Positions 1-64,000 of a DNA stretch of 64,000 nucleotides are shown one piece after another. Where the stretch lies: positions 1-64,000 of the forward strand of contig JAPLHB010000203.1 in NCBI GenBank assembly GCA_026389845.1, in the 5' to 3' direction. The notes under the pieces are model-generated. The model was not told the origin of the DNA and did not search any database. It saw only the letters and a list, made by a program, of their open reading frames with translations. The DNA comes from Chloroflexota bacterium. GTDB taxonomy: Bacteria; Chloroflexota; Anaerolineae; CG2-30-64-16. The position numbers and the translations under genes are program-made. Each line of letters starts with the position of its first letter. The first letter of the stretch is position 1.

Positions 1-758
1 GGCGTCTTCTGCAGCATCGCCTCGACCTGCGCCTGCGCCTTGGACGGATCGTCGTCGTTGTAGTCAACCGCCACCAGCTTGACATCCGGGTAGCTCTTGA
101 GCGCTTCCTTGCAGCCGTCTTCGCGCGCATCGGTGCTGCTGATGCCGCGCTTGACGTTCTGGATGTAGATCGAGCCCTTCTTGCCCAGCGATTCCGCCAG
201 CGCGCTGCAGGCGATCACGCCACCTTGCTTGTTGTCGGACGCAATGAACGACAGCGGGAACTTCACGGGGCCGTTTTCATAGTCGCCGTCGCCGATGAAG
301 GTGTCCACGGTGATGATGGGCATGCCCGCGTCGTTGGCCTTCTTCAGCGGCGCGACCATGGCATCCTTGTCAACCGGCGCCAGGAACAAGAGGTTCAGGT
401 CGCCGCGCGCGACCATGGCATCGAGCATGGGCGTCTGGTCGGTGACGTTCCAGTTCTTGGGGATCTGGACGACCAGCTCAACACCCAGGTCAGCCGCGGC
501 CTGTTGCGCGCCGCGCTGCATGGTGTAGTAGAACGGGTCTTGGACGCCCGCCAGGAAGCCGAGCTTGTAGGCCTTCTTGGCCGGCGCCGCGGTCGCGGCG
601 GGCGCCTGGGTCGGGGCCGGCGCCTGTGTGGCGACCGGCGCCTGCGTGGCAGCCGGCGCCTGGGTTGGGGCCGGCGCCTGGACGGGCGCGCACGCCGTCA
701 ACGCCATCGCCAGCACGAGCATGATACTGCACAGTTGAAAGACACGTTTGGCTTGCAT
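1..758 (-). CDS. Sugar ABC transporter substrate-binding lipoprotein (3' end cut by window)
   Basis: Periplasmic-binding protein of the ribose/galactose type (Peripla_BP_4 fold), a surface lipoprotein that should deliver a sugar to an ABC importer encoded beyond the window. The start is the ATG at 758, preceded by AAAGGGGAG. A lipoprotein signal ends in the lipobox ALTAC, followed by a low-complexity linker of repeated APTQAP/APVATQ units of about 35 residues. The mature part begins KLGFLAGVQDPFYYTMQRGA, with later FLAPVDKDAMVAPLKKA and IITVDTFIGDG blocks typical of the family. About 252 residues are visible and the C-terminal part is missing. It lies downstream of and co-directional with the LacI-type repressor, which suggests a repressor-controlled sugar uptake operon. 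The substrate cannot be told from sequence. Confidence 0.88.
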   Translation of the reverse strand, partial: MQAKRVFQLCSIMLVLAMALTACAPVQAPAPTQAPAATQAPVATQAPAPTQAPAATAAPAKKAYKLGFLAGVQDPFYYTMQRGAQQAAADLGVELVVQIPKNWNVTDQTPMLDAMVARGDLNLLFLAPVDKDAMVAPLKKANDAGMPIITVDTFIGDGDYENGPVKFPLSFIASDNKQGGVIACSALAESLGKKGSIYIQNVKRGISSTDAREDGCKEALKSYPDVKLVAVDYNDDDPSKAQAQVEAMLQKT

Positions 759-867
759 GGGACTCCCCTTTCTTGAACTTGGATTGGAAATGGCATCGCG
801 TAAGGGTGGTTGCTTTCGAGATTTCAGTGGTGACACCTCCTTCCCGGCAATACGTTCTGCCGCAATG

Positions 868-884
868 GCCGGCGCGGCGCCGGC
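868..884. terminator. GC-rich hairpin just after the lacI-type stop codon
   Basis: A perfect 17-nt palindrome (two 8-nt arms around a single central base) lies immediately downstream of the repressor stop codon and about 110 bp before the binding-protein start. There is no T tract on the minus strand, so it is more likely a partial attenuator or mRNA-processing hairpin than a strong terminator. The rest of the 126-bp gap shows an isolated AAGGAGGTG but no convincing small ORF after it. Confidence 0.3.
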
Positions 885-1904
885 TCACCCGGCGCGGCGC
901 GTGATCTGGCAGCCGCACGACTCGCGTTCGATCAGAACGGCGGGCAACACGATCACGCGCGGGCTGGCCGGCGGCTGGCCGGTCATCCGATCCAGCAGCA
1001 AGCCGGCGGCCCGCTCGCCCAGGTCGTAGCTCGGCTGGGCAATGGTGGTCACGCCGGGCGTGAAGGCCGACAGCCAGACCGTGTCGTCGAAGCCGACGAC
1101 GGCGATATCCTGTGGGCAGCGCAGGCTGTGTTCTTTGATCGTGAGGAACAGCCCAACCGTCATCAGGTTGTTGGCCGCGAAGATGGCGCTGGGTCGCGGG
1201 GTGAGGGCGAGCAGCGCCTGCGCCGCGGCCGCGCCGCCCCGCGCGGTGGATTGGCCGTTCTGAATCAAGGCCGGGTCCACGGCCACGCCGAACTCAGCCA
1301 GGGCCGCTTCGTAGCCGAGCCGGCGCGAATCCGTCGTGCTGATACCCGTCCGGCCGACAATCGCGCCGATGCGGCGGTGTCCTCGTTGCAGCAGGTGCCG
1401 CACGGCGATCTCGGCGCCCTGGCAGTCGTCCACCAGGACGGTGTCGAGCCAGTCGCCGGGCAACCGGCGGTCAACCAACACAATCGGCAGCCCCGACAGG
1501 CTGGCCGCGCGTAGCGCCTCGACATTCGCGCCGGTGGCGACGAGGATCAGCCCGTCAATCTTCTTGCGGCTGAGCAGTTGCAGCGTCACCAGCTCGCGTT
1601 CCGGCGCTTCGTCGCTATTGCACAGAATCAGGCTGTAGTGGCGGTCGCGCAGCATGTCCTCGACGCCGCGCACGATGTCGGCATAGAACGGGTTCGTGAT
1701 ATCGGAGACGATCATGCCGACGGTCATGGTGCGCTTCGCGCGCAGGCTGCGGGCGATCTGGTCAGGCTCGTAGTTGAGTTCGGCAATGGCGCCGAGGATG
1801 CGCGTTTTGGTGCCGGGGCTGACAAAGCGGCTCCCGGTCAACACGTAGGAAACCGTCGTTGGGGATACGCCGGCTCGTTGCGCTACATCTTTGATGGTTG
1901 GCAT
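885..1904 (-). CDS. LacI-family transcriptional repressor
   Basis: A 339-residue LacI/GalR-family repressor. The N-terminus MPTIKDVAQRAGVSPTTVSY is the classic helix-turn-helix plus hinge (residues 1-60), followed by a Peripla_BP_3-type sugar-binding core (MTVGMIVSDITNPFYADIV, LDRRL-like and VVGFDD blocks). It ends in RESCGC, which is common in the family. The ATG at 1904 is chosen because it places the HTH at the very N-terminus; a start 13 codons upstream would lie inside the palindromic operator. It probably binds the palindrome at 1941-1970, repressing itself and the downstream binding-protein gene until a sugar effector is present. The effector is unknown. Confidence 0.93.
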   Translation of the reverse strand: MPTIKDVAQRAGVSPTTVSYVLTGSRFVSPGTKTRILGAIAELNYEPDQIARSLRAKRTMTVGMIVSDITNPFYADIVRGVEDMLRDRHYSLILCNSDEAPERELVTLQLLSRKKIDGLILVATGANVEALRAASLSGLPIVLVDRRLPGDWLDTVLVDDCQGAEIAVRHLLQRGHRRIGAIVGRTGISTTDSRRLGYEAALAEFGVAVDPALIQNGQSTARGGAAAAQALLALTPRPSAIFAANNLMTVGLFLTIKEHSLRCPQDIAVVGFDDTVWLSAFTPGVTTIAQPSYDLGERAAGLLLDRMTGQPPASPRVIVLPAVLIERESCGCQITRRAG

Positions 1905-1940
1905 GGCGCGCGTCGCTTTCCTGGAAATAACGAGCAACCT

Positions 1941-1970
1941 CATCTAAACGATTGGACAATCGTTTAGATG
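1941..1970. promoter_or_regulatory. Palindromic LacI-type operator
   Basis: Perfect inverted repeat: 13-nt arms CATCTAAACGATT (1941-1953) and AATCGTTTAGATG (1958-1970) around a 4-nt spacer. It lies 37 bp upstream of the repressor start. The AAACGATT half-sites resemble those of LacI-family operators, so autoregulation of the repressor and its operon is likely. No second copy was seen near the binding-protein gene. Confidence 0.75.
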
Positions 1971-2020
1971 ACCCAGTGTACCATGAAACCGGGGGCGCCG
2001 TCAAGTGCTCAAAAGTAAGA

Positions 2021-2168
2021 TCGCAATATCGCAAAACTCGCTTTTGTCACCCCTTCGTTGCACTCAGGGCAAGCTCTGAGCGGGTTGGCCCCGTGAAGTG
2101 CGCTGCGGCGAGAATCCAGCGAAGAGCCTGTCCTGAGCGTAGTCGAAGGAGTCTCGTTGCGAGATGAG
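2021..2168. repeat. Dispersed palindromic repeat, family 1, copy A
   Basis: Short copy of a repeat that recurs at 7654, 12740, 18199, 19200 and 40730. It has the left terminal motif GCAAAACTCGCTTTTGTCACC, the internal GAGCGGGTTGGCCCCGTGAAG and AGCCTGTCCTGAGCG blocks, and the CGTTGCGAGATGAG end, but it lacks the opposite GCGAGTTTTGC arm. It fills most of the 1971-2338 gap, in which no gene is seen. It sits between the divergent side of the repressor operon and the 3' end of the Met-rich protein gene. Confidence 0.7.
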
Positions 2169-2243
2169 ATTGCGTAAGATCTTATTGTGAGGCAACACGG
2201 GGATTACGCGGACAATTCTGGAAACGTGCTGGGGCCGGAAAAC

Positions 2244-2290
2244 GAACACCAGACTTCGGAAGAGTGCGTCGCTCCCGAAGTCTGGTGTTC
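2244..2290 (-). terminator. Rho-independent-like terminator of the Met-rich protein gene
   Basis: Perfect 16-bp stem (arms 2244-2259 and 2275-2290) with a 15-nt loop. On the minus strand it is followed by GTTTTCC. It lies about 50 bp past the stop codon of the gene ending at 2339, so it fits termination of the minus-strand copper-side operon. Confidence 0.6.
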
Positions 2291-2338
2291 ATCTACTGAC
2301 TGCCAGCGGCTTTCGTTTTTCGTTTTGCGCCTTTCAGC

Positions 2339-3244
2339 CTACATCTCATCCACCATGCCGACGAAGGCGCCGTGCCAGGTGTGATACCAGACCTGCCCGG
2401 TGTAGCCGTTGACGCTCAACATACCGACGGTTTTGCCGTCCTTGTCCAACGTGTGGACGGTGTAGTAGCCATAGAAAACATCCAGGCCCTTTTCGACCGT
2501 CAGACCCGTCTTTGAGGCGTCGAGGTACGCCTGAGCGAGCCTGGCGACCTGGTCGGGCTTGACCGGCATGTCGGCAGTGGGCTGCAGCGGAGCCAGGCCG
2601 TTCGTCATGCCGCCCATCATGCCGCCGCGCATCATTCCGCTCGCGCCGGTCATGTGGCCGTATTTGGTGTTCCACATCATGTTCGGGCCGTATTCGGGCT
2701 GAACCGCGCCGGTGAACGGGTCAATCAGCAACTCGAAGGCGTTGATCTTGGTGGACTTCTCGGCCACCTGGGCGTAGAAGTTCTGCTCGAATTCCATCAG
2801 TTCGACGACTTCCAGATCGGGGTTGTTGTAGTAGCGCGCCAAGTAGTCAGCGACCGCTTTCTCAACCTGGGCGTTGGTCAGGCGTGGGGCGGTGACGCCC
2901 GGCTGGCCGTAACCCTGGCCGCCCATCATGCTCTGACCGCCGTAGCCGAATCGTCGCATCATACCGCGGCCGAAGTCACCGAACCGCTGCATCATCCCGC
3001 CCAAGCCGCCGTTGCCGCCCATCATCCCAGGCCCTGAGCCATACCCGCCCCGCCCGGTGGGGGAGATCGGTTGAGTCGGCGTGATGGGCGCGGTACTACC
3101 CATCATGCCCGGCCCCTTACCCTGGCCTTGCATCATCCCTGGCCCCGTGCCCTGGGCGAAGACGGCCGTCGCCAGCGCCCCGACCAGCACTAACGCACTG
3201 ATAGCGGCGGTTGTCAACAATACGAGACGCTTCTTCTGAGTCAT
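2339..3244 (-). CDS. Secreted Met/Gly-rich PepSY-like protein
   Basis: A 301-residue exported protein. An N-terminal signal peptide (about residues 1-30, ending VFAQG) leads into a low-complexity region with repeated GPGMM/GYG/GGMM units (about 31-120). Two weak PepSY-like repeats follow: about 122-190 (VEKAVADYLARYYNNPDLEV, then FELLIDPFTGAVQPEYGP) and about 230-300 (ARLAQAYLDAS, then DGKTVGMLSVNGYTGQVWYH). Between them is another Met-rich MMRGGMMGGM stretch. Clustered methionines are typical of extracytoplasmic Cu(I)-binding proteins, and the gene sits beside a SHOCT protein and opposite a copper-exporting ATPase. A periplasmic or surface copper-binding role is therefore inferred. RBS AAAGGGG precedes the ATG. 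Confidence 0.75.
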   Translation of the reverse strand: MTQKKRLVLLTTAAISALVLVGALATAVFAQGTGPGMMQGQGKGPGMMGSTAPITPTQPISPTGRGGYGSGPGMMGGNGGLGGMMQRFGDFGRGMMRRFGYGGQSMMGGQGYGQPGVTAPRLTNAQVEKAVADYLARYYNNPDLEVVELMEFEQNFYAQVAEKSTKINAFELLIDPFTGAVQPEYGPNMMWNTKYGHMTGASGMMRGGMMGGMTNGLAPLQPTADMPVKPDQVARLAQAYLDASKTGLTVEKGLDVFYGYYTVHTLDKDGKTVGMLSVNGYTGQVWYHTWHGAFVGMVDEM

Positions 3245-3289
3245 GAGATTACCCCTTTAGGTGCAACGCTATAATCCGGCTACGCCAGG

Positions 3290-3520
3290 CTAGACGCCCA
3301 ACTTGTGCCGCAGGTCTTCGAACTCCTGTGGCGTGATCTGCCCGCCGGCCATCCGCTCTCGCAGCCGCTCCAGCATCAAGGCATCCGTGTACCGGCCGGC
3401 CGGGCCGAACGCGGCGCGGACGATGAGGAAGGCCACCCACACGAGCAGGCCCACGAAGAGAATCCAGAATATCAACATTCCCAGCCCCGCCAGTGGCCCC
3501 ATGCCCCAACCCATCATCAT
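3290..3520 (-). CDS. Small SHOCT-domain membrane protein
   Basis: A 76-residue protein. One hydrophobic segment (about residues 8-34, PLAGLGMLIFWILFVGLLVW and on) is followed by a C-terminal SHOCT motif (about 48-76, LERLRERMAGGQITPQEFED). The SHOCT motif is a short oligomerisation/targeting helix pair. RBS AGGAGG lies 5 nt before the ATG. It is upstream of and co-directional with the Met-rich protein (45-bp gap) and divergent from copA, a pairing often seen near copper and heavy-metal efflux genes. Exact role unknown. Confidence 0.85.
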   Translation of the reverse strand: MMMGWGMGPLAGLGMLIFWILFVGLLVWVAFLIVRAAFGPAGRYTDALMLERLRERMAGGQITPQEFEDLRHKLGV

Positions 3521-3587
3521 TGTAACCTCCTGCGCCTCTCGTGCATCATGGCTTCAGTATCGCGCACCATCGGTGATTGCGCAACAG

Positions 3588-3643
3588 CCCTTTGGCGGGC
3601 GCACAATAGGCCATTTGGCGCGTTGCGCATGGGTCATTTTGCG
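3588..3643. promoter_or_regulatory. Three direct repeats at 23-bp spacing upstream of copA
   Basis: Near-identical 10-mers CCCTTTGGCG (3588), CCATTTGGCG (3611) and TCATTTTGCG (3634) are spaced exactly 23 bp apart in the divergent copper intergenic region. They end about 25 bp before the TATAAT box. An additional 8-bp inverted pair TGCGCAAC/GTTGCGCA flanks the first two units. They could be operator sites for a copper-responsive regulator. No such regulator gene is in the window. Confidence 0.4.
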
Positions 3644-3667
3644 CTGGCTTTGGATGGCTGATCCGGT

Positions 3668-3673
3668 TATAAT
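3668..3673 (+). promoter_or_regulatory. -10 box of the copA operon promoter
   Basis: TATAAT lies 38 bp upstream of the copA ATG. No good -35 is found at 17 bp (CTGGCT at 18 bp is the nearest), which suggests an activator-dependent promoter. Confidence 0.45.
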
Positions 3674-3711
3674 GTCCCGGTAAGACTTCGAGGAATGGAT
3701 AAGGTAGGACT

Positions 3712-6249
3712 ATGTCTGAAACTCAACACATCACACTGCCCGTCACCGGCATGACGTGCGCCAACTGCGTCGCCACCGTAGAGCGCAACCTTAAAAAACT
3801 GGATGGCGTGCAGGCCGCCGTGGTTAACCTGTCGTCCGAGCGCGCGAGCGTGGAGTTCGACCCCGTCAAGCTGGGGTTGGCCGATCTGATCGCACGCGTG
3901 GAGTATATCGGCTATGGTGTCGCCACCGGCGAGGCGGACCTGGTCATCAAGCGCCTGGCCGACGACAGCGACGCGCGGCGCCTCGAAAACGCCCTGCGCA
4001 AGCTGGAAGGCGTGCTCGAAGCCCAGGTGACCTACGCAGCCGAGAAAGCCCGCGTCAAGTACGTGCCGACCATCGTCAGCCAGGCGGAGATCCGCCGCGT
4101 CGTGGCTGCGGCCGGCTTCGAGGCCCTGGAGCTGGGCGGGGATGCGGAAGACGCCGAAGCGGCAGCCCGCCAGCACGAGATCAACACCCAGCGCCGCCTG
4201 CTGACCATCGGCCTGCTGTTCACCGTGCCGCTGTTCCTCTTGTCCATGGGCAAGGATGCCGGCCTGCTGCCCGCGTTCGTCTACAACCCGAGCGCCGCGG
4301 CCCACTTGGGCGGGATGCGCGAGGCTCAGCCGTGGTTCAACTGGGTGCTGTTGGCGCTGGCGCTCCCGGTGCAGTTCTACGTCGGCTGGCAATACTACAT
4401 CGGCGCGGCCAAGGCGTTGCGCAACCGCGCGGCCAACATGGACGTGCTGATCGCGCTGGGTTCCTCGGCGGCCTTCTTCTACAGCCTGCCCATCACCTTC
4501 GGCTGGCTGAGCGGGCACGTCTACTTCGAAACCGCCGCGGTGATCATCACCCTCATCAAGCTGGGCAAATTCCTCGAGGCGCGCGCCAAGGGGCGCACCA
4601 GCGAGGCGATCAAAAAGCTGATGGGGCTGCGCGCCAAAACCGCGCGCGTGGTGCGCGATGGGGCCGAGCTGGAGATTCCGGTTGACGACGTCAGGGTGGG
4701 CGATCTGGTCCTGGTTCGGCCGGGGGAGAAGATTCCGGTGGATGGGGTGGTCGTCGAGGGGCGCTCGGCGGTGGACGAATCCATGCTCACCGGCGAATCG
4801 CTGCCGGTGGAGAAGCAGCCCGGTGATCCGGTCATCGGCGCAACGCTGAACAAGTTGGGCCTGCTCAAATTCGAAGCCACTAAGGTCGGCCGGGAGACAG
4901 CGCTCGCCCAGATCGTCCGGCTGGTCGAGGAAGCCCAGGCCAGCAAGGCGCCGATCCAGAAGCTCGCCGACCAGGTCTCCGGCGTGTTTGTGCCGGCGGT
5001 GATCGCCCTGGCCGCGCTGACGTTCGTGGGCTGGTACTTTTTCGGCCCGCCGCTGGCGGTCAACGCCGACATCAACGCGTTCACGCGCGCGCTCGTCAAC
5101 ATGGTGGCCGTGCTGGTCATCGCCTGCCCCTGCGCGATGGGGTTGGCCACGCCGACGGCCGTCATGGTGGGCACTGGCCGGGGCGCGGAGCTGGGCATCC
5201 TATTTCGCAGCTCCGAGGCCCTGGAGCGCGCCGGCAAGGTGGGCGTCGTCGTGCTGGACAAGACGGGGACGATCACCAAAGGCCAGCCCGCGGTGACCGA
5301 CATCGTGACCGACGGGCAGATCACGCCGGATGAGCTGCTGCGCGCCGCCGCCTCGGTGGAACGGGGCAGCGAGCATCCCCTCGGCGAAGCCATTTGGGCC
5401 GAAGCGACCGCCCGCGGCCTGGCCCTCATCGAGCCACAGGGTTTCCAGGCCGAGGCCGGCCAGGGCGTCGAGGCCGAGGTGGACGGCCGCCGCGTCGCGG
5501 TGGGCAACCTGCGCATGATGGCAGCCCGCGGCTACCCGCTGAACAGCCTGGAGACCGCGGTCGAGCGTCTGCAAGCCGAGGCCAAGACCGCCATGCTCGT
5601 GTCGGTGGATGGCGCGGTGCGGGGCGTGATCGCCGTGGCCGATACGGTCAAGGACGGCTCGCGCGAAGCAATCGCCGAGCTGCGCCGCATGGGCCTGCGG
5701 GTCGTCATGCTCACCGGCGACAACCGCCGCACCGCCGAAGCGATTGCCGGCCAGGTGGGCGTGGACGACGTACTGGCCGAGGTGCTGCCGGGCGACAAGG
5801 CCGCGCATGTGAAGGCGCTGCAAGATTTCGGATTTCGGATTTCGGATTTCGGATTACCTGCGGCGAATCAAGATCATCCGCAATCCGCATTCCGCAATCC
5901 GCAATCCATCGTCGCGATGGTAGGTGACGGCGTGAACGATGCGCCGGCGCTGGCGCAGGCCGACGTGGGCTTGGCGATCGGCACCGGCACGGACGTGGCG
6001 ATGGCGGCCGCGCCGGTCACCCTGATCAGCGGCGACCTGCGCGGGGTGGTGCGCGCCATCTCGCTCTCGCGCAAGACGCTGCGCACGATCAAGCAGAACC
6101 TTTTCTGGGCTTTCTTCTATAACATCATCCTGATCCCCACGGCCGCGCTCGGGTACTTGAACCCGATGCTGGCGGCCGGTGCGATGGCGTTCAGCAGCGT
6201 TTTTGTGGTCAGCAACAGCCTGCGCTTGCGCAGGCAGAGAATTGGATAG
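3712..6249 (+). CDS. copA: Copper-exporting P1B-type ATPase
   Basis: An 845-residue Cu(I) efflux pump of the inner membrane. The first heavy-metal domain carries GMTCANC (about residues 13-19). A second HMA-like domain (about 75-140) has the fold pattern but no CxxC, so it probably does not bind metal. The transmembrane metal site is CPC at 472-474. Other motifs are the TGES loop, phosphorylation motif DKTGT (D516), SEHP nucleotide motif and GDGVNDAP hinge (from G738). Residues 705-732 are an extra segment encoded by an in-frame palindromic repeat just before the hinge, in a loop where homologues are short. The gene is followed after 4 nt by the next ORF, forming a copper operon. Confidence 0.96.
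5824..5907. repeat. In-frame palindromic repeat inside copA
   Basis: The left arm consists of tandem GATTTCG/GGATTTCG units and the right arm of tandem AATCCGC units. The arms are roughly complementary around a short centre. The 84-bp element is an exact multiple of 3 and adds 28 codons (residues 705-732) without disrupting the ATPase frame. Confidence 0.75.
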
Positions 6250-6253
6250 TCTT

Positions 6254-7387
6254 ATGGAACAGTTATTCTTAGCCTTCATCACCGGCCTAACCACGGGCGG
6301 CCTGAGCTGCCTCGCCGTGCAGGGCGGCCTGCTTGCTGGCTCGCTGGCTCAGCAGATCGAGCTAGACGTGCTCAACGCGCCCGCGGCCGCGGCCAAGAAT
6401 GCGGGCAAAGGCCGATCGGCGCGGCGGACCAACACGGCCCTGCCAATTGCCCTCTTCTTGCTCGCCAAGCTGGTTGCCTACACCCTGCTGGGCGGTCTGC
6501 TCGGTCTGCTCGGCTCGTTCCTGACCCTCTCCCCCGTGACGCGCGCCGTCCTGATGCTCCTCATCGGCGTGTTCATGGTTGGCAACGGCCTGCGCATGTT
6601 GAACGTCCACCCGATCTTCCGCTATTTCGTCATCGAGCCGCCCCGCTTCATCACCCGCTACATCCGCCGTACGGCGAAGCGGGAGACGGAGTTCTTTACG
6701 CCGCTCTTCCTGGGCGCTTTGACGGTGCTGATCCCCTGCGGCGTGACGCAGGCGATGATGGCCGCGGCGCTGGGCACGGGCAGCCCGGCGACCGGCGCCG
6801 CGCTGATGTTTGCGTTCGTGCTCGGCACCAGCCCGGTCTTCTTCCTGGTGGCCTATCTCGCCACGCAGATCGGCGCGCGGCTCCACTCCTATTTCCTGCG
6901 CTTCGTGGCGATCGTCGTGCTGGTCCTGGGACTCGTTACGATCGAGAGCGGGCTGAATCTGCTGGGTTCGCCGATCTCCTTCGCCAGTGCCGTGCGCAGC
7001 CTGCAGCCCGCGGCCCAGGCAGCGCCGGCAGCGCCCGTCGTGGCAGTGCAGGCGACGCCCGTGGCGCCTGCGGCAGGGGTCCCGACGGTGCCCGCGGCGC
7101 CTGCCGCTCCAGCCAAAAGCGCGTCAGTCCTCGAACTGCGCGTGGCCAACAACGGCTACATCCCCAACGTGCTGCATGCGCCGGCCAATCGTGAGGTGGC
7201 CCTGGCCCTGGTGACAAACAAGACCACCTCGTGCGCGCGCGACTTCGTCATCCCAAAGCTCAAGGTCTACCAACTGTTGCCCAGCACCGGACGCGTAACC
7301 GTGGACATCCCGCCGCAGACGCCCGGTACCGTGATGCGGTTCGCTTGTTCGATGGGCATGTATACCGGACAGATCGTGTTTGAATAA
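6254..7387 (+). CDS. CcdA/UreH-like membrane protein with C-terminal cupredoxin domain
   Basis: A 377-residue protein. The N-terminal about 245 residues form a six-helix membrane domain of the sulfite exporter TauE/SafE-UreH/DsbD_2 type (TGLTTGGLSCLAVQGGLLAG at the start, later LGALTVLIPCGVTQAMMAAA with the conserved PCG). An Ala/Pro linker (about 260-300) leads to a cupredoxin-like domain (about 305-377) ending RFACSMGMYTGQIVFE, whose C-S-M-G-M resembles a type-1 copper ligand loop. The start is the ATG at 6254, 4 nt after the copA stop. Placed between CopA and a CopZ-like chaperone, it is likely a copper- or thiol-redox-handling protein of the periplasmic side. The reaction is unknown. Confidence 0.82.
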   Translation: MEQLFLAFITGLTTGGLSCLAVQGGLLAGSLAQQIELDVLNAPAAAAKNAGKGRSARRTNTALPIALFLLAKLVAYTLLGGLLGLLGSFLTLSPVTRAVLMLLIGVFMVGNGLRMLNVHPIFRYFVIEPPRFITRYIRRTAKRETEFFTPLFLGALTVLIPCGVTQAMMAAALGTGSPATGAALMFAFVLGTSPVFFLVAYLATQIGARLHSYFLRFVAIVVLVLGLVTIESGLNLLGSPISFASAVRSLQPAAQAAPAAPVVAVQATPVAPAAGVPTVPAAPAAPAKSASVLELRVANNGYIPNVLHAPANREVALALVTNKTTSCARDFVIPKLKVYQLLPSTGRVTVDIPPQTPGTVMRFACSMGMYTGQIVFE

Positions 7388-7400
7388 CGGAAGCCAGACC

Positions 7401-7610
7401 ATGATCAAGAAAACCTACGCCGTCAATGACATGCACTGCACCAACTGCGTCATGCGCATCGAAAGCCTGGAAGACGCGCTGCCGGGCATCAAGAGCATCT
7501 CTGCGAGCTACCGCAAGGGGCAGATGACGATGGAATTCGACGAGACGCGGCTCAGCGAGGTAGAGATCATCGCCGCGGTGGCGCGGCTGGGGTACACCGT
7601 CACTGCGTAG
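7401..7610 (+). CDS. CopZ-like heavy-metal chaperone
   Basis: A 69-residue single HMA domain with MHCTNC as the Cu(I)-binding motif (near residue 13) and a beta-alpha-beta pattern ending LGYTVTA. It would pass Cu(I) to CopA in the cytosol. ATG 7401 is preferred; an ATG at 7380 would overlap the previous gene and add seven non-family residues. It is the last gene of the copA operon and is followed by a large palindromic repeat shared with the convergent kinase gene. Confidence 0.88.
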   Translation: MIKKTYAVNDMHCTNCVMRIESLEDALPGIKSISASYRKGQMTMEFDETRLSEVEIIAAVARLGYTVTA

Positions 7611-7621
7611 ATGAAAAGCTA

Positions 7622-7891
7622 CGCGGAGAGCCACGAAAGGTTATCAGAAAAACCGCAATAGCGCAAAACTCGCTACCCGTGGCCTGTCATTCTGAGCGGG
7701 TCTGTCCCTGAACTCTCGTTACGGCGTGACACCAACGAAGAATCCTTCGTCGCACTCAGGACAGGTTCTCTTTGCGCGATGAGACCCTTCGCTGGATTCT
7801 CGCCGCAGCGCACCTCACGGGATCAACCCGCTCAGGGTGACAAAAGCGAGTTTTGCGGCACTGCGAAAAACCCTTCGTGGCTCTCTGCGCG
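7622..7891. repeat. Dispersed palindromic repeat, family 1, copy B with extra outer arms
   Basis: The core (7654-7865) starts GCAATAGCGCAAAACTCGC and ends GCGAGTTTTGCGGCACTGCG. Inside are TGTCATTCTGAGCGGGT near the left end and ACCCGCTCAGGGTGACA near the right end, an imperfect complement. Outside the core, a further inverted pair GCGGAGAGCCACGAAAGG (from 7623) and CCCTTCGTGGCTCTCTGCGC (7871-7890) encloses everything, so the whole region can fold into one nested hairpin. It fills the 303-bp gap between two convergent genes and may act as a bidirectional terminator. Confidence 0.8.
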
Positions 7892-7913
7892 TTCATGGGC
7901 GGTCTGTGGGCGC

Positions 7914-9653
7914 TTAGCGGAGCAACGGCAGCCGTGCCGTGATGGCGGCGCCCTGGCCGGGGCCAGCGGTGATCGTAAGCTGCCCGCCGTAGAGCAGGAC
8001 GCGCTCGCGCATCCCCATCAGCCCAAAATGCCCCTGATGAGCCAGGTCGGCCGGCTGCTCCGGCGGGGTGAAGCCGACGCCATCGTCGCGGATCAACAGG
8101 GTCAGTGTGTCGGCCGCAAACCCAACCTCGACCCAGGCGTTTTGGGCGTAAGCATGGGCAGCCACGTTGGCGAGCGCCTGCTGGACGATGCGGTAGGCGG
8201 CCAGTTCCAGGTCGGGGGCCAGCCGAACCACCTCGCCGCTCACCGTCAGGAGCACGCGCAGGCTGTGGCGCGCTTCCGTCTGCTGCGTCAGCATCTCCAG
8301 CGCCGGCACGAACCCGAGGTCCTCAAGGTAGATCGGCCGCAGATCGCCGATGATCCGGCGCAGACCCGCGATCTCCTCGTCAATCAAGCCGTTCAATTCC
8401 TGGAGTCGGGGGCCAACGCGTGCAGGGTCATGGCCGAGGGCTTTCTGCGCCATTTGGCCGCGCTGTTTCAAGGCGATGAGGCCCTGGATGATGACATCGT
8501 GAAGCTCATGAGCCAGCCGTGCGCGCTCATCTTCCTGGCCCTGGGTGAGGGCAGTCAGGTAATCGCGCATCCCGCCCTGGTAAGCGCGGATTCGTTCGGC
8601 CATCTGGGATAGGGTCGCACGCAAGTCATCAATCTCCTGCACCCCACCCACCGGCTGCCCGATGGCGTCGAAATCCCCCCAGGCCACCCGCGCAGCCCGC
8701 CGATCAAGCTCCTGGAGCGGACGCACGACGTTGAGCACGCCCAGCGAGACGGCCAGTAACGCGACCACTGCGACGAAGAGCAGCAACAGCGGCAGCACTT
8801 CGACGACGCTTATCCCCATCGCAGCGATGGCGCGGACATCTTCGGCCGTGATCAGCGTCCAACCGGGCGGCTCGATGCGCGCATACGACGCCAGCAACTC
8901 GCGTCCGGTGCGGTCTCGCAGATAGATCGAACCGGAACCGCTCGCGGGCACGTCTGCGAAGACGCTCGCATCCAGGATTAAGCCGCCGGGGTCATGGTGA
9001 TGGACCCGCTGTCCAGTCTGGTCCAGCACCCACATGGCGCCCTGGGTCTCGCCTTCCATCGGCATGCTGCTTTCACCCAGGCTCAACGCCGCCACGGGCA
9101 ACGCGGCGATCAAGGCCTGGCCGCCGCCAGCAGGGACGGCGATCAACAGGCGCGCGCCTTCCTCGTCCGCGCCTTCCCCACCAGTGAAGTCAGTCTCATA
9201 CTGAGGCCCCCCGGCCGTCACGATCCGTCCGGCCAGCGTGCGCGCAGCATCGCCGTTGGCCCAGGCGGCCGCAGCCGATGAAGCCAGCAGGAGTGCACCG
9301 CGGTCGTCCAGTAACGCCAGGCCGTCGCTGAAGCCGCCGATGGTGTCACTCAGGAGGGAGGATGGCGCGGAGGGGGCTGTGGCCGCGGGCAGCGTCGCAG
9401 CCAGGCGCGTGAGCACGGCCGTTTGCTGCGCGATCTCGCGGCCCAGGCGGTTGGCTTCGGCCGCCGCCAGCCCGCGGTCGCGATCTTCCACCAGGCGGGT
9501 CATGGCCTGGCGGTGGCGCGTGACGCCGGCCAGCGATAGCACCACCAGTACCACCGCCAGCGGCAGGATCGTCCAGAGCAGCAGTTGGGCGCGCAGACCC
9601 CGCAGAAGCCGGCGGTTCCGGCGCGGCTGGCGACCGGTCGTCTCACGCGTCAT
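7914..9653 (-). CDS. NarX-type sensor histidine kinase
   Basis: A 579-residue membrane kinase. TM1 is near residues 24-48. An extracellular Cache-like sensor region runs to about 275, followed by TM2 (about 280-303) and a HAMP domain (VRPLQELDRRAARVAWGDF). HisKA_3 has the phospho-acceptor histidine in ARLAHELHDVIIQGLIALKQ. The HATPase has QQALANVAAHA and DDGVGFTPPEQ and ends LTARLPLLR-like. It overlaps the response regulator gene by 11 nt, so the two are translationally coupled partners. The signal is unknown, but the pair follows the pectin-catabolic genes with only 15 bp between, which suggests a role in carbohydrate sensing. Confidence 0.92.
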   Translation of the reverse strand: MTRETTGRQPRRNRRLLRGLRAQLLLWTILPLAVVLVVLSLAGVTRHRQAMTRLVEDRDRGLAAAEANRLGREIAQQTAVLTRLAATLPAATAPSAPSSLLSDTIGGFSDGLALLDDRGALLLASSAAAAWANGDAARTLAGRIVTAGGPQYETDFTGGEGADEEGARLLIAVPAGGGQALIAALPVAALSLGESSMPMEGETQGAMWVLDQTGQRVHHHDPGGLILDASVFADVPASGSGSIYLRDRTGRELLASYARIEPPGWTLITAEDVRAIAAMGISVVEVLPLLLLFVAVVALLAVSLGVLNVVRPLQELDRRAARVAWGDFDAIGQPVGGVQEIDDLRATLSQMAERIRAYQGGMRDYLTALTQGQEDERARLAHELHDVIIQGLIALKQRGQMAQKALGHDPARVGPRLQELNGLIDEEIAGLRRIIGDLRPIYLEDLGFVPALEMLTQQTEARHSLRVLLTVSGEVVRLAPDLELAAYRIVQQALANVAAHAYAQNAWVEVGFAADTLTLLIRDDGVGFTPPEQPADLAHQGHFGLMGMRERVLLYGGQLTITAGPGQGAAITARLPLLR

Positions 9654-10311
9654 CTAACACCAGCCAGCCCAACTTGAGCGCCTTTGTCACTGCCTCAGTG
9701 CGGCTGGCAACGGCCAGCTTGCCGTAGATGCTCGCCAGATGCCCTTGCGCCGTGCGGTCACTGATGCCCAGCGCGACCGCAATCGCCTTGTTGGTCAGCC
9801 CCTGACTGGCCAGGCGCAGCACATCCAGCTCGCGCTCGGTCAATGGCTCGACCTGCTCGGCGGCGGCAGCCGGCTTGCCGGAGGTCATCTGCGCAACCAC
9901 CTTGGCCGCGATGTCGGGGGCCAACACCTTGCCTCCGCTCGCCACCGCCTTCACCGCCCGCACCAGGTCGTCGGGATCGGCATTCTTCAGGACGTAGCCG
10001 TCGGCGCCGGCGCGCAGCAGGGCGAAAACGTAGGGGGCCTCGTCATAGGCGGTGAGAATCAGCACGCGGATCTCGGGATAGGCGGCCTTGATCTGCCGCG
10101 TGGCCTCGATCCCGTTCATGCCCGGCATTTGCACGTCGAGCACGGCCACGGCCGGGCGGTGGATACCGGCCAGCCGGACAGCTTCAGCTCCGTCGGAGGC
10201 TTCGGCGACCACGGTGATCGCGCCGTCCTCTTCCAGGAATTCGCGGATGCCCTTGCGCACGATGGCGTGGTCATCGGCCAGCAAAACGCGCAGCGGCGTT
10301 GAGGTTATCAT
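9643..10311 (-). CDS. NarL/LuxR-family response regulator
   Basis: A 222-residue regulator. The receiver domain (1-125) has the acidic pair in LLADDHAIVRKG, the phospho-acceptor Asp in VLDVQMPGMNG and the conserved Lys in YVLKNADP. A GerE/LuxR helix-turn-helix sits at the C-terminus (LTERELDVLRLASQGLTNKA, about 155-220). It is the cognate partner of the overlapping kinase. The start ATG at 10311 lies 15 bp after the stop of the hydrolase gene, with AGAGGA upstream, so it is likely part of the 14216-to-7914 operon. Confidence 0.95.
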   Translation of the reverse strand: MITSTPLRVLLADDHAIVRKGIREFLEEDGAITVVAEASDGAEAVRLAGIHRPAVAVLDVQMPGMNGIEATRQIKAAYPEIRVLILTAYDEAPYVFALLRAGADGYVLKNADPDDLVRAVKAVASGGKVLAPDIAAKVVAQMTSGKPAAAAEQVEPLTERELDVLRLASQGLTNKAIAVALGISDRTAQGHLASIYGKLAVASRTEAVTKALKLGWLVLDDA

Positions 10312-10326
10312 GGCACACTATCCTCT

Positions 10327-11463
10327 TCAGAGCCGCTCGTGGAGCCAGGCAAAGGCCGCCGCCTGCATCTCCGAATCGAATCTGTGGGGGCCGGGGTAGA
10401 ATTGGCCGGTATAGGCTTCCGGGCGGCCCACGCCGGCAAAGTGGTCGCGCAACCGGGCATCGGCGGCCCTCATGCCGGGCTCGGTGAAGAGATCGTCTTC
10501 GAGGTCGTACTGCACGAGCAGGGGCGACGGCGCGCGGCAGGCCGCCAGGTCGGGCCAGTCTCCGTGGCGCGCCCAGCCGAAGGGGAAAAACATCCAGGTA
10601 TGCGACATGTTATGATCGAGCAGGCCTTCGTAGGTGCTCATCAGACCGACGATGACCGTTGCTGCGATGCCGTCATGAGTGGCGTTGAGCAACGCGGCGC
10701 GGTTGCCTCCGCCGGAAAGACCCAGGCAACCCACCCGGTCGCGGAGCACGTCGGGCCGCGATAGGAGATAATTGACTGCGATGCGGTCCTCGTGACTGAC
10801 GACGCCGGCCAGATTGGTCCCCAGCGCATTGCAGTATTTGGACACGGTGTGTTCGTGCGGGCCTGTCGCCGCATTGTATTCGGCGATCTCCGCCGACATG
10901 CCCCAGGCGGGGCCGCTGCCGGCCTGCCGCAACGCTTGCGCTGCGGCGCGCACCTCCTCGGGCATGGTCTCCACGGGAAAGCGCCGGCTGCCCCACAGGA
11001 AGGTGTCGTGCACCAGGACCACGAAGCCTTCGGCCGCCAGGGCGTTGGCATAGGCCCTGCCGCCGTAGTACTGCTCCCGGTACGCGACCAGCACGGCCGG
11101 CGGCGCGTCAGGCCCATCAGCGATTTTCTCCTTGCCATAGTACTTGAACCCACCGTGATCGTGCAAGGCCACCAGCGCGGGCAGCGGCTCTCGGGCGTGG
11201 GCCGGCCTGAGGAGATAGGCGTGCGTGCGCGGCCCATAGCCCACCGACCAGGAAAGCTCTTCGCCGGCCAGGCCATCACGTTCCCAGCGCCGTTCCGGCC
11301 GGACATCTAGCGGCATCTCTGGCCCGCGGCAGAAGCCCAGGACCTCGCGCACCAGCGCTTGCGTCTCTGGGCCGGGTGAGGCGACCGGATAGAGCGGCCC
11401 CTGTCGCCGCGCCTCCTCGACCAGATCACTGAAGATGCCGAGATGCTCGTAGTGTTGCGTCAT
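10327..11463 (-). CDS. Alpha/beta hydrolase (dienelactone hydrolase/acetyl esterase-like)
   Basis: A 378-residue soluble alpha/beta hydrolase. Visible features are an oxyanion/His-Gly stretch LVALHDHGGFKYYGKEK, a nucleophile elbow GLSGGGNRA (about residue 245), an acidic region VQYDLEDDLFTEPGM and a C-terminal His in YPGPHRFDSEM, giving a complete Ser-Asp-His triad. There is no signal peptide. In the same operon as oligogalacturonate lyase and KdgF, it may remove acetyl or other esters from imported pectin oligomers. That specificity is inference; the family includes acetylxylan esterases and uncharacterised hydrolases. Confidence 0.8.
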   Translation of the reverse strand: MTQHYEHLGIFSDLVEEARRQGPLYPVASPGPETQALVREVLGFCRGPEMPLDVRPERRWERDGLAGEELSWSVGYGPRTHAYLLRPAHAREPLPALVALHDHGGFKYYGKEKIADGPDAPPAVLVAYREQYYGGRAYANALAAEGFVVLVHDTFLWGSRRFPVETMPEEVRAAAQALRQAGSGPAWGMSAEIAEYNAATGPHEHTVSKYCNALGTNLAGVVSHEDRIAVNYLLSRPDVLRDRVGCLGLSGGGNRAALLNATHDGIAATVIVGLMSTYEGLLDHNMSHTWMFFPFGWARHGDWPDLAACRAPSPLLVQYDLEDDLFTEPGMRAADARLRDHFAGVGRPEAYTGQFYPGPHRFDSEMQAAAFAWLHERL

Positions 11464-11520
11464 ACTTTCGTCCCCTACCGGTCAAGCCGGAGCCAAACAA
11501 GACGACCTACCAGTTTTGGG

Positions 11521-12708
11521 TTACGGCCGGACCATGTACAGGTTGATGCGGCCGCCGAAATCGGAGGCATACAGAATGCGGGCGCCATCCCAGCTCCAGG
11601 TGGGGTGGCAATGCGCACTCTGGGTGTGCCACGAAGTGCGATGGTTGCACAACACGACGGGGCTGGCATGCGGCCGAGAGATGTCAATCAGCACCAGATC
11701 GTCCACATCGTCGCCAACCAGGCAAGTGTGATCCGGGTTGGCGTGGTAGTGATTGCAGTAATAGGGCAAATCAATGCGCCGCACCACGTTGCCGTTACGG
11801 TCGGCCAGACCGACGAAGGGGATCATGGCGTTCTGGTTCACCTGCACGTCGGTGGCGACGGCCTGCGTGCGGTCCGAGGTGATGGTGCCATCGTGGCCGG
11901 GGCCGCGATCATCGAAGAAGATGTAGCCATCCTGGGTCCAGAACTCGTGGCCGACCGAGTCCTGCTCGGTCTGCCGGAAGCAGGGCTTCGCCTCGCGGGA
12001 GGCGAAGTCGAGCAGCCAGATGCGCTGGGTGACCAAGTTCCAGGGGCCCTCGTGACAGAAGGTGCCGAGGGTGCTATCGTCGGGGCAGAACTGGAAATGG
12101 CCGACCCAATGGGTATCTTTGAACGCGTCGAACCAGCCGGAGCCATCCAGGTAGGCCACCGTGATGCGACCGTCTTTGATCAGGTAGAAAGATTCCTTGA
12201 AGCCGGTGTAGTTAGGCCCGCGCGGGACGTCCACCTTCTCATTGCGGCAGAACGCGACGTAGCGCCCGTTGGGGGCAATGGACGGTGCGCCCAGGCTGTA
12301 ATTGTCCGCTTCCTCGTAGATCACGGTTGTCCGGCCAGTAGCCATGTCCAGCTTCTTGATCTGCTCTCCGGTCCTGTAGACGACGATCTGGCTGTCAGGG
12401 GTCTTGGTGACGCTCCCTACGCCGCTGGGCCGCCCATTCTCAGCACCCGATTCGTCGGTCAACTGCACGATCTCGCCGCTGCGCAAATCCATGCGGAACA
12501 GATTGTAAGATGAGTTCTCGTGCGGCGGCCGATCCTCGCCAGAGGCCCGGTCGGAAAGGAAGATGATCTCGTCCTTCTCGGCGTCAAAGGAGTTCTCGGT
12601 GAAATACAAGTGGTGGTTGTTGCCGGTGCTGGTAAGCTGCCGAATCTCGCGGCCCGTCTTCGGGTCGTTGAAGGTATGGATCTCGGATTTCCAGGTTTGG
12701 CCGATCAT
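11521..12708 (-). CDS. ogl: Oligogalacturonate lyase (PL22)
   Basis: A 395-residue cytoplasmic polysaccharide lyase family 22 beta-propeller. It cleaves short oligogalacturonides by beta-elimination, giving 4,5-unsaturated galacturonate. The N-terminus MIGQTWKSEIHTFNDPKTGR is typical. Metal ligands of characterised PL22 enzymes are matched by NHYHA and by QSAHCH (Gln, +3 His, +5 His), and the protein ends in a WSWDGARILYASDFGG blade. ATG 12708 is chosen because GGAAGGTG lies 8 nt upstream; in-frame upstream codons reach into the palindromic repeat. It is flanked by the KdgF cupin gene (via repeat C) and the hydrolase gene. Confidence 0.93.
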   Translation of the reverse strand: MIGQTWKSEIHTFNDPKTGREIRQLTSTGNNHHLYFTENSFDAEKDEIIFLSDRASGEDRPPHENSSYNLFRMDLRSGEIVQLTDESGAENGRPSGVGSVTKTPDSQIVVYRTGEQIKKLDMATGRTTVIYEEADNYSLGAPSIAPNGRYVAFCRNEKVDVPRGPNYTGFKESFYLIKDGRITVAYLDGSGWFDAFKDTHWVGHFQFCPDDSTLGTFCHEGPWNLVTQRIWLLDFASREAKPCFRQTEQDSVGHEFWTQDGYIFFDDRGPGHDGTITSDRTQAVATDVQVNQNAMIPFVGLADRNGNVVRRIDLPYYCNHYHANPDHTCLVGDDVDDLVLIDISRPHASPVVLCNHRTSWHTQSAHCHPTWSWDGARILYASDFGGRINLYMVRP

Positions 12709-12739
12709 GTGTGTTGCACCTTCCATGAGTTTATTCATG

Positions 12740-12950
12740 CAGTACCGCAAAACTTGCTATTGTCACCCTGAGCGGGTCAGCCCCGTGAGGTGTACTGCGG
12801 CAAGAATCCAGCGAAGGGTCTCGTTGCGGCAAGGAGAATTTGTCCTGAGCGCAGCGAACGGATTCTTCGCTGGCGTCACGCCGTAACGAGAGTTCAGGGA
12901 CAGACCCGCTCAGAATGACAGGCAACGGGTAGCGAGTTTTGCGCTATTGC
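12740..12950. repeat. Dispersed palindromic repeat, family 1, copy C
   Basis: Complete copy. The left arm is GCAGTACCGCAAAACTTGCT followed by TTGTCACCCTGAGCGGGTC; the right arm is GACCCGCTCAGAATGACA, then GCGAGTTTTGCGCTATTGC. It lies between kdgF-like and ogl in the same operon, so read-through must occur if they are co-transcribed. It ends 4 nt from the cupin stop codon. Confidence 0.8.
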
Positions 12951-12954
12951 CTAT

Positions 12955-13290
12955 TCACCCTTCCACGAAGTCCCGACGCATGGGGGTGAAGGCATCGAGC
13001 AAGACCGTGGGTGCGTAGGTGACGATATGATGCTTGACGTTCGAAGGAACGTAGTAGCTGCCGCCGCGGCTCAGGCGCACCGGCGCGCGGCCTGCCATCA
13101 GGAAGTCTATCTCGCCGTCTACGACATAACCTACCTGCTCATGAGGATGGCTGTGCTCCCACGAAGCGGCGCCAGCCTCGAACGTGAACTCAACCAGCAT
13201 CAGGTTGTCGCCGTAGCTGAGCACGCGGCGCTGGGCGCCGTCTGGGGTGGTCACGGCTGGTTCGTGAGCGGCATTGGCAATCAGTTTCAT
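12955..13290 (-). CDS. kdgF: KdgF-like cupin (unsaturated uronate ring opening)
   Basis: A 111-residue single-domain cupin. KdgF enzymes convert 4,5-unsaturated uronates to the linear 4-deoxy-5-keto-uronate. Metal ligands fit HSHPHEQ (two His plus Gln) and the later VKHH. The characteristic KdgF signature LLDAFTPMRRDF holds the catalytic Asp, Phe and Arg at the spacing D-x-F-x3-R. Together with PL22 in the same operon this supports pectin/uronate catabolism rather than a generic cupin. It overlaps the upstream isomerase gene by 4 nt (ATGA). Confidence 0.9.
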   Translation of the reverse strand: MKLIANAAHEPAVTTPDGAQRRVLSYGDNLMLVEFTFEAGAASWEHSHPHEQVGYVVDGEIDFLMAGRAPVRLSRGGSYYVPSNVKHHIVTYAPTVLLDAFTPMRRDFVEG

Positions 13291-14216
13291 GGTATGCTCC
13301 TTCTGGTTTTAATATCGGCCGGCGCGACTGCTTCCGGCCTCAACGAGCGCAGCAGATTCAGGGAGGCGTGCGCCCCTTCGACGCTCAACTCGAAGATGAT
13401 CGGGCCTTGATAGCTCGCGGCGGTCAGACGGTCGAGCAGGCGCGTGACGTCCAGGTCGCCCTTGCCCAGCGCCTGGTGGTCCCGACCGTAGCCGAGTTTC
13501 ATCTCGGCGCCTTGCCAGGGGGCATCGTGCAGGTGAATCTCGGCCAGGCGCGGCAGGCACAACTCGAGCGCCTGGAACAGGTCAATCGGGCCGGAGAAGC
13601 CCGCCAGCACGTGCCCGGTGTCCAGGCAGATGGCGACATCTAGCTCTACGGCGGTCTCCAGCAGCAGGTGGAACGGAAATTCGATGGTCTCGATCGCCAG
13701 CCGGCGGGACGATAGCCCGGTCTCGGCCAAGATGGCGCGGATGCTCTCGCGGGCGCTGTTCTGGAAGAAATCTCTCAGGATCAGGTCGCGAGTCGAGTCA
13801 GTCATGGCCCTGCGGTAGAACTCGGCCGCCAGCGGACCGGTGGCGTGTAAAACGTAGGCCTCCGGCTCCAGCGGCCGCGTGGCTCGGATGATCTCGGTCA
13901 CTACGCGCACCGAGCCTTCGCGCACCGGCCGCAACGACGTCGAAGGCTCGACCGACCAGAGCGGCAGATGCACCGTGTAGGACAGCCCCAGCTCGGCCTT
14001 CAACTCAGCCAAGCGCGCGATGGCTGGTCCGGTGAAGGCTTGCGGGAAGAAGAGCGCCAGGTCCCCACCTAGCTCGATCAGTTGGAAGCCCTGCTCGGCC
14101 AGGCGGCGCACGTGCGCGGCATGATCGAAGCCCGCCAGGTGGGCCAGGGCGGTTTGGCGGGAGAGACCCGGTGGGAAGAAGGTGTTAAACTGCATCTCCT
14201 TGATGCCAAAACGCAT
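13287..14216 (-). CDS. TIM-barrel sugar isomerase/epimerase-like protein
   Basis: About 309 residues, AP-endonuclease-2/xylose-isomerase-like TIM barrel. Supporting blocks are EQGFQLIELGGDLALFF, LSYTVHLPLWSVEPS, RRLAIETIEFP, DVAICLDTGHVLAGF and LAEIHLHDAP, with Glu/Asp/His positions typical of the metal site. ATG 14216 follows GAGGTGG; a GTG three codons upstream is possible. It is the first gene of the pectin operon and is divergent from the hybrid regulator. It probably isomerises or epimerises a uronate or keto-sugar intermediate, but no specific reaction can be assigned. Confidence 0.83.
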   Translation of the reverse strand: MRFGIKEMQFNTFFPPGLSRQTALAHLAGFDHAAHVRRLAEQGFQLIELGGDLALFFPQAFTGPAIARLAELKAELGLSYTVHLPLWSVEPSTSLRPVREGSVRVVTEIIRATRPLEPEAYVLHATGPLAAEFYRRAMTDSTRDLILRDFFQNSARESIRAILAETGLSSRRLAIETIEFPFHLLLETAVELDVAICLDTGHVLAGFSGPIDLFQALELCLPRLAEIHLHDAPWQGAEMKLGYGRDHQALGKGDLDVTRLLDRLTAASYQGPIIFELSVEGAHASLNLLRSLRPEAVAPADIKTRRSIP

Positions 14217-14278
14217 CGAGACCACCTCTCGTTGGTTTTGATCGTAGCCATTTTCAAGGCGTGGATCGCAACCTGTGG

Positions 14279-14284
14279 TATAAT
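14279..14284 (+). promoter_or_regulatory. -10 box of the hybrid regulator gene
   Basis: TATAAT lies 42-54 bp upstream of the possible starts of the regulator gene, in the 110-bp divergent region. No clear -35 hexamer is seen at 16-18 bp. The minus-strand promoter for the isomerase operon must lie in the same interval but was not recognised. Confidence 0.45.
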
Positions 14285-14326
14285 ACTCCCATCATACACC
14301 GGTAATCTGCCGAAGGCAAACGCCGA

Positions 14327-17300
14327 TTGGACTTTCCCATGAGTCAAATGGAGACTGGTGGGTTGCGGGCACGACGCCCACGTATCGGCTACATCACGCC
14401 CAGGATCAGCGACCAGCACGGGTTGGCGATCTGGAGTGGCGTGGTCGAGACGGCTCAGTCGCGTGGCGTGGATGTGCTCTGCTTCGCGGGGGGTGAGGTA
14501 CAACATCCGGAATACGCTGGGCGCCGTGGTACGGAAAAGCACGCAGTGGGCAATGCGATCTATGATCTGGTTGACCGGGGGAGCCTTGACGGGCTGGTGG
14601 TGTGGGGCTCATCGCTGGGCTACTATGCTGGCCCCGACGCCACCTACGACTTCTGCCGACGTTTTCAGCCGTTGCCATTGGTGAGCATCGGCGTTGCGCT
14701 GCCCGGCATTCCGGGCGTTGTCCTGGACAGCTACGGTGGGACGCGCGCGGCAATGGCCCACCTCATCGAGGTCCACGGACGCCGCCGGCTGGCGTTCATC
14801 CGAGGCCCGGCGGCGCACCGCGAGGCCAGGGAGCGCTATCGCTCCTACTGCGACACGCTGGCTGCCTACGGCATTGCCTTCGACCCAGACCTCGTTTCCC
14901 CGCCCTATCTGTGGGTGCAAGCGGACGGGATTGAGCTGCAAGCCAACGGCGCCGAGGCTATCCGCCTGTTCCTGGACGAACGCCGCGTCCGGTTCGATGC
15001 GGTTGTCGCGGCCAGTGATACCTTCGCCCTGGGTGCGCTCCCGGCTCTCCAAGCGCGGGGCATCCAGGTGCCGGAACAGGTGTCGGTCGTCGGTTTTGAC
15101 GACAGGCCGGCCAGCCGTGCCGTCACGCCCCCCCTGACCACCCTCAAAATCCGCATGCGTGAGCGCGGCCGGCAGGCCTTATCCATGCTGCTGGCGCGCC
15201 TGGCAGGCGAGAGCCTGCCCGATGAAGTGTCGTTGCCGACGCGCCTGGTCATCCGCCGGTCGTGCGGCTGCTTCGACTCGGCGGTGGTGCGTGCGGGAGA
15301 CAAGCCCAGTGAACCGGCAGCACCGGCGACTGCGAGTGCGACAGTCGAGCTGACCGACCGTTCCACGCAGCGCGCGACCATTCTCGCGGCGATAGACCGA
15401 GAGCTAGAGTCCATTGACGAAACCGTCCGGCACGGGCCGAAGCTGCTCGACGCCTACCTGGCAGAGCTGCTGAACGGGGAGGGAAAAACAGGTAGTTTCC
15501 TCGTCACGCTCGACAACATCTTGCGCCAGGCCGTTGATGCAGGGGGCGAGGTATGGGCCTGGCAAGGTGTGATCTCGGCGTTGCGGGAACAGATGCTGCC
15601 AAAGGTAGCCGGCGACATCCAAAGGCTGAGGCGGGCCGAGAGCCTCTGGCACCAGGCGCGTGTGCTCATCGGCGAGCGTGCCTGGCGCGCGCAGGCTTAC
15701 GCCGACCGCTACGCCAGCCAACAGTCCGACCGTCTGCACGCCATCAGCCGGGCGCTGGCCCTGGCCGGGGACGTTCCCGAGCTGATGGACATCCTGGCGG
15801 CCGAGTTGCCTGCGATGGGCATCGGCTCCTGCGCCATGGCCCTCTATGAGAACCCACAGGCGCCGACTGGCGCCTGCCGCCTGGTGTTGGCTTACGATGA
15901 GCGGGGGCGAGCCAGCCTGGCGCCGGCTGGGGAAGTCTGGTCTGCTCCCGCCCTGGCATCGGGAGGGCTGCTGGCTGATGCTGTGCCCCAAAGTGACGGA
16001 ACTTCGTCCCAGAGTGACGGGACTGCGCCCCAAAGTAACGGGACTTCGTCCCAAAGTAACGGGACTTCGCAGCACAGCATCGTGATTGAACCGCTCTACT
16101 ACCGAGATGAGCAGCTTGGCTTCATCATGCTGGACGGCAGTCGCCGCGAGGGACAGGTCTACCGGGTCCTGCAGGAACAGATCAGCGGCGCGCTGAAGGG
16201 CGTGCTGTTGTTGCAGGAGAACGTGCGCCTGTACCATGCTGCGCTCGCTGCACAGCAGGCAGCGCAGGAAAAACAACGCCTGGCCGAAGAGGCCAACCGC
16301 CTGAAGAGCCGATTCCTGTCCATGGTCAGCCACGAGCTGCGCACCCCGTTGATTCTCCTTGAGGGACTGAGCGAGATGATGCTGCGCGAGGGGCTGGGCG
16401 ATCGGCCGCCCGTGCCCGCTCCGTACCGTCAGGATCTGGCGCGCATCCGCGCGACCGCGCAGCAACTGGGCGGCTTGGTGCGGGATGTGTTGGACCTGGC
16501 CCGCAGCCAGGTCGGCCAGTTGCGGCTGGCAGTCAAGCCGCTGGACATGGCAGCCGTGTTGCAGCCCACCATCCTGGTCGGTGAACAGATGGCGCGCAGC
16601 AAGGGCCTGGACTGGCAGGTGGAGATCGCGCCGGACCTGCCGGAGGTCTGTGGCGATGGCGCCCGGCTGCAGGAGGTGACCCTGAACTTGATCTCGAACG
16701 CGGTCAAGTTCACCGCGCATGGAGAAGTGCGGCTGCGGATAGACGCCGATGACAGCGGGGTCACAGTGTCGGTCAGCGACACCGGCCTCGGCGTGCCGCT
16801 GGACGAGCAAGGGGCCATCTTCGACGAGTTCCGGCAGTCGGAACGGACGGCGGCACGCGGCTTCGGGGGGCTGGGTGTCGGCCTGGCCATCTGCCGGCAG
16901 ATTGTCCATCTGCACGGCGGTGAAATCGGCGTCCAGTCGTCCGGGCTGGAGGACGGCGGCTCGGATTTCTTCTTCAGGCTCCCCGTCGTCGAGCCTGCCG
17001 CTTCGGGCGCAGTGTCACCGTCATTGCGGTTGTCTGCCGTTGGGCAACCGGGGGCTGCGCCCTGCTGCAGTCGCTCGCAGACTGTAGTGCTGCTGACGGA
17101 TCAGGCCGCGAACGGCGAGCTTCTCCAGTCCCATCTGCTGGAGCAGGGCTTCGAGGTGGAAGTGCTGCCGGTCGAAGAAGGTGAAGACTGGCTGGCGCGG
17201 CTGCTGGCGCGGCGGCCGGGCGCAGTGGTGTTGGATCTGCAGCCCACCTGGGAACGCGGCTGGCAGTTATTTGACGTTTTGAAACACAGCGAGGCCACCC

Positions 17301-18205
17301 AGGATATCCCCGTGTTGCTCTACTCGCTGCTGGCCGAGCGAGGGCAGGGGGCCGTGCTGGCGCTGGATTACCTTGCCAAACCGATGGGCATCGTTTCTTT
17401 GGCCCAGGCGCTGCAAAACCTGGGGTTGGCAGACGGCGAAGTGCAGAACAAGGCCATTCTGATCGCCGACGACGATCCCGAGGTTCTGGCGATGCACGGC
17501 GACATCGTGCGAGCACGCTTCCCGAACTGCCGGATCCTGACGGCTGCGAACGGCCGCCAGGCCCTGGACATACTCCAGCGCGGGGAACGTCCCCTATTCG
17601 TCTTGCTGGACCTGATGATGCCCGAACTGGACGGAATGGGTGTGCTGGAGGCCATGCAGCGCGATGAGCGGCTGCGCGATATTCCGGTCATCGTGCTCAC
17701 AGCGCAGTGTCTCTCGGAAGATGACATGAGCCACCTCAGCCGAGGGGTGGCGTCCATCCTGCAGAAGGGCATGTTCACAACCGAAGAGACCCTGGCACGG
17801 GTCGAACAGGCGCTGGCTCGCAACAAGCGCCTGGGCAGCGAGACCCAGCGACTGGTACGCAGGGTGATGGCCTACATACATACGAACTTCAGCCAGGACA
17901 TCTCGCGCGAACAGATGGCCAGCTACGTGGGAGTCAGCGCTCGGCACCTGACGCGCTGTTTCGCACAAGAAGTGGGACTCTCTCCCATTGACTACCTCAA
18001 CCGTTTCCGGGTGGTGCAGGCGCGCCGGCTGCTGGATGACGGCCACGCGAACATCACAGAGGTGATGAACGCGGTCGGTTTCCGCGACAGCAGCTACTTC
18101 TCCAAGATCTTCCGGCGCGAGGTCGGCATGTCGCCCAGCGCCTACCGGCGCCATGCCCATACCCCCAACCAGCCGCCAGCGGTAGCTTCAGATAAAAGGC
18201 AATAG
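14327..18205 (+). CDS. HTCS-like hybrid sensor kinase with LacI-type sugar-binding domain and AraC output
   Basis: A 1292-residue cytoplasmic one-protein signalling system. Domains in order are: periplasmic-binding-like sugar sensor of the LacI/XylR type without an HTH (about 18-330, RIGYITPRISDQHGLAIWSG through VVGFDDRPASRAV); linker; GAF-like domain (about 490-630), interrupted by four tandem QSxGT units (555-582); HisKA (MVSHELRTP, His669); HATPase (NLISNAVKF; DTGLGVPLDEQG); a first receiver-like domain (VVLDLQP, YLAKP); a second receiver (ADDDPEV, LLDLMMPELDG, Asp1095); and an AraC/XylS HTH pair (about 1185-1280). No membrane segment is seen. The start is TTG 14327 (GAAGG upstream) or ATG 14339. 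Its neighbours point to sensing of pectin-derived sugars. The stop TAG lies inside repeat D. Confidence 0.92.
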   Translation: MDFPMSQMETGGLRARRPRIGYITPRISDQHGLAIWSGVVETAQSRGVDVLCFAGGEVQHPEYAGRRGTEKHAVGNAIYDLVDRGSLDGLVVWGSSLGYYAGPDATYDFCRRFQPLPLVSIGVALPGIPGVVLDSYGGTRAAMAHLIEVHGRRRLAFIRGPAAHREARERYRSYCDTLAAYGIAFDPDLVSPPYLWVQADGIELQANGAEAIRLFLDERRVRFDAVVAASDTFALGALPALQARGIQVPEQVSVVGFDDRPASRAVTPPLTTLKIRMRERGRQALSMLLARLAGESLPDEVSLPTRLVIRRSCGCFDSAVVRAGDKPSEPAAPATASATVELTDRSTQRATILAAIDRELESIDETVRHGPKLLDAYLAELLNGEGKTGSFLVTLDNILRQAVDAGGEVWAWQGVISALREQMLPKVAGDIQRLRRAESLWHQARVLIGERAWRAQAYADRYASQQSDRLHAISRALALAGDVPELMDILAAELPAMGIGSCAMALYENPQAPTGACRLVLAYDERGRASLAPAGEVWSAPALASGGLLADAVPQSDGTSSQSDGTAPQSNGTSSQSNGTSQHSIVIEPLYYRDEQLGFIMLDGSRREGQVYRVLQEQISGALKGVLLLQENVRLYHAALAAQQAAQEKQRLAEEANRLKSRFLSMVSHELRTPLILLEGLSEMMLREGLGDRPPVPAPYRQDLARIRATAQQLGGLVRDVLDLARSQVGQLRLAVKPLDMAAVLQPTILVGEQMARSKGLDWQVEIAPDLPEVCGDGARLQEVTLNLISNAVKFTAHGEVRLRIDADDSGVTVSVSDTGLGVPLDEQGAIFDEFRQSERTAARGFGGLGVGLAICRQIVHLHGGEIGVQSSGLEDGGSDFFFRLPVVEPAASGAVSPSLRLSAVGQPGAAPCCSRSQTVVLLTDQAANGELLQSHLLEQGFEVEVLPVEEGEDWLARLLARRPGAVVLDLQPTWERGWQLFDVLKHSEATQDIPVLLYSLLAERGQGAVLALDYLAKPMGIVSLAQALQNLGLADGEVQNKAILIADDDPEVLAMHGDIVRARFPNCRILTAANGRQALDILQRGERPLFVLLDLMMPELDGMGVLEAMQRDERLRDIPVIVLTAQCLSEDDMSHLSRGVASILQKGMFTTEETLARVEQALARNKRLGSETQRLVRRVMAYIHTNFSQDISREQMASYVGVSARHLTRCFAQEVGLSPIDYLNRFRVVQARRLLDDGHANITEVMNAVGFRDSSYFSKIFRREVGMSPSAYRRHAHTPNQPPAVASDKRQ
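15988..16071. repeat. 21-bp tandem repeat (x4) inside the hybrid regulator
   Basis: Four consecutive 21-bp units of the type CCAAAGTgACGGGACTTCGTC encode QS(D/N)GT-S repeats at residues 555-582. The reading frame is kept because 21 is a multiple of 3. A single related unit occurs at 43213-43233 inside another gene. Confidence 0.85.
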
Positions 18206-18449
18206 CGCAAAATTCGCTTTTGTCACCCCTTCGCTGGCGTCACGCCGTACCGAGAGTTCGGGGACAGGCCCGCTGTTCAGAAACTTGCAACGCCGGATGC
18301 TTCGCTGGATACTCGCCGCAGCAATCGTTGGCTGGTAGGCCCGCTCAGCATGACAAGCGCGGGAGTTTCTATCTTCAAGAATGCCGCCGCGCGGCATGGC
18401 AGTTCTCAGAATGACAGGCAGTAGGTAGCGAGTTTTGGCGGTACTGCGG
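18199..18449. repeat. Dispersed palindromic repeat, family 1, copy D
   Basis: It starts GCAATAGCGCAAAATTCGC, and its TAG (18203-18205) is the stop codon of the hybrid regulator. It ends GCGAGTTTTGGCGGTACTGC and is internally rearranged relative to the other copies (extra AACTTGCAACGCCGGATGC and a GCCGCGCGGC hairpin). It occupies the first half of the 560-bp gap 18206-18765. Confidence 0.75.
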
Positions 18450-18610
18450 TTAAAGACAGCTCCCAAAGACGCTCCACCGACAGTCAGTCTTGCCCCCGAC
18501 GAGGAATATCAGCCCGCGGCTTGTCCCAATCGGACAAAAAGCAGTCCCAAAAACACAAGACAGGGCAGGACCTTTGCGGTAGAATCATCAGGCCATGTTC
18601 AAAATCGGTT

Positions 18611-18729
18611 GTAGGGGCGGGTTTCTCCACGTCAACGGGAAGCTTCTCAATTTGTAGGGGCGCACCCTTGCGGTCGCCCCAGCGGGCAGACGCAAGGCCA
18701 TGCCCCTACCACGGAAAACCCGCCCCTAC
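18611..18729. repeat. Nested palindromic repeat, family 2 (GTAGGGGCGGG), copy 1
   Basis: The outer arms are GTAGGGGCGGGTTTCTCC and AAAACCCGCCCCTAC. The inner nested pair (18654-18709) is GTAGGGGCGCACCCTTGCG and CGCAAGGCCATGCCCCTAC. The flank TGTTCAAAATCGGTT and the arm up to AACGGGAAGCTTC recur in inverted orientation at 26682-26779 and just beyond. No gene is seen in the rest of the gap 18450-18765. Confidence 0.8.
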
Positions 18730-18765
18730 TGAGACACCGTACTGGCGGTGACGCACTAGCCGGGA

Positions 18766-19158
18766 ATGGGCCTGATGAGGAAGACTGTCATAATCGCAGT
18801 CAACGATCCGCACATCCTCTACTTGCTCCAACGCTACGCTGAAGAGAGCGGTCTTCAGACGGTTAGCGCGTGTCAAGGTATAGACCTGTTGGCCCTGCTG
18901 GCCCACCAGGCAAACCCCGCCCTCCTCATCCTGGATGTCGAATGGCCAGGGACCGCCGGCCAAAAGAAATTGCACGGGGTAAAGGCCGAAGCTGCAACCC
19001 GCAATATCCCCGTTGTGGTCTACTCGTGCCTGGATGAGCCGGCTGATGAGTGGAATGAGGGCGTGGCCGGCTATCTGCCCAAATCGGTCATGTACGACGA
19101 TTTTGTGGCGGTATTGAAACACGCCGGTGTCTGTTTGGAACCTGCCTGGCCCAGGTAA
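18766..19158 (+). CDS. Stand-alone response-regulator receiver domain
   Basis: A 130-residue CheY-like domain with no output domain. It has an N-terminal VIIAVNDPHILYLLQ (an Asn-Asp acidic pair rather than Asp-Asp), the putative phospho-acceptor Asp in LLILDVEWPG, VVVYSC at the Ser/Thr strand and the Lys in GYLPKSVMYDD. The start is ATG 18766 or 18775. It lies between the hybrid regulator and the ABC transporter, bracketed by repeats, and may be an intermediate in the hybrid-kinase relay or a remnant receiver. Partner unknown. Confidence 0.82.
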   Translation: MGLMRKTVIIAVNDPHILYLLQRYAEESGLQTVSACQGIDLLALLAHQANPALLILDVEWPGTAGQKKLHGVKAEAATRNIPVVVYSCLDEPADEWNEGVAGYLPKSVMYDDFVAVLKHAGVCLEPAWPR

Positions 19159-19199
19159 GGCCGATCGCCCGCCGCGCCGGGGATATACTCGGCACGGTC

Positions 19200-19400
19200 G
19201 CAAAGTGCGTTTTTCGGCGACTGTCATTCTGAGCGGGTTTGCCCCTAACTTCTCGCGACGGCTAGCATCCAGCGAAGAATCCCATTCCGCGGCGAGACTC
19301 CTTCGACTACGCTCAGGACAGGCTCTTCGCTGGATTCTCACCGCGACGCACTTCACGGGACCAACCCGCTCAGGGTGACAAAGTAGCTTTTGCAGTACTA
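19200..19400. repeat. Dispersed palindromic repeat, family 1, copy E
   Basis: Contains TGTCATTCTGAGCGGGT at the left and CAACCCGCTCAGGGTGACA at the right, with the internal CCTTCGACTACGCTCAGGAC block. The outer GCAAAACTCGC arms are degenerate (CAAAGTGCGTTTTTC and AGTAGCTTTTGCAGTACT). It fills most of the 329-bp gap 19159-19487 upstream of the transporter operon. No other feature is seen there. Confidence 0.75.
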
Positions 19401-19487
19401 GAAAAACGCAGTTTATGCCCGTGGGCAGTAGTCGAGAAACTGATCCGAGCGCCTTTGCGGATGGCCGCTGGTCATGATAGGGATCTT

Positions 19488-20525
19488 ATGGCCGAACAAA
19501 CCACTGAAAGTCCCAAGCTCCTCGAAGTCGTAGACTTGAAAAAACACTTCCCGGTCAAACGCGGCTTTCTGTTCTCCAGACAGGTAGGCAATGTCCGAGC
19601 GGTGGACGGGGTCAGCTTTTTCATCCGTGAAGGCGAAACCCTGGGATTGGTGGGCGAAAGCGGCTGCGGGAAGACGACGATCGGCCGGTTGATTTTGCGC
19701 GCTTACGATCCGACCGCAGGGGAGATCTGGTTTGCCGACCGCAGAATGGGCCGGGTGGATGTGGCAACGATGGAGGAAGCGCAACTCCGGACACTACGCC
19801 AGAATATGCAGTTGATCTTCCAGGATCCCTATTCATCCCTCAATCCACGCATGACACTGCTGGAAATCGTCGGGGAGCCGCTGTACACGAACGGAGTGGC
19901 CAAGGGCCGCGAGCTGAAAGATCGCGTCGCCGACTTGCTCAGGGTGGTGGGCCTGCGGCCCGAGTACATGGCCCGCTACCCGCACGCATTCAGCGGCGGC
20001 CAGCGCCAGCGCATCGGGGTGGCGCGTGCCCTGGCATTACATCCCCAACTTGTCGTCTGCGATGAGCCGGTCTCGGCGCTCGATGTATCGGTCCAGGCGC
20101 AGATCCTCAACCTGCTCCAGGAACTCCAGGAGCAATTCGGGCTGACCTACCTGTTTATCTCGCACGACTTGAGCGTGGTCGAGCACATCAGCAATCGGGT
20201 TGCAGTGATGTATGTGGGCAAGCTGGTCGAGAGCGCCGACACAGCAGAGCTCTTCAGCAACCCACGGCATCCTTACACCGAAGCGCTGCTTTCGGCCGTG
20301 CCCAAGCCCGATCCGCGCATCCGCGCCGAGGTGATCGTGATGCCAGGGGAGGTGGCTGATCCAGCTCACCCGCCCAGCGGATGTTATTTTCACCCGCGCT
20401 GCCGGTATTGCATGGACCGCTGCAAAACCGAAGAACCGAGCTTGCGAGAGATCGCGCCGGATCACTACGTCAGTTGCCACCGGGCGGAAGAGCTGACACT
20501 CGTCGGCGTCCAGAGCCTGGACTAG
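19488..20525 (+). CDS. Oligopeptide/oligosaccharide ABC transporter ATPase, DppF/OppF type
   Basis: A 345-residue ATPase. Walker [11 protein letters not shown]-loop [16 protein letters not shown], signature [15 protein letters not shown], Walker [13 protein letters not shown] and H-loop FISHDLSV are all intact. The C-terminal oligopeptide-transporter region has [14 protein letters not shown], a Cys-rich motif of this subfamily. Start ATG 19488 (MAEQTTES); upstream in-frame codons are not family-like. It is the first gene of a five-gene importer (19488-26107) that probably brings in oligosaccharides for the neighbouring hydrolases, although the family is nominally for peptides. Confidence 0.94.
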
Positions 20526-20643
20526 CCGACGGCCTCCTGTCCCAAGCCAAAGAAAGGAGCTGCCTCTCGAGTCATGACCCACACAAGATACCACCGAACG
20601 AAAGCGACAATATCATTCACCATTCCTAAAGGAGGAAGGTACC

Positions 20644-22794
20644 ATGAAAGTGCGAACGATCAACCGACGTGAGTTCATCCGACTGTCGGCGTTGACGGCG
20701 GCAGGGGCTGTGGCAGCGGCCTGCTCGCAGCCCACGCCGATCCCAGTGCCCACGGCCGCACCGACCAAGGCCCCGGCGCCGACGACTGCTCCGGCTCCGG
20801 CGGCCACCGCGGCCCCCATAGCGACCGCGGCTCCCGTAGCGACCGCGGTGCCCAAGGTTGAGCCGACAAAGCCCCCTGCTCCGACGGCCACGCCAGTCCC
20901 GGCGGTCGCTAAGGAAGCTCCCATGTTGGCCGAGCTGGTCAAGGCGGGCAAGCTGCCGCCTCTAGAGCAACGGCTGCCCAAGAACCCCTGGGTCGTGGCG
21001 TCGTATGAGGGAACCGGTAAGTATGGCGGCAATTGGCGCCGGTGTTTCCAGGGCGTATCCGACGCGTGGGGCCCCACCAAATGCGTGGACCGCGCGTGGG
21101 GTTGGTTCGACAAGAATCTGAACTTGATCCCACGCATGCTCGAATCGTGGAAAGTCAGTGCGGATGGGAAAGTGTGGACCATCAAGATGCGCGAGGGACT
21201 CAAGTGGTCGGATGGCAAGGCGGAACACACCACCGACGACCTTGCCTTCTGGTACCAGTACGAGCTGCAGAACAAGAAACTGGTGGGCGGCAGTTCTATA
21301 ACGCCGTGGCAAGACCCCGACAAGACCCTCGTCAAGTTTGCGGCGGTGGACAAGTACACCGCGACGTTCACGTACACCAAGCCCAAGCCGATGTTCATCT
21401 ACAACATGACCCGCGGCGGCACCGGCGGCGGCTCGACCATCGCCCCCCTGCCTGTCTCTCCCAGCCACTACATGAAGGCGTTCCACGAAGATACGACGAC
21501 GGACAAGGCGGCGTTGGAGGCGGATATCAAGAAGCGCGGCTCTGCGGACTGGCAGTCCTACTACATGCAGTTCGCCAGGCAGTGGTCAGCCAACCCCGAC
21601 AGACCCACGACGGGGCCGTGGTTGGCGAAGAACGACCTCACCAAAGAGCTGTTCACCATGGAGCGCAACCCGTACTTCTGGGCCGTGGATCCGCAAGGCA
21701 GTCAACTTCCCTACATTGACACGGTCACGCACCGCCAGTATGCAGCGGGATCGCCCGAGGTGCGCAACCTGTGGGTGACCAACGGCGAGATTGACATGCA
21801 GTACCGGCAAATGACCGTCGGCGATATCCCGCTCTACAAGAGCGGCGAGGCCAAGGGCGACTACAAGACGATCATGGGGCTCAACGCCAGTCATGTGGCG
21901 ATGCAGCTCAACCTCACCACCAAGAATCAACTGCTCAACGAGTTCTTCAACCAGCGAGACGCGCGCATCGCCATCTCGCAGGCGATCGACCGCGACAAGA
22001 TCAACCAGTTGGTCTTCAGCGGCTTGATGAAGCCGCGCCAGTACAGCCCGCTGCCCATGTCACCGCAGTACTACGAAAAGGCGACCACCGCCTACATCAA
22101 GTACGATCCGGCCGCGGCGAACAAGCTGCTGGACGGTTTGGGCTATACCAAGAAGAACTCGGAGGGCATCCGCCTGCACAAGGACGGAAAGACCCCGATC
22201 AGCTTCATCGTCGAGGGGACCGACGCAGCCGGCACGCCGACCGAGGACGCGGCGTTGCTGGCCACCGGCTACCTGGCGAAGATCGGCATCAGAATGACCT
22301 ACAAGTTCGTCGAGCGGGCGCTCTACACCTCGCACTATACCGCCAACGACATCGAAGCGGCCTGGTGGGGCGGCGACCGGACGGTGTTGCCCCTGGTGCC
22401 GGAAGCGATCATCTTCCGCGGCGTCCAGGCGGACCGGCCGTGGTGCCCGGGCTGGGGGTTCTGGTATCTACAAGACCCAGCCAAACCGAATGAGAACGCC
22501 GTCAAGCCGCCCGATGGGCACTGGATCTACACCATCTGGAAGATCTGGGACGAAGAGATCGCCATCGAGCCGGATCCCGCCAAACAGACAGCGGCGTTCA
22601 AGAAGATCCTCGACATCTGGGCTACCGAGCTGCCGATGATCGGCATCCTCGGCGAACAGCCGGGGCCCACGATTGTCAAGAACGGCTTCAAGGGGTATCC
22701 GGCCGGTATGCCGAATGACGATACGACCGGCGACGAGCACTTCTGCAGCAGCGAGACGTACTACTGGGACGACCCAAGTAAGCACAAGGCGTAA
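20644..22794 (+). CDS. Family 5 extracellular solute-binding lipoprotein (Tat-type signal)
   Basis: A 716-residue SBP_bac_5 protein. The N-terminus NRREFIRLSALTAAG is a twin-arginine-type signal that ends in lipobox AAAC, so it is exported folded and lipidated. A long Ala/Pro/Thr linker (about 30-90) precedes the binding domain (WKVSADGKVWTIKMREGLKW and on, with AISQAIDRDKINQLVFSGLM and a C-terminal WATELPMIGILGEQ). A strong RBS AAAGGAGG lies 7 nt before the ATG. It is the ligand receptor of the Dpp-type importer. In Chloroflexota, such proteins next to glycoside hydrolases are presumed to bind oligosaccharides. Confidence 0.93.
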   Translation: MKVRTINRREFIRLSALTAAGAVAAACSQPTPIPVPTAAPTKAPAPTTAPAPAATAAPIATAAPVATAVPKVEPTKPPAPTATPVPAVAKEAPMLAELVKAGKLPPLEQRLPKNPWVVASYEGTGKYGGNWRRCFQGVSDAWGPTKCVDRAWGWFDKNLNLIPRMLESWKVSADGKVWTIKMREGLKWSDGKAEHTTDDLAFWYQYELQNKKLVGGSSITPWQDPDKTLVKFAAVDKYTATFTYTKPKPMFIYNMTRGGTGGGSTIAPLPVSPSHYMKAFHEDTTTDKAALEADIKKRGSADWQSYYMQFARQWSANPDRPTTGPWLAKNDLTKELFTMERNPYFWAVDPQGSQLPYIDTVTHRQYAAGSPEVRNLWVTNGEIDMQYRQMTVGDIPLYKSGEAKGDYKTIMGLNASHVAMQLNLTTKNQLLNEFFNQRDARIAISQAIDRDKINQLVFSGLMKPRQYSPLPMSPQYYEKATTAYIKYDPAAANKLLDGLGYTKKNSEGIRLHKDGKTPISFIVEGTDAAGTPTEDAALLATGYLAKIGIRMTYKFVERALYTSHYTANDIEAAWWGGDRTVLPLVPEAIIFRGVQADRPWCPGWGFWYLQDPAKPNENAVKPPDGHWIYTIWKIWDEEIAIEPDPAKQTAAFKKILDIWATELPMIGILGEQPGPTIVKNGFKGYPAGMPNDDTTGDEHFCSSETYYWDDPSKHKA

Positions 22795-22805
22795 GCCTGC
22801 GCTGG

Positions 22806-22888
22806 GCCTGACAGGGCTGGCCAGCCCTGTCAGGCTTGAATTGGGCATATAGACCTGACAGGTCTCGCGGAACGGGCCTGTCAGGTCT
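22806..22888. repeat. Two palindromes between binding-protein and permease genes (family 8)
   Basis: A perfect 30-bp palindrome with no loop (22806-22835, GCCTGACAGGGCTGG and its complement) is followed by a 12-bp stem AGACCTGACAGG (22851-22862) / CCTGTCAGGTCT (22877-22888). There is no T tract. The position resembles intercistronic REP hairpins that stabilise binding-protein mRNA relative to permease mRNA. Confidence 0.7.
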
Positions 22889-22904
22889 GCACGGGAGGCG
22901 GTGT

Positions 22905-23894
22905 ATGTTCGGTTACATCATGCGACGTGTCTTGATCATGATTCCGACCCTGTTTCTGATTTCGGTTGTCTCTTTCGCCGCCCTCCAACTCCCCCCCGGC
23001 GACTACTTGACGTCATACGCAGCCCAATTAACCACAACGGGCGAGTACATTGACCAAGAGTCGCTTGATTCGTTGCGAGATCGCTATGGATTGGGCCAGC
23101 CGGTCTATGTGCAATACACTAAATGGGTCACCGGCATCATCACGCGCGGCGATTTTGGCCAATCTATGGAATGGCAAATGCCGGTCAAGAACCTGGTCGG
23201 GCAGGCATTGGGGCTAACGGTAGCACTGGCGGTCTTTTCGCTATTGATCAGTTGGGCGATTGCGATCCCAATGGGCGTTTACTCTGCCACGCACCAGTAC
23301 TCGATCCCTGATTACCTCATGTCCGTTTTCAGTTTTCTGGGTGTGGGCGTGCCTGCCTTTCTGTGGGCGCTCATCATCATGTATTTTGCGCAAGCCCAAC
23401 TCGGCATGAACGTCGGCGGGCTGTTCTCGCAAAAATATCTCAGCGCGCCGTGGTCGTGGGACAAAGTGGTGGACTTGCTCAAGCATCTGTGGATTCCGGG
23501 CTTGATCGTGGCGATAGAGAATACTGCCGGTGAACTCCGCACCACGCGGGCCAACCTGCTCGACGAGATCAACAAGCCCTACGTGGAGCTGGCCCGGGCC
23601 AAGGGGTTGAGCGAGCAAAGATTGATCTGGAAATACCCGGTGCGCGTGGCGTTGAATCCATTTTTCAGCACGGTCGGCTGGTCGCTGGCAAACCGCATCT
23701 CGTCCATCACGCTGATGTCGGTGGTGCTCAGTCTGCAGACGACGGGACCGCTGCAGTTGCGCGCGTTGACGTCGCAAGACATGTACCTGGCCGGCACCAT
23801 TCTCCTGTTATTGAGCGCATTGACAGTCATCGGCACACTCCTTTCCGACATCCTGCTGGCGTGGGTGGACCCGCGCATCCGGCTGGAGGGATAA
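22905..23894 (+). CDS. ABC transporter permease, DppB type
   Basis: A 329-residue inner-membrane permease with six predicted helices. TM1 is at the N-terminus (MRRVLIMIPTLFLISVVSFA), and the EAA loop is LDEINKPYVELARAKGLSEQ. The start ATG 22905 lies 8 nt after GGGAGG; an in-frame upstream extension reads through palindromic repeat sequence. It forms the membrane pore with the next gene. Confidence 0.93.
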   Translation: MFGYIMRRVLIMIPTLFLISVVSFAALQLPPGDYLTSYAAQLTTTGEYIDQESLDSLRDRYGLGQPVYVQYTKWVTGIITRGDFGQSMEWQMPVKNLVGQALGLTVALAVFSLLISWAIAIPMGVYSATHQYSIPDYLMSVFSFLGVGVPAFLWALIIMYFAQAQLGMNVGGLFSQKYLSAPWSWDKVVDLLKHLWIPGLIVAIENTAGELRTTRANLLDEINKPYVELARAKGLSEQRLIWKYPVRVALNPFFSTVGWSLANRISSITLMSVVLSLQTTGPLQLRALTSQDMYLAGTILLLLSALTVIGTLLSDILLAWVDPRIRLEG

Positions 23895-23897
23895 GAC

Positions 23898-25067
23898 ATG
23901 GCTGTTCCAGGGCAGGCAGAAAAGGAAATCGAAACAACCCCGGTCGAGGAGGAGGATCTCCAAAAAGCCGGGGAGAAGATTTATGTCGCGCCACCCTGGA
24001 AACTGATGTGGTGGCGGTTCCGCAAGCACAAGATGGCGTTGGTCTGCAGCGTGGTGTTGATCCTCCTTTATTTCGTAGCCATCTTTTGCGAGTTCGTGGC
24101 GCCCTACGATCCCGATCAGGCGATGCTCCAGTTCAAGCAAGTGCCGCCGACCGCGATCCACTTCCGCGATACCCAAGGGCAGTTTCACTGGCCGTTCGTC
24201 TACCAGCACACACGCGCCATGGATCCCGAGACGCTCCAAATCACTTACGTCGAAGACACGAACACCCGGTATCCGATCCAGTTCTTTGTACACGACTTTC
24301 AGTACAAGCTGGTGGGGCTGTGGCCAACGGACATTCACCTGTATGGTTTGCCTCCCGCCGCCAAGGAGCAGCAAGGTGTGTTTATTCTCGGGACTGACCG
24401 TCTGGGGCGGGACATGTTCGCCCGCGTGTGCTACGGCGCGCGGCTTTCGCTCTCGATGGGGATGATCAGCGTGTTCCTCAGTCTGGCGCTGGGCGTTGTC
24501 CTGGGGGGCATCTCGGGTTATTACGGCGGGACTCCTGATGTCATCATTCAGCGCGTCATCGAGTTCATCCGCACGATCCCTACCATCCCACTCTACATGA
24601 CGCTGAGCGCAGCGCTGCCGCGCGACTGGCCCATCGAGCGGGTGTACTTTGGCATCACCATGATCATTGCGGTGGTGGGATGGACCTGGATGGCGCGTGT
24701 GGTGCGCGGGCGGTTCCTGGCGATGCGCGAGGAGGACTTTGTGCTCGCCGCCCGGTTGAACGGATCGAGCCAGATGCGCATTATCCTGCGCCACATGCTG
24801 CCATCCTTCCTCTCCTATATTATCGCCGCACTGACGCTGAATATCCCCAACATGATCCTCGCCGAGACGGGGCTGAGTTTCATCGGTCTGGGACTGCGCC
24901 CTCCTGCGATCAGTTGGGGTGTGTTGTTGCAGGAAGCGATGAACCTGCGCTCGTTGGTCTTGGCGCCGTGGGTGCTGGCGCCAGGCCTCGCCGTCGTGAT
25001 TTCAGTGTTGGCGTTCAACTTCGTCGGCGATGGCCTGCGCGATGCCGCCGATCCCTACGCCCGCTAG
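23898..25067 (+). CDS. ABC transporter permease, DppC type
   Basis: A 389-residue permease. A long N-terminal cytoplasmic segment is followed by TM1 (MALVCSVVLILLYFVAIFCE) and an unusually long periplasmic loop of about 120 residues. Then come LGTDRLGRDMFARVCYGARL (hallmark of DppC/OppC), four to five further helices and the EAA loop EEDFVLAARLNGSSQMRIIL. It starts 3 nt after the stop of the DppB-type gene. Confidence 0.93.
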   Translation: MAVPGQAEKEIETTPVEEEDLQKAGEKIYVAPPWKLMWWRFRKHKMALVCSVVLILLYFVAIFCEFVAPYDPDQAMLQFKQVPPTAIHFRDTQGQFHWPFVYQHTRAMDPETLQITYVEDTNTRYPIQFFVHDFQYKLVGLWPTDIHLYGLPPAAKEQQGVFILGTDRLGRDMFARVCYGARLSLSMGMISVFLSLALGVVLGGISGYYGGTPDVIIQRVIEFIRTIPTIPLYMTLSAALPRDWPIERVYFGITMIIAVVGWTWMARVVRGRFLAMREEDFVLAARLNGSSQMRIILRHMLPSFLSYIIAALTLNIPNMILAETGLSFIGLGLRPPAISWGVLLQEAMNLRSLVLAPWVLAPGLAVVISVLAFNFVGDGLRDAADPYAR

Positions 25068-25078
25068 GAGCCCACGAC

Positions 25079-26107
25079 ATGAAACAAGATCAACTGCTCG
25101 TAGAAGTCAAGGACATCAAAACCTACTTCTTCCTGGACGAGGGCACAGTCCGGGCAGTGGATGGGGTAGATTTCAACATCTGGCGCGGCCAGACATTGGG
25201 CGTGGTCGGCGAAAGCGGCTGCGGCAAGAGCGTCACCGCACGCTCGATCCTGCGCATTGTGCCCAAACCGGGGCGCATCGTTAACGGCGAGATTACGCTC
25301 TTCCGGAAGTGCGGTGAGAACGGCAGTGGGCAGACGGAGGAAGTCAAGCTGACCGACATCAACCCGACCGGACGTACGATGTGCAGCATCCGCGGGTGCG
25401 AGATCGCGCTCGTGCCACAAGAGCCGATGGCCTCCCTCAGTCCGGTCCATACCATTGGCAACCAGATCGCGGAAGCGATCATGCTGCATCAGAGAGTAGA
25501 CAAACATGTGGGACGCGCCAAGGCCATCGAAGTGCTCGATCTGGCTGGCTTCCCGCAACCCAAGGAGCGCGTGGACTGCTACCCACACCAATTGTCGGGG
25601 GGATTGCGCCAACGCGCCGTGATCGCGATGGCGCTTTCCTGCCACCCCAGCCTGCTGATCGCCGATGAGCCGACGACTGCGCTGGACGTGACGACCGAAG
25701 CCCAGATTCTGCGGCTGATGCGCAGCCTCCAGAGCGAGCTGGGCATGGCGATCATGTACATCACGCACAACCTGGGCGTGGTTGCGCAGATGTGCGAGGA
25801 CGTGCTCGTGATGTACATGGGCAAGGTGGTTGAAGAAACCACTGTGGACGCCCTGTTCCATTCCCCGCTGCACCCCTACACGCAGGCGCTACTGCGCTCC
25901 ATCCCGCGGTTGGGTCAGAAAACACGCGGCCGGCAACGCCTGGAATCCATTCGCGGCACGGTGCCGGACCCCTACTCCATCCCCAAGGGCTGTCCCTTTC
26001 ACCCGCGCTGCACGCAGCGTATCCGGGGCGTGTGCGATCAGGAGGCGCCGCCCTGGCTCGAAGTTGAGCCGGGGCACAAGGTGCGGTGTGTGCTCTACAA
26101 GCCGTAG
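25079..26107 (+). CDS. ABC transporter ATPase, DppD/OppD type
   Basis: A 342-residue ATPase completing the importer. It has Walker [11 protein letters not shown]-loop [18 protein letters not shown], signature [15 protein letters not shown], Walker [16 protein letters not shown]-loop YITHNLGVV and the C-terminal [10 protein letters not shown] oligopeptide motif. ATG 25079 lies 11 nt after the permease stop and matches family N-termini. Confidence 0.94.
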
Positions 26108-26220
26108 GCCGCGTGGATGCAGCTCGATCCCAGTCCAATTTCCCCGGTGCCCGTGCATCGCGGCAGTCCGTTACTAGCGGTATGTGATCCACACTGTTTT
26201 CTGTGTCAGGACATCCCTCC

Positions 26221-26685
26221 ATGAAGCCAAAACCTGCTTCCGCGCTGACCCCAAAAGGTGTTTTGCTTTACGTACTTGCCTATCTGCTCTGGCTGGTGAG
26301 CATCGTGGTCTGCGTGGTGGCCGTCATCCAACTCCGTGCCACGGCCAACGCACTCTGGGCGGCGCTCGGCGGCGACCGTTACTCGGTTGGCGTGGTCAAC
26401 CAGGTGAGTCTGCTGTTGGGTGGCCTGGCTGCTCTGATTTATGTGATGTACCTGGAGAGTTATTATCGTGGAAGCGTCACCCGCCGAGTCCAGCGGCCGG
26501 AAGCCAGCAGTGCTGCTCCCACCCAAGGGCCGGTTTTGCGTCGAAGCCGCATTTCGCAGTGGTTGACCCGCGTAGGGTTGGCTGTTCTGCTGCGACGTTT
26601 TGCGATTACGATTGCCATTCCACTCGGTGTAATTGTCATTTCCCTGGCGCTGCTCGAAGTTGCCCTGCGTGCCATACATCGGTAG
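26221..26685 (+). CDS. Small hydrophobic membrane protein of unknown function
   Basis: About 154 residues with three predicted membrane helices (VLLYVLAYLLWLVSIVVCVV; SLLLGGLAALIYVMYLESYY; FAITIAIPLGVIVISLALLE) and a basic, Ser/Pro-rich cytoplasmic stretch between the second and third. No recognised family. The start is ATG 26221, or GTG 26203 in the same frame; no strong RBS is seen. The stop codon TAG is part of the GTAGGGGCGGG arm of a family-2 palindromic repeat, so the original C-terminus may have been different. Confidence 0.6.
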   Translation: MKPKPASALTPKGVLLYVLAYLLWLVSIVVCVVAVIQLRATANALWAALGGDRYSVGVVNQVSLLLGGLAALIYVMYLESYYRGSVTRRVQRPEASSAAPTQGPVLRRSRISQWLTRVGLAVLLRRFAITIAIPLGVIVISLALLEVALRAIHR

Positions 26686-26779
26686 GGGCGGGTTTTCTGT
26701 GGTTGATGCTGGCCTGCCTGGTATGGCAGCAACGCGGTGCCGGCAAGCTTCCCGTCGACGCGGAGAAACCCGCCCCTAC
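26682..26779. repeat. Palindromic repeat, family 2, copy 2 (inverted relative to copy 1)
   Basis: The left arm GTAGGGGCGGGTTTTCTGTGG supplies the TAG stop of the preceding gene. The right arm ends GAGAAACCCGCCCCTAC and is followed by AACGGATTTTGAACA, the reverse complement of the flank of copy 1. It lies just before the start of the large uronate-utilisation operon. Confidence 0.8.
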
Positions 26780-26817
26780 AACGGATTTTGAACACGCCCC
26801 ATCGGGAAGAGGAAAAG

Positions 26818-29244
26818 ATGCCTGTTTACTATGCTCGCTATGAACTTGCAGACGGTTACATCCACAACTGGCTGTTCGCTGGCCCTCAGGCCATCCCCGT
26901 GCTTGACCTGGATCACTATCAGGGCCAGGACTGGAAGTTGCAGATTGCCCGCCATTACCACGTGCCAGGCACCTCGGAGGTGCCTGGCACGTCCCAACCT
27001 CCAGTACAGGACGAAGCCTTTGTGGTGGACGACACTGCGCTTACGTGGAAGTACTACCGCTGCGACGACGATCACTTCGTTGACTGCACGGCCTTTTATC
27101 ACATCTGCCATTACCTGCGCAGTTGGGCCTACAGTCGGGTCGTGAGTCCTGCGGCGCGGGAGGTGACGTGCATCCTGACGACCAACGGCCCGGCGGATGT
27201 CTGGCTGAACGGTAAGCACGTCCATCGCCATGAGCATTTCCATCATCAGATACCGGTGAGTGTCTCTTTTCGGGCCAAGCTGAAGAAAGGGCCAAACGAC
27301 TTCCTGGTGCGCTTTGAAGCGGTGGCGGCGCGCGAATGTCCGTATGCAATGGCGTTGCGGATCCTGGACCCATTGCCGGAAGCGTTCGTGTTCGTGCCAA
27401 CTTCACACGCGGGCGTGGCTCGCCGTCAAACTGTCGAAAGAGCCATTGAGGCGGCGTATCTGGATCGAGATGTGTACGTGTGGGACGACGACATCACCGT
27501 GCACTGGCCTGAGGAGATGGTTGCATCGGCCGAACTGACAGTTCGTCTCCAGAAACCATCGGGCTGGATCTATTCAGAGGCACGCCCGACCGTCTCGGCT
27601 GGATACAAGAAGTCCATGGGCCAGCCGTTTCAAGTGCCGGAGGGCCCATTCCAGATCTTCTTGATCCCCTCGCTGCAAGAGTATTACGAGGGCAATTTGC
27701 GTCTGGAACGCAAGGTCGCCTTGGCGGCGGTGCGCAACAAATACTCGCAGACCTCATACGGCACATTTGACGAGCGTCGCGGCGAGGCGCTAATGGATGC
27801 GGCTCGGCGTGAGATCAATCTCTTTTCCGAGATCGCCAAGATGGCGCTGGGCGATTGGGCCGATGTGAAGAACGACGTGATCCTGGAGGCCATCGAGGGG
27901 ATCAACCAACGCAAGGATTGCAGCGACTTCTACCTGGTCGGCCTATTGGGGATGTTGCAGCGCTACGGCGACGATCCCTCATTCCCGGAGTCACTCAGGC
28001 AGCCGCTCGAGGCGTGTGTCCTCAACTTCAAATACTGGGCAGACGAGCCGGGCGCTGATTCGATGTGGTTCTGGTCGGAAAACCACCAAATTCTGTTTCA
28101 CGCCTGCGAGATCCTGGCCGGTCAGCTTTATCCGGAGCGCACCTTTACAAACGCCGACCAGACCGGTCAATGGCATCGCGAAAAAGGCGAACGCCTGGCG
28201 ATTTCCTGGCTGCTCAAGCGCGGCGCGGGCGGCTTCAGCGAATGGGACTCGAACTGCTATTTCGAAGAGGACCTGCTGGCCCTTTCGCACCTGGCTGACC
28301 TGGCCGATAGCCAGCCCGTCTATGACCTCGCCACCGTCATCATGGACAAGATGTTTCTGACGATGGCGCTCAATTCGTACAAGGGGACGTTCGGCTCAAC
28401 CCACGGGCGTACCTACACCCCGCACATCAAAGGCGCGCGCGGGGAATCCACCGCAGGCATCAGCCGTCTGATGTGGGGCATGGGCGTTTTCAACGACAAG
28501 ATCCTGGCAACGGTCAGCCTGGCGTGCGTGGAGAACTACGGATTTCCGCGCATCATCGGCGACATCGCCGCCGACCTGCCCGAGGAGATGTGGAACCGCG
28601 AGCGCCACGCGGGCACATATGAAGAGTGGCGCGACCGGGCGGCGGGCGACTGGGAAGTGAACAAGGTGACGTACAAGACGCCGGATTCCATGCTCTGCTC
28701 CGCACAGGACTACCATCCGGGCGCAAAGGGCGTCCAGGAGCACATCTGGCAGGCCACTTTCGGGCCGGACGCCGTCGCCTTTGTCACGCATCCGCCCTGC
28801 CTGAGCGAAGAGGGCTCGCACCGTCCCGGCTTTTGGCATGGGAACGTGGTTCTGCCGCGCGTGGCGCAGTGGAAGGACGTGCTCGTCGCGGTTCACAAAC
28901 TGCCGGACGACGACTGGCTGGGCTTTACGCACGCCTATTTCCCCGCCTGGGCGTTTGATGAGCACCTGGGCCGTGCTGCGCTCGACGGCGATTTCGGCGC
29001 TTTCCAAGACAAGATCCTCGCACTGGATGTGGCTTTTGGCGACCTGGCGATGCGCTGTGCCACCCTGCGCGGCGACATGTTGGCCTTCGGCTGGGAAGGA
29101 GCGTTCTTGCGCAACGAGCAGCCGCAGCCGCTTTCCGGCTTCAAGCACTATGACAACCCGTACTGCGTTGCCGACTTGCCCGCTGCGGAGTTGGAGGTTC
29201 GTTACGGCGACCAGGTCATGCGGCTGAACTTTGCGGCTGGGTGA
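26818..29244 (+). CDS. Large protein of unknown function, paralogue of 33204-35798 (putative carbohydrate-active toroid)
   Basis: 808 residues, soluble, no signal peptide. The N-terminal about 330 residues look beta-rich (carbohydrate-binding-like: TTNGPADVWLNGKHVHRH). The central part (about 350-620) looks like an alpha/alpha barrel with the conserved run KDCSDF, FKYWADEPG, WSENHQILFHACEILAGQLY and GFSEWDSNCYFEEDLLAL, then FGSTHGRTYTPHIKG. The same motifs are shared with 33204-35798. Invariant His/Glu/Asn/Tyr residues suggest an active site of a polysaccharide lyase or glycoside hydrolase, but no known family is recognised. Residues about 48-58 come from an in-frame palindrome. It is the first gene of the operon with radical SAM and GH67; the start is ATG 26818 after GAAGAGGAAAAG. 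Confidence 0.72.
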   Translation: MPVYYARYELADGYIHNWLFAGPQAIPVLDLDHYQGQDWKLQIARHYHVPGTSEVPGTSQPPVQDEAFVVDDTALTWKYYRCDDDHFVDCTAFYHICHYLRSWAYSRVVSPAAREVTCILTTNGPADVWLNGKHVHRHEHFHHQIPVSVSFRAKLKKGPNDFLVRFEAVAARECPYAMALRILDPLPEAFVFVPTSHAGVARRQTVERAIEAAYLDRDVYVWDDDITVHWPEEMVASAELTVRLQKPSGWIYSEARPTVSAGYKKSMGQPFQVPEGPFQIFLIPSLQEYYEGNLRLERKVALAAVRNKYSQTSYGTFDERRGEALMDAARREINLFSEIAKMALGDWADVKNDVILEAIEGINQRKDCSDFYLVGLLGMLQRYGDDPSFPESLRQPLEACVLNFKYWADEPGADSMWFWSENHQILFHACEILAGQLYPERTFTNADQTGQWHREKGERLAISWLLKRGAGGFSEWDSNCYFEEDLLALSHLADLADSQPVYDLATVIMDKMFLTMALNSYKGTFGSTHGRTYTPHIKGARGESTAGISRLMWGMGVFNDKILATVSLACVENYGFPRIIGDIAADLPEEMWNRERHAGTYEEWRDRAAGDWEVNKVTYKTPDSMLCSAQDYHPGAKGVQEHIWQATFGPDAVAFVTHPPCLSEEGSHRPGFWHGNVVLPRVAQWKDVLVAVHKLPDDDWLGFTHAYFPAWAFDEHLGRAALDGDFGAFQDKILALDVAFGDLAMRCATLRGDMLAFGWEGAFLRNEQPQPLSGFKHYDNPYCVADLPAAELEVRYGDQVMRLNFAAG
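26960..26992. repeat. In-frame 33-bp palindrome (family 4, copy 1)
   Basis: Perfect palindrome of two 16-nt arms (ACGTGCCAGGCACCTC and its complement) around one G. It encodes the HVPGTSEVPGTS segment of the 26818 protein. A longer relative occurs in frame at 52002-52055. Confidence 0.85.
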
Positions 29245-29254
29245 CCGGCGCGCC

Positions 29255-31042
29255 ATGAAAGTCATGTTGATCTTCCCGCCACAGTGGACACCGGCGATGC
29301 CGCACCTGGCACTGCCGGTACTCACTGCTGCGCTGCGCGCGCATGGCGTGGAGGTCATCCAACGCGATCTGAACCTCGAAACCTACGACGCGATCTTGAC
29401 CCGCGCCTATCTTGAGCAGTCCATTGACCGTCTCAACGCCCGCTATCCACGCGGGCATCGGCGCGGCCGTCCTGTTCCCGAAAGGGTCCAGTGGGCTTGG
29501 GCAGAGGGGCCGAAGTTGGCAGCGCAAGTCGAGGCGGCCAAAGCGGTGTTTCGCAGTCCAGCGTTTTACGATGGGGAGCGGAGCCGGGCGGCGTTTCTGG
29601 TCATCGCGCAGGCGCTCGAATTGGTTTCGTTGCCCTACTTCCCGGCGCAATTCGATCTCCTGAGCTACCAACCGGCCTTGCCGGTGGATAGCAGCCGGCA
29701 CTTGCTGCAGGCGGTGCGCGATCCGGGGCGCAACATGCTCCTGGACATCTTCCGCCGCGGCATCATCCCCGACATCGTCCGTGAGCGGCCCGACATCGTC
29801 GGCATCTCGATTCCCACCCGGGGGCAGATGCCAGCGGCGATGACCCTGGCGTATCTGATCAAACAGGCGGGCCTGGATTGCCACATCACCGTGGGCGGGC
29901 CGCATGTCTCCATGCTCCGCGAGCAGATCCCGCAGACGCCGGGGCTGTTCAAGCTGATTGACAGCGCCGTCGTGTTCGACGGCGAAGTGCCATTGCTCCG
30001 ACTCGCTGGGGCGTTGGACGGCGACGGCAACCTGAGCGATGTCCCGAATCTGATCTACAAGCTGGGCGACCAGGTTCGCGTGAACCCAGTGACACATGCC
30101 GGCAGCAGCGGCTTGGGCCGCTCCGCTGCCGACCGGATGCCCGATTTCGATGGCTTGCCGCTCGACCGTTACCTGGCGCCTGATCTGGTGTTGCCGCTCA
30201 TCACGGCGCACGGCTGTTATCACGGCCGATGCGCCTTCTGCAATGTCGGATATGGGACCGGCGAAGGATTCCATGCGCTGCCGGTGGACCAGGTTTTTGA
30301 ACAGATCATGACCCTGCAGAAGAAGCACGACGTGCGCCACATCTTCTTCGCCGACGAAGCCATCCCCCCGCGCACGTTGCGCCTGCTCTCGGCGAAACTC
30401 GCAGAACAGGGTTCGCCGGTCGCGTGGTGTGGATGTGCGCGATTGGAGCCTGGGCTATCGGAGCAGTTGCTGGGGAGCATGGCGGCCGGAGGCTGCCGGA
30501 TGCTGCTCTTCGGGTTGGAGACAGCCTCGGAACGAGTGATTCGGCACATGATCAAGGGCACACGCCGCGAGACCATGAGCCAGGTGCTGCACGCCAGCGC
30601 GCAGGCCGGCATCTGGAATCACACGTTTTTCTTCTTTGGCTTTCCCACAGAAACCATGCAAGACGCGCAGGAGACGGTTAACTTTCTCTATGCCCATCAA
30701 GACTCGGTGCACTCGGCGTCGCCCGGCGTGTTTGTCCTGGAACGCTTTTCGCCGGTCCATGTTGACCCGACCAAGTTCGGCGTCAGGCGCGTTATTGACG
30801 AGCCTGATCAAGACCTGGCGATCTATTTCGATTACGAGCTTGAGGCGGGGCTAGATGAGAACATGGCGCGCACCCTTGTCGAGGGATTGTTAGGCGCCCT
30901 GCCCACCAAACGGTACGGCCAGTACTATCTCCATGATGTGAATCGTTTCTTGTACGCCAGCCACCTGCACGCCCAGGGACAACCGTTTCCGCTTTGGCTG
31001 GCGGACGAGGCGGTCACATCGGTCGAAGGACAAGAGGGTTGA
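29255..31042 (+). CDS. Radical SAM protein with N-terminal B12-binding-type domain
   Basis: 595 residues. The N-terminal Rossmann-like segment (MKVMLIFPPQ; later DIVGISIPTRGQMPAAM, DCHITVGGPHVSML) matches the cobalamin-binding domain found in class B radical SAM enzymes. The radical SAM core has the cluster motif CYHGRCAFC, a CX4CX2C variant of the usual CX3CX2C, followed by HIFFADEAIPP, LLFGLETASERVI and HTFFFFGFPTET. It lies 10 nt after the toroid gene and 11 nt before GH67. Such enzymes often methylate or rearrange unactivated carbons. A role on a modified sugar is inferred only from context. Confidence 0.88.
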   Translation: MKVMLIFPPQWTPAMPHLALPVLTAALRAHGVEVIQRDLNLETYDAILTRAYLEQSIDRLNARYPRGHRRGRPVPERVQWAWAEGPKLAAQVEAAKAVFRSPAFYDGERSRAAFLVIAQALELVSLPYFPAQFDLLSYQPALPVDSSRHLLQAVRDPGRNMLLDIFRRGIIPDIVRERPDIVGISIPTRGQMPAAMTLAYLIKQAGLDCHITVGGPHVSMLREQIPQTPGLFKLIDSAVVFDGEVPLLRLAGALDGDGNLSDVPNLIYKLGDQVRVNPVTHAGSSGLGRSAADRMPDFDGLPLDRYLAPDLVLPLITAHGCYHGRCAFCNVGYGTGEGFHALPVDQVFEQIMTLQKKHDVRHIFFADEAIPPRTLRLLSAKLAEQGSPVAWCGCARLEPGLSEQLLGSMAAGGCRMLLFGLETASERVIRHMIKGTRRETMSQVLHASAQAGIWNHTFFFFGFPTETMQDAQETVNFLYAHQDSVHSASPGVFVLERFSPVHVDPTKFGVRRVIDEPDQDLAIYFDYELEAGLDENMARTLVEGLLGALPTKRYGQYYLHDVNRFLYASHLHAQGQPFPLWLADEAVTSVEGQEG

Positions 31043-31053
31043 AGGTCGCCAAC

Positions 31054-33189
31054 ATGAGAGGCGAAGACGGCTACGAACTGTGGTTACGATATCGCCGGGT
31101 GGATGATGCGGACCACTTGGCGCAATACCGCGAGACGATCCGCAGTGCGGCAGTGCTCGGTACAGGCGCAACAGCCGCGATCATACGCAGTGAGCTTGGC
31201 CGGGCGCTGCCCGTCCTGCTGGACAACTCGGTGCCGATCTCCCGAGAGCCGTCCGGCAGCGCCCTGGTCGTGGGCACGGCTGACGAACTGGCAGCCGTCG
31301 GTGTGACCCTAGCACAGGCCGAGCGCCGCCGTTTGGGCGAGGAAGGGTTCTTGATCCGTCATCATCAGACCGAGAGCAATAACTGGCTTCTCATTGGGGG
31401 CAACTCCGGGCCGGCCGTTCTGACGGGGATATTCCACTTCCTGCGGCTGCTCCAGACGCACCAGAATATTCACGCCCTCGACCTTATGAGCCGCCCCCGG
31501 ATCCGCCACCGCATCCTCGCGCACTGGGACAATCTCGACGGCTCCATCGAGCGCGGCTACGCGGGGCGATCGCTGTGGAACTGGGATGAGCTGCCGAGAC
31601 GCATAGACCCGCGCTACCACGACTATGCCCGAGCCTGCGCCTCCATCGGCATCAACGGCGCCTGCCTGAACAACGTTAACGCCAGCGCCAGAAGCCTGAC
31701 CGCCGAATACCTGGAGAAAGCCGCCGCGCTGGCGGATGTCTTCCGGCCCTATGGTATGCGCGTCTACCTATCGCCCGTTTTCTCCGCCCCTATGGTGCTC
31801 GGGGGCCTGTCCACCAGCGACCCGCGAGACCCGGCCGTCGCCGCGTGGTGGCGGCGCAAGGCAGATGAGATCTATCGTCTGATCCCGGACTTCGGCGGTT
31901 TCCAGGTCAAGGCGAACTCGGAGGGGCAGCCGGGCCCGCAAGACTACGGCGCAAACCATGCCGATGGCGCCAACATGCTCGCCGATGCGCTCGCGCCGCA
32001 TGGCGGCATGGTGCTCTGGCGCGCCTTCGTCTACGATACGACCGTTGACGCGGACAGGGCTAAGTGCGCCTACAAGGAATTTGTGCCCCTGGATGGCAGG
32101 TTCCGCCCCAACGTTTTCGTGCAGGTGAAGAACGGCCCGGTTGATTTCCAGCCGAGAGAACCGTTCCATCCCCTCTTTGGCGCCATGAAAGGGACGCCCC
32201 TGGCGTTGGAGCTCCAGATCACCCAAGAATACCTCGGCCAGTCGGTTCATCTGGTCTACCTGGGCCCCATGTGGGAGGAGATCCTGGGGTCGGATACCTG
32301 TGCTGACGGAGCAGTCCCTCATGCCCCACGTGTCGCCGCGGAGCATGACAGTGGGCCGCGGATGGGCGCGGACGGACGCGGATTTTCCTCTTTATCCGCG
32401 CTTATCCGCAACGATCCGCGGCCTGTTCTCGGGGCCGGTTCGACGGTCGCCGAGGTTGTGGATGGCTCGTTGAACGAGCACGCTACCTCGTGCATCATCG
32501 GCGTCGCCAACACCGGCTCCGATCGCAATTGGTGCGGCCATCACTTCGCCCAGGCAAACTGGTATGCCTTCGGCCGCCTTGCCTGGGATGACAGCCTGAG
32601 CGCCCAAACGATCGCCGACGAATGGACTCGCATGACCTGGTCGAGCGACCCGTCTGTGGTGGACGCGATCGAGACGATGATGCTTGGCTCCTGGGAATCC
32701 TGCATCAACACCATGACCCCGTTGGGCCTGCATCACCTCATGCAGGAAGGCCATCACTATGGGCCTGATCCGGGTTTCCAGGCCGCGAAACGCGTGGACT
32801 GGAACAACGTTTACTTTCATCGGGCTGATAAGCGTGGCATCGGCTTTGACCGCAGCAGCACCGGCAGCAATGCGGTTAGCCAGTATCACCGCCCCTTGCG
32901 CGAGCAGTTCGATGAAATTGAGATCTGTCCTGAAAAGTTCCTGCTGTGGTTTCATCACGTGCCCTGGGATCATCGCCTCCCATCCGGCAGCACACTCTGG
33001 GGGGAGTTACAGCATCGCTACGATGCGGGCGTCGCCTTTGTCGAACGGATGCGTGACATCTGGCAGGATGTGCAGGCCGGAATTGACCCCCAGCGTCACG
33101 CGCACGTCAGCCGGCGACTGGAGCAGCAGCTAGATAACGCGCGCTTGTGGCGACAGGTGTGCATCCACTACTTCAGTCAGTTTAGGTGA
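31054..33189 (+). CDS. Alpha-glucuronidase (GH67)
   Basis: A 711-residue GH67 enzyme that removes (4-O-methyl-)glucuronic acid from xylo-oligosaccharides. There is no signal peptide, so it is intracellular. Conserved blocks are AHWDNLDGSIERGYAG, NGACLNNVNA, FQVKANSEGQPGP (E290, fits the general acid), YKEFVPLDG (D347), VKNGPVDFQPREP (E369) and FQ-type QITQEYLGQ, with a C-terminal WFHHVPWDHRLPSG. Residues 434-457 (GPRMGADGRGF...) derive from an in-frame palindromic repeat inserted in a loop after the catalytic barrel core. ATG 31054 follows the radical SAM gene by 11 nt. Confidence 0.95.
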   Translation: MRGEDGYELWLRYRRVDDADHLAQYRETIRSAAVLGTGATAAIIRSELGRALPVLLDNSVPISREPSGSALVVGTADELAAVGVTLAQAERRRLGEEGFLIRHHQTESNNWLLIGGNSGPAVLTGIFHFLRLLQTHQNIHALDLMSRPRIRHRILAHWDNLDGSIERGYAGRSLWNWDELPRRIDPRYHDYARACASIGINGACLNNVNASARSLTAEYLEKAAALADVFRPYGMRVYLSPVFSAPMVLGGLSTSDPRDPAVAAWWRRKADEIYRLIPDFGGFQVKANSEGQPGPQDYGANHADGANMLADALAPHGGMVLWRAFVYDTTVDADRAKCAYKEFVPLDGRFRPNVFVQVKNGPVDFQPREPFHPLFGAMKGTPLALELQITQEYLGQSVHLVYLGPMWEEILGSDTCADGAVPHAPRVAAEHDSGPRMGADGRGFSSLSALIRNDPRPVLGAGSTVAEVVDGSLNEHATSCIIGVANTGSDRNWCGHHFAQANWYAFGRLAWDDSLSAQTIADEWTRMTWSSDPSVVDAIETMMLGSWESCINTMTPLGLHHLMQEGHHYGPDPGFQAAKRVDWNNVYFHRADKRGIGFDRSSTGSNAVSQYHRPLREQFDEIEICPEKFLLWFHHVPWDHRLPSGSTLWGELQHRYDAGVAFVERMRDIWQDVQAGIDPQRHAHVSRRLEQQLDNARLWRQVCIHYFSQFR
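32353..32423. repeat. In-frame palindromic repeat inside GH67 (family 5, copy 1)
   Basis: The left arm begins GGGCCGCGGAT with a following GGACGCGGAT, and the right arm has TTATCCGC and GATCCGCGGCC. It adds about 24 codons between the QITQEYLG region and the later AEVVDGS block without a frameshift. Related copies lie at 45620 and 47659. Confidence 0.8.
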
Positions 33190-33203
33190 GGAGGCGTATA
33201 GCC

Positions 33204-35798
33204 ATGCATCCCAACCTATGCCGCCGCGTCCCAGCGGGCGAGATCATCAAGCCCTGGCTGATCCTGGGGCCGTTCTACGAAGACCTCTCAGCGACCGTCC
33301 AGGGGCTGACCCTCTTCGAGAAACCCGGTGCGACCGTCGGCCGCGCCGCAATGACGCAGATCGTAGGCGACGCGCAGACCATCCTTCGTTCGCGGCCGGT
33401 CGAGGGGGAGGAAACGACCTTCCGGGGCCAAGCCATGCGCTGGGAGCTGGTGCGCGGGCCCGAGAACTACCTCTCGTGGGGCCGCTACAACATCTCCAAC
33501 CACCTCGGCGCGGCGTTCCTGACGACGATCCTGACCCCCGACCAGCCCGGCGTCCATGAATGGCGACTGATCATCGGCATCACCTCGCGGGCCATCGTCG
33601 CGATCAACGGGACGGCGGTCTACGACACCGACGCGCATCCCGTGAAGCAGGCGGACGGCATTTTCGAGTACCGTTTCGAGGCCGCGCTTCTGGCCGGGGA
33701 GAACATTGTCACCGTGACGCTCTTCCGACTCGGCCGCATGGCGCAGATCGGCTGCAGGCTGGAGGCAGCCGCCGGGATGAGCGCCCGCGTACCCCTGGCC
33801 GCCTCGATGCCGGCTGAGGCGCGTGCCGGCATCGAGGCGCAGATCGGCAGCATTCGCCTGGGCCGCGATGTGTTCTACGGCGAGCACGAGATCGGCCTCC
33901 GGCTGGGCGTCGCACCTGACGCCGCCGCGCCGCTGACGGTCAGCCTGTGCACCGAGAGCGAGGAGACGTTGCGCGCGGTGCAGCCGTCGGCCGCCGGGCC
34001 GATCGTCCTTTGCCGGGGCGACGAGTTGGCTGACGGCCATTATGGGCTTCTGTGCAGTTGGGCGGCTGCTGACAGCCGACCGCTGACCGCTGCTTCGTTC
34101 GCCATCCACAAGCTGACGCCGGCCCCCGCGCTGCCAGGCTACGAGCAGTTAGCGGAGCGCAAGCGGCGCGTCCTGGCACACTACGCGGGCTTCCAGCGGG
34201 CCGAGCACCGGCCTGACATCTGGTGCGAGGTCGCCCGCTACGCGCTGGGCCGTTATGCCGAGGTGGACGAGGCCGTGATCCGGGATACCTGCCAGTTCAT
34301 CGCGGCGCGCAAGGACTGCGCGGACTTCGTCATCCAGGGCATCCTGCGCCTGATGTGCTGGGAGCGGGAACAGCCCCCTGGCGGGGATCTTCGAGAGACG
34401 CCCCAGCTCAGCCCGCAAATCCACGCCATGATGAAGGACACCGTGCTCGGCTTCAAGTATTGGGTGGACGAGCCGGGCGACACGGTGATGTACATGGGCT
34501 CCGAGAACCATCGCCTTCTGTTTCACGTGGCCGAATGGCTGGCCGGCAAGCTGTTCCCCACCGAGGAGTTCACTAACAGCCACATGCGGGGGCTTTACCA
34601 CGCCACCAAGGGCCTGAGCTACATCACCGAATGGCTGCGCCAGCGGGGGCGCTTCGGCTTCGATGAATGGCACTCCAACTCCTACTATCCCGTCAACATC
34701 GCGCCGCTGATCAACGTGTACGACTTCGCCTCGCACGAGGGGGAACAGAAGCTGCGCCAGATGACCGGCCTGGTGCTGGATTACGTATTCTTCAACCTGG
34801 CTGCCGACAGCTTCGAGGGCGTTTTCGGCACCACCCACGGCCGCAGCTACGGCATCAACCTGAAATACCCCGACTTCGAGGGCACCTCGGCCACCTGCTG
34901 GCTGCTCTACGGCGTCGGCTCGCTGAGTTGGGGTACCGATGGCATGTCGCCCGTATCCCTGGCCACGAGCGAGTACCGCGCGCCCAGGATTCTGGCCGAT
35001 ATCGCCACCGACAAGCAGGCAGTCGTTGAGTCCAAAGTCCGGCAGGGCATCATTAAGGGCGCTGCCCACCATGCCGATTTCGTGGTCTACCGCACGCCGG
35101 ACTACATGGTATCGGCAGTGCAGGATTTGCGCAAAGGTGAGTTCGAGTCCTCGACGCACGTGGCGCAGGTGACGTTGGGCAACAAGACAACCGTCTTCTG
35201 GTCCTGCCCGCACACCTCCGGCGAAGGCTCCGGGCTGCGTCCTGACTACTGGTCGGGCCACACTACGCTGCCGCGCGCGATTCAGTACCGCAACGTGCTG
35301 GCGCTCACCTGGCGGCTGACCTGGCGCGCGTGGATGTCCCACTGCTTTTTCGAGCAGGAGCGCTTCGACGAAGTCCGCTTCGCAGGCAACTGGGCCTTCG
35401 GTCGCGTGGGCCGCGGCTACGTGGGCATCTACTCGCAGCACGGCTTCGTCGTCGGTGATGAGGGGCAATACGCGGGCCGCGAGCTGCAATGCGCGGCGGT
35501 CGAGAACACCTGGCTGGTGGAATGCGGTCGCGAGGCCGATTGGGGGTCGTTCGACGCCTTCGTGAACGCGCTCGTGGCCGCGCCAGTCGAGGCGAAGGAT
35601 GGCGTCATCACGTACACGTCGCCTTCTGTCGGTAAGTTCGTCACCGGCTGGGACGTGAAGCCCACAATCAACAGCGAGCCGATCCAGATCCACGGCTACC
35701 CGCTGGTAGACAGCCCGTGGGCACACGCAGACTTCGGGTCGGGGGAGCTGACGATCCGGCACGGGGATGACGAGTACGAGATTTGGTTTAATCAGTAG
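33204..35798 (+). CDS. Large protein of unknown function, paralogue of 26818-29244
   Basis: 864 residues. Beta-rich N-terminal half (about 1-320) with WLILGPFYEDL, which resembles carbohydrate-binding/jelly-roll starts. The central part is helical-toroid-like with KDCADF, FKYWVDEPG, MGSENHRLLFHVAEWLAGKL, FTNSHMRGLYHATKG, GFDEWHSNSYYPVNIAPL and FGTTHGRSYGINLKYPDF. The C-terminus is beta-rich and ends GELTIRHGDDEYEIWF, like its paralogue. No signal peptide. RBS GAGGAGG before ATG 33204. It flanks GH67 on the other side from its paralogue, which suggests related activities on the same glycan. Family not recognised. Confidence 0.72.
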   Translation: MHPNLCRRVPAGEIIKPWLILGPFYEDLSATVQGLTLFEKPGATVGRAAMTQIVGDAQTILRSRPVEGEETTFRGQAMRWELVRGPENYLSWGRYNISNHLGAAFLTTILTPDQPGVHEWRLIIGITSRAIVAINGTAVYDTDAHPVKQADGIFEYRFEAALLAGENIVTVTLFRLGRMAQIGCRLEAAAGMSARVPLAASMPAEARAGIEAQIGSIRLGRDVFYGEHEIGLRLGVAPDAAAPLTVSLCTESEETLRAVQPSAAGPIVLCRGDELADGHYGLLCSWAAADSRPLTAASFAIHKLTPAPALPGYEQLAERKRRVLAHYAGFQRAEHRPDIWCEVARYALGRYAEVDEAVIRDTCQFIAARKDCADFVIQGILRLMCWEREQPPGGDLRETPQLSPQIHAMMKDTVLGFKYWVDEPGDTVMYMGSENHRLLFHVAEWLAGKLFPTEEFTNSHMRGLYHATKGLSYITEWLRQRGRFGFDEWHSNSYYPVNIAPLINVYDFASHEGEQKLRQMTGLVLDYVFFNLAADSFEGVFGTTHGRSYGINLKYPDFEGTSATCWLLYGVGSLSWGTDGMSPVSLATSEYRAPRILADIATDKQAVVESKVRQGIIKGAAHHADFVVYRTPDYMVSAVQDLRKGEFESSTHVAQVTLGNKTTVFWSCPHTSGEGSGLRPDYWSGHTTLPRAIQYRNVLALTWRLTWRAWMSHCFFEQERFDEVRFAGNWAFGRVGRGYVGIYSQHGFVVGDEGQYAGRELQCAAVENTWLVECGREADWGSFDAFVNALVAAPVEAKDGVITYTSPSVGKFVTGWDVKPTINSEPIQIHGYPLVDSPWAHADFGSGELTIRHGDDEYEIWFNQ

Positions 35799-35824
35799 CA
35801 TCACCGATGCGGAGAGGCGCGCTC

Positions 35825-36967
35825 ATGCCGATTATCGAAACCGAATTCATGGAGCTGACGGCGAAGCTGGACGTGAGGGCCTGGTGGGAGGAGAACGCGG
35901 GTTGCCAGGGACTCACGCCCGACAAGCCGCGCTGCTCGGCCTCCTTCTCGCCGGATGACCACTGGATCTTCGAGTTCATGGACGTGCCCTCGACGCTCCG
36001 CTACTACCTGGATCAGGCATACCGAAACGCGCTGCACCGGGAGGTCAATGCAATCACGCTGGCGCACGTGGGGCAGGCGTTTTTTGACGAAGATACCTGG
36101 CGCACGACGCCCAAGCGTATCGAAAACCTCTTCGGCTGCGAATTCGGGTACTACGAAGGCGGCACGCCCTGGCTTGAGCCAGTGACCGATGACCCCGCTG
36201 AGTTCAGCCGGGTGCTGGATCGGGCCGAGGCGACCGACCTGCGGACGTGGGCCTTGCCCCCTTCGGGGGAGTACCTGGCGGAGTGGGAGGAACGCACGGC
36301 CGCGGGCAAGCCGTTGCCGAAGCTGGGCACGGGCAGCCGCGGCCCGGCGACGATCATGACCTCGATCCTCAAGCCGGAGACGCTCTTCTACTGGTTCTAT
36401 GACCATCCCGACCTGATGCGGCGCTTCCGGGACATCCTGGCAGCCAGGATGGTCGAGTTCAATCGCGTCCTGCGCGAGTTTAGCGGGGTCACCGAGCCGG
36501 GCTGGTGGATCACCGATGACAACTCCGCGCTCTTCAACCGCAAGCTCTACCGGGAGTATTGTTACCCCGTCTTGGAGCGGGTGTTGGCCGCGATGGCGCC
36601 GGGCGACGCGCGACGCTATCAGCATTCAGACAGCGCGATGGGGCACCTGCTGGACATGCAGTACGCGCTGGGAATTCGCAACGTGAACTACGGGCCGACA
36701 GTGGATGCCGGGCTGATCCGACAGAAGATGCCCGACGCGCTGATCAACGGGCAGATGCCGCCCTTCCTCCTGCGCAACGGCGGCCCGGAAGAAATCCGCC
36801 AGCAGGTCATCGCTGACTTCCACAAGGCAGGCGGCAACGGCCGGCTGAACGTCACCACCGCCGGATCGCTGGCCGCAGGCACAGGGGTCGGCCGCATGCG
36901 GTGGTTCATGCAGGTTGTACAGGAGTGCTGTCGTTACGACAGACAGGAAAGTACACTGTATGTATAA
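35825..36967 (+). CDS. Uroporphyrinogen decarboxylase (UroD)-family protein
   Basis: 380 residues, UroD/MtaA-like TIM barrel. Blocks include FEFMDVPSTLRYYLDQAYRN, LGTGSRGPATIMTSI, YWFYDHPDLMRRFRDILAAR, WWITDDNSALFNRKLYREYC, HSDSAMGHLL and INGQMPPFLLRNGGPEEI. The family includes haem-pathway UroD and corrinoid-dependent methyltransferases. Its place inside a uronate operon, far from haem genes, favours a methyltransfer or unknown catabolic role. Start ATG 35825, 26 nt after the toroid gene. Confidence 0.87.
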   Translation: MPIIETEFMELTAKLDVRAWWEENAGCQGLTPDKPRCSASFSPDDHWIFEFMDVPSTLRYYLDQAYRNALHREVNAITLAHVGQAFFDEDTWRTTPKRIENLFGCEFGYYEGGTPWLEPVTDDPAEFSRVLDRAEATDLRTWALPPSGEYLAEWEERTAAGKPLPKLGTGSRGPATIMTSILKPETLFYWFYDHPDLMRRFRDILAARMVEFNRVLREFSGVTEPGWWITDDNSALFNRKLYREYCYPVLERVLAAMAPGDARRYQHSDSAMGHLLDMQYALGIRNVNYGPTVDAGLIRQKMPDALINGQMPPFLLRNGGPEEIRQQVIADFHKAGGNGRLNVTTAGSLAAGTGVGRMRWFMQVVQECCRYDRQESTLYV

Positions 36968-36982
36968 CAGAGGAGCAAACAC

Positions 36983-38371
36983 ATGGGTACCGCAGTCAAG
37001 ATCGGAATTATCGGCGCAGGAAGCGCCCAGTTCTCCCTGGGGCTGGTGAAAGACATCTGCCTCACGGAGAGCTTGCGTGGCAGCCACATCACCTTCATGG
37101 ATATTGATGAAGGACGGCTGGACATCATCTACAAGCTGGCAACCAAGTACGCCAGCCAACTGGGGGCAGACCTGACCTTCGACGCCACGTGCGATCGCTC
37201 GGCGGCGCTGCAGGATGCCAACTTCGTCGTCAGCACCGCTTATGTTCTCGGCCACGTGGTAGAGGCCAAGATGCGCAACCTGGCCGCCGAGAAGTACGGC
37301 TACTATCACTCCGGCGGCAGCTTCGGCTCATACCATCAACTGCGCCTGATGCTTGACGTGGCTCGCGATATGGAGCGCATCTGCCCGGACGCCTGGCTGA
37401 TCCAATCGGGCAACCCGGTGTTCAACGGCTGCACGCTGATGACGCGTGAGACCGGCATCAAGGTGTGCGGGCTATGCCACGGTCACTACGGCTGCGAGGA
37501 GATCGCCCACACCATCGGCATTGACCCGGCGAAGGTGACCTGGCAGGCGCCGGGCCTGAACCACAACATCTGGCTGACGCACTTCATCTACGAGGGCAAG
37601 AACGCCTACCCGTTGATTGACGAGTGGATCGCGACGCAGGGCGAGGAATACTGGCGCACGCACATCGCGCAGCGCACCCACGATGCCCAGATGTCGCGGG
37701 GAGCCGTGCACCAATACCACATGTTCGGGCTGTTCCCGATCGGCGACACCCTGCGGTATCGCCTGTGGTGGTGGTATCACACCGACATCGCCACCAAGAA
37801 GCACTGGTTTGGCGAGCCATGGGGCGGGCCGGACACGCACCTGGCGCGACCGTTCTTCGTGTCGCAGCTAGAAGAACGGATCAAGGAGTACCACCGCTGG
37901 GCCGTAGACCCCAAGGCCGACCTGCCGCAACTGATGGGCACGCAGAAGACCCACGAGCAGCAGGTTCCCATCATGGATGGGCTGACCAATAACACCGAAG
38001 GCTATTTCCAGGTCAACGTGCCCAATCAAGGCGCGCTGCAAGGCATCCCGGACGACGTCGTGGTCGAGGTGCCCGCGATCGTCAACCAAAAGGGCGTCCA
38101 GCCGCTGCGCGTAGGCAGCCTGCCGCCCAAGATCATGTTCGAGTGCATCCTGCCCGACTGGCTGGATATGGAACGCGAGCTGCTGGCCTTCAAGACCGGC
38201 GACCGGTCTATGCAGTTGTTCGAGACTCTGAATAACCACCAGACGCGCAACTACGATTCGGCCGTGGCTCTGCTGGACGAGCTGATCCACATGCCAGAAG
38301 TTGCGGAGATCGAAGACTGGGAGAAAATGGAGCGCATTCAGGACTATTACAAATACCCCATGCCGCTATGA
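36983..38371 (+). CDS. GH4 glycosidase, probable alpha-galacturonidase/glucuronidase
   Basis: A 462-residue GH4 enzyme using NAD+ and a divalent metal in a redox-elimination mechanism. It has the N-terminal Rossmann motif KIGIIGAGSAQFSLGLVKDI, NPVFNGCTLMTRE (Asn/Thr site) and the subtype motif CHGH at 165-168. CHG-type motifs mark uronidase members of GH4, whereas CHSV and CHEV mark galactosidases and glucosidases. LNHNIW and later His residues complete the metal site. RBS GAGGAG. In this operon it would release galacturonate or glucuronate from short oligomers. It overlaps the HAD gene by 4 nt. Confidence 0.93.
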   Translation: MGTAVKIGIIGAGSAQFSLGLVKDICLTESLRGSHITFMDIDEGRLDIIYKLATKYASQLGADLTFDATCDRSAALQDANFVVSTAYVLGHVVEAKMRNLAAEKYGYYHSGGSFGSYHQLRLMLDVARDMERICPDAWLIQSGNPVFNGCTLMTRETGIKVCGLCHGHYGCEEIAHTIGIDPAKVTWQAPGLNHNIWLTHFIYEGKNAYPLIDEWIATQGEEYWRTHIAQRTHDAQMSRGAVHQYHMFGLFPIGDTLRYRLWWWYHTDIATKKHWFGEPWGGPDTHLARPFFVSQLEERIKEYHRWAVDPKADLPQLMGTQKTHEQQVPIMDGLTNNTEGYFQVNVPNQGALQGIPDDVVVEVPAIVNQKGVQPLRVGSLPPKIMFECILPDWLDMERELLAFKTGDRSMQLFETLNNHQTRNYDSAVALLDELIHMPEVAEIEDWEKMERIQDYYKYPMPL

Positions 38372-38892
38372 ACCTGGCCGCGCTGCTTTTCGACCTGGGG
38401 GATACCATCATGGTCGAGGAAACGGAGGTCAAGGACGCGGAGGGGACAACGTTGCGGGCCGAGCTGGCGCCGGGCATGGCGGAGACGCTGCGGGAGTTCA
38501 AGGCTGCCGGGCATCGGATGGGGCTGGCGGCCGACAGTCGCCCCCGTACGCCCGAGAACGTGCTGCGCCAGCACGGCCTGTATGAGCTGTTCGACACCCT
38601 GGCCATCTCCGAGATTGTCGGCGCCAGTAAACCCGACCCACGCCTCTTCCGTGCCGCGTTGGATGCCCTGGCAATCCCGGAAAAGGACTATGGGCGGGTC
38701 ATCATGGTGGGCAATAACCTGGAGCGAGACGTCGTCGGGGCCAACCGGCTCGGCCTGATCTCGGTCTTCTATCATCTGAACGACCGGCGGCGCGCATACG
38801 CCCTGATACCCGATGAGGTCCCGCGCTACACCGTCACCTCAGCGGCGGAGTTGCGCGATCTCATCGCACGTCTGGTCAAGCAGGAGGCTTGA
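38368..38892 (+). CDS. HAD-family hydrolase
   Basis: A 174-residue HAD phosphatase-like protein. Motif I is LLFDLGDT (nucleophile Asp and +4 Asp-Thr variant DxGDT), motif II the Ser in ADSRPRT, motif III ASKPDP, and motif IV VGNNLERDVVGA. There is almost no cap domain, so it may act on large substrates or a phosphorylated sugar. Its ATG overlaps the GH4 stop (ATGA), showing translational coupling. Confidence 0.9.
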   Translation: MNLAALLFDLGDTIMVEETEVKDAEGTTLRAELAPGMAETLREFKAAGHRMGLAADSRPRTPENVLRQHGLYELFDTLAISEIVGASKPDPRLFRAALDALAIPEKDYGRVIMVGNNLERDVVGANRLGLISVFYHLNDRRRAYALIPDEVPRYTVTSAAELRDLIARLVKQEA

Positions 38893-38894
38893 GA

Positions 38895-39200
38895 ATGGCA
38901 TTCACAACGCGACAGGCCAAGGGGCTGACCAGGTGCCTGGTCGAGACCGGCATTGATCCCGAGAAGCTGCGCATCCACATCTCCGAAATACCGCCGGGTA
39001 CGCGCGCACATCCGCCGCATACGCATGAAGCGGTCGAGGCGTTCTACGTCCTGGAAGGCCACGGCGCGGTCGAGGTCGGCGGTGAGCGCCACGCGGTCGG
39101 TCCCAACGAGGCGATCATCCTGGATGCCAGGAACCCGCACGGGCTGGAGAACATCGGCGACACGCCGATGCGCTACCTGGTCATCATCACGCCGGCATAA
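38895..39200 (+). CDS. Small cupin-domain protein
   Basis: A 101-residue single cupin. Motif 1 is GTRAHPPHTHEAVEAFYVLEG (His-x3-His-x-His and Glu) and motif 2 is GPNEAIILDARNPHGLENIG (His), which gives a probable metal site. It lacks the D-x-F-x3-R signature of the KdgF cupin at 12955. ATG 38895 has GGAGG 7 nt upstream. It lies 2 nt after the HAD gene. Probably a sugar isomerase-like or sensing cupin; exact reaction unknown. Confidence 0.85.
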   Translation: MAFTTRQAKGLTRCLVETGIDPEKLRIHISEIPPGTRAHPPHTHEAVEAFYVLEGHGAVEVGGERHAVGPNEAIILDARNPHGLENIGDTPMRYLVIITPA

Positions 39201-39201
39201 G

Positions 39202-39257
39202 GTAGGGGCACGGCCTTGCGCCTGCCCACGTGGGCGACCGCAAGGGATCGCCACTAC
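39202..39257. repeat. Palindromic repeat, family 2, copy 3
   Basis: Short inner-type copy: GTAGGGGCACGGCCTTGCG at the left and CGCAAGGGATCGCCACTAC at the right, the reverse complement of the inner element of copy 1. It starts 1 nt after the cupin stop and ends 5 nt before the RBS of the next gene. Confidence 0.75.
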
Positions 39258-39275
39258 GCACAAGGAGGATCAGCG

Positions 39276-40736
39276 ATGGCCCATCCGGCCGAAGACCTGA
39301 CGCCTGCGGCACAGGACCTGCTGGAGCGCTCGGTCGCGTGGATGGATCGTTACTGGGATGCGGAGCGCGGTCTCCTCTGGGGCATGGGCGATGCGCCTGA
39401 TCCGCAAGGCAGCGGGCACGTCCCCTATCATATTGTGCGCGAGAGCGCCTGGTACGCCCTGGGCCTGTTGATGCGCGACGGCGAAGGCGATGCGGGTCGC
39501 GCCGTGCAGGCATTGGAGGCAATCCTGCCTAACCAGTTCGACGAGCCTGGCAAGGTCTACCACGGCACCTTCTACCGTGCGCCGGAGGAGCCACATCCGC
39601 CCGAGCCGGCCATCGAGTGGAGGCACTACGACCCCAACTGGCGCGAGTTCATCATCACCACCATTGCGGTGATCCTGAGTGAGTACGAAGACCGGCTGCC
39701 GCCTGCGTTGGTCGCGCAGATTGACGGTGCGATCCGCAAAACAGTCGAGGGCGCGCTGGCGCGGCCCCTGTCCGCGGGCTACACCAACATCGCCCTGATG
39801 AATGCCCAGATGCTCATCTATGCCGGCGACCGGCTGGGGGAGCGCGCCTGGGGCGAGCGTGGCGAGGCGATGGGGCGCGAGGTGTACCGCCGGTTCAAGC
39901 TGCATGATGCATTCGGGGAGTACAACTCGCCCACTTACTACGGGCCGGACATCTACGCCCTGGGCCTATGGCAGGCCTACTGCTCATCGCCACGGCTGCA
40001 ACAGATGGGCGCCGAGATGGAAGCGGTGCTCTGGCGAGACATCGCTCAGTTCTACCATGCCGGCCTGAGAAATCTGGCCGGCCCATACGACCGGGCCTAC
40101 GGCATGGACATGCGCCACTACGTGGCCCTTTTGGGCGAGTGGATCTGGCTCGTCACCGGGCGGGAGAACGCCGCGTTCCCGGATGTGAACAGCCGCTTCG
40201 CGCACGCCGCTGATTTCTGCTTCGGTCCCCTGGTCGCCATCCTGGGGTTGCGCGTACCGCCGGAGGTCATCCCGCACCTGCTGGCCTTCCGGGGTGAGCA
40301 CTGCGTCAAGCGCGTCATCGGCGACTCGCCGCGGCGCACCGCCACGGCCTGGCTGGGCGAGAGGGCGATGATCGGCGCGGAGCACACCTCCCTGGCTGAC
40401 ATCGGTCAAAGCCAGTTCCACCCCGCGACGATCCATTGGCAGACCGGCGCCGGGCAGGTCGGCTGGATCCGGCTGATGTACACGGGGCCGGTGGATGCGG
40501 CCGCCAGCCCGCGCCGGCTGGTGATCACCGGCTCTGCGCAACTGGCTTTCCTGATTCATGCGCCTGGCATCCAGGCGGCCCTGGTGAAGCCTGAATACTG
40601 GCGGCTGCCGGGACTGGAAGTGCGCGTCGAAGCCAGCGCGCCGGGTGTGATAGAGACCGCAGGCGAGCAGGTGCTGGTGCGCTATGCCGGGGAAGCCGGG
40701 CAGGAAGTGCGAATCGCGCTGGATTTATCGCAATAG
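39276..40736 (+). CDS. Helical (alpha/alpha toroid-like) protein of unknown function
   Basis: 486 residues, no signal peptide. The first about 370 residues are rich in helix-pair patterns with conserved aromatic blocks: SGHVPYHIVRESAWYALGLL, PNWREFIITTIAVILSEYED, GYTNIALMNAQMLIYAG, FGEYNSPTYYGPDIYALGLW and YGMDMRHYVALLGEWIW. A short beta-rich C-terminal part follows. This organisation resembles toroid polysaccharide lyases and GH-type (alpha/alpha)6 barrels, but no catalogued family is recognised. RBS AAGGAGG before ATG 39276. Its stop TAG lies in CAATAG, the first bases of repeat F. It probably acts on the same uronate-containing glycan. Confidence 0.75.
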   Translation: MAHPAEDLTPAAQDLLERSVAWMDRYWDAERGLLWGMGDAPDPQGSGHVPYHIVRESAWYALGLLMRDGEGDAGRAVQALEAILPNQFDEPGKVYHGTFYRAPEEPHPPEPAIEWRHYDPNWREFIITTIAVILSEYEDRLPPALVAQIDGAIRKTVEGALARPLSAGYTNIALMNAQMLIYAGDRLGERAWGERGEAMGREVYRRFKLHDAFGEYNSPTYYGPDIYALGLWQAYCSSPRLQQMGAEMEAVLWRDIAQFYHAGLRNLAGPYDRAYGMDMRHYVALLGEWIWLVTGRENAAFPDVNSRFAHAADFCFGPLVAILGLRVPPEVIPHLLAFRGEHCVKRVIGDSPRRTATAWLGERAMIGAEHTSLADIGQSQFHPATIHWQTGAGQVGWIRLMYTGPVDAAASPRRLVITGSAQLAFLIHAPGIQAALVKPEYWRLPGLEVRVEASAPGVIETAGEQVLVRYAGEAGQEVRIALDLSQ

Positions 40737-40969
40737 CGCAAAACTCGCTACCCGTCGCCTGTCATTCTGAGCGGGTCTGTCCCTGAACTCTCGTTACGGC
40801 GTGATGCCAGCGAAGAATCCGTGCGCTGCGCTCAGAGCCTGTCCTGAACACAGTGAAGGAACAAGTTCTCCTTGCCGCGACGAGACCCCTTCGACTGCGC
40901 TCAGGGCAGGCTCTTCGCTGGTGTGACGCCGCAGCGCAATTCACGGGATCGCCCCGCTCAGGGTGACAT
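40730..40969. repeat. Dispersed palindromic repeat, family 1, copy F
   Basis: It begins GCAATAGCGCAAAACTCGC, supplying the stop codon of the preceding gene, and has TGTCATTCTGAGCGGGT and the internal CCTTCGACTGCGCTCAGGG block. It ends CGCTCAGGGTGACA but lacks the distal GCGAGTTTTGC arm. It fills the 285-bp gap before the second half of the uronate locus. Confidence 0.8.
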
Positions 40970-41021
40970 CCATTCTTATTCCCGATAAGGTCTTAATCTC
41001 TCAGAGAAGGGATCGAAGGCT

Positions 41022-42047
41022 ATGTCAACACAACCACCACTACGCTTTGCGGCCATCGGCCTGAACCACGACCACATCACCGGGCAAACGAACATCCTGC
41101 TGGAAGCGGGCGCTCAATTGGTGTCGTACTACGCTGTTGAGCCGGAGCTGGCCGCGGCCTATGGTCAGAAGTATCCCCAGGCCGCGCGCGCTGCCAGCGC
41201 CGAGGAAATCCTGGAGGACGCCAGCATCCAGCTCATCATCAATGCCGGGATCCCTTGCGACCGCGCGCCGCTGGGCATCCGCGCCATGCAGCACGGCAAA
41301 GACTACATGACCGACAAGCCCGGCATGACGACCTTCGCCCAGTTGGAGGCCGTGCGCCGAGTCCACGCCGAGACGGGGCGCATCTACTCCGTGGACTTCA
41401 GCGAGCGGTTTCACGTGCGCTCGGCCGTCAAGGCGAGCCAGTTGATCCAGGCCGACGCCATCGGCCAGGTGCTCCAGGTGGTCATCCTCGCGCCTCACCA
41501 CAGCCGGCTGGCGACCCGCCCCGCGTGGTTCTTCGAACGCGAGAAGTACGGCGGCATCCTGGTGGACATCGGCTCCCACCAGTTTGACCAGATCCTCTTC
41601 TACACGGGTTCTGACCGCGCCGAGGTCGTCACGGCTCAGATCGGCAATCTGCACCACCCGGAGTATCCCGAGTTCGAGGACTTCGGCGATGCCATCATCA
41701 GAGGCAGCGGCGGCCTGGGCTACGTGCGCGTAGACTGGTTCACACCCGATGGGCTGGGCACCTGGGGCGACGGCCGCCTCTTCATCCTGGGCACGGACGG
41801 CTACATCGAAGCCCGCAAGTACTGCGACGTCGCAGGGCGACCCGGCGGCGACCACCTGTTCCTGGTGGATCAACGCAGCGCCCAACGCATTGACTGCCAC
41901 GACGTGGCGTTGACGTACGGCCGGCAGCTCATCGAGGACATTCGGAACCGCACCGAGACCGCCATGTCTCACGCGCATTGCTTCCTGGTGTCGGAGCTGG
42001 CTCTCGAAGCGGAGGCCAAAGCGGCCAGACTGGGGTACCTGCGATGA
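41022..42047 (+). CDS. Gfo/Idh/MocA-family oxidoreductase (1)
   Basis: A 341-residue NAD(P)-dependent sugar dehydrogenase-like protein. The N-terminal Rossmann part is atypical (FAAIGLNHDHITGQTN rather than GxGxxG). The EKP-like motif is DKPGMTTFAQLEAV, and the C-terminal substrate domain has ERFHVRSAV and GGILVDIGSHQFDQILFYTG. It may oxidise or reduce a uronate-derived sugar. It overlaps the next, related gene by 4 nt, indicating a functional pair. Confidence 0.9.
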   Translation: MSTQPPLRFAAIGLNHDHITGQTNILLEAGAQLVSYYAVEPELAAAYGQKYPQAARAASAEEILEDASIQLIINAGIPCDRAPLGIRAMQHGKDYMTDKPGMTTFAQLEAVRRVHAETGRIYSVDFSERFHVRSAVKASQLIQADAIGQVLQVVILAPHHSRLATRPAWFFEREKYGGILVDIGSHQFDQILFYTGSDRAEVVTAQIGNLHHPEYPEFEDFGDAIIRGSGGLGYVRVDWFTPDGLGTWGDGRLFILGTDGYIEARKYCDVAGRPGGDHLFLVDQRSAQRIDCHDVALTYGRQLIEDIRNRTETAMSHAHCFLVSELALEAEAKAARLGYLR

Positions 42048-43135
42048 TGAAATCCCGTCACTTTGGGATACACGACAAAATCCGCGTGGCGGTAGTCGGC
42101 GGCGGCATCGGCCGGGGACACCTGACGGCATACCGTGCCTTGCCCGACATGTTCGACGTCGCCGCGGTCTGTGACATTGACCTGGCTCGGGCCACCAGCC
42201 TGGCCGAGGCTTTTGCTGTGCCGAATGTCGCCGGCTCGCTCGACGATCTCTGCCGGATGGACGAGCTCGATGTGATTGACATCTGTACGCCGTCTCATCT
42301 CCATGCGGCGCACACGATGCAGGTGCTGACGGCGGGCAAACACGCCATCTGTGAGAAGCCGGTGGCCGGCTCCCTCGCGGCGCTGGATCGGCTGGCCGAA
42401 GTGGAGGTCCGCTCAGGCCGCCGGGTGATGCCCATCTTCAATTATCGGTTTGGCGCCGGGGCGCAGAAGCTGCGACACCTCATCGCGGCGGGGATCGCCG
42501 GGCGCGCCTACCTCGGCACCATCGAGGTGGCCTGGCGGCGACGGGCCGATTACTATGCCGTGCCGTGGCGCGGTCACTGGCAGACGGAGTTAGGCGGCAG
42601 CCTGACCACCCACGCGATTCACTTCCTGGACCTGCTCACGTACCTGCTTGGCCCTGTGCGCAGCGTTTTCGCACGCACGACAACCCTGGTCAATCCCATC
42701 GAGACCGAAGACTGCGCGTCCGTTTCGCTCGAAATGGCGAACGGCGCCCTGGCGTCGGTCTCAGTGACGCTAGGCTCCAGCGTTGAGATATCCAGGCAGC
42801 GCTATTGCTTCGCCAACTTGGTCGCAGAAAGCAACCTGGCCCCGTATGACAAGAACACGAGCGAACCCTGGCAGTTCGTCGCCGACACGCCCGAGCTGAA
42901 GGCGCGAATGGATGCCACGCTGGCGTCCGTCGCGCCCGGCCCCGAGGGCTTCGTGGGCCAGTTCGCACATTTCGGTGAAGCGCTGCACTCTGACACCGAG
43001 CTGCCGGTGACACTGGCTGATGCCCGCAGGGCGGTCGAGTTGCTTACCGCCCTCTACGCGTCGGCGCGGACCCGCACGGTTGTGAACCTGCCCATCGGAC
43101 CAGAGCACCCGCTGTATGGGGGCTGGCTGCCCTGA
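42044..43135 (+). CDS. Gfo/Idh/MocA-family oxidoreductase (2)
   Basis: A 363-residue enzyme. Rossmann motif VAVVGGGIGRGHLTAYRAL, then VIDICTPSHLHAAHTMQVL, EKPVAGSLAALDRL (catalytic Lys motif) and GGSLTTHAIHFLDLLTYLLG. The start ATG 42044 overlaps the previous stop; an ATG 3 nt later is equally possible. Different from its neighbour (low similarity outside the fold), so the two may act in successive steps or as a heteromer on uronate-derived sugars. Confidence 0.92.
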   Translation: MMKSRHFGIHDKIRVAVVGGGIGRGHLTAYRALPDMFDVAAVCDIDLARATSLAEAFAVPNVAGSLDDLCRMDELDVIDICTPSHLHAAHTMQVLTAGKHAICEKPVAGSLAALDRLAEVEVRSGRRVMPIFNYRFGAGAQKLRHLIAAGIAGRAYLGTIEVAWRRRADYYAVPWRGHWQTELGGSLTTHAIHFLDLLTYLLGPVRSVFARTTTLVNPIETEDCASVSLEMANGALASVSVTLGSSVEISRQRYCFANLVAESNLAPYDKNTSEPWQFVADTPELKARMDATLASVAPGPEGFVGQFAHFGEALHSDTELPVTLADARRAVELLTALYASARTRTVVNLPIGPEHPLYGGWLP

Positions 43136-43165
43136 GAATCACCGCGTATGCAATAGAGGCACACC

Positions 43166-44323
43166 ATGCAGTCACGAGCAGATCAGCCACTCGTCACGGC
43201 AGACGGGCCCTCCCAAAGTGATGGGACTTCGTGGTCGGTCCGCATGGCGGATTCGATGCTCAAGAGGCATCCCGTCTCGCTCATGCGCTGGCGCTACGAG
43301 GACGGGTTCCTGGTCAAAGCCATCGAACAGGTCGGGCTGAGGACGGGGGAAGCCAGATACTGGCAGGCGGTCGTGGATTACGTGGATCGCTTCGTCAAGC
43401 CGGACGGTAGCATCGGCACCTACTGTCTGGCCGACTACAACCTCGATCAGGTGAACCCCGGCAAGCTGCTCTTCCCAGTCTACCGGGCCAATGGTGCGGA
43501 AAGGTACCGGCAGGCTATCTGCCTGCTGCGCGAACAACTGCGCCTGCAGCCGCGCACGCACGCCGGCGGCTTCTGGCACAAGCTGATCTATCCCCACCAG
43601 ATGTGGCTCGACGGCATCTACATGGGGTCCCCCTTTTATGCCCAATACGCCGCGACCTTCGATGAGCCGGCCGCCTTCGACGATGTCGTGCACCAGATCA
43701 TCACCATTGAGCAGCACACGCGCGACCCGAAAACCGGCTTGCTCTACCACGCGTGGGATGAGAGCCGGCAGCAGCGTTGGGCCAACCCCAGCACCGGTTG
43801 GTCGCCGCATTTCTGGTGCCGCGCCATCGGCTGGTACGTGATGGCGCTCGTGGACGTGCTGGACACCCTGCCCGCCAGTCACCCCCAGGCGGCGACGATC
43901 ATCGCCATCCTGGAGCGCACGCTGGCAGCGTTGCTCGCGGTGCAGGATCCGGCCACTGGTCTGTGGTATCAGGTGCTCGATCAAGGAGACCGGCCCGGCA
44001 ACTACCTGGAAGCCTCTGGCGCGTGCATGTTCGTGTATGCGATGGCCAAGGGCGTCCGCAAGGGTCATCTGCCGCCGCACTGGCTGGATGTGGCGCGGCG
44101 GAGCTACCAGCAGATCGTGGAGCGTTTCATCCAGGTGGATGCGCTGGGCGAGACCAATTTGCACTGGACTTGCGGCATGGCGGGACTCGGCGGCGATCCC
44201 TACCGCGATGGCAGCTACGAGTATTACGTTACCGAGAGAGTGGTCACGAACGACCCCAAAGGCTCGGCCGCTTTCATCCTGGCCGCAGTCGAGATGGAGA
44301 TCGGTAACTTGGGAGATCGGTGA
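43166..44323 (+). CDS. Unsaturated rhamnogalacturonyl hydrolase (GH105, YteR-like)
   Basis: A 385-residue GH105 (alpha/alpha)6 barrel. It hydrates the 4,5-double bond of unsaturated galacturonosyl-rhamnose released from rhamnogalacturonan I. YteR-type blocks are MADSMLKRHPVSLMRWRYED, YNLDQVNPGKLLF, GGFWHKLIYPHQMWLDGIYM (catalytic Asp at about 149), HTRDPKTGLLYHAWDESRQQ and SPHFWCRAIGWYVMALVDVL. No signal peptide, so it acts after import. The N-terminal SQSDGTSWS contains one unit of the 21-bp repeat found in the hybrid regulator (43213-43233). Confidence 0.96.
   Translation: MQSRADQPLVTADGPSQSDGTSWSVRMADSMLKRHPVSLMRWRYEDGFLVKAIEQVGLRTGEARYWQAVVDYVDRFVKPDGSIGTYCLADYNLDQVNPGKLLFPVYRANGAERYRQAICLLREQLRLQPRTHAGGFWHKLIYPHQMWLDGIYMGSPFYAQYAATFDEPAAFDDVVHQIITIEQHTRDPKTGLLYHAWDESRQQRWANPSTGWSPHFWCRAIGWYVMALVDVLDTLPASHPQAATIIAILERTLAALLAVQDPATGLWYQVLDQGDRPGNYLEASGACMFVYAMAKGVRKGHLPPHWLDVARRSYQQIVERFIQVDALGETNLHWTCGMAGLGGDPYRDGSYEYYVTERVVTNDPKGSAAFILAAVEMEIGNLGDR
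43213..43233. repeat. Single in-frame unit of the 21-bp repeat
   Basis: CCAAAGTGATGGGACTTCGT matches the tandem units at 15988-16071 with one mismatch and again encodes SQSDGTS. It lies near the N-terminus of the GH105 enzyme, before the conserved domain. Confidence 0.7.
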
Positions 44324-44338
44324 AAGACAGGGGGAGCT

Positions 44339-45652
44339 ATGCTTGACGTGCGGAACTTCGGCGCGACCGGCGATGGCCTAGCCCTCGACACGCTGGCCAT
44401 CCAGGCGGCTATTGATGCCTGCGGCGCGGCAGGCGGTGGGACGGTCTACTTCGGGGTGGGCCGTTACGCCACCGGGGCGCTGTTCCTGCACAGCCACGTG
44501 ACGCTCGACCTCGACGCCGGCGCCACCTTACTGGGCAGCGAGGACCCGGCCGACTACCCGATCATCGGCAGCCGCTGGGAAGGCGTCGAGCAAGAGACGC
44601 ACGCGCCGCTGATCGGCGGCTGCCAGCTCGAAGGCATCGCAATCGCGGGGCGGGGCACGGTGGATGGCCGTGGCGCCGCCTGGTGGCGAAGATTCCGAGA
44701 CGGCGCCTTGCGCTATCCCCGGCCGCGGCTGATCTCGTTCGTGGATTGCCAGAACGTCTTGATCGAAGGCGTCACTCTGACCCGCTCGCCCAGTTGGACG
44801 ATCAACCCGGTGCGCTGCCGTAACGTCACGGTTGACAAGGTAACCATCGTCAACCCCGCCGATTCGCCCAATACCGACGGTATCAATCCAGACTCGTGCC
44901 GCAACGTGCACATCTCCAACTGCCACATAGACGTCGGCGACGACTGTATCGCACTCAAATCCGGCACCGAAGACGAGGACAGTGACAAACGCGCCCCCTG
45001 CGAGAACGTCACGATCACAAATTGCACGATGGTGCATGGCCATGGCGGCGTCGTGATCGGCAGCGAGATGTCGGGCGGCATCCGTAACGTCGTCATCGCC
45101 AATTGTGTCTTCGAGGGCACCGACCGCGGGATCAGGCTCAAATCGCGGCGCGGCCGCGGCGGGGTCGTGGAAGACATCCGCGTGACCAACGTCATCATGG
45201 TGGGTGTATTGTGCCCGTTCACGGTGAACCTCTACTATGCCTGCGGCGCGTGGGGCGACAAGACCGTTGCCGACAAGCGGCCTCATGCCGTGACCGCGGG
45301 GACGCCGCGCTTTCGTCGCATTCACCTGAGCCACATTACCGCGCGCGACGCGAAACTGGCGGCCGGATTCGTGTGTGGGCTGCCCGAGATGCCCGTGGAG
45401 GACGTGTCGCTCGACGACGTTGCGATCTCGATGGTGGGCGAGGCCGAACCGGGGTACCCCGAGATGGCCGACGACATGGAGCTGATGCAGGGGGCCGGGC
45501 TGTACGTCCGCCATGTCCGAGGCTTGCGGTTGCAGGACGTCGCGATCACAGGGCAACGGGGGCCGGCTCTGCTGCTGGATGACGCGACCGAACAATTGGC
45601 CGTCACTTTGCCTGACGATAGGCCGCGGATGAACGCAGATAAACGCGGATAG
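44339..45652 (+). CDS. Polygalacturonase-like glycoside hydrolase (GH28)
   Basis: A 437-residue right-handed parallel beta-helix. GH28 signatures are NTDG (Asp180), GDDC (Asp201-Asp202), GHGG (His235) and RLK in GIRLKSRRGRGG, so the catalytic set is complete. N-terminus MLDVRNFGATGDGLALDTLA is typical, and no signal peptide is present, so it is likely an exo-acting intracellular enzyme on imported galacturonides. RBS AGGGGGA. The last about 12 residues (DDRPRMNADKRG) and the stop TAG come from a family-5 repeat arm rather than from the ancestral gene. Confidence 0.95.
   Translation: MLDVRNFGATGDGLALDTLAIQAAIDACGAAGGGTVYFGVGRYATGALFLHSHVTLDLDAGATLLGSEDPADYPIIGSRWEGVEQETHAPLIGGCQLEGIAIAGRGTVDGRGAAWWRRFRDGALRYPRPRLISFVDCQNVLIEGVTLTRSPSWTINPVRCRNVTVDKVTIVNPADSPNTDGINPDSCRNVHISNCHIDVGDDCIALKSGTEDEDSDKRAPCENVTITNCTMVHGHGGVVIGSEMSGGIRNVVIANCVFEGTDRGIRLKSRRGRGGVVEDIRVTNVIMVGVLCPFTVNLYYACGAWGDKTVADKRPHAVTAGTPRFRRIHLSHITARDAKLAAGFVCGLPEMPVEDVSLDDVAISMVGEAEPGYPEMADDMELMQGAGLYVRHVRGLRLQDVAITGQRGPALLLDDATEQLAVTLPDDRPRMNADKRG
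45620..45652. repeat. Palindromic repeat arm, family 5, copy 2
   Basis: GGCCGCGGATGAACGCAGAT followed by AAACGCGGATAG matches the left half of the copy at 47659. It encodes the GH28 C-terminus and its TAG stop. Confidence 0.65.
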
Positions 45653-45661
45653 AAGAAGACC

Positions 45662-46837
45662 ATGAAATCGAAAGGAATGCAACCTGTGGCGACGACAGAT
45701 GGCATGCCACAACGTTCCGAGTCCCGCAGCCAGCGGTACGCGCTGGCCCTGGATTTCGCAGCGAAACAGTTGCGCCACCTGAGCGAGACCTGTCCCGATT
45801 CCTTCCCGATCTACACGGTCGGGGGCAAGTGGCTGCACGGCGGCGAGGCGTGGACCAACTGGTGCGAAGGCTTCCTCGGCGGCCAGCTCTGGCTGCTCTA
45901 CGGGCGCACGGGCGAGCCTTACTGGCGCGGCCAGGCCGAACACACCTCGCGTTTGATCGAGCACCGGGTCAAAGACCGAAGCGTCCACGACTTGGGCTTT
46001 CTCTTCTGGTCCACCTGGAAGCGCTGGTATGACCTGACGCACGACGAGGCGGTCAACGCCGTGGTGGTCGAGGCGGGTCAGACGTTGGCCCTGCGCTTCA
46101 AGGAACGGGGAGGATACCTGCGCTCCTTCGTGGCCGACGAGAGCCTCTTCATAGACATCATGATGAACGTCGGCATCATCTTCTATGCCGCCCAGCAGAC
46201 CGGGGATGCTGACTTGTTGCGCATCGCAACGCAGCACTGCCTGACGACCCGGCGCTATCTGGTGCGCGGCGACGGCAGCACCGCGCATGAGGGCATCTTC
46301 GACACCGCCACCGGCGAGTTCCTGCGCCAGAGCACACACCAGGGCTGGCGCGGCGACTCGGCCTGGGCGCGCGGCCAGGCCTGGGCACTCTATGGGTTTG
46401 GCACGGCCTATCGCTTCACCCGCGATGCCCGTTTCCTGCAGACCGCGGAGGCGTGCGCGAACTTCTACATCGAGCGTACCCCCGCCCACGGCGTTCCGCC
46501 TAACGACTGGGATGAGCCGAATCCCGTGTTGCCCTACGAGAGTTCGGCCGCTGCGATCGCGGCCAGCGGAATGCTTAGCCTGGCAAAGCTCACCGGCGAC
46601 CCGGCCCGCGCCATACTGTACCGTGACTATGCTGTGCGCATCCTGGATACCCTGACCAGCCCCGAATTCCTGGCAGTCGAGACACCCGGCTGGGAAGGCA
46701 TCCTGAAGCACGGCATGTATCACCAGCGCAAGGGGCTGGGAGTGGACGAGAGCGTGATGTGGGGCGACTACTTCTTCCTGGAGGCGTTGAGCAAGGCGCT
46801 GGGGAGCGAATCAGCGAATCAGCGAATCAGCGAATGA
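45662..46837 (+). CDS. Unsaturated glucuronyl/galacturonyl hydrolase (GH88)
   Basis: A 391-residue GH88 (alpha/alpha)6 barrel that hydrolyses unsaturated uronic acids from lyase products. Landmarks are [30 protein letters not shown] (Asp110), [14 protein letters not shown] (Asp165), [20 protein letters not shown] and [19 protein letters not shown] at the end of the domain. The final residues [10 protein letters not shown] are encoded by an octamer tandem repeat that continues through the stop into the next gene. No signal peptide. Confidence 0.95.
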
Positions 46838-46883
46838 ACGAATGAACGAATCAGCAAATCAGCGAAGCAGTGAATCGGCGAAG
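46804..46883. repeat. 8-bp tandem repeat spanning a stop and a start codon
   Basis: Ten consecutive octamers of the type CAGCGAAT (variants GAACGAAT, CAGCAAAT, CAGTGAAT, CGGCGAAG) cover the end of GH88 and the first about 14 codons of the SDR gene. As 8 is not a multiple of 3, a change in copy number would shift the frame of both ends. Confidence 0.9.
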
Positions 46884-47654
46884 GGACGCGTGGCGTTGGT
46901 GACCGGGGCGAGCCGGGGGATCGGCCGCGCGATTGCCGTGGCCCTGGCCGGGGATGGCTGGACGGTTGTGGTCAACTATCAGGCCAATGCAGAGGCCGCG
47001 GCTCAGGCCTTGGCCCAGGTGCAGGCCGCGGGCGGGCAGGGGGTGACGATCCAGGCCGACATCGCCGACGCGGCCGACCGGGAGCGGCTGGTGCAGGAGA
47101 CGTTGTCCCGCTACGGACGGATTGATCTGTTGGTGAACAATGCGGGCGTGGCCCCGCGCCAACGCGTGGATCTGTTGGAAGCGACCGAAGCCAGCTACGA
47201 CGAGGTCATGGCCGTCAACCTGAAAGGGCCGTTCTTCCTAACGCAGCGCGTGGCACAGGTGATGATCGCGCTCCTGGCGGCCGGAGCCATTCAACGGCCG
47301 AAGATCGTCAACATCGGCTCGATAAGCGCCTACACCAGCAGCACGAACCGGGGAGAGTATTGTCTCTCCAAGGCCGGCATCGGGATGATGACCCAGCTCT
47401 ACGCCGACCGGCTGGCTGAATATGGCATCAACGTCTACGAGGTTCGGCCCGGCATCGTCGAAACCGACATGACGAGCGCGGTGCGCGAGAAGTATGATCG
47501 GCTGATTGCCGCTGGGCTGACGCCGTTTCGCCGCTGGGGCCGGCCCGAAGACGTGGCCCTGGCCGTTCAGATGATCGCGGCCGGGCGGCTCCCGTTTTCG
47601 ACCGGCGAAGTGATCAACGTGGACGGCGGCTTTCACCTACGCCGGCTGCCCTGA
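46842..47654 (+). CDS. Short-chain dehydrogenase/reductase (FabG/KduD-like)
   Basis: A 270-residue classical SDR. NADP-binding [20 protein letters not shown], structural NNAG in [12 protein letters not shown], catalytic Ser in [10 protein letters not shown] and YxxxK in EYCLSKAG, plus a C-terminal [15 protein letters not shown]. The first about 14 residues ([14 protein letters not shown]) are encoded by the octamer repeat and do not belong to the fold, so the native start may be the GTG near 46889 or a repeat-derived ATG at 46842. In the locus it may act as a keto-deoxy-uronate dehydrogenase (KduD role), though closest in look to generic ketoreductases. Confidence 0.88.
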
Positions 47655-47658
47655 GAAC

Positions 47659-47730
47659 GGGCCGCGGATGTGCGCGGATCAACGCGGATGGAGGAGAAAA
47701 TCCGCGTCCATCCGCGTTGATCCGCGGCCC
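47659..47730. repeat. Palindromic repeat, family 5, copy 3 (intact, intergenic)
   Basis: Near-perfect palindrome. The right arm complement is GGGCCGCGGATCAACGCGGA and the left arm is the same with a TGTGCG insertion. The centre is GGAGAAAATCC. It lies 4 nt after the SDR stop and 60 bp before the next gene, and is the intact relative of the elements inside GH67 and GH28. Confidence 0.85.
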
Positions 47731-47790
47731 AGTTTCATCCGCCGTGGCGCTAGGCGTGCATGGACATCTACCCTGAAATCGGAGCAAGAC

Positions 47791-49281
47791 GTGACCACTT
47801 ATCGTCGCGTAGCGGCCCTGAAGACACCCGCCGCGTTGGCCGAACACCTGGCGCAGATCGGCGTTGACCTGCCCTTCGACGAACACGTGCAGACTGGCGC
47901 CGACGCGCCGCTGGCGCAGCCGTACCGCCTGCCCGGCGGCAGCATCGTGGGCAACCGCTGCGCCATTCTGCCGATGGAAGGTTGGGACGGAACCCTGGAC
48001 GGCCGCCCCAGCGAGCTGACCCTCCGGCGCTGGCGGCGGTTCGGCGCGAGTGGCGCCAAGCTGATCTGGGGCGGCGAGGCGGCGGCCGTGCGTCACGATG
48101 GCCGCGCCAACCCCAATCAACTGCTCGTCAACGAAGCCACCCTCGGCGAGCTGGCCGCGTTGCGGCAGGCGCTCGTGGCCGAGCACGAGGCGCAATGGGC
48201 CAGCAGCGACCTGCTGATCGGCCTGCAGCTCACTCATTCCGGTCGTTTTGCGCGGCCGAACGGGGTGAAACTGGAACCGGCGATCCTCTACCATCACCCC
48301 TGGCTCGACCGCAAGTTCGGCATCCCAGCCGACTACCCGCTGATGAGCGACGGCGAGATCGCCAGGCTGGTAGACGACTTCGCGACGGCCGGCCGCCTGG
48401 CTCAACGCGCCGGCTTCGCATTCGTGGATGTCAAGCACTGCCACGGCTACCTGGGGCACGAGTTCCTGAGCGCCGTTGAGCGGCCAGGGCGCTACGGCGG
48501 CAGCTTCGAGAACCGGACGCGGTTTCTGCGCGAGGCGGTTGCTGCCATCCGAGCGGCCGCCGCGGGCCTGATGATCGGCGTGCGGTTGAGCGCGTTCGAC
48601 TTCATGCCGTTCCGGCCGGGACCGGATGGGGTCGGTGAGCCGGATTGGCCGGATGTAGGGGCGACCCTCGCGGTCGCCCGCGGGGATGAGGGCGGACGCA
48701 AGGCCCGCCCCTACCCCTACGCGTTTGGCGGTGATGGCACAGGGTTGGGTATAGACCTGCGCGAACCACGGGCGACCCTGGACCTGCTTGTCGAGCTGGG
48801 TATCCCCCTGGTGTGCATCACCGGCGGCAGCCCCTACTACAACCCCCACATCCAACGCCCTGCCATCTTCCCGCCGTCCGATGGCTACAAGCCGCCGGAG
48901 GACCCGCTGATCGGCGTGGCGCGGCAGATCGCGGTCACCGCACAGCTCAAGGCGCACCGCCCCGAGCTGCTGGTCCTCGGCTCGGCGCTTTCTTACCTCC
49001 AGGAGTGGCTGCCAAACGTGGCCCAGGCTGTGGTGCGCCAGGGCATGGCTGACTTCGTTGGGCTGGGCCGCATGGCCCTGTCATACCCCGACATGATCGC
49101 CGACGTGCTGGCTGGGCGGCCTTTGCAACGCAAGCGCATCTGCCGCACCTTCAGCGACTGCACAACCGCGCCGCGCAAGGGGTTGGTCTCCGGCTGCTAT
49201 CCGCTGGATGAATACTATCGGGAACGCCCGGAAGCCCGGTATCTCCATCCAGTCCCTTCGCAGAGTAACCGGATAGATTGA
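47791..49281 (+). CDS. OYE-type NADH:flavin oxidoreductase
   Basis: A 496-residue FMN-dependent TIM-barrel reductase (Oxidored_FMN). Blocks are [55 protein letters not shown] (conserved His pair), [20 protein letters not shown], and [20 protein letters not shown] near the C-terminus. A Cys-rich tail [20 protein letters not shown] could hold a metal or cluster, but this is unproven. GTG 47791 is chosen because GGAG lies 6 nt upstream and the N-terminus then matches the domain. Residues about 289-308 ([20 protein letters not shown]) come from an in-frame family-2 repeat. Confidence 0.9.
48655..48714. repeat. In-frame palindromic repeat, family 2, copy 4, inside the OYE gene
   Basis: Starts GTAGGGGCGACCCTCGCGG and ends GACGCAAGGCCCGCCCCTAC. 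The 60-bp element is a multiple of 3 and encodes about 20 extra residues in a loop between barrel strands. The same family is intergenic at 18611, 26682 and 39202. Confidence 0.85.
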
Positions 49282-49298
49282 GTAGATAGGCAGATAGC

Positions 49299-49327
49299 TT
49301 GGACAACGATCTCTCCTGCGTTATAAT
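49299..49327 (+). promoter_or_regulatory. Sigma-70-type promoter of the MalT-like regulator gene
   Basis: -35 TTGGAC (49299-49304), 17-bp spacer, -10 TATAAT (49322-49327). This is the best consensus promoter in the window. The leader to the GTG start at 49346 is short, with GGAGG just before it. Confidence 0.75.
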
Positions 49328-49345
49328 GGCGCCCGGAGGCGACCT

Positions 49346-52258
49346 GTGCCCATCTCTGCACCCCTCCTCGCCACCAAGCTCACCGTTCCACCGCCGCGGC
49401 CGGCCCTGGTGGCCCGCCCGCGTCTGATGGCGCGCCTGGCGGACGGGCTGGCACGGCCGGTCACGCTGATCTCGGCGCCTGCAGGATTCGGCAAGACGAC
49501 AGTGGTAGCGGAATGGCTGCACGACTCGGCAGGGGAGAAAGGGAGCAGGGGAGCGGAGGAGCAAGGAATGCTCTCCTCTGCCCCCCTCCCCCCCTGCTCC
49601 CCCGCCCAAACCGCCTGGCTCTCCCTCGACGAGGGCGACAACGATCCCGTGCGTTTCTTCGCCTATCTCATTGCCGCCCTGCAGAACCTGGATCCCGCGC
49701 TGGGCCAGGCCGCGCAGGCCCTTCTGATGGCCCAACCGCCGCCACCGATCGAGACACTGGTCGCGACGCTGGTCAACGATCTGACCGGCAGAGCAGCCGC
49801 GACGGCGCTGGTTCTGGACGATTATCACCTGATCCATAGCGACGCGGTGCACCAGGCCCTGCGTTTTTTGGTCGAACATCAGCCGCCGAACCTGCACCTG
49901 ATTCTGGTCAGCCGAGAAGACCCGCCCTTGCCCTTCTCGCGACTGCGCGTGCGCGACCAGATCGTCGAGCTGCGCGAGGCCGATCTGCGCTTCACGCCGG
50001 AAGAAGCCGCCGCCTTCCTGACCCGCACGATGGGCCTGAGCCTCGCTCCCACAGCGATCGCCGACCTCGCCGAGCGCACCGAAGGCTGGATTGCCGCGCT
50101 GCAGATTGCGGGGCTTTCGCTGCAGAATCGCCGCGACGCCGAAGCGTACATTGCCGCCTTCCGCGGGGATGACCGCTACGTCATGGACTACCTGATGGAC
50201 GAGGTCTTCGACCGCCAGCCGCCGGAGATCCAGGACTTCCTGCTCCAGACCTCGATCCTAGAGACCTTGTGTGGTTCGTTGTGCGATGCGCTCTTGTGGA
50301 AGAGGGCAGAGGAGCAAGGGAGCAGAGGAGCAGGTGAGAAACGGAACGCCAGGGTCGCATCCCCCTTGCCCCCCTGCGCCCCTGCCCCCCCAGCGCAGGC
50401 CATTCTCGAACACCTCGACCGCGCCAACCTCTTCCTCGTGCCGCTGGACAACCGGCGCGAATGGTATCGCTACCACCGCCTCTTCGCCGATCTGTTGCGC
50501 TACCGGTTGCAGCGCAGCTATCCGGAACGCCTGCCAGAGCTGCACCGCCGTGCCTGCCGCTGGTACGCCGAGGCCGGTGACTCCGACGAGGCGATGCGGC
50601 ACGCGCTCGCCATCCCCGACCCGACCCTGGCGGCCGACCTGGCCGAACGCTACCTGCTGCACCTGATCGGGAGCAGCCGGATCGTCACCTACCTGGGCTG
50701 GATCCAACGGCTGCCGGCGGAGATCGTCCGCGGTCGCGCCTACCTGGCCGCGGGCTGCGGCTGGGCAACCGTGCTGGTCAACCAGCCCGAGGCGGCTCTT
50801 AGTTATGTCAACAGCGGAGAGATTGCCCTGCCCCACTACGAGCCGGTGGTCAGCGCGCCCGAAGGCCGGCAGATCACCCGGGCTGAGGTGGCCGGCAACC
50901 TGGCGGCCATCCGCTCCTATGCCGACCGGCTGCGTGGAGACCTGACCGGCGCTGTCGAGCACGCGCGGCAGGCCCTCGCCGCGCTCCCAGCCGAAGCCGA
51001 CGCGATCCGTTGCGCGGTAGCCCTCAACCTGGGGTTGTTGCACCTGGACGACGGCGAGCTTGAGCCGGCGCGGCAGGCCCTTTACGAGGCGTTCGAGGCA
51101 GCCAGGCGCTCTCACACCAACGCCTACGCCGCCGTCAGCGCGCTGAGCCAGTTGGGCGGCATCGCAGCCATGCAGGGGAAGCTCAGGGAGGCGGAAGGCT
51201 TCTTCCAGCGCGCTGTCCGCTACGGGGCCGACGAAGCGGGAGTGGCCGCTTCAGCGCCAGGGGTCGGGATCGCCCACGGCTGGCTGATGTGGCTGCACAC
51301 CCAGCGCAATGAGCTTCCCGCAGCTCAGGAGCACCTCGACCGCGTCCTGGAGGCCGCGGGGCAGATGGGCGCGCCCGCGACCACGGCCCGCGCCACCATC
51401 TACCAGGCGTTGCTGGCTCAACGCCGCGGCGAGTTAGATGCAGCCACAGTGTGGTACGCGCAGGCCGAAGAGCTGCTGCGGGCGCACCCGAGCGGCGGCC
51501 TCATCCAGACGGAATGGACCGCCTTCCGCGGACAGCTCCACCTGCTGCAAGGCGACAGCGCGGCCGCGGCCGGACTGCTGGCGGCGCAGGGTCTCAAGCC
51601 CGGCGACCTGGAGGAGCAGCCCACGCGCTGGTTGAGGCCGCGGTTGGCCGGTTACGTGCTGCTGGCTCGTGTCCTGGCCGCGCGGGGCGCCAGCCAGCAG
51701 GCCGACGGCCTGCTGGAGCGGGTGTCCGCGCTCGCCGAGCGCATCCCCAACACCGAGGCGCTGCTGGAGGCGCTCGCGCTCCACGCTACTCTGCACGGGG
51801 ATACGTCGCGCGGACTGGCATCGCTGGCGCGTGCGCTCAACCTGGCCGCGGCCGAAGGCTTCGTCGCCCCATTTCTGGCTGCGGGCGAGCCTCTGGTTAA
51901 GCTGTTGCGCCGCGCCATCTCGGACGGCATCCAGCCCGGCTTTGCCCAGCATCTGCTGGCCCAGTTGGCGGAAGAGGAACGCAGGCGGGCTATTGCCGGC
52001 CACGTGCCAGGCGCCTCCGAGGTGCCTGCGAAGTCCCGCGACAGCGGGGGCACGTCTCGCTTGATCGAACCCCTCACCGACCGCGAGCGGCAGGTGTTGC
52101 GCTTGCTGGCGGCCGGCCTCTCCAGCACCGAGGTAGCCGAAGAGTTGGTCATCTCGGTCAGCACCGCCCGCTCGTACATCAAGAGCCTCTACGGCAAGCT
52201 CGACGCACACAGCCGGCAAGAAACGATCGAGCGTGGGCGCCGGTTCGGGCTGCTGTGA
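49346..52258 (+). CDS. MalT-like ATP-dependent LuxR-family transcriptional activator
   Basis: A 970-residue STAND-type regulator. N-terminal NTPase with Walker A SAPAGFGKTTVVAEWL and Walker B-like TALVLDDYHLI, a helical MalT-type arm, a TPR-rich central/C-terminal region (about 480-860), and a LuxR HTH (LTDRERQVLRLLAAGLSSTE, about 908-970). It would oligomerise on an inducer plus ATP to activate catabolic genes, here plausibly the adjacent uronate locus. Three segments (about 62-87, 319-349, 886-904) are encoded by in-frame palindromic repeats; the last lies just before the HTH. GTG start with RBS GGAGG. Confidence 0.94.
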   Translation: MPISAPLLATKLTVPPPRPALVARPRLMARLADGLARPVTLISAPAGFGKTTVVAEWLHDSAGEKGSRGAEEQGMLSSAPLPPCSPAQTAWLSLDEGDNDPVRFFAYLIAALQNLDPALGQAAQALLMAQPPPPIETLVATLVNDLTGRAAATALVLDDYHLIHSDAVHQALRFLVEHQPPNLHLILVSREDPPLPFSRLRVRDQIVELREADLRFTPEEAAAFLTRTMGLSLAPTAIADLAERTEGWIAALQIAGLSLQNRRDAEAYIAAFRGDDRYVMDYLMDEVFDRQPPEIQDFLLQTSILETLCGSLCDALLWKRAEEQGSRGAGEKRNARVASPLPPCAPAPPAQAILEHLDRANLFLVPLDNRREWYRYHRLFADLLRYRLQRSYPERLPELHRRACRWYAEAGDSDEAMRHALAIPDPTLAADLAERYLLHLIGSSRIVTYLGWIQRLPAEIVRGRAYLAAGCGWATVLVNQPEAALSYVNSGEIALPHYEPVVSAPEGRQITRAEVAGNLAAIRSYADRLRGDLTGAVEHARQALAALPAEADAIRCAVALNLGLLHLDDGELEPARQALYEAFEAARRSHTNAYAAVSALSQLGGIAAMQGKLREAEGFFQRAVRYGADEAGVAASAPGVGIAHGWLMWLHTQRNELPAAQEHLDRVLEAAGQMGAPATTARATIYQALLAQRRGELDAATVWYAQAEELLRAHPSGGLIQTEWTAFRGQLHLLQGDSAAAAGLLAAQGLKPGDLEEQPTRWLRPRLAGYVLLARVLAARGASQQADGLLERVSALAERIPNTEALLEALALHATLHGDTSRGLASLARALNLAAAEGFVAPFLAAGEPLVKLLRRAISDGIQPGFAQHLLAQLAEEERRRAIAGHVPGASEVPAKSRDSGGTSRLIEPLTDRERQVLRLLAAGLSSTEVAEELVISVSTARSYIKSLYGKLDAHSRQETIERGRRFGLL
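49530..49607. repeat. In-frame purine/pyrimidine palindrome, family 6, copy 1
   Basis: Left arm AGGGGAGAAAGGGAGCAGGG and further GGAG repeats; right arm CCCCTCCCCCCCTGCTCCCC. It encodes GEKGSRGAEEQ...PLPPCSPAQ between the Walker A helix and the following conserved TAWLSLDEGDNDP strand of the NTPase domain. Confidence 0.85.
50301..50391. repeat. In-frame purine/pyrimidine palindrome, family 6, copy 2
   Basis: Left arm AGAGGGCAGAGGAGCAAGGG and further GGAG units; right arm CCCCCTTGCCCCCCTGCGCC and CCTGCCCCCC. It encodes RAEEQGSRGAGEK...SPLPPCAPAPP in the same regulator, between LCDALLW and AILEHLDRANLFL. Confidence 0.85.
52002..52055. repeat. In-frame palindrome, family 4, copy 2
   Basis: Begins ACGTGCCAGGCGCCTCCGAG and ends GCGGGGGCACGT, with an internal TCCCGCGACAGCGGG hairpin. 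It encodes HVPGASEVPAKSRDSGGTSR immediately before the LuxR helix-turn-helix. Related to the 33-bp palindrome at 26960. Confidence 0.8.
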
Positions 52259-52299
52259 GCTGACCCCGATTCCCCCTAACCCCCCCACGTCCCAGATGA

Positions 52300-53412
52300 T
52301 CATGCAGGAACCTTGCCGATTTTGTCACCCCAACGATTCCAGAAGTTCAGCAACCCGATCAGAAAGCCCATGCCATAGCTTAGATGGAGGATAGCAAATG
52401 TGATTGACAACAACAAGATTCGCTTACCATCAGGACGCGCCGTCCACAGCGAAACGATCAGATTGGTAACGAGATATGTGCCACCAACAAGAGCTAAAAG
52501 GGTTTGCCCGACAATCGTAAACGGGGCTAACAGGGCTGACCCAAGCAAAGATGCCACAAATAGCGGTGGCATGAACTGCCGCATCTGCATCTGGCGTGGA
52601 TGTTTCTGCAGGACGCGCACCTTCCAGAAGCCGTATTGGAAGTATTGTTTCCACAAAGTTTTGGGCATGCTGCGCCCTGTGTAGAATAACTTGATTTGGG
52701 GGCTATGCAAGATACGCCCACCATACTCGCGTAGACGGTAGTTAAATTCATCGTCCTGATCACGAACTAACTCCTCGTCGAAAAGACCAATCCGAGCAAA
52801 TACCTCGCGCGGCCAGGCCCCCAAATACACTGTGTCCACCCATTCTTCCCGATCCGAGTAGTGGAACCGCGCTCCGCCTACGCCAAAGGGAGTGCTGGTT
52901 GCCAAAGCCACCGCTTCACCAAAAGTGTTTTCCCCAACCGCATTCATTGTCCCGCCCACGTTATCCGCCTGGGTGCGCTGTAATGCCTCGACACACTGGC
53001 GCACATAGTCGGGCGCAATGACCGTATGCCCGTCCACACGAACGATGATATCACCTCTGGCATGCCGAATGCCGATGTTGAACGCGGTGGGCGTAATTCG
53101 ACCAGAGTTATCTAGTAAGCGTACGGCGACGGGCGATTTGGCTTCCGCCGCCTGCCCCTGTGCTTGGCGCGCTGCTGCCTGCACGATTTCGCGTGTGCCG
53201 TCGGTGGACAGGCCGTCTACCACCATTACTTCCATCCGGTCATGCGGATAATCCTGATTGAGAATAGCTTCCAGGCAACGAGAGATGTGGCGCGCCTCAT
53301 TACGCAGTGGTACCAACACCGATACAAATGGCAAAGGCAGGGTTGAGGATGAGGTCATGCTGATGGTCCATTTATAAGAAGATAAAATCGAGTGCAAAAC
53401 AACTTGATTCAT
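52300..53412 (-). CDS. Family 2 glycosyltransferase, ExoA-like
   Basis: About 370 residues. An N-terminal GT-A domain has VSVLVPLRNEARHISRCLEA, VVDGLSTDGTREIV and the metal-binding DGH-type VRVDGHTVI, then DQDDEFNYRLREYGG. Three to four C-terminal hydrophobic segments (LFVASLLGSALLAPFTIVGQ and on) anchor it. It resembles succinoglycan-type glucosyltransferase ExoA and would add a sugar to a lipid-linked repeat unit. ATG 53412 has GGAG 7 nt upstream; two codons further up is another ATG. It is the last gene of the exopolysaccharide cluster and converges with the MalT-like gene. Confidence 0.9.
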   Translation of the reverse strand: MNQVVLHSILSSYKWTISMTSSSTLPLPFVSVLVPLRNEARHISRCLEAILNQDYPHDRMEVMVVDGLSTDGTREIVQAAARQAQGQAAEAKSPVAVRLLDNSGRITPTAFNIGIRHARGDIIVRVDGHTVIAPDYVRQCVEALQRTQADNVGGTMNAVGENTFGEAVALATSTPFGVGGARFHYSDREEWVDTVYLGAWPREVFARIGLFDEELVRDQDDEFNYRLREYGGRILHSPQIKLFYTGRSMPKTLWKQYFQYGFWKVRVLQKHPRQMQMRQFMPPLFVASLLGSALLAPFTIVGQTLLALVGGTYLVTNLIVSLWTARPDGKRILLLSITFAILHLSYGMGFLIGLLNFWNRWGDKIGKVPA

Positions 53413-53436
53413 TCGCATTCTCCTTGAAAGTTAAAG

Positions 53437-54438
53437 CTATTTCCAGATCATTTTTCGATATCCAGATCGTAAGGTCTTCCAAAGAGCTAGAGCGGTTTTA
53501 GGTGGGAGCAAAGAAAGGCCCCATAGGACCCAGGCGTATACATGAAGGGGCTGATTTTTCAGGAGTTGAGCAAGGTGAGAGCGCCCAGCCAATCTATCAC
53601 CCCTTGCGAGTTCTCTGATCGCCCGGGCGAGAATGTAATCGTTTTCGCGGCTCGACAACCTCAGACTTGAGAAAAAACGCCGCATGGTAGTTCGCTGAAC
53701 CTGAGTTATTTCCAGGCTGGGTTCTGGCTGTCCACCCCGACGCTTTTCCGCGCAAATTCGCGCCAGTTGCCCATAATCGCGCTGGTCTTCCCCCTTCGCG
53801 GTGGTTACGCTGCCCGAGCGGAGTCGCCAACAATACGCATACATGGGCAGGTTGGCCAATTGAGTTTTCTCAGCCAGACGCAGCCACAGATCCCTATCCT
53901 GGGAATGTTTAAATTCTTGCCGATATCCTCCAATCTGCAGCGCCAATGCTCGGCGAAACATCACAGAACCATGAACAATGGGGTTTCCTACATCCGGAGA
54001 GAGTAGCGCTTGCTGGATTTCCGTGTTGTCAACGGGCAATTTCTTTCGTTCTATTTCTTGCCCGACTTCATCGATCACGATGCTTCTGGTGCCTACCAGC
54101 CCGATCTCAGGGTGAGCATCCAGAAAATCGCTCTGATTTTCCAAGCGATCCAGGGCCGAGATGTCGTCTCCATCTTGCCGTGCGATATACTGTCCACAGG
54201 AATCTTCCATCCCCCTATTTAACGCAGTTGCCAGTCCGTAATTCTGTTGGCGGATTATCCGGATGCGCGGATCGTTGAATGTCTCAATTTGAGCAATGGT
54301 ATCATCAATACTACCATCATCTACAATGACAAACTCGAAATCCGCAAAGGTCTGGGAGAGGATACTTTGTACAGCCTGCGTAACAAATTGGCCGTCATTG
54401 TATACGCTCATCACCACGCTGATCTTAATCGTATTCAT
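53437..54438 (-). CDS. Family 2 glycosyltransferase
   Basis: 333 residues, GT-A fold. ISVVMSVYNDGQFVTQAVQS at the N-terminus, FVIVDDGSIDDT, IARQDGDDISALDRLE (DxD-type metal motif), VHGSVMFRRALALQIGGYRQ and HSQDRDLWLRLAE. A helical C-terminal region of about 90 residues follows. ATG 54438 overlaps the upstream gene's TGA by 4 nt; a longer in-frame upstream stretch is antisense-like and rejected. Confidence 0.92.
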   Translation of the reverse strand: MNTIKISVVMSVYNDGQFVTQAVQSILSQTFADFEFVIVDDGSIDDTIAQIETFNDPRIRIIRQQNYGLATALNRGMEDSCGQYIARQDGDDISALDRLENQSDFLDAHPEIGLVGTRSIVIDEVGQEIERKKLPVDNTEIQQALLSPDVGNPIVHGSVMFRRALALQIGGYRQEFKHSQDRDLWLRLAEKTQLANLPMYAYCWRLRSGSVTTAKGEDQRDYGQLARICAEKRRGGQPEPSLEITQVQRTTMRRFFSSLRLSSRENDYILARAIRELARGDRLAGRSHLAQLLKNQPLHVYAWVLWGLSLLPPKTALALWKTLRSGYRKMIWK

Positions 54439-55538
54439 CTTCCATGCATCAGGCATCTTTGCAAGAGTTCCTTTTTGCAGGCAAACACCACGCGCGCGCT
54501 CATCGTGGCTTCGATGGACTGCCTTGCTCGTTGCCCTAGCTGGCGTCTCCGTTCGGAGTTTGCGAAGATCTCGATCAACGCAGCACTGATCGCCTCGGGG
54601 GTGGCCTCGGTCAACACGCCGCCATTCGTCGAGCAAATGCATTCGCGAATCCCAACGGATTCGACGCCAACGCAAGGTAGCCCGCACGCCATAGCCTCGA
54701 TGAGGGCTTTCGGATGACCTTCCCAAAATGATGCGATGACAAAGGCCTGGTGCTCACACAATATTCGGGGTAACTTCTCGTGTTCTATTAATCCGGGTAA
54801 CTTCAAATTGAGCCTCAGGTCATTGGCCAGGCTGCGCAACCTTTCGCGCTCTGGGCCGTCGCCAATGATGGTAACCTGCGATACTTGTGCTGCTGCACAG
54901 GCCTTCAATAAAAGATCGTGTCTTTTGATCGGTTGTAACCGACCCACATTCACAACTGAACGCGCTACGGGCAGTATATTCTCCTGGGGAGCGAACAAAT
55001 CCGTATCTACGTAGTTGGGAATCACATGGATTTTCCCCTTATCAACCTGGTAACGAGTCTGAAGCCAATCAGCGAGGTGCGGCGAAGTCACTTCAACCAT
55101 CGTGGCTTCTCGGAAAGCCTGAGACTCCTTCCGTTGGTAACGATGAGAATGCTCACCAGGGCCGGAAACGATTTCTAGCCTTTCCCCGCGCACATAACCG
55201 CACCTGAGCAAAATGGGCTTCTTCCAAACACGAGCGGCGTTTGTAAAGTGCCAGGCGTTCAGGCTTTGGTTGGTCATGATCAGGTCTATGGATGCACCTA
55301 ATCCTCTGTAAACAAAAGGCAGGCACCACAGCAAATAGTGGTGAGGAAAACAAACCAGCGATATTTCATCTGGCAGGCGATAGGGCTTAGTCGACTCGGG
55401 TCGAAAGGTCAGGATCTTGACCTTCCAGCCATCATAGGCCAGGCTGCGCAAGAAATGCAACTCGCGCTGGTCGGTGCCCTGGCTCTTCCAGGTTCGGAGC
55501 GAAACGCCCGGTGTCATACAAAAGAGTAATGTGGGCAT
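54435..55538 (-). CDS. Family 4 glycosyltransferase
   Basis: 367 residues, GT-B fold. The C-terminal nucleotide-sugar domain has VVNVGRLQPIKRHDLLLKAC, VTIIGDGPERERL, LPGLIEHEKLP and the E-x7-E motif region SFWEGHPKALIEAMACGLPC. The N-terminus MPTLLFCMTPGVSLRTWKSQ is divergent. It starts 3 nt after the polymerase stop and overlaps the following GT2 gene. Confidence 0.92.
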   Translation of the reverse strand: MPTLLFCMTPGVSLRTWKSQGTDQRELHFLRSLAYDGWKVKILTFRPESTKPYRLPDEISLVCFPHHYLLWCLPFVYRGLGASIDLIMTNQSLNAWHFTNAARVWKKPILLRCGYVRGERLEIVSGPGEHSHRYQRKESQAFREATMVEVTSPHLADWLQTRYQVDKGKIHVIPNYVDTDLFAPQENILPVARSVVNVGRLQPIKRHDLLLKACAAAQVSQVTIIGDGPERERLRSLANDLRLNLKLPGLIEHEKLPRILCEHQAFVIASFWEGHPKALIEAMACGLPCVGVESVGIRECICSTNGGVLTEATPEAISAALIEIFANSERRRQLGQRARQSIEATMSARVVFACKKELLQRCLMHGR

Positions 55539-55541
55539 TTT

Positions 55542-56879
55542 CTACACTGCCTCGTTTTGTAACTTGTTTCGCAAAGCGAATAACGCCGCTGCTACCCCAA
55601 AACATAGCCACATGAGCTTGTGCTCATCGCCATTGGCTTTCGTCCCGTTGAGCAATAGGATGAGTAAGGCTGACTGCCAGGCGATGACCAGGCTGTTGAA
55701 AGATGCCGAGGCATTGCCGTTGATGCGCTGAGCTTTGTAAAAATACCGGAATACAACGCCAACAATTGCCAGGAAGATGCCCAGTCCGATGATCCCGTCC
55801 TCTGCCAGGAATGTAATGTAAATATTATGGGCAGGTGCTGCCCGGCCGAGAAGCCATGGGGATTCCCAGGTTCTTTGATAGTATCCTCCCGGGCCGATCC
55901 CTAAGATTGGGCTGCTCTGCCAGAATTGTATAGCCAATTCCCACATTCTAAATCGTAACCCAATGGTGTCGCTTGCAGTCAAAATATCTTTAGGGATATT
56001 AATGATACGCTCAAGGTAATTATCCGGCGCAAAAGATACGGTGAAAAAGAGGGCCGCCAAAATGAGTATCGCCGGCGTAAATATCGTCCCTTTGACGGAT
56101 CCATGCAAAACCTGGTAAAGTATGACTGGCACAAAAAACAGAACTGCTCCGCGCGAACCCGTCAGGATCATCGCAATGAACATTAAGGGAATGGTAGCCA
56201 GGCAAAAGACGTGCAGAAAAGTAGAACTCGAGTGGCGGAAGAAGTAGTAAGCCATGACGATAGCAACAGATAAATCAATTCCCATGCCGTTGGCATTGCC
56301 CACCAGTCCTTCCAATCTTACCAGGCCGGAGTTGCTAACGAGAGCACCGCTGGTGTAGAGAGTATACAACCCAACGCTAACAGAAAGCTGGCATGAGAGG
56401 AGATACACAATCATGAGAAATCGAATCTCGCTCTCCCCGGTCAGAAGCTGCTCGCAAAGCCAGACCAGGATCAGCAGTTGGAGATAGGTGAAAAAATAGT
56501 TGCGTTCACTCATGTTGGGCGAACGTAATTGCCCAAAGAGCATCATGATCGTCATCCCAAAAACTAAGAGATACAGTACCCTGCCTTGGTTTCTCGAAAG
56601 TTGATTGGCAAGTAGAGCTTTCGAGAAAAAAGCTAAGACCGTAAATGCGCCAATAAGAACGTTAATGGAGGTGACAAAAGGGATGGGCGGCAAACTATCA
56701 GTCAAGGGAATCAGTGCTATGAGGCCGGCAAGCCCGAAAACAGGCTTATAATATATTAGCCCACCCAATACTACGCCGATGGGCAGTAGCAAGGCCTGTG
56801 CGCTGTCGAGTGATCCGACAAGGAAAGCAGGAAAAAGCGTAACAAGTATTACAACAATAATAATAAGAGTTGTCTTCAT
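55542..56879 (-). CDS. O-antigen ligase/Wzy-like polymerase
   Basis: A 445-residue integral membrane protein with about 11-12 predicted helices. The large periplasmic loop has GLRFRMWELAIQFWQSSPIL, GIGPGGYYQRTWESPW and AAPAHNIYITFLAEDGIIGL, the conserved His/Glu region of the Wzy_C family. It polymerises or ligates lipid-linked glycan repeat units. No clear RBS. The DNA here is visibly more AT-rich than flanking regions, suggesting transfer. Confidence 0.88.
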   Translation of the reverse strand: MKTTLIIIVVILVTLFPAFLVGSLDSAQALLLPIGVVLGGLIYYKPVFGLAGLIALIPLTDSLPPIPFVTSINVLIGAFTVLAFFSKALLANQLSRNQGRVLYLLVFGMTIMMLFGQLRSPNMSERNYFFTYLQLLILVWLCEQLLTGESEIRFLMIVYLLSCQLSVSVGLYTLYTSGALVSNSGLVRLEGLVGNANGMGIDLSVAIVMAYYFFRHSSSTFLHVFCLATIPLMFIAMILTGSRGAVLFFVPVILYQVLHGSVKGTIFTPAILILAALFFTVSFAPDNYLERIINIPKDILTASDTIGLRFRMWELAIQFWQSSPILGIGPGGYYQRTWESPWLLGRAAPAHNIYITFLAEDGIIGLGIFLAIVGVVFRYFYKAQRINGNASASFNSLVIAWQSALLILLLNGTKANGDEHKLMWLCFGVAAALFALRNKLQNEAV

Positions 56880-56960
56880 TTGGCGAAGCCAGGTATTAGC
56901 GAATAGTTACATTTTGGGTCGGGTATGGCGCTATTGGTTTGCCCATCAGTCGAAAGAAGA

Positions 56961-57923
56961 TCAAGGGAAACCAGAATTTTCCAGCCCCAGGTATTTGATC
57001 GCCTCTTGATTATGGGGATCCAATTGAATAACCCGCGCGTATTGCCGCCGGGCGCAAGGCAGGTCTTTTAGTTCGTGGCATACCTGAGCATAAACGACCA
57101 GGCCCTGTACTCCCAGCTTTTCAGGCGGTTCAACGGCCATCAGAAAAGCCCGCGCCTGCCCCAATTGCCCGGCCCGGCGTGCGGCATCCACTGCCTGAAG
57201 CCGCAATTGCATATCGTTTGGGTAATCCCGCAGTGACTGCCTGAACAATGGAACCGCTTCGTCAAAGTTTTGCTGTCTTACCAGGATGCGCGCCAGCAGC
57301 AATGCGGCGCTGTATCCGCCGGAAGCAGCGCGGCGTAGCCAGGGTTCAGCAAGCTCATATTGGCCCTGGTAATAATAGATCTCACCGATGCGGCGACACA
57401 AGAAGGGCTTCAGGCTATCTTCCTGTCCTGGGGGAAGCAAAGCCAGGCCCAGGTTGAGGTAACGCCGCGCCAGGACCCATTGATCATCTACCCTGCACTG
57501 GCCCGCCAGTGAAAGATAGTATTCCGCCAGATCCCGTTCTGCGAATGGGCCTGCTTCGGGAAGTCTCGCAACGAGTGCTTCATCGCCTCCTGCCCGGCGC
57601 CACTGATTGGCCACCAATAGCAGCGCTGCAGGGTTGCGACGACTTCGATAATCCCCCAGCAAGGCCGCCTCCGCTTGCGCTGATTGACCGGCCAGGAGAG
57701 CGGCCACCCCGTCCAGGTAAAGACTCCAACGAGGCAAGAAAAAGTCGCTTTCAGGAACAGCCTTCAATTGGGAGCACCCGTCATGTGTCCCAGACATAAA
57801 CTCGGTGACTTCAGTCGGGCTGAAGTGCAAAAATCCAGAAAATCTCACAAATCCTCCGATAGCTCTTCCACTACCCAGAAGCAACACAGCCGCCCACAAA
57901 ATCATCACGATTCTCAAACGCAT
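56961..57923 (-). CDS. TPR-repeat protein of the exopolysaccharide cluster
   Basis: 320 residues. One N-terminal membrane anchor (MRLRIVMILWAAVLLLGSG and on), then a predicted outside domain of tetratricopeptide-like repeats (YYYQGQYELAEPWLRRAASG; VRQQNFDEAVPLFRQSLRDY; LPCARRQYARVIQLDPHNQE). Such proteins often scaffold polymer assembly or export. The ATG at 57923 overlaps the upstream GT4 stop by 1 nt. Confidence 0.82.
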   Translation of the reverse strand: MRLRIVMILWAAVLLLGSGRAIGGFVRFSGFLHFSPTEVTEFMSGTHDGCSQLKAVPESDFFLPRWSLYLDGVAALLAGQSAQAEAALLGDYRSRRNPAALLLVANQWRRAGGDEALVARLPEAGPFAERDLAEYYLSLAGQCRVDDQWVLARRYLNLGLALLPPGQEDSLKPFLCRRIGEIYYYQGQYELAEPWLRRAASGGYSAALLLARILVRQQNFDEAVPLFRQSLRDYPNDMQLRLQAVDAARRAGQLGQARAFLMAVEPPEKLGVQGLVVYAQVCHELKDLPCARRQYARVIQLDPHNQEAIKYLGLENSGFP

Positions 57924-58894
57924 CACTGCCCAAGCCTTTTTTGATACACCTGGATCACTTGTTGCGTCACCCGATCTTCGTCTAAATCCTGAACGGCGTT
58001 CCAACCTTGCACCCGCTGCCGCTTAGACACCACTTGCGACAGGCCAGCAGCAATCGTTTCAGGACGATCATCTTCACACACCACACAGCCCACCACCGGC
58101 CCAAGCCGTTCGCGAACATCGCCGACATCCGTCGAGACCACCGGCAGATTGCACGCCAGCGCTTCTTTAACTACATTAGAAGACCCTTCGTGCACAGATG
58201 TCAACAGCAACGCATCGCAAGCGATCATGTAGAGTGGAACTTGTTCATGCGGAACATTTTTCAACACCACCATTTCCAAATCAGGAAATTGGCGCCAGGC
58301 CAAATCCACCGCCTGGCTTGCTAAGTCAAAACGCTTTAGAAAATTACCGGGATTTGCACCGAACAATACATAACGCCGATCACTATCTAGCCCTAAATCC
58401 TGCCTGGCCTGGCTTTGATCGCCAGGATGAAACAGCTTGAAATCAATTCCTCCGGGGATAACGTAATAGGAGCGCTTTGGCAAATGCTCCATCAGGCAGC
58501 GAGAAACCACAATGGCATCATCTGCCCAATGGGCCACAATCCGGCTGGAGAACTGCAATAGCCTGCCTGACTTGGTTAATTTGCCATCTCGCCCAACGAT
58601 CCCTAACACATCACTGCCGCGGAAAGTGACCACAAGAGGCGGACGGCAGGGAAGAGCTAACAAAGCGCTCTGCCCAAATTGGGCATGGATCAAATCGTAA
58701 TGCGTACTCTCCAGGCGTTGTTGCACGGAACGCCGGGCCTTCAGATAGTTCCAGGGTTTCTTCGCCCCTCGAAAATGGAAAACGTCCACCTCCACGCCTG
58801 CCCGCCGCAGAGAATTCACTTGCTGAACCAGGAAAGGCACCCATTCAGGATGTTCAGCCGTCGGCCATTCGCTGGTGATCATCAATACTCTCAT
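57923..58894 (-). CDS. Family 4 glycosyltransferase
   Basis: About 323 residues, GT-B. MITSEWPTAEHPEWVPFLVQ N-terminal acceptor domain, YDLIHAQFGQSALLA, VVTFRGSDVLG, YYVIPGGIDFKLFHPGDQSQ, VLFGANPGNFLKRFDLASQA, and the EGSSNVVKEALACNLPVVST motif at the donor site. ATG 58894 has AGGGG 6 nt upstream; an ATG two codons earlier is possible. It resembles mannosyl/galactosyltransferases of EPS clusters. Confidence 0.92.
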   Translation of the reverse strand: MRVLMITSEWPTAEHPEWVPFLVQQVNSLRRAGVEVDVFHFRGAKKPWNYLKARRSVQQRLESTHYDLIHAQFGQSALLALPCRPPLVVTFRGSDVLGIVGRDGKLTKSGRLLQFSSRIVAHWADDAIVVSRCLMEHLPKRSYYVIPGGIDFKLFHPGDQSQARQDLGLDSDRRYVLFGANPGNFLKRFDLASQAVDLAWRQFPDLEMVVLKNVPHEQVPLYMIACDALLLTSVHEGSSNVVKEALACNLPVVSTDVGDVRERLGPVVGCVVCEDDRPETIAAGLSQVVSKRQRVQGWNAVQDLDEDRVTQQVIQVYQKRLGQ

Positions 58895-58919
58895 AACCAT
58901 CCCCTACAAATAAGTTCGA

Positions 58920-59828
58920 CTACATCATTCGATACAGCCTGATGATCCGCGGATACTCCTGAAATTTCCGGAAGGTCTTTACCGGATGGAAAACCGGATA
59001 GAACACCCCCAGCCTCTTCATAGACTGTTCGTTTCGGCTGTTTTCCTCGAGACGCTGAATGGCTTGTTGAATCAAATCCGCATAGAGATACCCGGTCTCT
59101 TTATCGAATTCTCTCAATAAGTACATCATGTTTTGGCGCCACTTCTCGCTTTCGTTCCGGCTGGTGGTCGCTGTAAATCCCGTCGAAAGCCTGCGAGCCA
59201 CCGACATAATTTCGTTGAGATATCCCAGGGGGCCGTGATGGGCGCACCACAACCGGGCCAAGAGATCGCCCGACCAGACGTTTTTGCGCCATTCTGGAAT
59301 ACTTTCTAAAACCTCCCGGCGCGCCAGCGTGCTGGCGGTTGGAATGAAGTTTTTCCTGAGAAGGACGTCTGTCATTGTGACCATGGCGGGCAAATCGTTC
59401 GGACAAAAATAGCCAGGCATACCGACTTTGCCGGCCCCGTCCTCTCGCACTATCAGCGCATCGTGAAAACACATCGGGCATTCGGGGTGCGTTTCCAGAA
59501 AGTCCACCTGCCTTTGTAATTTCAGTGGATCAATCCAGTAATCGTCGCCCTCACACATAGCCCAAAAGAAGCCACGGCAAGCTCGATTGATCCGCAGGAT
59601 GTTTTGCTGCATACCGACATTTTGCTCTGAAGTTATCGTCTGGATGACCTCCGGGAATCTCTTTTCATAATCAAGAACGATCTCTCGGGTGCGATCCGTG
59701 CTGCAATCCTCACCGATGATGACTTCAAACGGAAAATCCGTCTTTTGCATGAGAACCCCTTCGATGCAGCGAGCAATGTATCTTTCATGGTTGTAAGTGG
59801 GTATTCTCACACTGACTGATGGCGGCAT
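58920..59828 (-). CDS. Family 2 glycosyltransferase
   Basis: About 302 residues, GT-A. VSVRIPTYNHERYIARCIEG, VIIGEDCSTDRTREIVLDYE, WAMCEGDDYWIDPLKLQRQV (acidic metal motif) and FLETHPECPMCFHDALIV, typical of GT2 enzymes that act on O-antigen-like chains. A C-terminal helix-rich tail is present. ATG 59828 is preferred because GAGGG lies just upstream. Confidence 0.92.
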   Translation of the reverse strand: MPPSVSVRIPTYNHERYIARCIEGVLMQKTDFPFEVIIGEDCSTDRTREIVLDYEKRFPEVIQTITSEQNVGMQQNILRINRACRGFFWAMCEGDDYWIDPLKLQRQVDFLETHPECPMCFHDALIVREDGAGKVGMPGYFCPNDLPAMVTMTDVLLRKNFIPTASTLARREVLESIPEWRKNVWSGDLLARLWCAHHGPLGYLNEIMSVARRLSTGFTATTSRNESEKWRQNMMYLLREFDKETGYLYADLIQQAIQRLEENSRNEQSMKRLGVFYPVFHPVKTFRKFQEYPRIIRLYRMM

Positions 59829-59880
59829 AGTATCCCTCATGGTAGAGTCAGTTTTGAGTTCTAAGTTTCCGGTTGAGGGA

Positions 59881-61374
59881 TCACTTGAATAAGCGAGATT
59901 TCACTGTCAGGGGCAACGATCTCTTCAACAGACGAGCCGCCCACCCCCACACGATCCCCACGACCTCATACAAGGGTCCCGATTTCCGAAACCAGTTTAG
60001 GGCCAGGTAGAGGATCACGCCGATTCCAACCTGGGCGACCAGGCGGAGGAAATCGTTTGTCGGCCCAATCGCGATGCCAACGAGCAACATCCCACCCCCC
60101 ATCAGCCCTGCAAGCAGAAACGAAGGCAGCACATCCAGGATTTGAGCCTTTATCGGGTACGCGATCAACCTTTCGGAGTAGAAGCTGTTCAACAAGTACG
60201 CGATCCCCGAAATCACCACCTGACCGAGCAATATGGCACTGATGCCCCAACGATAGGCGATCAGGATGTTGGCGATGATCAGAATCCGCCTGATGACCTG
60301 AAGGTTAAGGAACAGATCCGAACGGCCCCTGACCTTCAGGATATTAAGATTGATAATCTGAAGAGGATAGAGAAGTCCGGCCGCACACATCAGTTGAAAA
60401 AACACCACGCAGTCATCCCACTTTGTAGAGAAGAGCAAGGCAATCAGCGGGCGCGCGACCACGATCAAGCCAATCATGATCGGAAAGTGAACGAAAGCGG
60501 ACAACACCGCGGACTTACGATAGCTCCGTTTCAGGCGTTCAGGATCATCCTGGATGGACGCCAAAGCGGGAAACATGACCCGGCCTATAGCGCTGGACGT
60601 AGTGTCGATCACGACTCCCCGTAAAGACGCAGCACGGGTGTAGTAGCCCAGAGAGGCGGCCGAGAATACCTTGCCGATGAACATCTGGTACAGGTTGTCG
60701 AAAAACACGGCGATCAGCCCCGATAAGAGCATCCGCGAGCCGAAGCCGAACATCCCCCTGAGCGAGGCCAGGCTAAAAACGAGCGCCGGACGCCAGGCGC
60801 TCAACCGCCACAGGGTGAGGGTGCGCAGTATGGAACCGGACAGGGTCTGGATGACCAGGCTCCATACGCCAAGGCCGAAATACGCCGCCGCCACGCCGAA
60901 AATGCCGGCAAACAGGGTCGCGAACAGGTTGGCCTTGATCTGCGTCTTGAAGTCAATGGCGCGGGTCAGCAGCGTAGTCTGAATCAGTTCGAAGGAATTG
61001 ATCAGGATATCGAGTGACATCCAGCGCGTCAGTCCGACCAGAATCGGCTGTTGAAAAAAAGCGGCGATCAGAGGCGCGCTAAAAAACAGGACGAGAACAG
61101 AAATCCCGCCGACCAATATATTGAAATAGAAAATCGAACACTCATCGAGGTGCGTGGCATCTCGCTTCTGGATGAGGGCGACGCCGAAACCGCTGTCCAA
61201 AAAGGCGTTCGCAACCGCAATGAACAAGGAGAGCATACCGATTAAGCCGAATTGCTCCGGCGCCAGCAGGCGGGCAAGAACAATGGTGGGAACGAAGGAG
61301 ATGACTTGATTCCCCACTTGTTCCAGCAAATTCCAGGATAACCCTACGAGTGTCCTGTCCCTTAGATCGTCCAT
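59881..61374 (-). CDS. Wzx-type polysaccharide flippase (MOP superfamily)
   Basis: 497 residues with about 14 predicted helices, Polysacc_synt_3-like. The N-terminus WNLLEQVGNQVISFVPTIVLARLLAPEQFG is the hallmark of this flippase group, followed by the conserved TRAASLRGVVIDTTSSAIGR. It translocates undecaprenyl-linked repeat units across the membrane. Its ATG overlaps the sulfotransferase stop by 1 nt (TAATG). Confidence 0.93.
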   Translation of the reverse strand: MDDLRDRTLVGLSWNLLEQVGNQVISFVPTIVLARLLAPEQFGLIGMLSLFIAVANAFLDSGFGVALIQKRDATHLDECSIFYFNILVGGISVLVLFFSAPLIAAFFQQPILVGLTRWMSLDILINSFELIQTTLLTRAIDFKTQIKANLFATLFAGIFGVAAAYFGLGVWSLVIQTLSGSILRTLTLWRLSAWRPALVFSLASLRGMFGFGSRMLLSGLIAVFFDNLYQMFIGKVFSAASLGYYTRAASLRGVVIDTTSSAIGRVMFPALASIQDDPERLKRSYRKSAVLSAFVHFPIMIGLIVVARPLIALLFSTKWDDCVVFFQLMCAAGLLYPLQIINLNILKVRGRSDLFLNLQVIRRILIIANILIAYRWGISAILLGQVVISGIAYLLNSFYSERLIAYPIKAQILDVLPSFLLAGLMGGGMLLVGIAIGPTNDFLRLVAQVGIGVILYLALNWFRKSGPLYEVVGIVWGWAARLLKRSLPLTVKSRLFK

Positions 61375-62168
61375 TACGAGGGCGCCTGCTTGTAGATTTC
61401 GGTGTTCATAAACGGCTGACCCTTCACGTCATACGACGATCGCGTCCCCGACTTGTTTTCTATGTTGGCAGTTCTATTCTCCCACGGGAAATCCTTCCCT
61501 ACACATGGTCTTTCAAGAAATCGGCACAGTTTATCGTAAGCGCCGGGTTCCGCCACGTTGAGCACCAACAAATCCTCCGGCCTGTGTCGAAAATATGCTA
61601 ATACGGCGTTGTTGTGCGCATTGTAGCCGGCAATCAAGGCATCTCTGTTGTATAGATCATCCTCTGGAGTACTATAGAGAAGTCGGTTGGCTTCATACAT
61701 AAAACCCGGATAGACGTATCTGGCGGCCTTCAAGTCCTCCGCGGTGGGGATGCGACCATGCCCAAATAAAGCCGCATGAAAACGCGTCAGCGAGTTGTAC
61801 CATTGTTCAGGGCTGTCACGCATGGTCAAGATGAATTTGCTGCCCGGGAATCTCTGGTCCAATGCCTGGAATGTGTAGGGGAGACTGAAAGGGACGTCCT
61901 GAAACGCCTGCGCTGTATGGCAGTACAAAAAGAGCCTGCGAAAGTCTCGGCGCGCCCAATCGTGCAGCAGTCGCTCGGCCAACGATTGCGCCCCTACAAC
62001 CAGCCCCAGCTCACTGAACGCGCGGGCCATCGAAGTCGTGCCGGTCTTATTCTTGCCGATGCAGAATACTTTTTGTTTGCCCATTGAACGCAGGGTATTG
62101 GTTACCAGTTGCAGCAAGAAGCGCGCTCTTTTGGAAATAGGTCCGTAGTTGGTGTACACTACCTTCAT
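61374..62168 (-). CDS. Sulfotransferase-family protein
   Basis: 264 residues. A 5'-phosphosulfate-binding-like loop GKNKTGTTSMARAFSELGL and a 3'-phosphate-type motif KFILTMRDSPEQWYNSL fit PAPS-dependent sulfotransferases of the Sulfotransfer family. ATG 62168 lies 11 nt after the epimerase stop. Inside an EPS cluster it would sulfate the polymer or a precursor, giving an acidic, sulfated exopolysaccharide. Substrate unknown. Confidence 0.85.
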   Translation of the reverse strand: MKVVYTNYGPISKRARFLLQLVTNTLRSMGKQKVFCIGKNKTGTTSMARAFSELGLVVGAQSLAERLLHDWARRDFRRLFLYCHTAQAFQDVPFSLPYTFQALDQRFPGSKFILTMRDSPEQWYNSLTRFHAALFGHGRIPTAEDLKAARYVYPGFMYEANRLLYSTPEDDLYNRDALIAGYNAHNNAVLAYFRHRPEDLLVLNVAEPGAYDKLCRFLERPCVGKDFPWENRTANIENKSGTRSSYDVKGQPFMNTEIYKQAPS

Positions 62169-62179
62169 AGACGCTACAT

Positions 62180-63127
62180 TCACCGTATGCTCCCAGTCTG
62201 GTCTTTGTACCACATCACCGTACGCCGCAGACCCTCGTGCCATCCTACACTCGGCCGGTAGCCTAACAGCCGGGATGCCAGGTCAATGGCTGCCAGAGAA
62301 TGGTTCACGTCACCGACCCGGGCAGGGCCAAAGACCGGCCGGATATTCTTGCCGATCAGCGCCTTCAGTTCGCTATGCAGGTCAAGTAGGGTATGTCGTT
62401 CACCGCAAGCTACGTTCATCACCTGCCCGATTGCCTCCTGACTGTAGCAAGCCAGCAAATTAGCCTGTACCACATTCGCTACATAGGTAAAGTCCCGCGA
62501 TTGCGTCCCATCGCCATAGATCGTTGGCGATTCATCGCGCAACAGGGCAACGATAAACCTAGGCATCACCCCGGCATACTGTGAAGTCGGATCTTGCCGC
62601 GGGCCGAACACATTGAAGTAACGTAGTGCTACGGTTGGCAAACCGTATACGTGATGAAAGGCTCGGCAGTAATTTTCACCTGCCAGTTTGGATGTGGCAT
62701 AGGGCGAGAGTGGGCCGATGGGCATAGTCTCGTGCTTGGGCAGCGCTGGGTTATTGCCGTACACCGAAGAAGATGAAGCGTATACCACCCGCCTGACGCG
62801 CGCCTCACGCGCCGCAACCAGCACATTCAACGTGCCCGTTACGTTGACCTCGTTCGTCGTCAGGGGATCGGCCACCGAGCGGGGCACCGAAGGCAGCGCC
62901 GCTTGATGCAGTACGTAATCCACACCCTGCATCGCTAACTGGACCACCTGGCGGTTCCGAATATCGCCTTCAAACAATTCAATCTGTCCTCTTGCGCCTA
63001 ACAGATTCTCGCGGCGGCCGGTGCTAAAGTCGTCCAACACCTTCACTCGCTCGCCTCGCTGCACGAGTTCATCTACGATGTGTGAGCCAATGAAGCCAGC
63101 GCCGCCGGTCACCAGATATATAGCCAT
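62180..63127 (-). CDS. NAD-dependent nucleotide-sugar epimerase/dehydratase
   Basis: A 315-residue extended SDR. GxxGxxG in YLVTGGAGFIGSHIVDELVQ, VLDDFSTGRRENL, HQAALPSVPRS, SSSSVYG, YxxxK in PLSPYATSKLAGE, and LRYFNVFGPRQDP. It resembles UDP-GlcNAc/UDP-glucose 4-epimerases (WbpP/GalE group). First gene of the EPS operon; ATG 63127 has GAGGA 8 nt upstream. Supplies an activated sugar for the glycosyltransferases. Confidence 0.92.
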   Translation of the reverse strand: MAIYLVTGGAGFIGSHIVDELVQRGERVKVLDDFSTGRRENLLGARGQIELFEGDIRNRQVVQLAMQGVDYVLHQAALPSVPRSVADPLTTNEVNVTGTLNVLVAAREARVRRVVYASSSSVYGNNPALPKHETMPIGPLSPYATSKLAGENYCRAFHHVYGLPTVALRYFNVFGPRQDPTSQYAGVMPRFIVALLRDESPTIYGDGTQSRDFTYVANVVQANLLACYSQEAIGQVMNVACGERHTLLDLHSELKALIGKNIRPVFGPARVGDVNHSLAAIDLASRLLGYRPSVGWHEGLRRTVMWYKDQTGSIR

Positions 63128-63210
63128 CACCAGGTTCCTCCCCAAAAGAACCGCCATTTAGACTGTTGGACCTGCCATCAGAGAATCACCTCGTCTCATA
63201 CTTTTTTTTG

Positions 63211-64000
63211 CTACGGCTTGACACAGGCAAAATCCTTCGTGTCGTTCGTGCTACCGTCCCCTGTATACCTGGCAACCTGCGGGTATAGACACAGCAGACG
63301 AGCACCATCGAGGCTGACCATCTCGGCCGGCGCGATCCCCTGTTCGACCCACTGCCTGACCGCCGCGAGGGTATCGAAGAGGGGTGGACCTGTCCCACTT
63401 CCGCAGTGCATCATCCCGGGCACCATGTAGAGGCGCAAGAATTCCTGCGTCTCGGCTTCGCTGCCCATGGTGGACACTACGCTGTTATAGTAGTTGATGC
63501 TGTTGCGCGGAGCGACTTGTTGATCAGCCCATCCGTGGTACATGATGAGCTTGCCACCGAGCGCCTGGAAGGTGGAGAGATCAGGGTTGATAGCGTTGAG
63601 GATCGGCCCATACCTGGCATCCGCGTCAGTCAGGATGGCGAAATCTTGTGGATCTGTAAAGTTAAAGGATTTCCAATCCCAACCTGAATTCTCGGCGAAT
63701 AACAGGTATTTAAAGTAGGCCAATGGGAGGTCAAACGGCTCGGGGAGCAGAGCGCCCCAGCCGATCCAGCCGACCTCGCTGCCCGGCTCAAGGCCAGGCC
63801 AGAACTGCTCCCCGGTGGTTGGATCGTTCAATCCGGCATAGATCAGCCTGACCGAATCCACCTCTCCCGCTGTGAGGCAATCGGCGCCATCCTGACCCTG
63901 GCACAATAGCACCGCGGGATCAAAGCGGCAATGAAGGGGATCACTGATCACGCCATCCACCAGGCCGTCGTTAGCATCACAGGCGGCAAGCGCCCCCTGG
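63211..64000 (-). CDS. Tannase/feruloyl esterase-family protein (5' end beyond window)
   Basis: The C-terminal about 262 residues of a tannase-family esterase. The visible start CDANDGLVDGVISDPLHC is the Ca-binding lid-type motif of the family, and the Asp and His of the catalytic triad fit HGWADQQVAP and PGMMHCGSGTGP. The paired Cys (CRFDPAVLLCQ, MMHC...) are typical disulfides. The nucleophile and any signal peptide lie outside the window. It likely hydrolyses feruloyl or gallate esters of plant polymers outside the cell. Confidence 0.9.
   Translation of the reverse strand, partial: QGALAACDANDGLVDGVISDPLHCRFDPAVLLCQGQDGADCLTAGEVDSVRLIYAGLNDPTTGEQFWPGLEPGSEVGWIGWGALLPEPFDLPLAYFKYLLFAENSGWDWKSFNFTDPQDFAILTDADARYGPILNAINPDLSTFQALGGKLIMYHGWADQQVAPRNSINYYNSVVSTMGSEAETQEFLRLYMVPGMMHCGSGTGPPLFDTLAAVRQWVEQGIAPAEMVSLDGARLLCLYPQVARYTGDGSTNDTKDFACVKP

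Follow-up and report, generated by a model that had tools for sequence, protein, structure and literature searches.

Introduction

How do short palindromic repeats come to lie in frame within protein-coding genes, and does one process put them there? The question is raised by a window of 64,000 nt from a Chloroflexota bacterium (GCA_026389845.1, contig JAPLHB010000203.1, positions 1-64,000, forward strand), in which several element families are found within genes. The original prediction held that each element had been inserted in frame and between conserved blocks, and that the common behaviour of unrelated families reflects a general process, or a shared insertion machinery, creating new protein segments. 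Here we compare the host genes with their orthologues, and follow the element families through the source genome, a draft assembly of 6.84 Mb (228 contigs, 8% contamination), and through its relatives.

Results

Elements in the window and their host genes

All the elements listed in the original prediction were present where it had placed them, and all lie within open frames. They occupy nine sites on the forward strand:

5824..5907, + strand, family A heptamer hairpin (GATTTCG)n...(ATCCGCA)n in the copA ORF (3712-6249), encoding 28 aa
15987..16070, + strand, family B, four 21-nt tandem units CCCAAAGTAACGGGACTTCGT in the hybrid sensor kinase ORF (14327-18205)
26960..26992, + strand, family C 33-bp palindrome ACGTGCCAGGCACCTCGGAGGTGCCTGGCACGT in the 26818-29244 protein gene, encoding HVPGTSEVPGTS
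32346..32435, + strand, family D CGCGGAT-type hairpin in the GH67 alpha-glucuronidase ORF (30994-33189)
43212..43232, + strand, family B, one 21-nt unit close to the N-terminus of the GH105/GH88 ORF (43166-44323)
48655..48716, + strand, family E GTAGGGGCGACC..GGTCGCCC..CGCCCCTAC (the GTAGGGGCG element) in the OYE-type ORF (47668-49281), encoding 20 aa
49535..49610, + strand, family F GGAGCAG-type heptamer hairpin, copy 1, in the MalT-like ORF (49346-52258)
50300..50395, + strand, family F, copy 2, in the same MalT-like ORF (49346-52258)
52000..52037, + strand, degenerate family C copy in the MalT-like gene, ahead of the LuxR domain, encoding HVPGASEVPAKS

Further copies, to which no strand is assigned, lie between genes or at gene starts:

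7654..7866, family H composite repeat, intergenic
~2021-2171, 12739-12950, 18199-18437, 19191-19381 and 40729-40968, other family H copies, intergenic
18591..18710, family E copies, intergenic
26745..26799, family E, ahead of the 26818 gene, called non-coding by the gene model
39201..39257, family E, at the beginning of ORF 39216-40736
45613..45650, incomplete family D copy, intergenic
47652..47749, family D, at the beginning of the OYE ORF, called non-coding by the gene model

An octamer array, AGCGAATC, is also seen at 46805-46882, between or at the start of genes, with relatives elsewhere in the sample (family G).

Alignment with orthologues upheld in-frame insertion at most of the nine sites, cleanly so in copA and GH67. 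In copA, query residues 705-730 (26 aa) are missing from PDB 3j09, and the site in other genera is a short loop of 27-36 nt. In GH67, residues 440-479 (40 aa) are missing from PDB 1gqi, and a clean 41 aa are absent from G027 and G030, one of the orthologues being 84% identical. The predicted position between conserved blocks was not confirmed in GH105, where the unit at 43213 precedes the first conserved residue and is itself followed by an alternative ATG. This unit may therefore be upstream of the true start and untranslated, which makes in-frame insertion doubtful here. Family B (15987 and 43212) is made of a 21-nt tandem unit, with no clear palindrome, and is almost private to the window. 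At the third MalT copy (52000), a possible insertion, the palindrome is present but degenerate. Among the remaining hosts, the hybrid kinase shows a net gain of 21 aa over its orthologue L314, about 21-28 aa at MalT copies 1 and 2 are absent from eight homologues, and the OYE protein exceeds its relatives by about 6-16 aa.

The 26818 protein gains only 4 aa net over 15 homologues; its C palindrome thus replaced or reshaped an existing loop. AlphaFold models the C segment of this protein as coil, flanked by a helix (39-47) and a strand (67-70), and pLDDT drops locally; a fold search returned only low TM-scores, to GH2-like enzymes. The refuting condition set out with the original prediction did not apply, since neither orthologues in other genera nor PDB homologues carry the segments. 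The central observation stands: several unrelated families lie in frame within genes, add protein segments and, in the case of D and E, have intergenic copies as well. The inserted segments are presumably translated.

For several of the genes in 26818-33189 and for the kinase gene (14327-18205), the closest relatives found were in G027, which belongs to another family (about 74-84% identity), and not in genomes of the same family. These G027-like genes possibly reflect transfer, or contamination of the assembly (8%).

Hairpins in the rest of the genome

The hairpin background was measured in stretches totalling 855 kb (12.5% of the genome), plus matched sites. According to a codon-model gene finder, 85.4% of the 855 kb is coding. 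A de novo scan of these stretches gave 159 strong hairpins, 118 intergenic, 40 within genes and one at a frame change, and at all 40 in-gene hairpins the reading frame is equal on both flanks. About 27 of the 40 are members of repeated families, of more than 10 sequence types; in-gene hairpins without repeats elsewhere were left out of the element count. Extrapolation from the 855 kb suggests about 200 in-gene hairpin insertions genome-wide. At a change of coding frame on C183 (G000:C183:110747-110807) lies a palindrome of 61 bp whose arms are long and perfect (score 28); it has no other copies in the sample.

Copy number, length and reading phase of family C

A first pattern for family C matched 62 times forward and 66 times in reverse, and not once in a reversed-pattern control. 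Since its fixed centre length could bias the lengths, the search was redone with exact arms and a variable centre, which yielded 82 sites of 33-35 bp in 6.84 Mb (control, 0). Of these, 61 were classified, a copy being called deep in a gene when at least 20 codons of the gene lay on either side. By this measure 29 of the 61 copies are deep in genes, and the remainder lie in intergenic sequence, between genes or a little ahead of gene starts. The in-gene fraction of 48%, against a coding density of 85% (p=5e-12), means that C is depleted in genes, but far less so than ordinary REPs. A strict C pattern matched solely Chloroflexota records in GTDB, an undercount because the pattern carried extra flanking bases.

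The two groups of copies differ in length, as the length check proposed with the original prediction anticipated: outside genes the copies are 33, 34 or 35 bp long, and exactly 33 bp is found in 27 of the 29 in-gene copies versus 15 of the 32 others (p=9e-5). Furthermore, 28 of the 29 in-gene copies are read in a single phase and only one in the other two phases together (p=9e-13). The 33-bp in-gene copies read xVPGT[SCFY][EQ]VPGTx, as in xVPGTSEVPGTx, so that dozens of unrelated proteins carry a 12-aa loop such as HVPGTSEVPGTS. Stops do not explain this preference, because all three C frames are stop-free, nor can the gene model create it, since an insert of 33 bp leaves the frames on its two sides equal whatever the phase. 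The same phase is seen in all seven in-gene C copies from G005, G007 and G009 (two genera), bringing the pooled count to 35 of 36 (p=5e-16), and further in-gene copies from G006 and one Chloroflexi record agree. In the relatives, 7 of 39 C copies are deep in genes, as with ordinary REPs; these sites came from the fixed-centre pattern and their lengths were left out. Among the 61 copies no host gene was found to be frame-broken by C, four same-strand cases of frame change being junctions of neighbouring genes, and no strong target motif was found in the bases flanking C copies, including those outside genes.

Host sites and their sharing between genera

By sequence resemblance we take the C hosts to include PheT, MtnA, RdgB, RecD2, a lipoyl E2 acyltransferase and an rRNA methyltransferase. 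For PheT, RdgB, MtnA and RecD2 one copy each is listed in the genome, and the inserted version is therefore presumably the working one. The insertion sites correspond to length-variable loops in orthologues, with clean gaps of 13-14 aa in those of RdgB, the C213 protein and the L125 protein.

Some C insertions occupy an identical site in two genera. Four sites are occupied in another genus too, those in RdgB and PheT in G006 and two more in G005. In three shared-site pairs of equal length the palindromes are identical at 31-32 of 33 positions, with flanks at 75-79%. Re-insertion into tolerant loops would account for this, as would homogenisation through template switching. In all three pairs L151/L187, L157/L164 and C58 80818/L293, the arms are kept and the trinucleotide at the centre is inverted, a change that template switching could bring about. 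A VWA-type protein (L137, G000:C90, about 2022-2130) carries a C element followed by half-element repeats, IEVPGTWMEVPGTWIEVPGTW, which suggests tandem growth after insertion.

Other families and the reading frame

The retained phase differs between families, phase 1 for C and phase 2 for the 33-bp copies of L and C', which argues against a fixed insertion phase. The peptide retained by C and L consists of 60-70% turn formers, contains no cysteine and has the least positive charge, whereas the alternative frames are cationic, bear cysteine or contain a stop. In family H, 41 of the 56 copies have no more than one of their six frames open, and none of the 56 was found within a gene. Family A is in genes at 9 of 14 classified places. 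Since 7 exceeds a multiple of 3 by one, the three frames on one strand of a heptamer array all spell the same cyclic peptide, and a stop-free heptamer unit is therefore open in all three. In four genera, G000, G004, G006 and G009 (L344, L321, L362 and window 5824-5907), the heptamer arrays in the copA loop differ, which indicates that tolerant loops are hit repeatedly. Given the free lengths of intergenic copies, the absence of H from genes and the difference in phase between families, frame keeping is better explained by selection after insertion.

A candidate transposase for family C

The genome has four matches to the transposase model PF01797, three of them above the cut-off. One, on contig C213, is a REP-associated tyrosine transposase (RAYT) with an intact frame, an HUH-like motif (NHYHF) and a tyrosine motif (RYIHANP); it is above the PF01797 cut-off and, at 75.5 bits, just below the cut-off of 80 for NF047646. 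C palindromes flank this RAYT at both ends, and they also flank its orthologue in G009, a second genus (89% identical). The C213 RAYT is thus associated with C palindromes, and it presumably moves them. A full-length orthologue is absent from most relatives with C copies, which are draft genomes. No transposase linked to A, B, D, E or F was found.

Several more distant RAYT loci in the class have palindromes of about 33-41 bp alongside, with long perfect arms and other sequence; some of these resemble C' and L, and other distant RAYTs show none. In an out-of-sample phase test, the palindrome of the G033 RAYT proved to have only two copies, both adjoining the RAYT. Three further Y1/RAYT-type transposases in the source genome (L001, L002 and L004) each lie beside a different palindrome (families I, J and K). 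A second relative of the C RAYT (L310, G000:C221:9835-10296) is about 46% identical and apparently interrupted.

Discussion

We consider it likely that the elements are a mixture of several independent selfish palindromic families, of at least two kinds, which were inserted broadly and then filtered by selection. The first kind would be C, together with C' and L elsewhere in the genome, near-perfect REP-type palindromes of 33-35 bp most likely moved by their own RAYT; the second would comprise the heptamer-array hairpins (A and F) and other hairpins (D and E). Elements of both kinds would land broadly across the genome, and selection would purge the copies that shift the frame, bring in stops, disrupt structured regions or encode harmful peptides. 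The survivors in genes would be frame-preserving, stop-free and located in loops and, for family C, almost always in the VPGTSEVPGT phase. Behind this proposal are direct observations on the insertions, their frame, length and phase statistics and the C-RAYT association, from which we infer that selection, not targeting, sets the phase of C. Several points weigh against it. The RAYT scores just below the NF047646 cut-off, most relatives with C copies lack its full-length orthologue, and some distant RAYTs have no adjoining palindrome. The favoured phase is so frequent (28 versus 1) that purifying selection on the peptide alone may be insufficient, and the near-identity of shared-site palindromes (31-32 of 33, flanks 75-79%) would imply recent re-insertion or homogenisation rather than simple decay.

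A further-reaching possibility, which we regard as unlikely, is that C is a protein-coding mobile cassette: linked to a transposase, a whole number of codons long, encoding a stop-free turn linker in either orientation, and neutral to useful for its host. If this were true, such a cassette would spread through genes and supply new protein segments across the proteome. Quite unlikely, in our estimate, is that the encoded peptide, for example a flexible VPGT turn, is useful and kept by positive selection as a distributed linker cassette. The very strong phase preference, the same-site copies with intact peptide in two genera and the half-element expansion IEVPGTWMEVPGTW in one protein would all be expected on this account, but the hosts are unrelated (PheT, RdgB, MtnA, RecD2 and others), orthologues manage without the segment, and DNA identity is kept as well as peptide identity, which fits recent mobility.

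The shared insertion machinery of the original prediction, placing all families in genes, is very unlikely. Many families behave alike in one genome, and different heptamer families hit the same copA loop. Against this, the architectures differ (a 33-bp palindrome, 7-nt arrays with unique spacers, a 21-nt tandem and hairpins of 60-90 bp), each of the four Y1 transposases found has a different palindrome beside it, and a cognate RAYT is tied only to C and similar palindromes, so that one general machinery could not be upheld. It is highly improbable that insertion by the transposase is tied to one codon phase by a target motif that tracks codon position, with selection playing a minor part: the 28:1 skew of C would follow directly, but C copies outside genes have no strong flanking motif, and the retained phase varies among families of one type (C in phase 1, L and C' in phase 2). 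Chance in coding sequence, low-complexity repeats or assembly error can practically be dismissed, for although the assembly is a draft of 228 contigs with 8% contamination and some in-gene hairpins without other copies resemble ordinary coding sequence, the control gave zero matches, the same elements occur in independent genomes, partly at the same sites, and orthologues show clean gaps.

The reading that we prefer, of independent families filtered by selection, places the elements beside several known systems. Intragenic REPs with a RAYT (TnpA-REP) have been described in Opitutus terrae, Thauera and others, where the stems are 5-13 bp, the REPs are mostly extragenic, and intragenic copies have been argued to be tolerable where they fall in loops or linkers (Di Nocera et al. 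2013, PMC3733652). Like these, C is a short multi-copy palindrome with some copies in ORFs and with a RAYT gene flanked by the palindrome. Unlike them, C has a 15-bp stem, about half of its copies in genes and a single reading phase. Its foot is without a clear GTAG or CGTC, being ACGT followed by C in 24 of 61 copies. Rickettsia palindromic elements (RPEs), of about 105-150 bp, are also found in frame in many unrelated genes, with several families per genome (PMC10969869, PMC2229807). The window elements resemble them in lying in frame in unrelated genes, in forming several families and in having copies between genes too, whereas C differs in its Chloroflexota lineage, its 33-bp units and its candidate transposase. 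We know of no transposase for RPEs.

Elements fused in frame to ORFs are also known from NEMIS/Correia and from enterobacterial RU/ERIC, and for NEMIS an open-frame version of 107 bp is found in genes and a stop-rich version of 155 bp is not (PMC2759123, PMC2229807). The contrast between the 107-bp and 155-bp versions parallels that between C and H here; selection after insertion predicts such a pattern, a point made earlier for NEMIS. Unlike C, however, NEMIS/Correia and RU/ERIC are larger, MITE-type elements with terminal repeats. Cyanobacterial STRR are tandem heptamer repeats. A and F share with them the tandem 7-nt units, but occur in another phylum and in protein genes, and have two opposed arms around a copy-specific spacer.

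In summary, the phenomenon is not new in kind, as intragenic REPs and RPEs are established. What looks new in degree is a RAYT-linked REP family with half of its copies in genes, in one phase, and with sites shared by two genera. Earlier accounts of in-frame palindromes, in Rickettsia and a small number of REP-rich genomes, mostly listed cases. In the present lineage one family has enough copies, and a candidate transposase beside it, for the shares of insertion and selection to be studied quantitatively. From the statistics of length, frame and phase it seems that a mobile element can persist in genes mainly through the one frame that encodes a harmless loop, and whether selfish palindromes build new protein segments thereby becomes directly testable.

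What the first reader, a model, noticed from the sequence alone, without database searches (positions are those of the whole stretch)
26818..35798. Paralogous pair of unassigned large proteins flanking a radical SAM enzyme and GH67
The 808- and 864-residue proteins share SENHxxLFHxxExLAG, FKYWxDEPG, EWxSNxY and FGxTHGRxY motifs with invariant His, Glu, Asn and Tyr residues of the sort found in toroid polysaccharide lyases and hydrolases. The context (alpha-glucuronidase, GH4, unsaturated uronyl hydrolases) suggests an undescribed carbohydrate-active family on glucuronoxylan or pectin side chains.
Basis: partly seen in the sequence, partly recalled or inferred. Interest (0 to 1): 0.75.

Follow-up and report, generated by a model that had tools for sequence, protein, structure and literature searches.

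The report
Unrecognised family of predicted uronide-cleaving lyases
Two related large proteins in this Chloroflexota genome belong to a widespread protein family with no name in the databases searched, found also in nitrogen-fixing Rhizobium, marine bacteria and salt-loving archaea, which by fold, active-site pattern and gene company most likely cuts acidic plant-type sugars by elimination, but nobody has tested its activity.

Summary
P1 (26818-29244, 808 aa) and P2 (33204-35798, 864 aa) are full-length paralogues (245 bits, 26% identity) carrying all four quoted motifs, either side of a B12/radical-SAM enzyme and a GH67. Neither matches Pfam, NCBIfam or PDB sequences. They belong to a large family in Chloroflexota (220 loci), on 199 plasmid records (mostly Rhizobium, Sinorhizobium and Rhodobacterales) and in haloarchaea, annotated 'hypothetical protein'. 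AlphaFold (pLDDT 93 and 83.5) gives two N-terminal beta-sandwiches, an alpha-helical domain and a C-terminal antiparallel beta domain. Profile-profile comparison with the heparinase II/III (PL12) profile reaches E = 0.0014 (19 other control comparisons, E >= 0.11) and puts P1 N422 and Y481 on the catalytic Asn and Tyr of heparinase III. Foldseek puts exo-heparinase PL15 first for P2. N and Y are kept or lost together in 99 of 100 proteins. In three alphaproteobacterial operons the gene lies beside GH88 and kduI with the transporter and, in two, kduD: a pathway missing only a lyase. I conclude: candidate new polysaccharide-lyase family (about 0.72). Substrate, the third catalytic residue and the B12-radical-SAM link stay open. 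P1 lacks 54 C-terminal residues that its relatives keep.

The parts
26818..29244 (+). P1: family protein, 808 aa, no signal peptide seen; predicted uronide lyase (copy with an internal deletion)
   Evidence: model of its 81%-identical full-length relative
28081..28086 (+). P1 codons N422-H423 of SENH; N422 is the predicted carboxylate neutraliser
28258..28260 (+). P1 codon Y481, predicted catalytic Tyr (59 residues after N422)
28962..28963 (+). junction of a clean in-frame 162-nt (54-aa) absence relative to the closest relative; would remove four strands of the C-terminal beta domain
29249..31042 (+). B12-binding radical SAM protein, recurrent same-strand partner of the family (20 of 80 loci)
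31051..33189 (+). GH67 alpha-glucuronidase
33204..35798 (+). P2: family protein, 864 aa; predicted uronide lyase of a distinct clade
34506..34511 (+). P2 codons N435-H436 of SENH
34683..34685 (+). P2 codon Y494, predicted catalytic Tyr
35825..36967 (+). URO-D/MtaA-like protein, near P2 orthologues in two relatives too
36983..38371 (+). GH4 family glycosidase
38368..38892 (+). HAD-family hydrolase
43166..44323 (+). GH88 unsaturated uronyl hydrolase, the only strong PF07470 match in the genome
44339..45652 (+). GH28 polygalacturonase-like
45662..46837 (+). distant GH88-like protein
19455..26107 (+). oligopeptide-type ABC transporter gene run (ATPase 19455-20525, binding protein 20644-22794, permeases 22836-23894 and 23898-25067, ATPase 24680-26107), homologous to the transporter beside the family in most loci

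Best explanation
P1 and P2 are members of an uncharacterised family of predicted cytoplasmic polysaccharide (oligouronide) lyases, a divergent branch of the (alpha/alpha)n-toroid plus antiparallel-beta-sheet lyase superfamily (PL12/15/17/21/33/35/39). An ABC transporter imports an oligosaccharide that carries a uronic acid. In the cleft between the helical and beta domains the Asn of SENH (P1 N422, P2 N435) neutralises the uronate carboxylate in the +1 subsite, and the Tyr of EWxSNxY (P1 Y481, P2 Y494) acts as acid/base to take the C5 proton and protonate the leaving oxygen, giving a 4,5-unsaturated uronide. GH88 then removes the unsaturated sugar, which enters KduI/KduD. SHOWN: the family, its spread, the fold prediction, the profile match and its register, the joint loss of the active-site cluster, the operons. 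INFERRED: elimination chemistry, roles of N and Y, exo or oligo mode, cytoplasmic location, substrate (most likely a pectic or rhamnogalacturonan-type oligosaccharide), and that P1 and P2 divide the work between two linkages.
For: (1) Fold: AlphaFold models at pLDDT 93.0 / pTM 0.91 (L034, 81% identical to P1) and 83.5 / 0.86 (P2) show beta-sandwiches, a helical domain and a C-terminal antiparallel beta domain. Foldseek with P2 ranks PL15 exo-heparinase 6LJL first (E 2.1e-6) and 6LJA fourth, and finds PL33 8R71 (E 5.4e-5). (2) Remote homology: hhalign of 93 canonical members against the heparinase II/III family gives score 39.9, E 0.0014; 17 neighbour-gene families score at most 23.9 (E >= 0.11) and reversed sequences at most 17.2 (E >= 0.52). 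The register puts SENH Asn and EWDSNCY Tyr on the Asn and Tyr of the PL12 family, checked through the 4MMH alignment. N-to-Y spacing is 59 here, against 54 in PL12 and exoHep and 53 in PL33 (PMC12088678, PMC7904915, PMC11848413). (3) N and Y are both present in 72 and both absent in 27 of 100 non-redundant proteins, one exception; Y ties for first among 745 columns, with the DCxDF and GRxY motifs next. (4) Gene company: GH88-kduI-FAMILY-transporter in Pannonibacter, Phyllobacterium and Gemmobacter, with kduD in the last two; FAMILY-GH88 in Rhizobium, Thioclava and Subdoligranulum; with GH88, kduD, kduI in Pseudosulfitobacter. No other lyase is annotated in those three operons. The window has the genome's only strong GH88, and the genome has two KduI homologues.
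Against: No Pfam heparinase model matches any of 57 members. Foldseek TM-scores are low (0.22-0.29), and the 50 listed hits for the P1-type model are nearly all GH2 sandwiches with no lyase. The hhalign probability is only 17.6%, and the E-value rose to significance only after widening the alignments (0.68, 0.37, 0.011, 0.0045, 0.0014). The superfamily's C-terminal catalytic His is not securely placed: the candidate (P1 H642) is kept in members that lost N and Y and absent in several alphaproteobacterial members. GH88 homologues were not seen beside the family in the 80 Chloroflexota loci. P1 may be defective. No activity data exist.
Confidence: 0.72

Rival explanations
1. A glycoside hydrolase family with a helical barrel: the proteins trim a glycosidic bond next to a uronate by hydrolysis, and the unsaturated uronides that GH88 and KduI handle come from extracellular lyases of other organisms.
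For: N-terminal domain resembles GH2 sugar-binding domains; GH28, GH67 and GH4 stand in the locus; conserved D and E residues (DCxDF, E of SENH) could be carboxylate catalysts, and the D residues are part of the co-lost cluster.
Against: The helical domain aligns with the lyase family in the register of its catalytic Asn/Tyr; the best lyase-length Foldseek hits for P2 are PL15 and PL33; three operons hold GH88 and kduI but no other annotated lyase.
Confidence: 0.15
2. A uronate C5-epimerase or other isomerase on the same fold, as human DS-epimerase 1 shares fold and Tyr with these lyases (PMC11848413), preparing the imported oligosaccharide for GH67, GH4 or GH88.
For: Epimerase and lyase share the Asn/Tyr site and the first half-reaction; several loci already carry other lyases such as PL22.
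Against: Catabolic operons with GH88/KduI and no other lyase need elimination, not epimerisation.
Confidence: 0.06
3. Part of the family, including the paralogue on contig 17 of this genome, is non-catalytic: it lost N, Y and the DCxDF and GRxY motifs but kept the rest, and may bind oligosaccharide or do other chemistry.
For: 27 of 100 members lack both N and Y while R323, W676, R684 and H708 (L034 numbering) stay.
Against: P1 and P2 themselves carry the full site, so this does not describe the pair.
Confidence: 0.5

Closest known systems
PL12 heparinase III and the heparinase II/III families (PF16889, PF07940)
   Same: Helical domain followed by antiparallel beta domain; N-H...Y pattern aligns in register (GNHRLFEA... 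and FELSPIYH of 4MMH against ENHQILFH... and FSEWDSNCY)
   Different: No Pfam match; no GHxHxD metal/catalytic motif in the beta domain; two extra N-terminal beta-sandwiches; no recognised secretion signal in P1 or P2 by eye
PL15 exo-heparinase (6LJA/6LJL) and exo-oligoalginate lyases
   Same: First Foldseek match for P2; an N-terminal beta domain before the barrel; adjacent Asn-His (N336-H337) then Tyr390, as ENH...Y here (PMC7904915, PMC12088678)
   Different: No significant sequence similarity to PDB chains; C-terminal His not securely matched
PL33 (BtPL33HA, 8R71)
   Same: Foldseek match; N238-Y291 spacing 53, proposed neutraliser and acid/base (PMC11848413)
   Different: No N-terminal sandwiches; different context (Bacteroides glycosaminoglycan loci)
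GH2 enzymes (beta-glucuronidase and others)
   Same: N-terminal sandwich is GH2-like (PF22666 in 15 of 57 members, best E 0.0018, below cut-off)
   Different: No TIM-barrel catalytic domain; resemblance confined to an accessory domain

Membership tests
Toroid + antiparallel-beta polysaccharide lyases (superfamily) | helical toroid followed by C-terminal antiparallel beta-sheet domain | tested here: met
   helices 320-588 then strands 594-861; closure of the toroid not inspected, coordinates not available
Toroid + antiparallel-beta polysaccharide lyases (superfamily) | Asn (or equivalent) neutraliser and Tyr about 53-58 residues later | tested here: met
   N422/Y481 in P1, N435/Y494 in P2, spacing 59; register by hhalign
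Toroid + antiparallel-beta polysaccharide lyases (superfamily) | catalytic His from the beta domain | tested here: inconclusive
   candidate H642 (P1) / H652 (P2), 161 / 158 residues after Tyr, but not conserved in all canonical members and not co-lost
Toroid + antiparallel-beta polysaccharide lyases (superfamily) | beta-elimination on a uronate giving a 4,5-unsaturated product | not testable with these tools
   only genomic context
PL12 / heparinase II/III Pfam families (PF16889, PF07940) | match above curated threshold | tested here: not met
   0 of 57 members at E <= 1; the own genome has no match either
Any family with a solved structure | significant sequence match to a PDB chain | tested here: not met
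GH2 | GH2 catalytic TIM barrel | tested here: not met
   secondary structure has no alternating beta/alpha barrel; only N-terminal sandwich similarity
An existing CAZy PL/GH family | membership by CAZy sequence models | not testable with these tools
   CAZy/dbCAN not held; literature searches found no description

The most novel reading that the evidence does not exclude
A founding member of a new polysaccharide-lyase family, in Chloroflexota, Rhizobiaceae, Rhodobacterales, Bacillota and haloarchaea, in which a large branch has shed the whole elimination site while keeping the rest of the fold, and whose Chloroflexota members work with a dedicated B12-dependent radical SAM enzyme that modifies or unmasks the uronide before cleavage.
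Probability: 0.2. Interest if true: 0.8.

Novelty: new variant of a known kind. Interest (0 to 1): 0.62.

Why it matters
If true, a class of lyases hidden under 'hypothetical protein' would be named at once in about 200 plasmid records, mostly of legume symbionts (Rhizobium, Sinorhizobium), and in many uncultured Chloroflexota, filling the missing step between an oligosaccharide transporter and GH88/KduI. The claim is directly testable in cultivable bacteria with one UV assay and one gene knock-out. The jointly lost active-site cluster gives a sequence rule to separate probable enzymes from probable non-lyases.

Tried and rejected
Pfam, NCBIfam, PHROG and PDB sequence searches with single proteins and profiles: nothing significant. 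Early hhalign against ten heparinase-family proteins: E 0.68 and 0.37, not significant; only wider alignments with controls gave a result. Foldseek with the P1-type model: the listed hits are nearly all GH2 accessory sandwiches, not informative for the core. Xylan-specific reading from GH67: rejected as general, since GH67 is in 2 of 80 other loci. H642 (P1) as the certain catalytic base: not upheld. Own-genome heparinase II/III genes as an alternative lyase: none found. Link of rSAM, GH4, PL22 or sulfatase genes with the N+Y+ state: only trends, rSAM p = 0.054. Independent-pairs test of joint N/Y loss: too few well-supported branches (2) to reach significance, although the best tree has 6 changes. 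Rfam: no RNA element in 18-45 kb. Literature on O-demethylation with URO-D-like proteins in polysaccharide loci: nothing relevant.

Full report
WHAT IS THERE. P1 (26818-29244) and P2 (33204-35798) are as described. They align end to end at 245 bits and 26% identity and share every quoted motif. Between them lie a B12-binding radical SAM protein and a GH67; downstream come a URO-D/MtaA-like protein, GH4, a HAD hydrolase, an unassigned 486-aa protein, two GFO/IDH/MocA oxidoreductases, GH88, GH28, a distant GH88-like protein and an SDR; upstream is an oligopeptide-type ABC transporter. No signal peptide was seen by eye, and no predictor was run.

FAMILY AND SPREAD. Single sequences and profiles match nothing significant in Pfam, NCBIfam, PHROGs or PDB sequences, except a weak GH2-type N-terminal domain. 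A scan of 84,980 species genomes confirmed 220 loci; nearly all of the 80 kept are Chloroflexota, mainly Anaerolineae and Caldilineaceae. The family is patchy: 12 of 60 class relatives, 5 of 400 genomes across the phylum, with a loose first look. The window's own genome has four members: P1, P2, one on contig 225 and one on contig 17. Outside the phylum it is on 199 plasmid records, mostly Rhizobium (123), Pseudosulfitobacter (40) and Sinorhizobium (12), plus Haladaptatus and Subdoligranulum, annotated 'hypothetical protein' where annotated. P1 and P2 fall in different clades of the tree, so they are old paralogues rather than a recent duplication; the two kinds occur side by side in at least six other loci (L035, L037, L040, L049, L084, L086).

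FOLD. An AlphaFold model of L034 (81% identical to P1) has pLDDT 93.0 and pTM 0.91; that of P2 has 83.5 and 0.86. Both give an N-terminal beta-sandwich, a second beta domain, a helical domain (about 320-588) and a C-terminal antiparallel beta domain (about 594-861). Foldseek with P2 lists PL15 exo-heparinase first (E 2.1e-6) and a PL33 lyase (E 5.4e-5) among many GH2 N-terminal sandwiches; TM-scores are low because domains are arranged differently or the alignment spans several domains. With the P1-type model the 50 listed hits are nearly all GH2, with no lyase among them. I could not inspect coordinates, so closure of the toroid and geometry of the site are not verified.

REMOTE HOMOLOGY AND REGISTER. 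hhalign of the family with heparinase II/III-family proteins from related genomes moved from E 0.68 through 0.37, 0.011 and 0.0045 to 0.0014 as alignments were widened and restricted to members with the full motif. Controls: 17 neighbour-gene families gave E of 0.11 or more and score at most 23.9; reversed sequences E of 0.52 or more and score at most 17.2, against 39.9. The heparinase profile finds heparinase III 4MMH at E 5e-94 and other toroid lyases (PL15, PL17, PL21, PL35, PL39) more weakly. In this register the N of SENH falls on the N of GNHRLFEAQ and the Y of EWDSNCY on the Y of FELSPIYH. These are 54 apart in 4MMH, which fits the published N240 and Y294 (PMC12088678, Table 4). In P1 they are N422 and Y481, in P2 N435 and Y494, both 59 apart.

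JOINT LOSS. In 100 non-redundant members N and Y are both present in 72 and both absent in 27, with one exception. Of 745 columns compared with the N column, Y ties for first (99/100), with C371 and F374, then D373 (98), Y536 (97) and D370 (96), L034 numbering. Scanning every column removes the choice of column from the argument. The best tree needs 6 changes, but only 2 are forced by well-supported branches and 21 of the 27 lie in one clade, so independence is modest. E424, R323, W676, R684 and H708 persist in most N-/Y- members. I read this as loss of an elimination site with retention of fold and perhaps binding. The candidate C-terminal His (L034 H645, P1 H642) does not follow the pattern; the third catalytic residue is unresolved.

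PATHWAY. In Pannonibacter, Phyllobacterium and Gemmobacter the order is LacI, GH88, kduI, FAMILY, binding protein, two permeases, UgpC, with kduD following in the last two and a sugar kinase in Gemmobacter. In three Rhizobium plasmids it is FAMILY, GH88, GH28, UgpC and permeases. In Thioclava FAMILY-GH88-transporter lies beside kduD, kduI and rhamnose catabolism genes; in Pseudosulfitobacter with GH88, kduD, kduI and a TRAP transporter; in Subdoligranulum next to GH88. Haladaptatus is an exception, with no GH88 nearby. GH88 acts on 4,5-unsaturated uronides, and KduI and KduD on the released sugar (established knowledge), so a lyase is the missing step. In Chloroflexota the company differs: transporter genes in 51-57 of 80 loci, B12-radical SAM in 20, always on the same strand, GH4 in 9, GH67 in 2; no GH88 cluster appeared there, but the window holds the genome's only strong GH88, and two KduI homologues are elsewhere in the genome.

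CAVEAT ON P1. P1 lacks 54 residues (162 nt, in frame) present in its closest relative and in the other aligned full-length members; in the L034 model they cover strands at 729-776. P1 in this assembly may be inactive, or the assembly may be wrong here.

VERDICT. A real, widespread, unnamed family, most likely a new polysaccharide-lyase family within a known superfamily. The mechanism is well motivated but untested; the substrate is a guess that leans to pectic oligosaccharides. 'Undescribed' rests on the libraries searched here and on open-access papers; CAZy was not available.

Noticed in passing
window 28962/28963 (P1): Clean in-frame 162-nt absence relative to L034 within the C-terminal beta domain of P1; not seen in the other aligned members.
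   Followed up: partly
window 29249-31042 and cluster 5 in 20 of 80 loci: B12-binding radical SAM protein, always on the same strand as the family gene; cysteine motif reads CYHGRCAFC (CX4CX2C) in the window copy. A role in a catabolic operon is unexplained. A second B12-radical-SAM type (cluster 15) sits in 5 further loci.
   Followed up: partly
window 35825-36967: URO-D/MtaA-CmuA-like protein (below NCBIfam cut-offs) directly after P2, also near P2 orthologues in L114 and L115 and after a family gene in L050; function unknown.
   Followed up: partly
window 39276-40736: 486-aa protein without Pfam or NCBIfam match; a homologue in only one of 80 related loci (L036).
   Followed up: no
G000 contig 17 144770-147289 (L002) and contig 225 24318-26330 (L004): Two more family members in the same genome; the contig 17 copy has lost the Asn and Tyr, the contig 225 copy lacks the N-terminal sandwiches.
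   Followed up: partly
L072, L076, L078, L079, L080, L082, L083, L106: Recurrent triad GH5 - DUF362 - family gene, DUF362 gene mostly within 300 bp of the family gene.
   Followed up: no
cluster 18 (e.g. L098:707-1201): Unassigned 165-aa ORF immediately upstream of the family gene in 7 loci (median gap 4 bp), no Pfam match; may be a start-site or gene-calling effect.
   Followed up: no
window 14327-18205: Single 1292-aa regulator joining periplasmic-binding-type, histidine kinase, receiver and AraC domains upstream of the locus.
   Followed up: no
window 52300-63157: Surface-polysaccharide gene run on the minus strand (GT2, Wzy-type ligase, flippase, sulfotransferase, epimerase).
   Followed up: no
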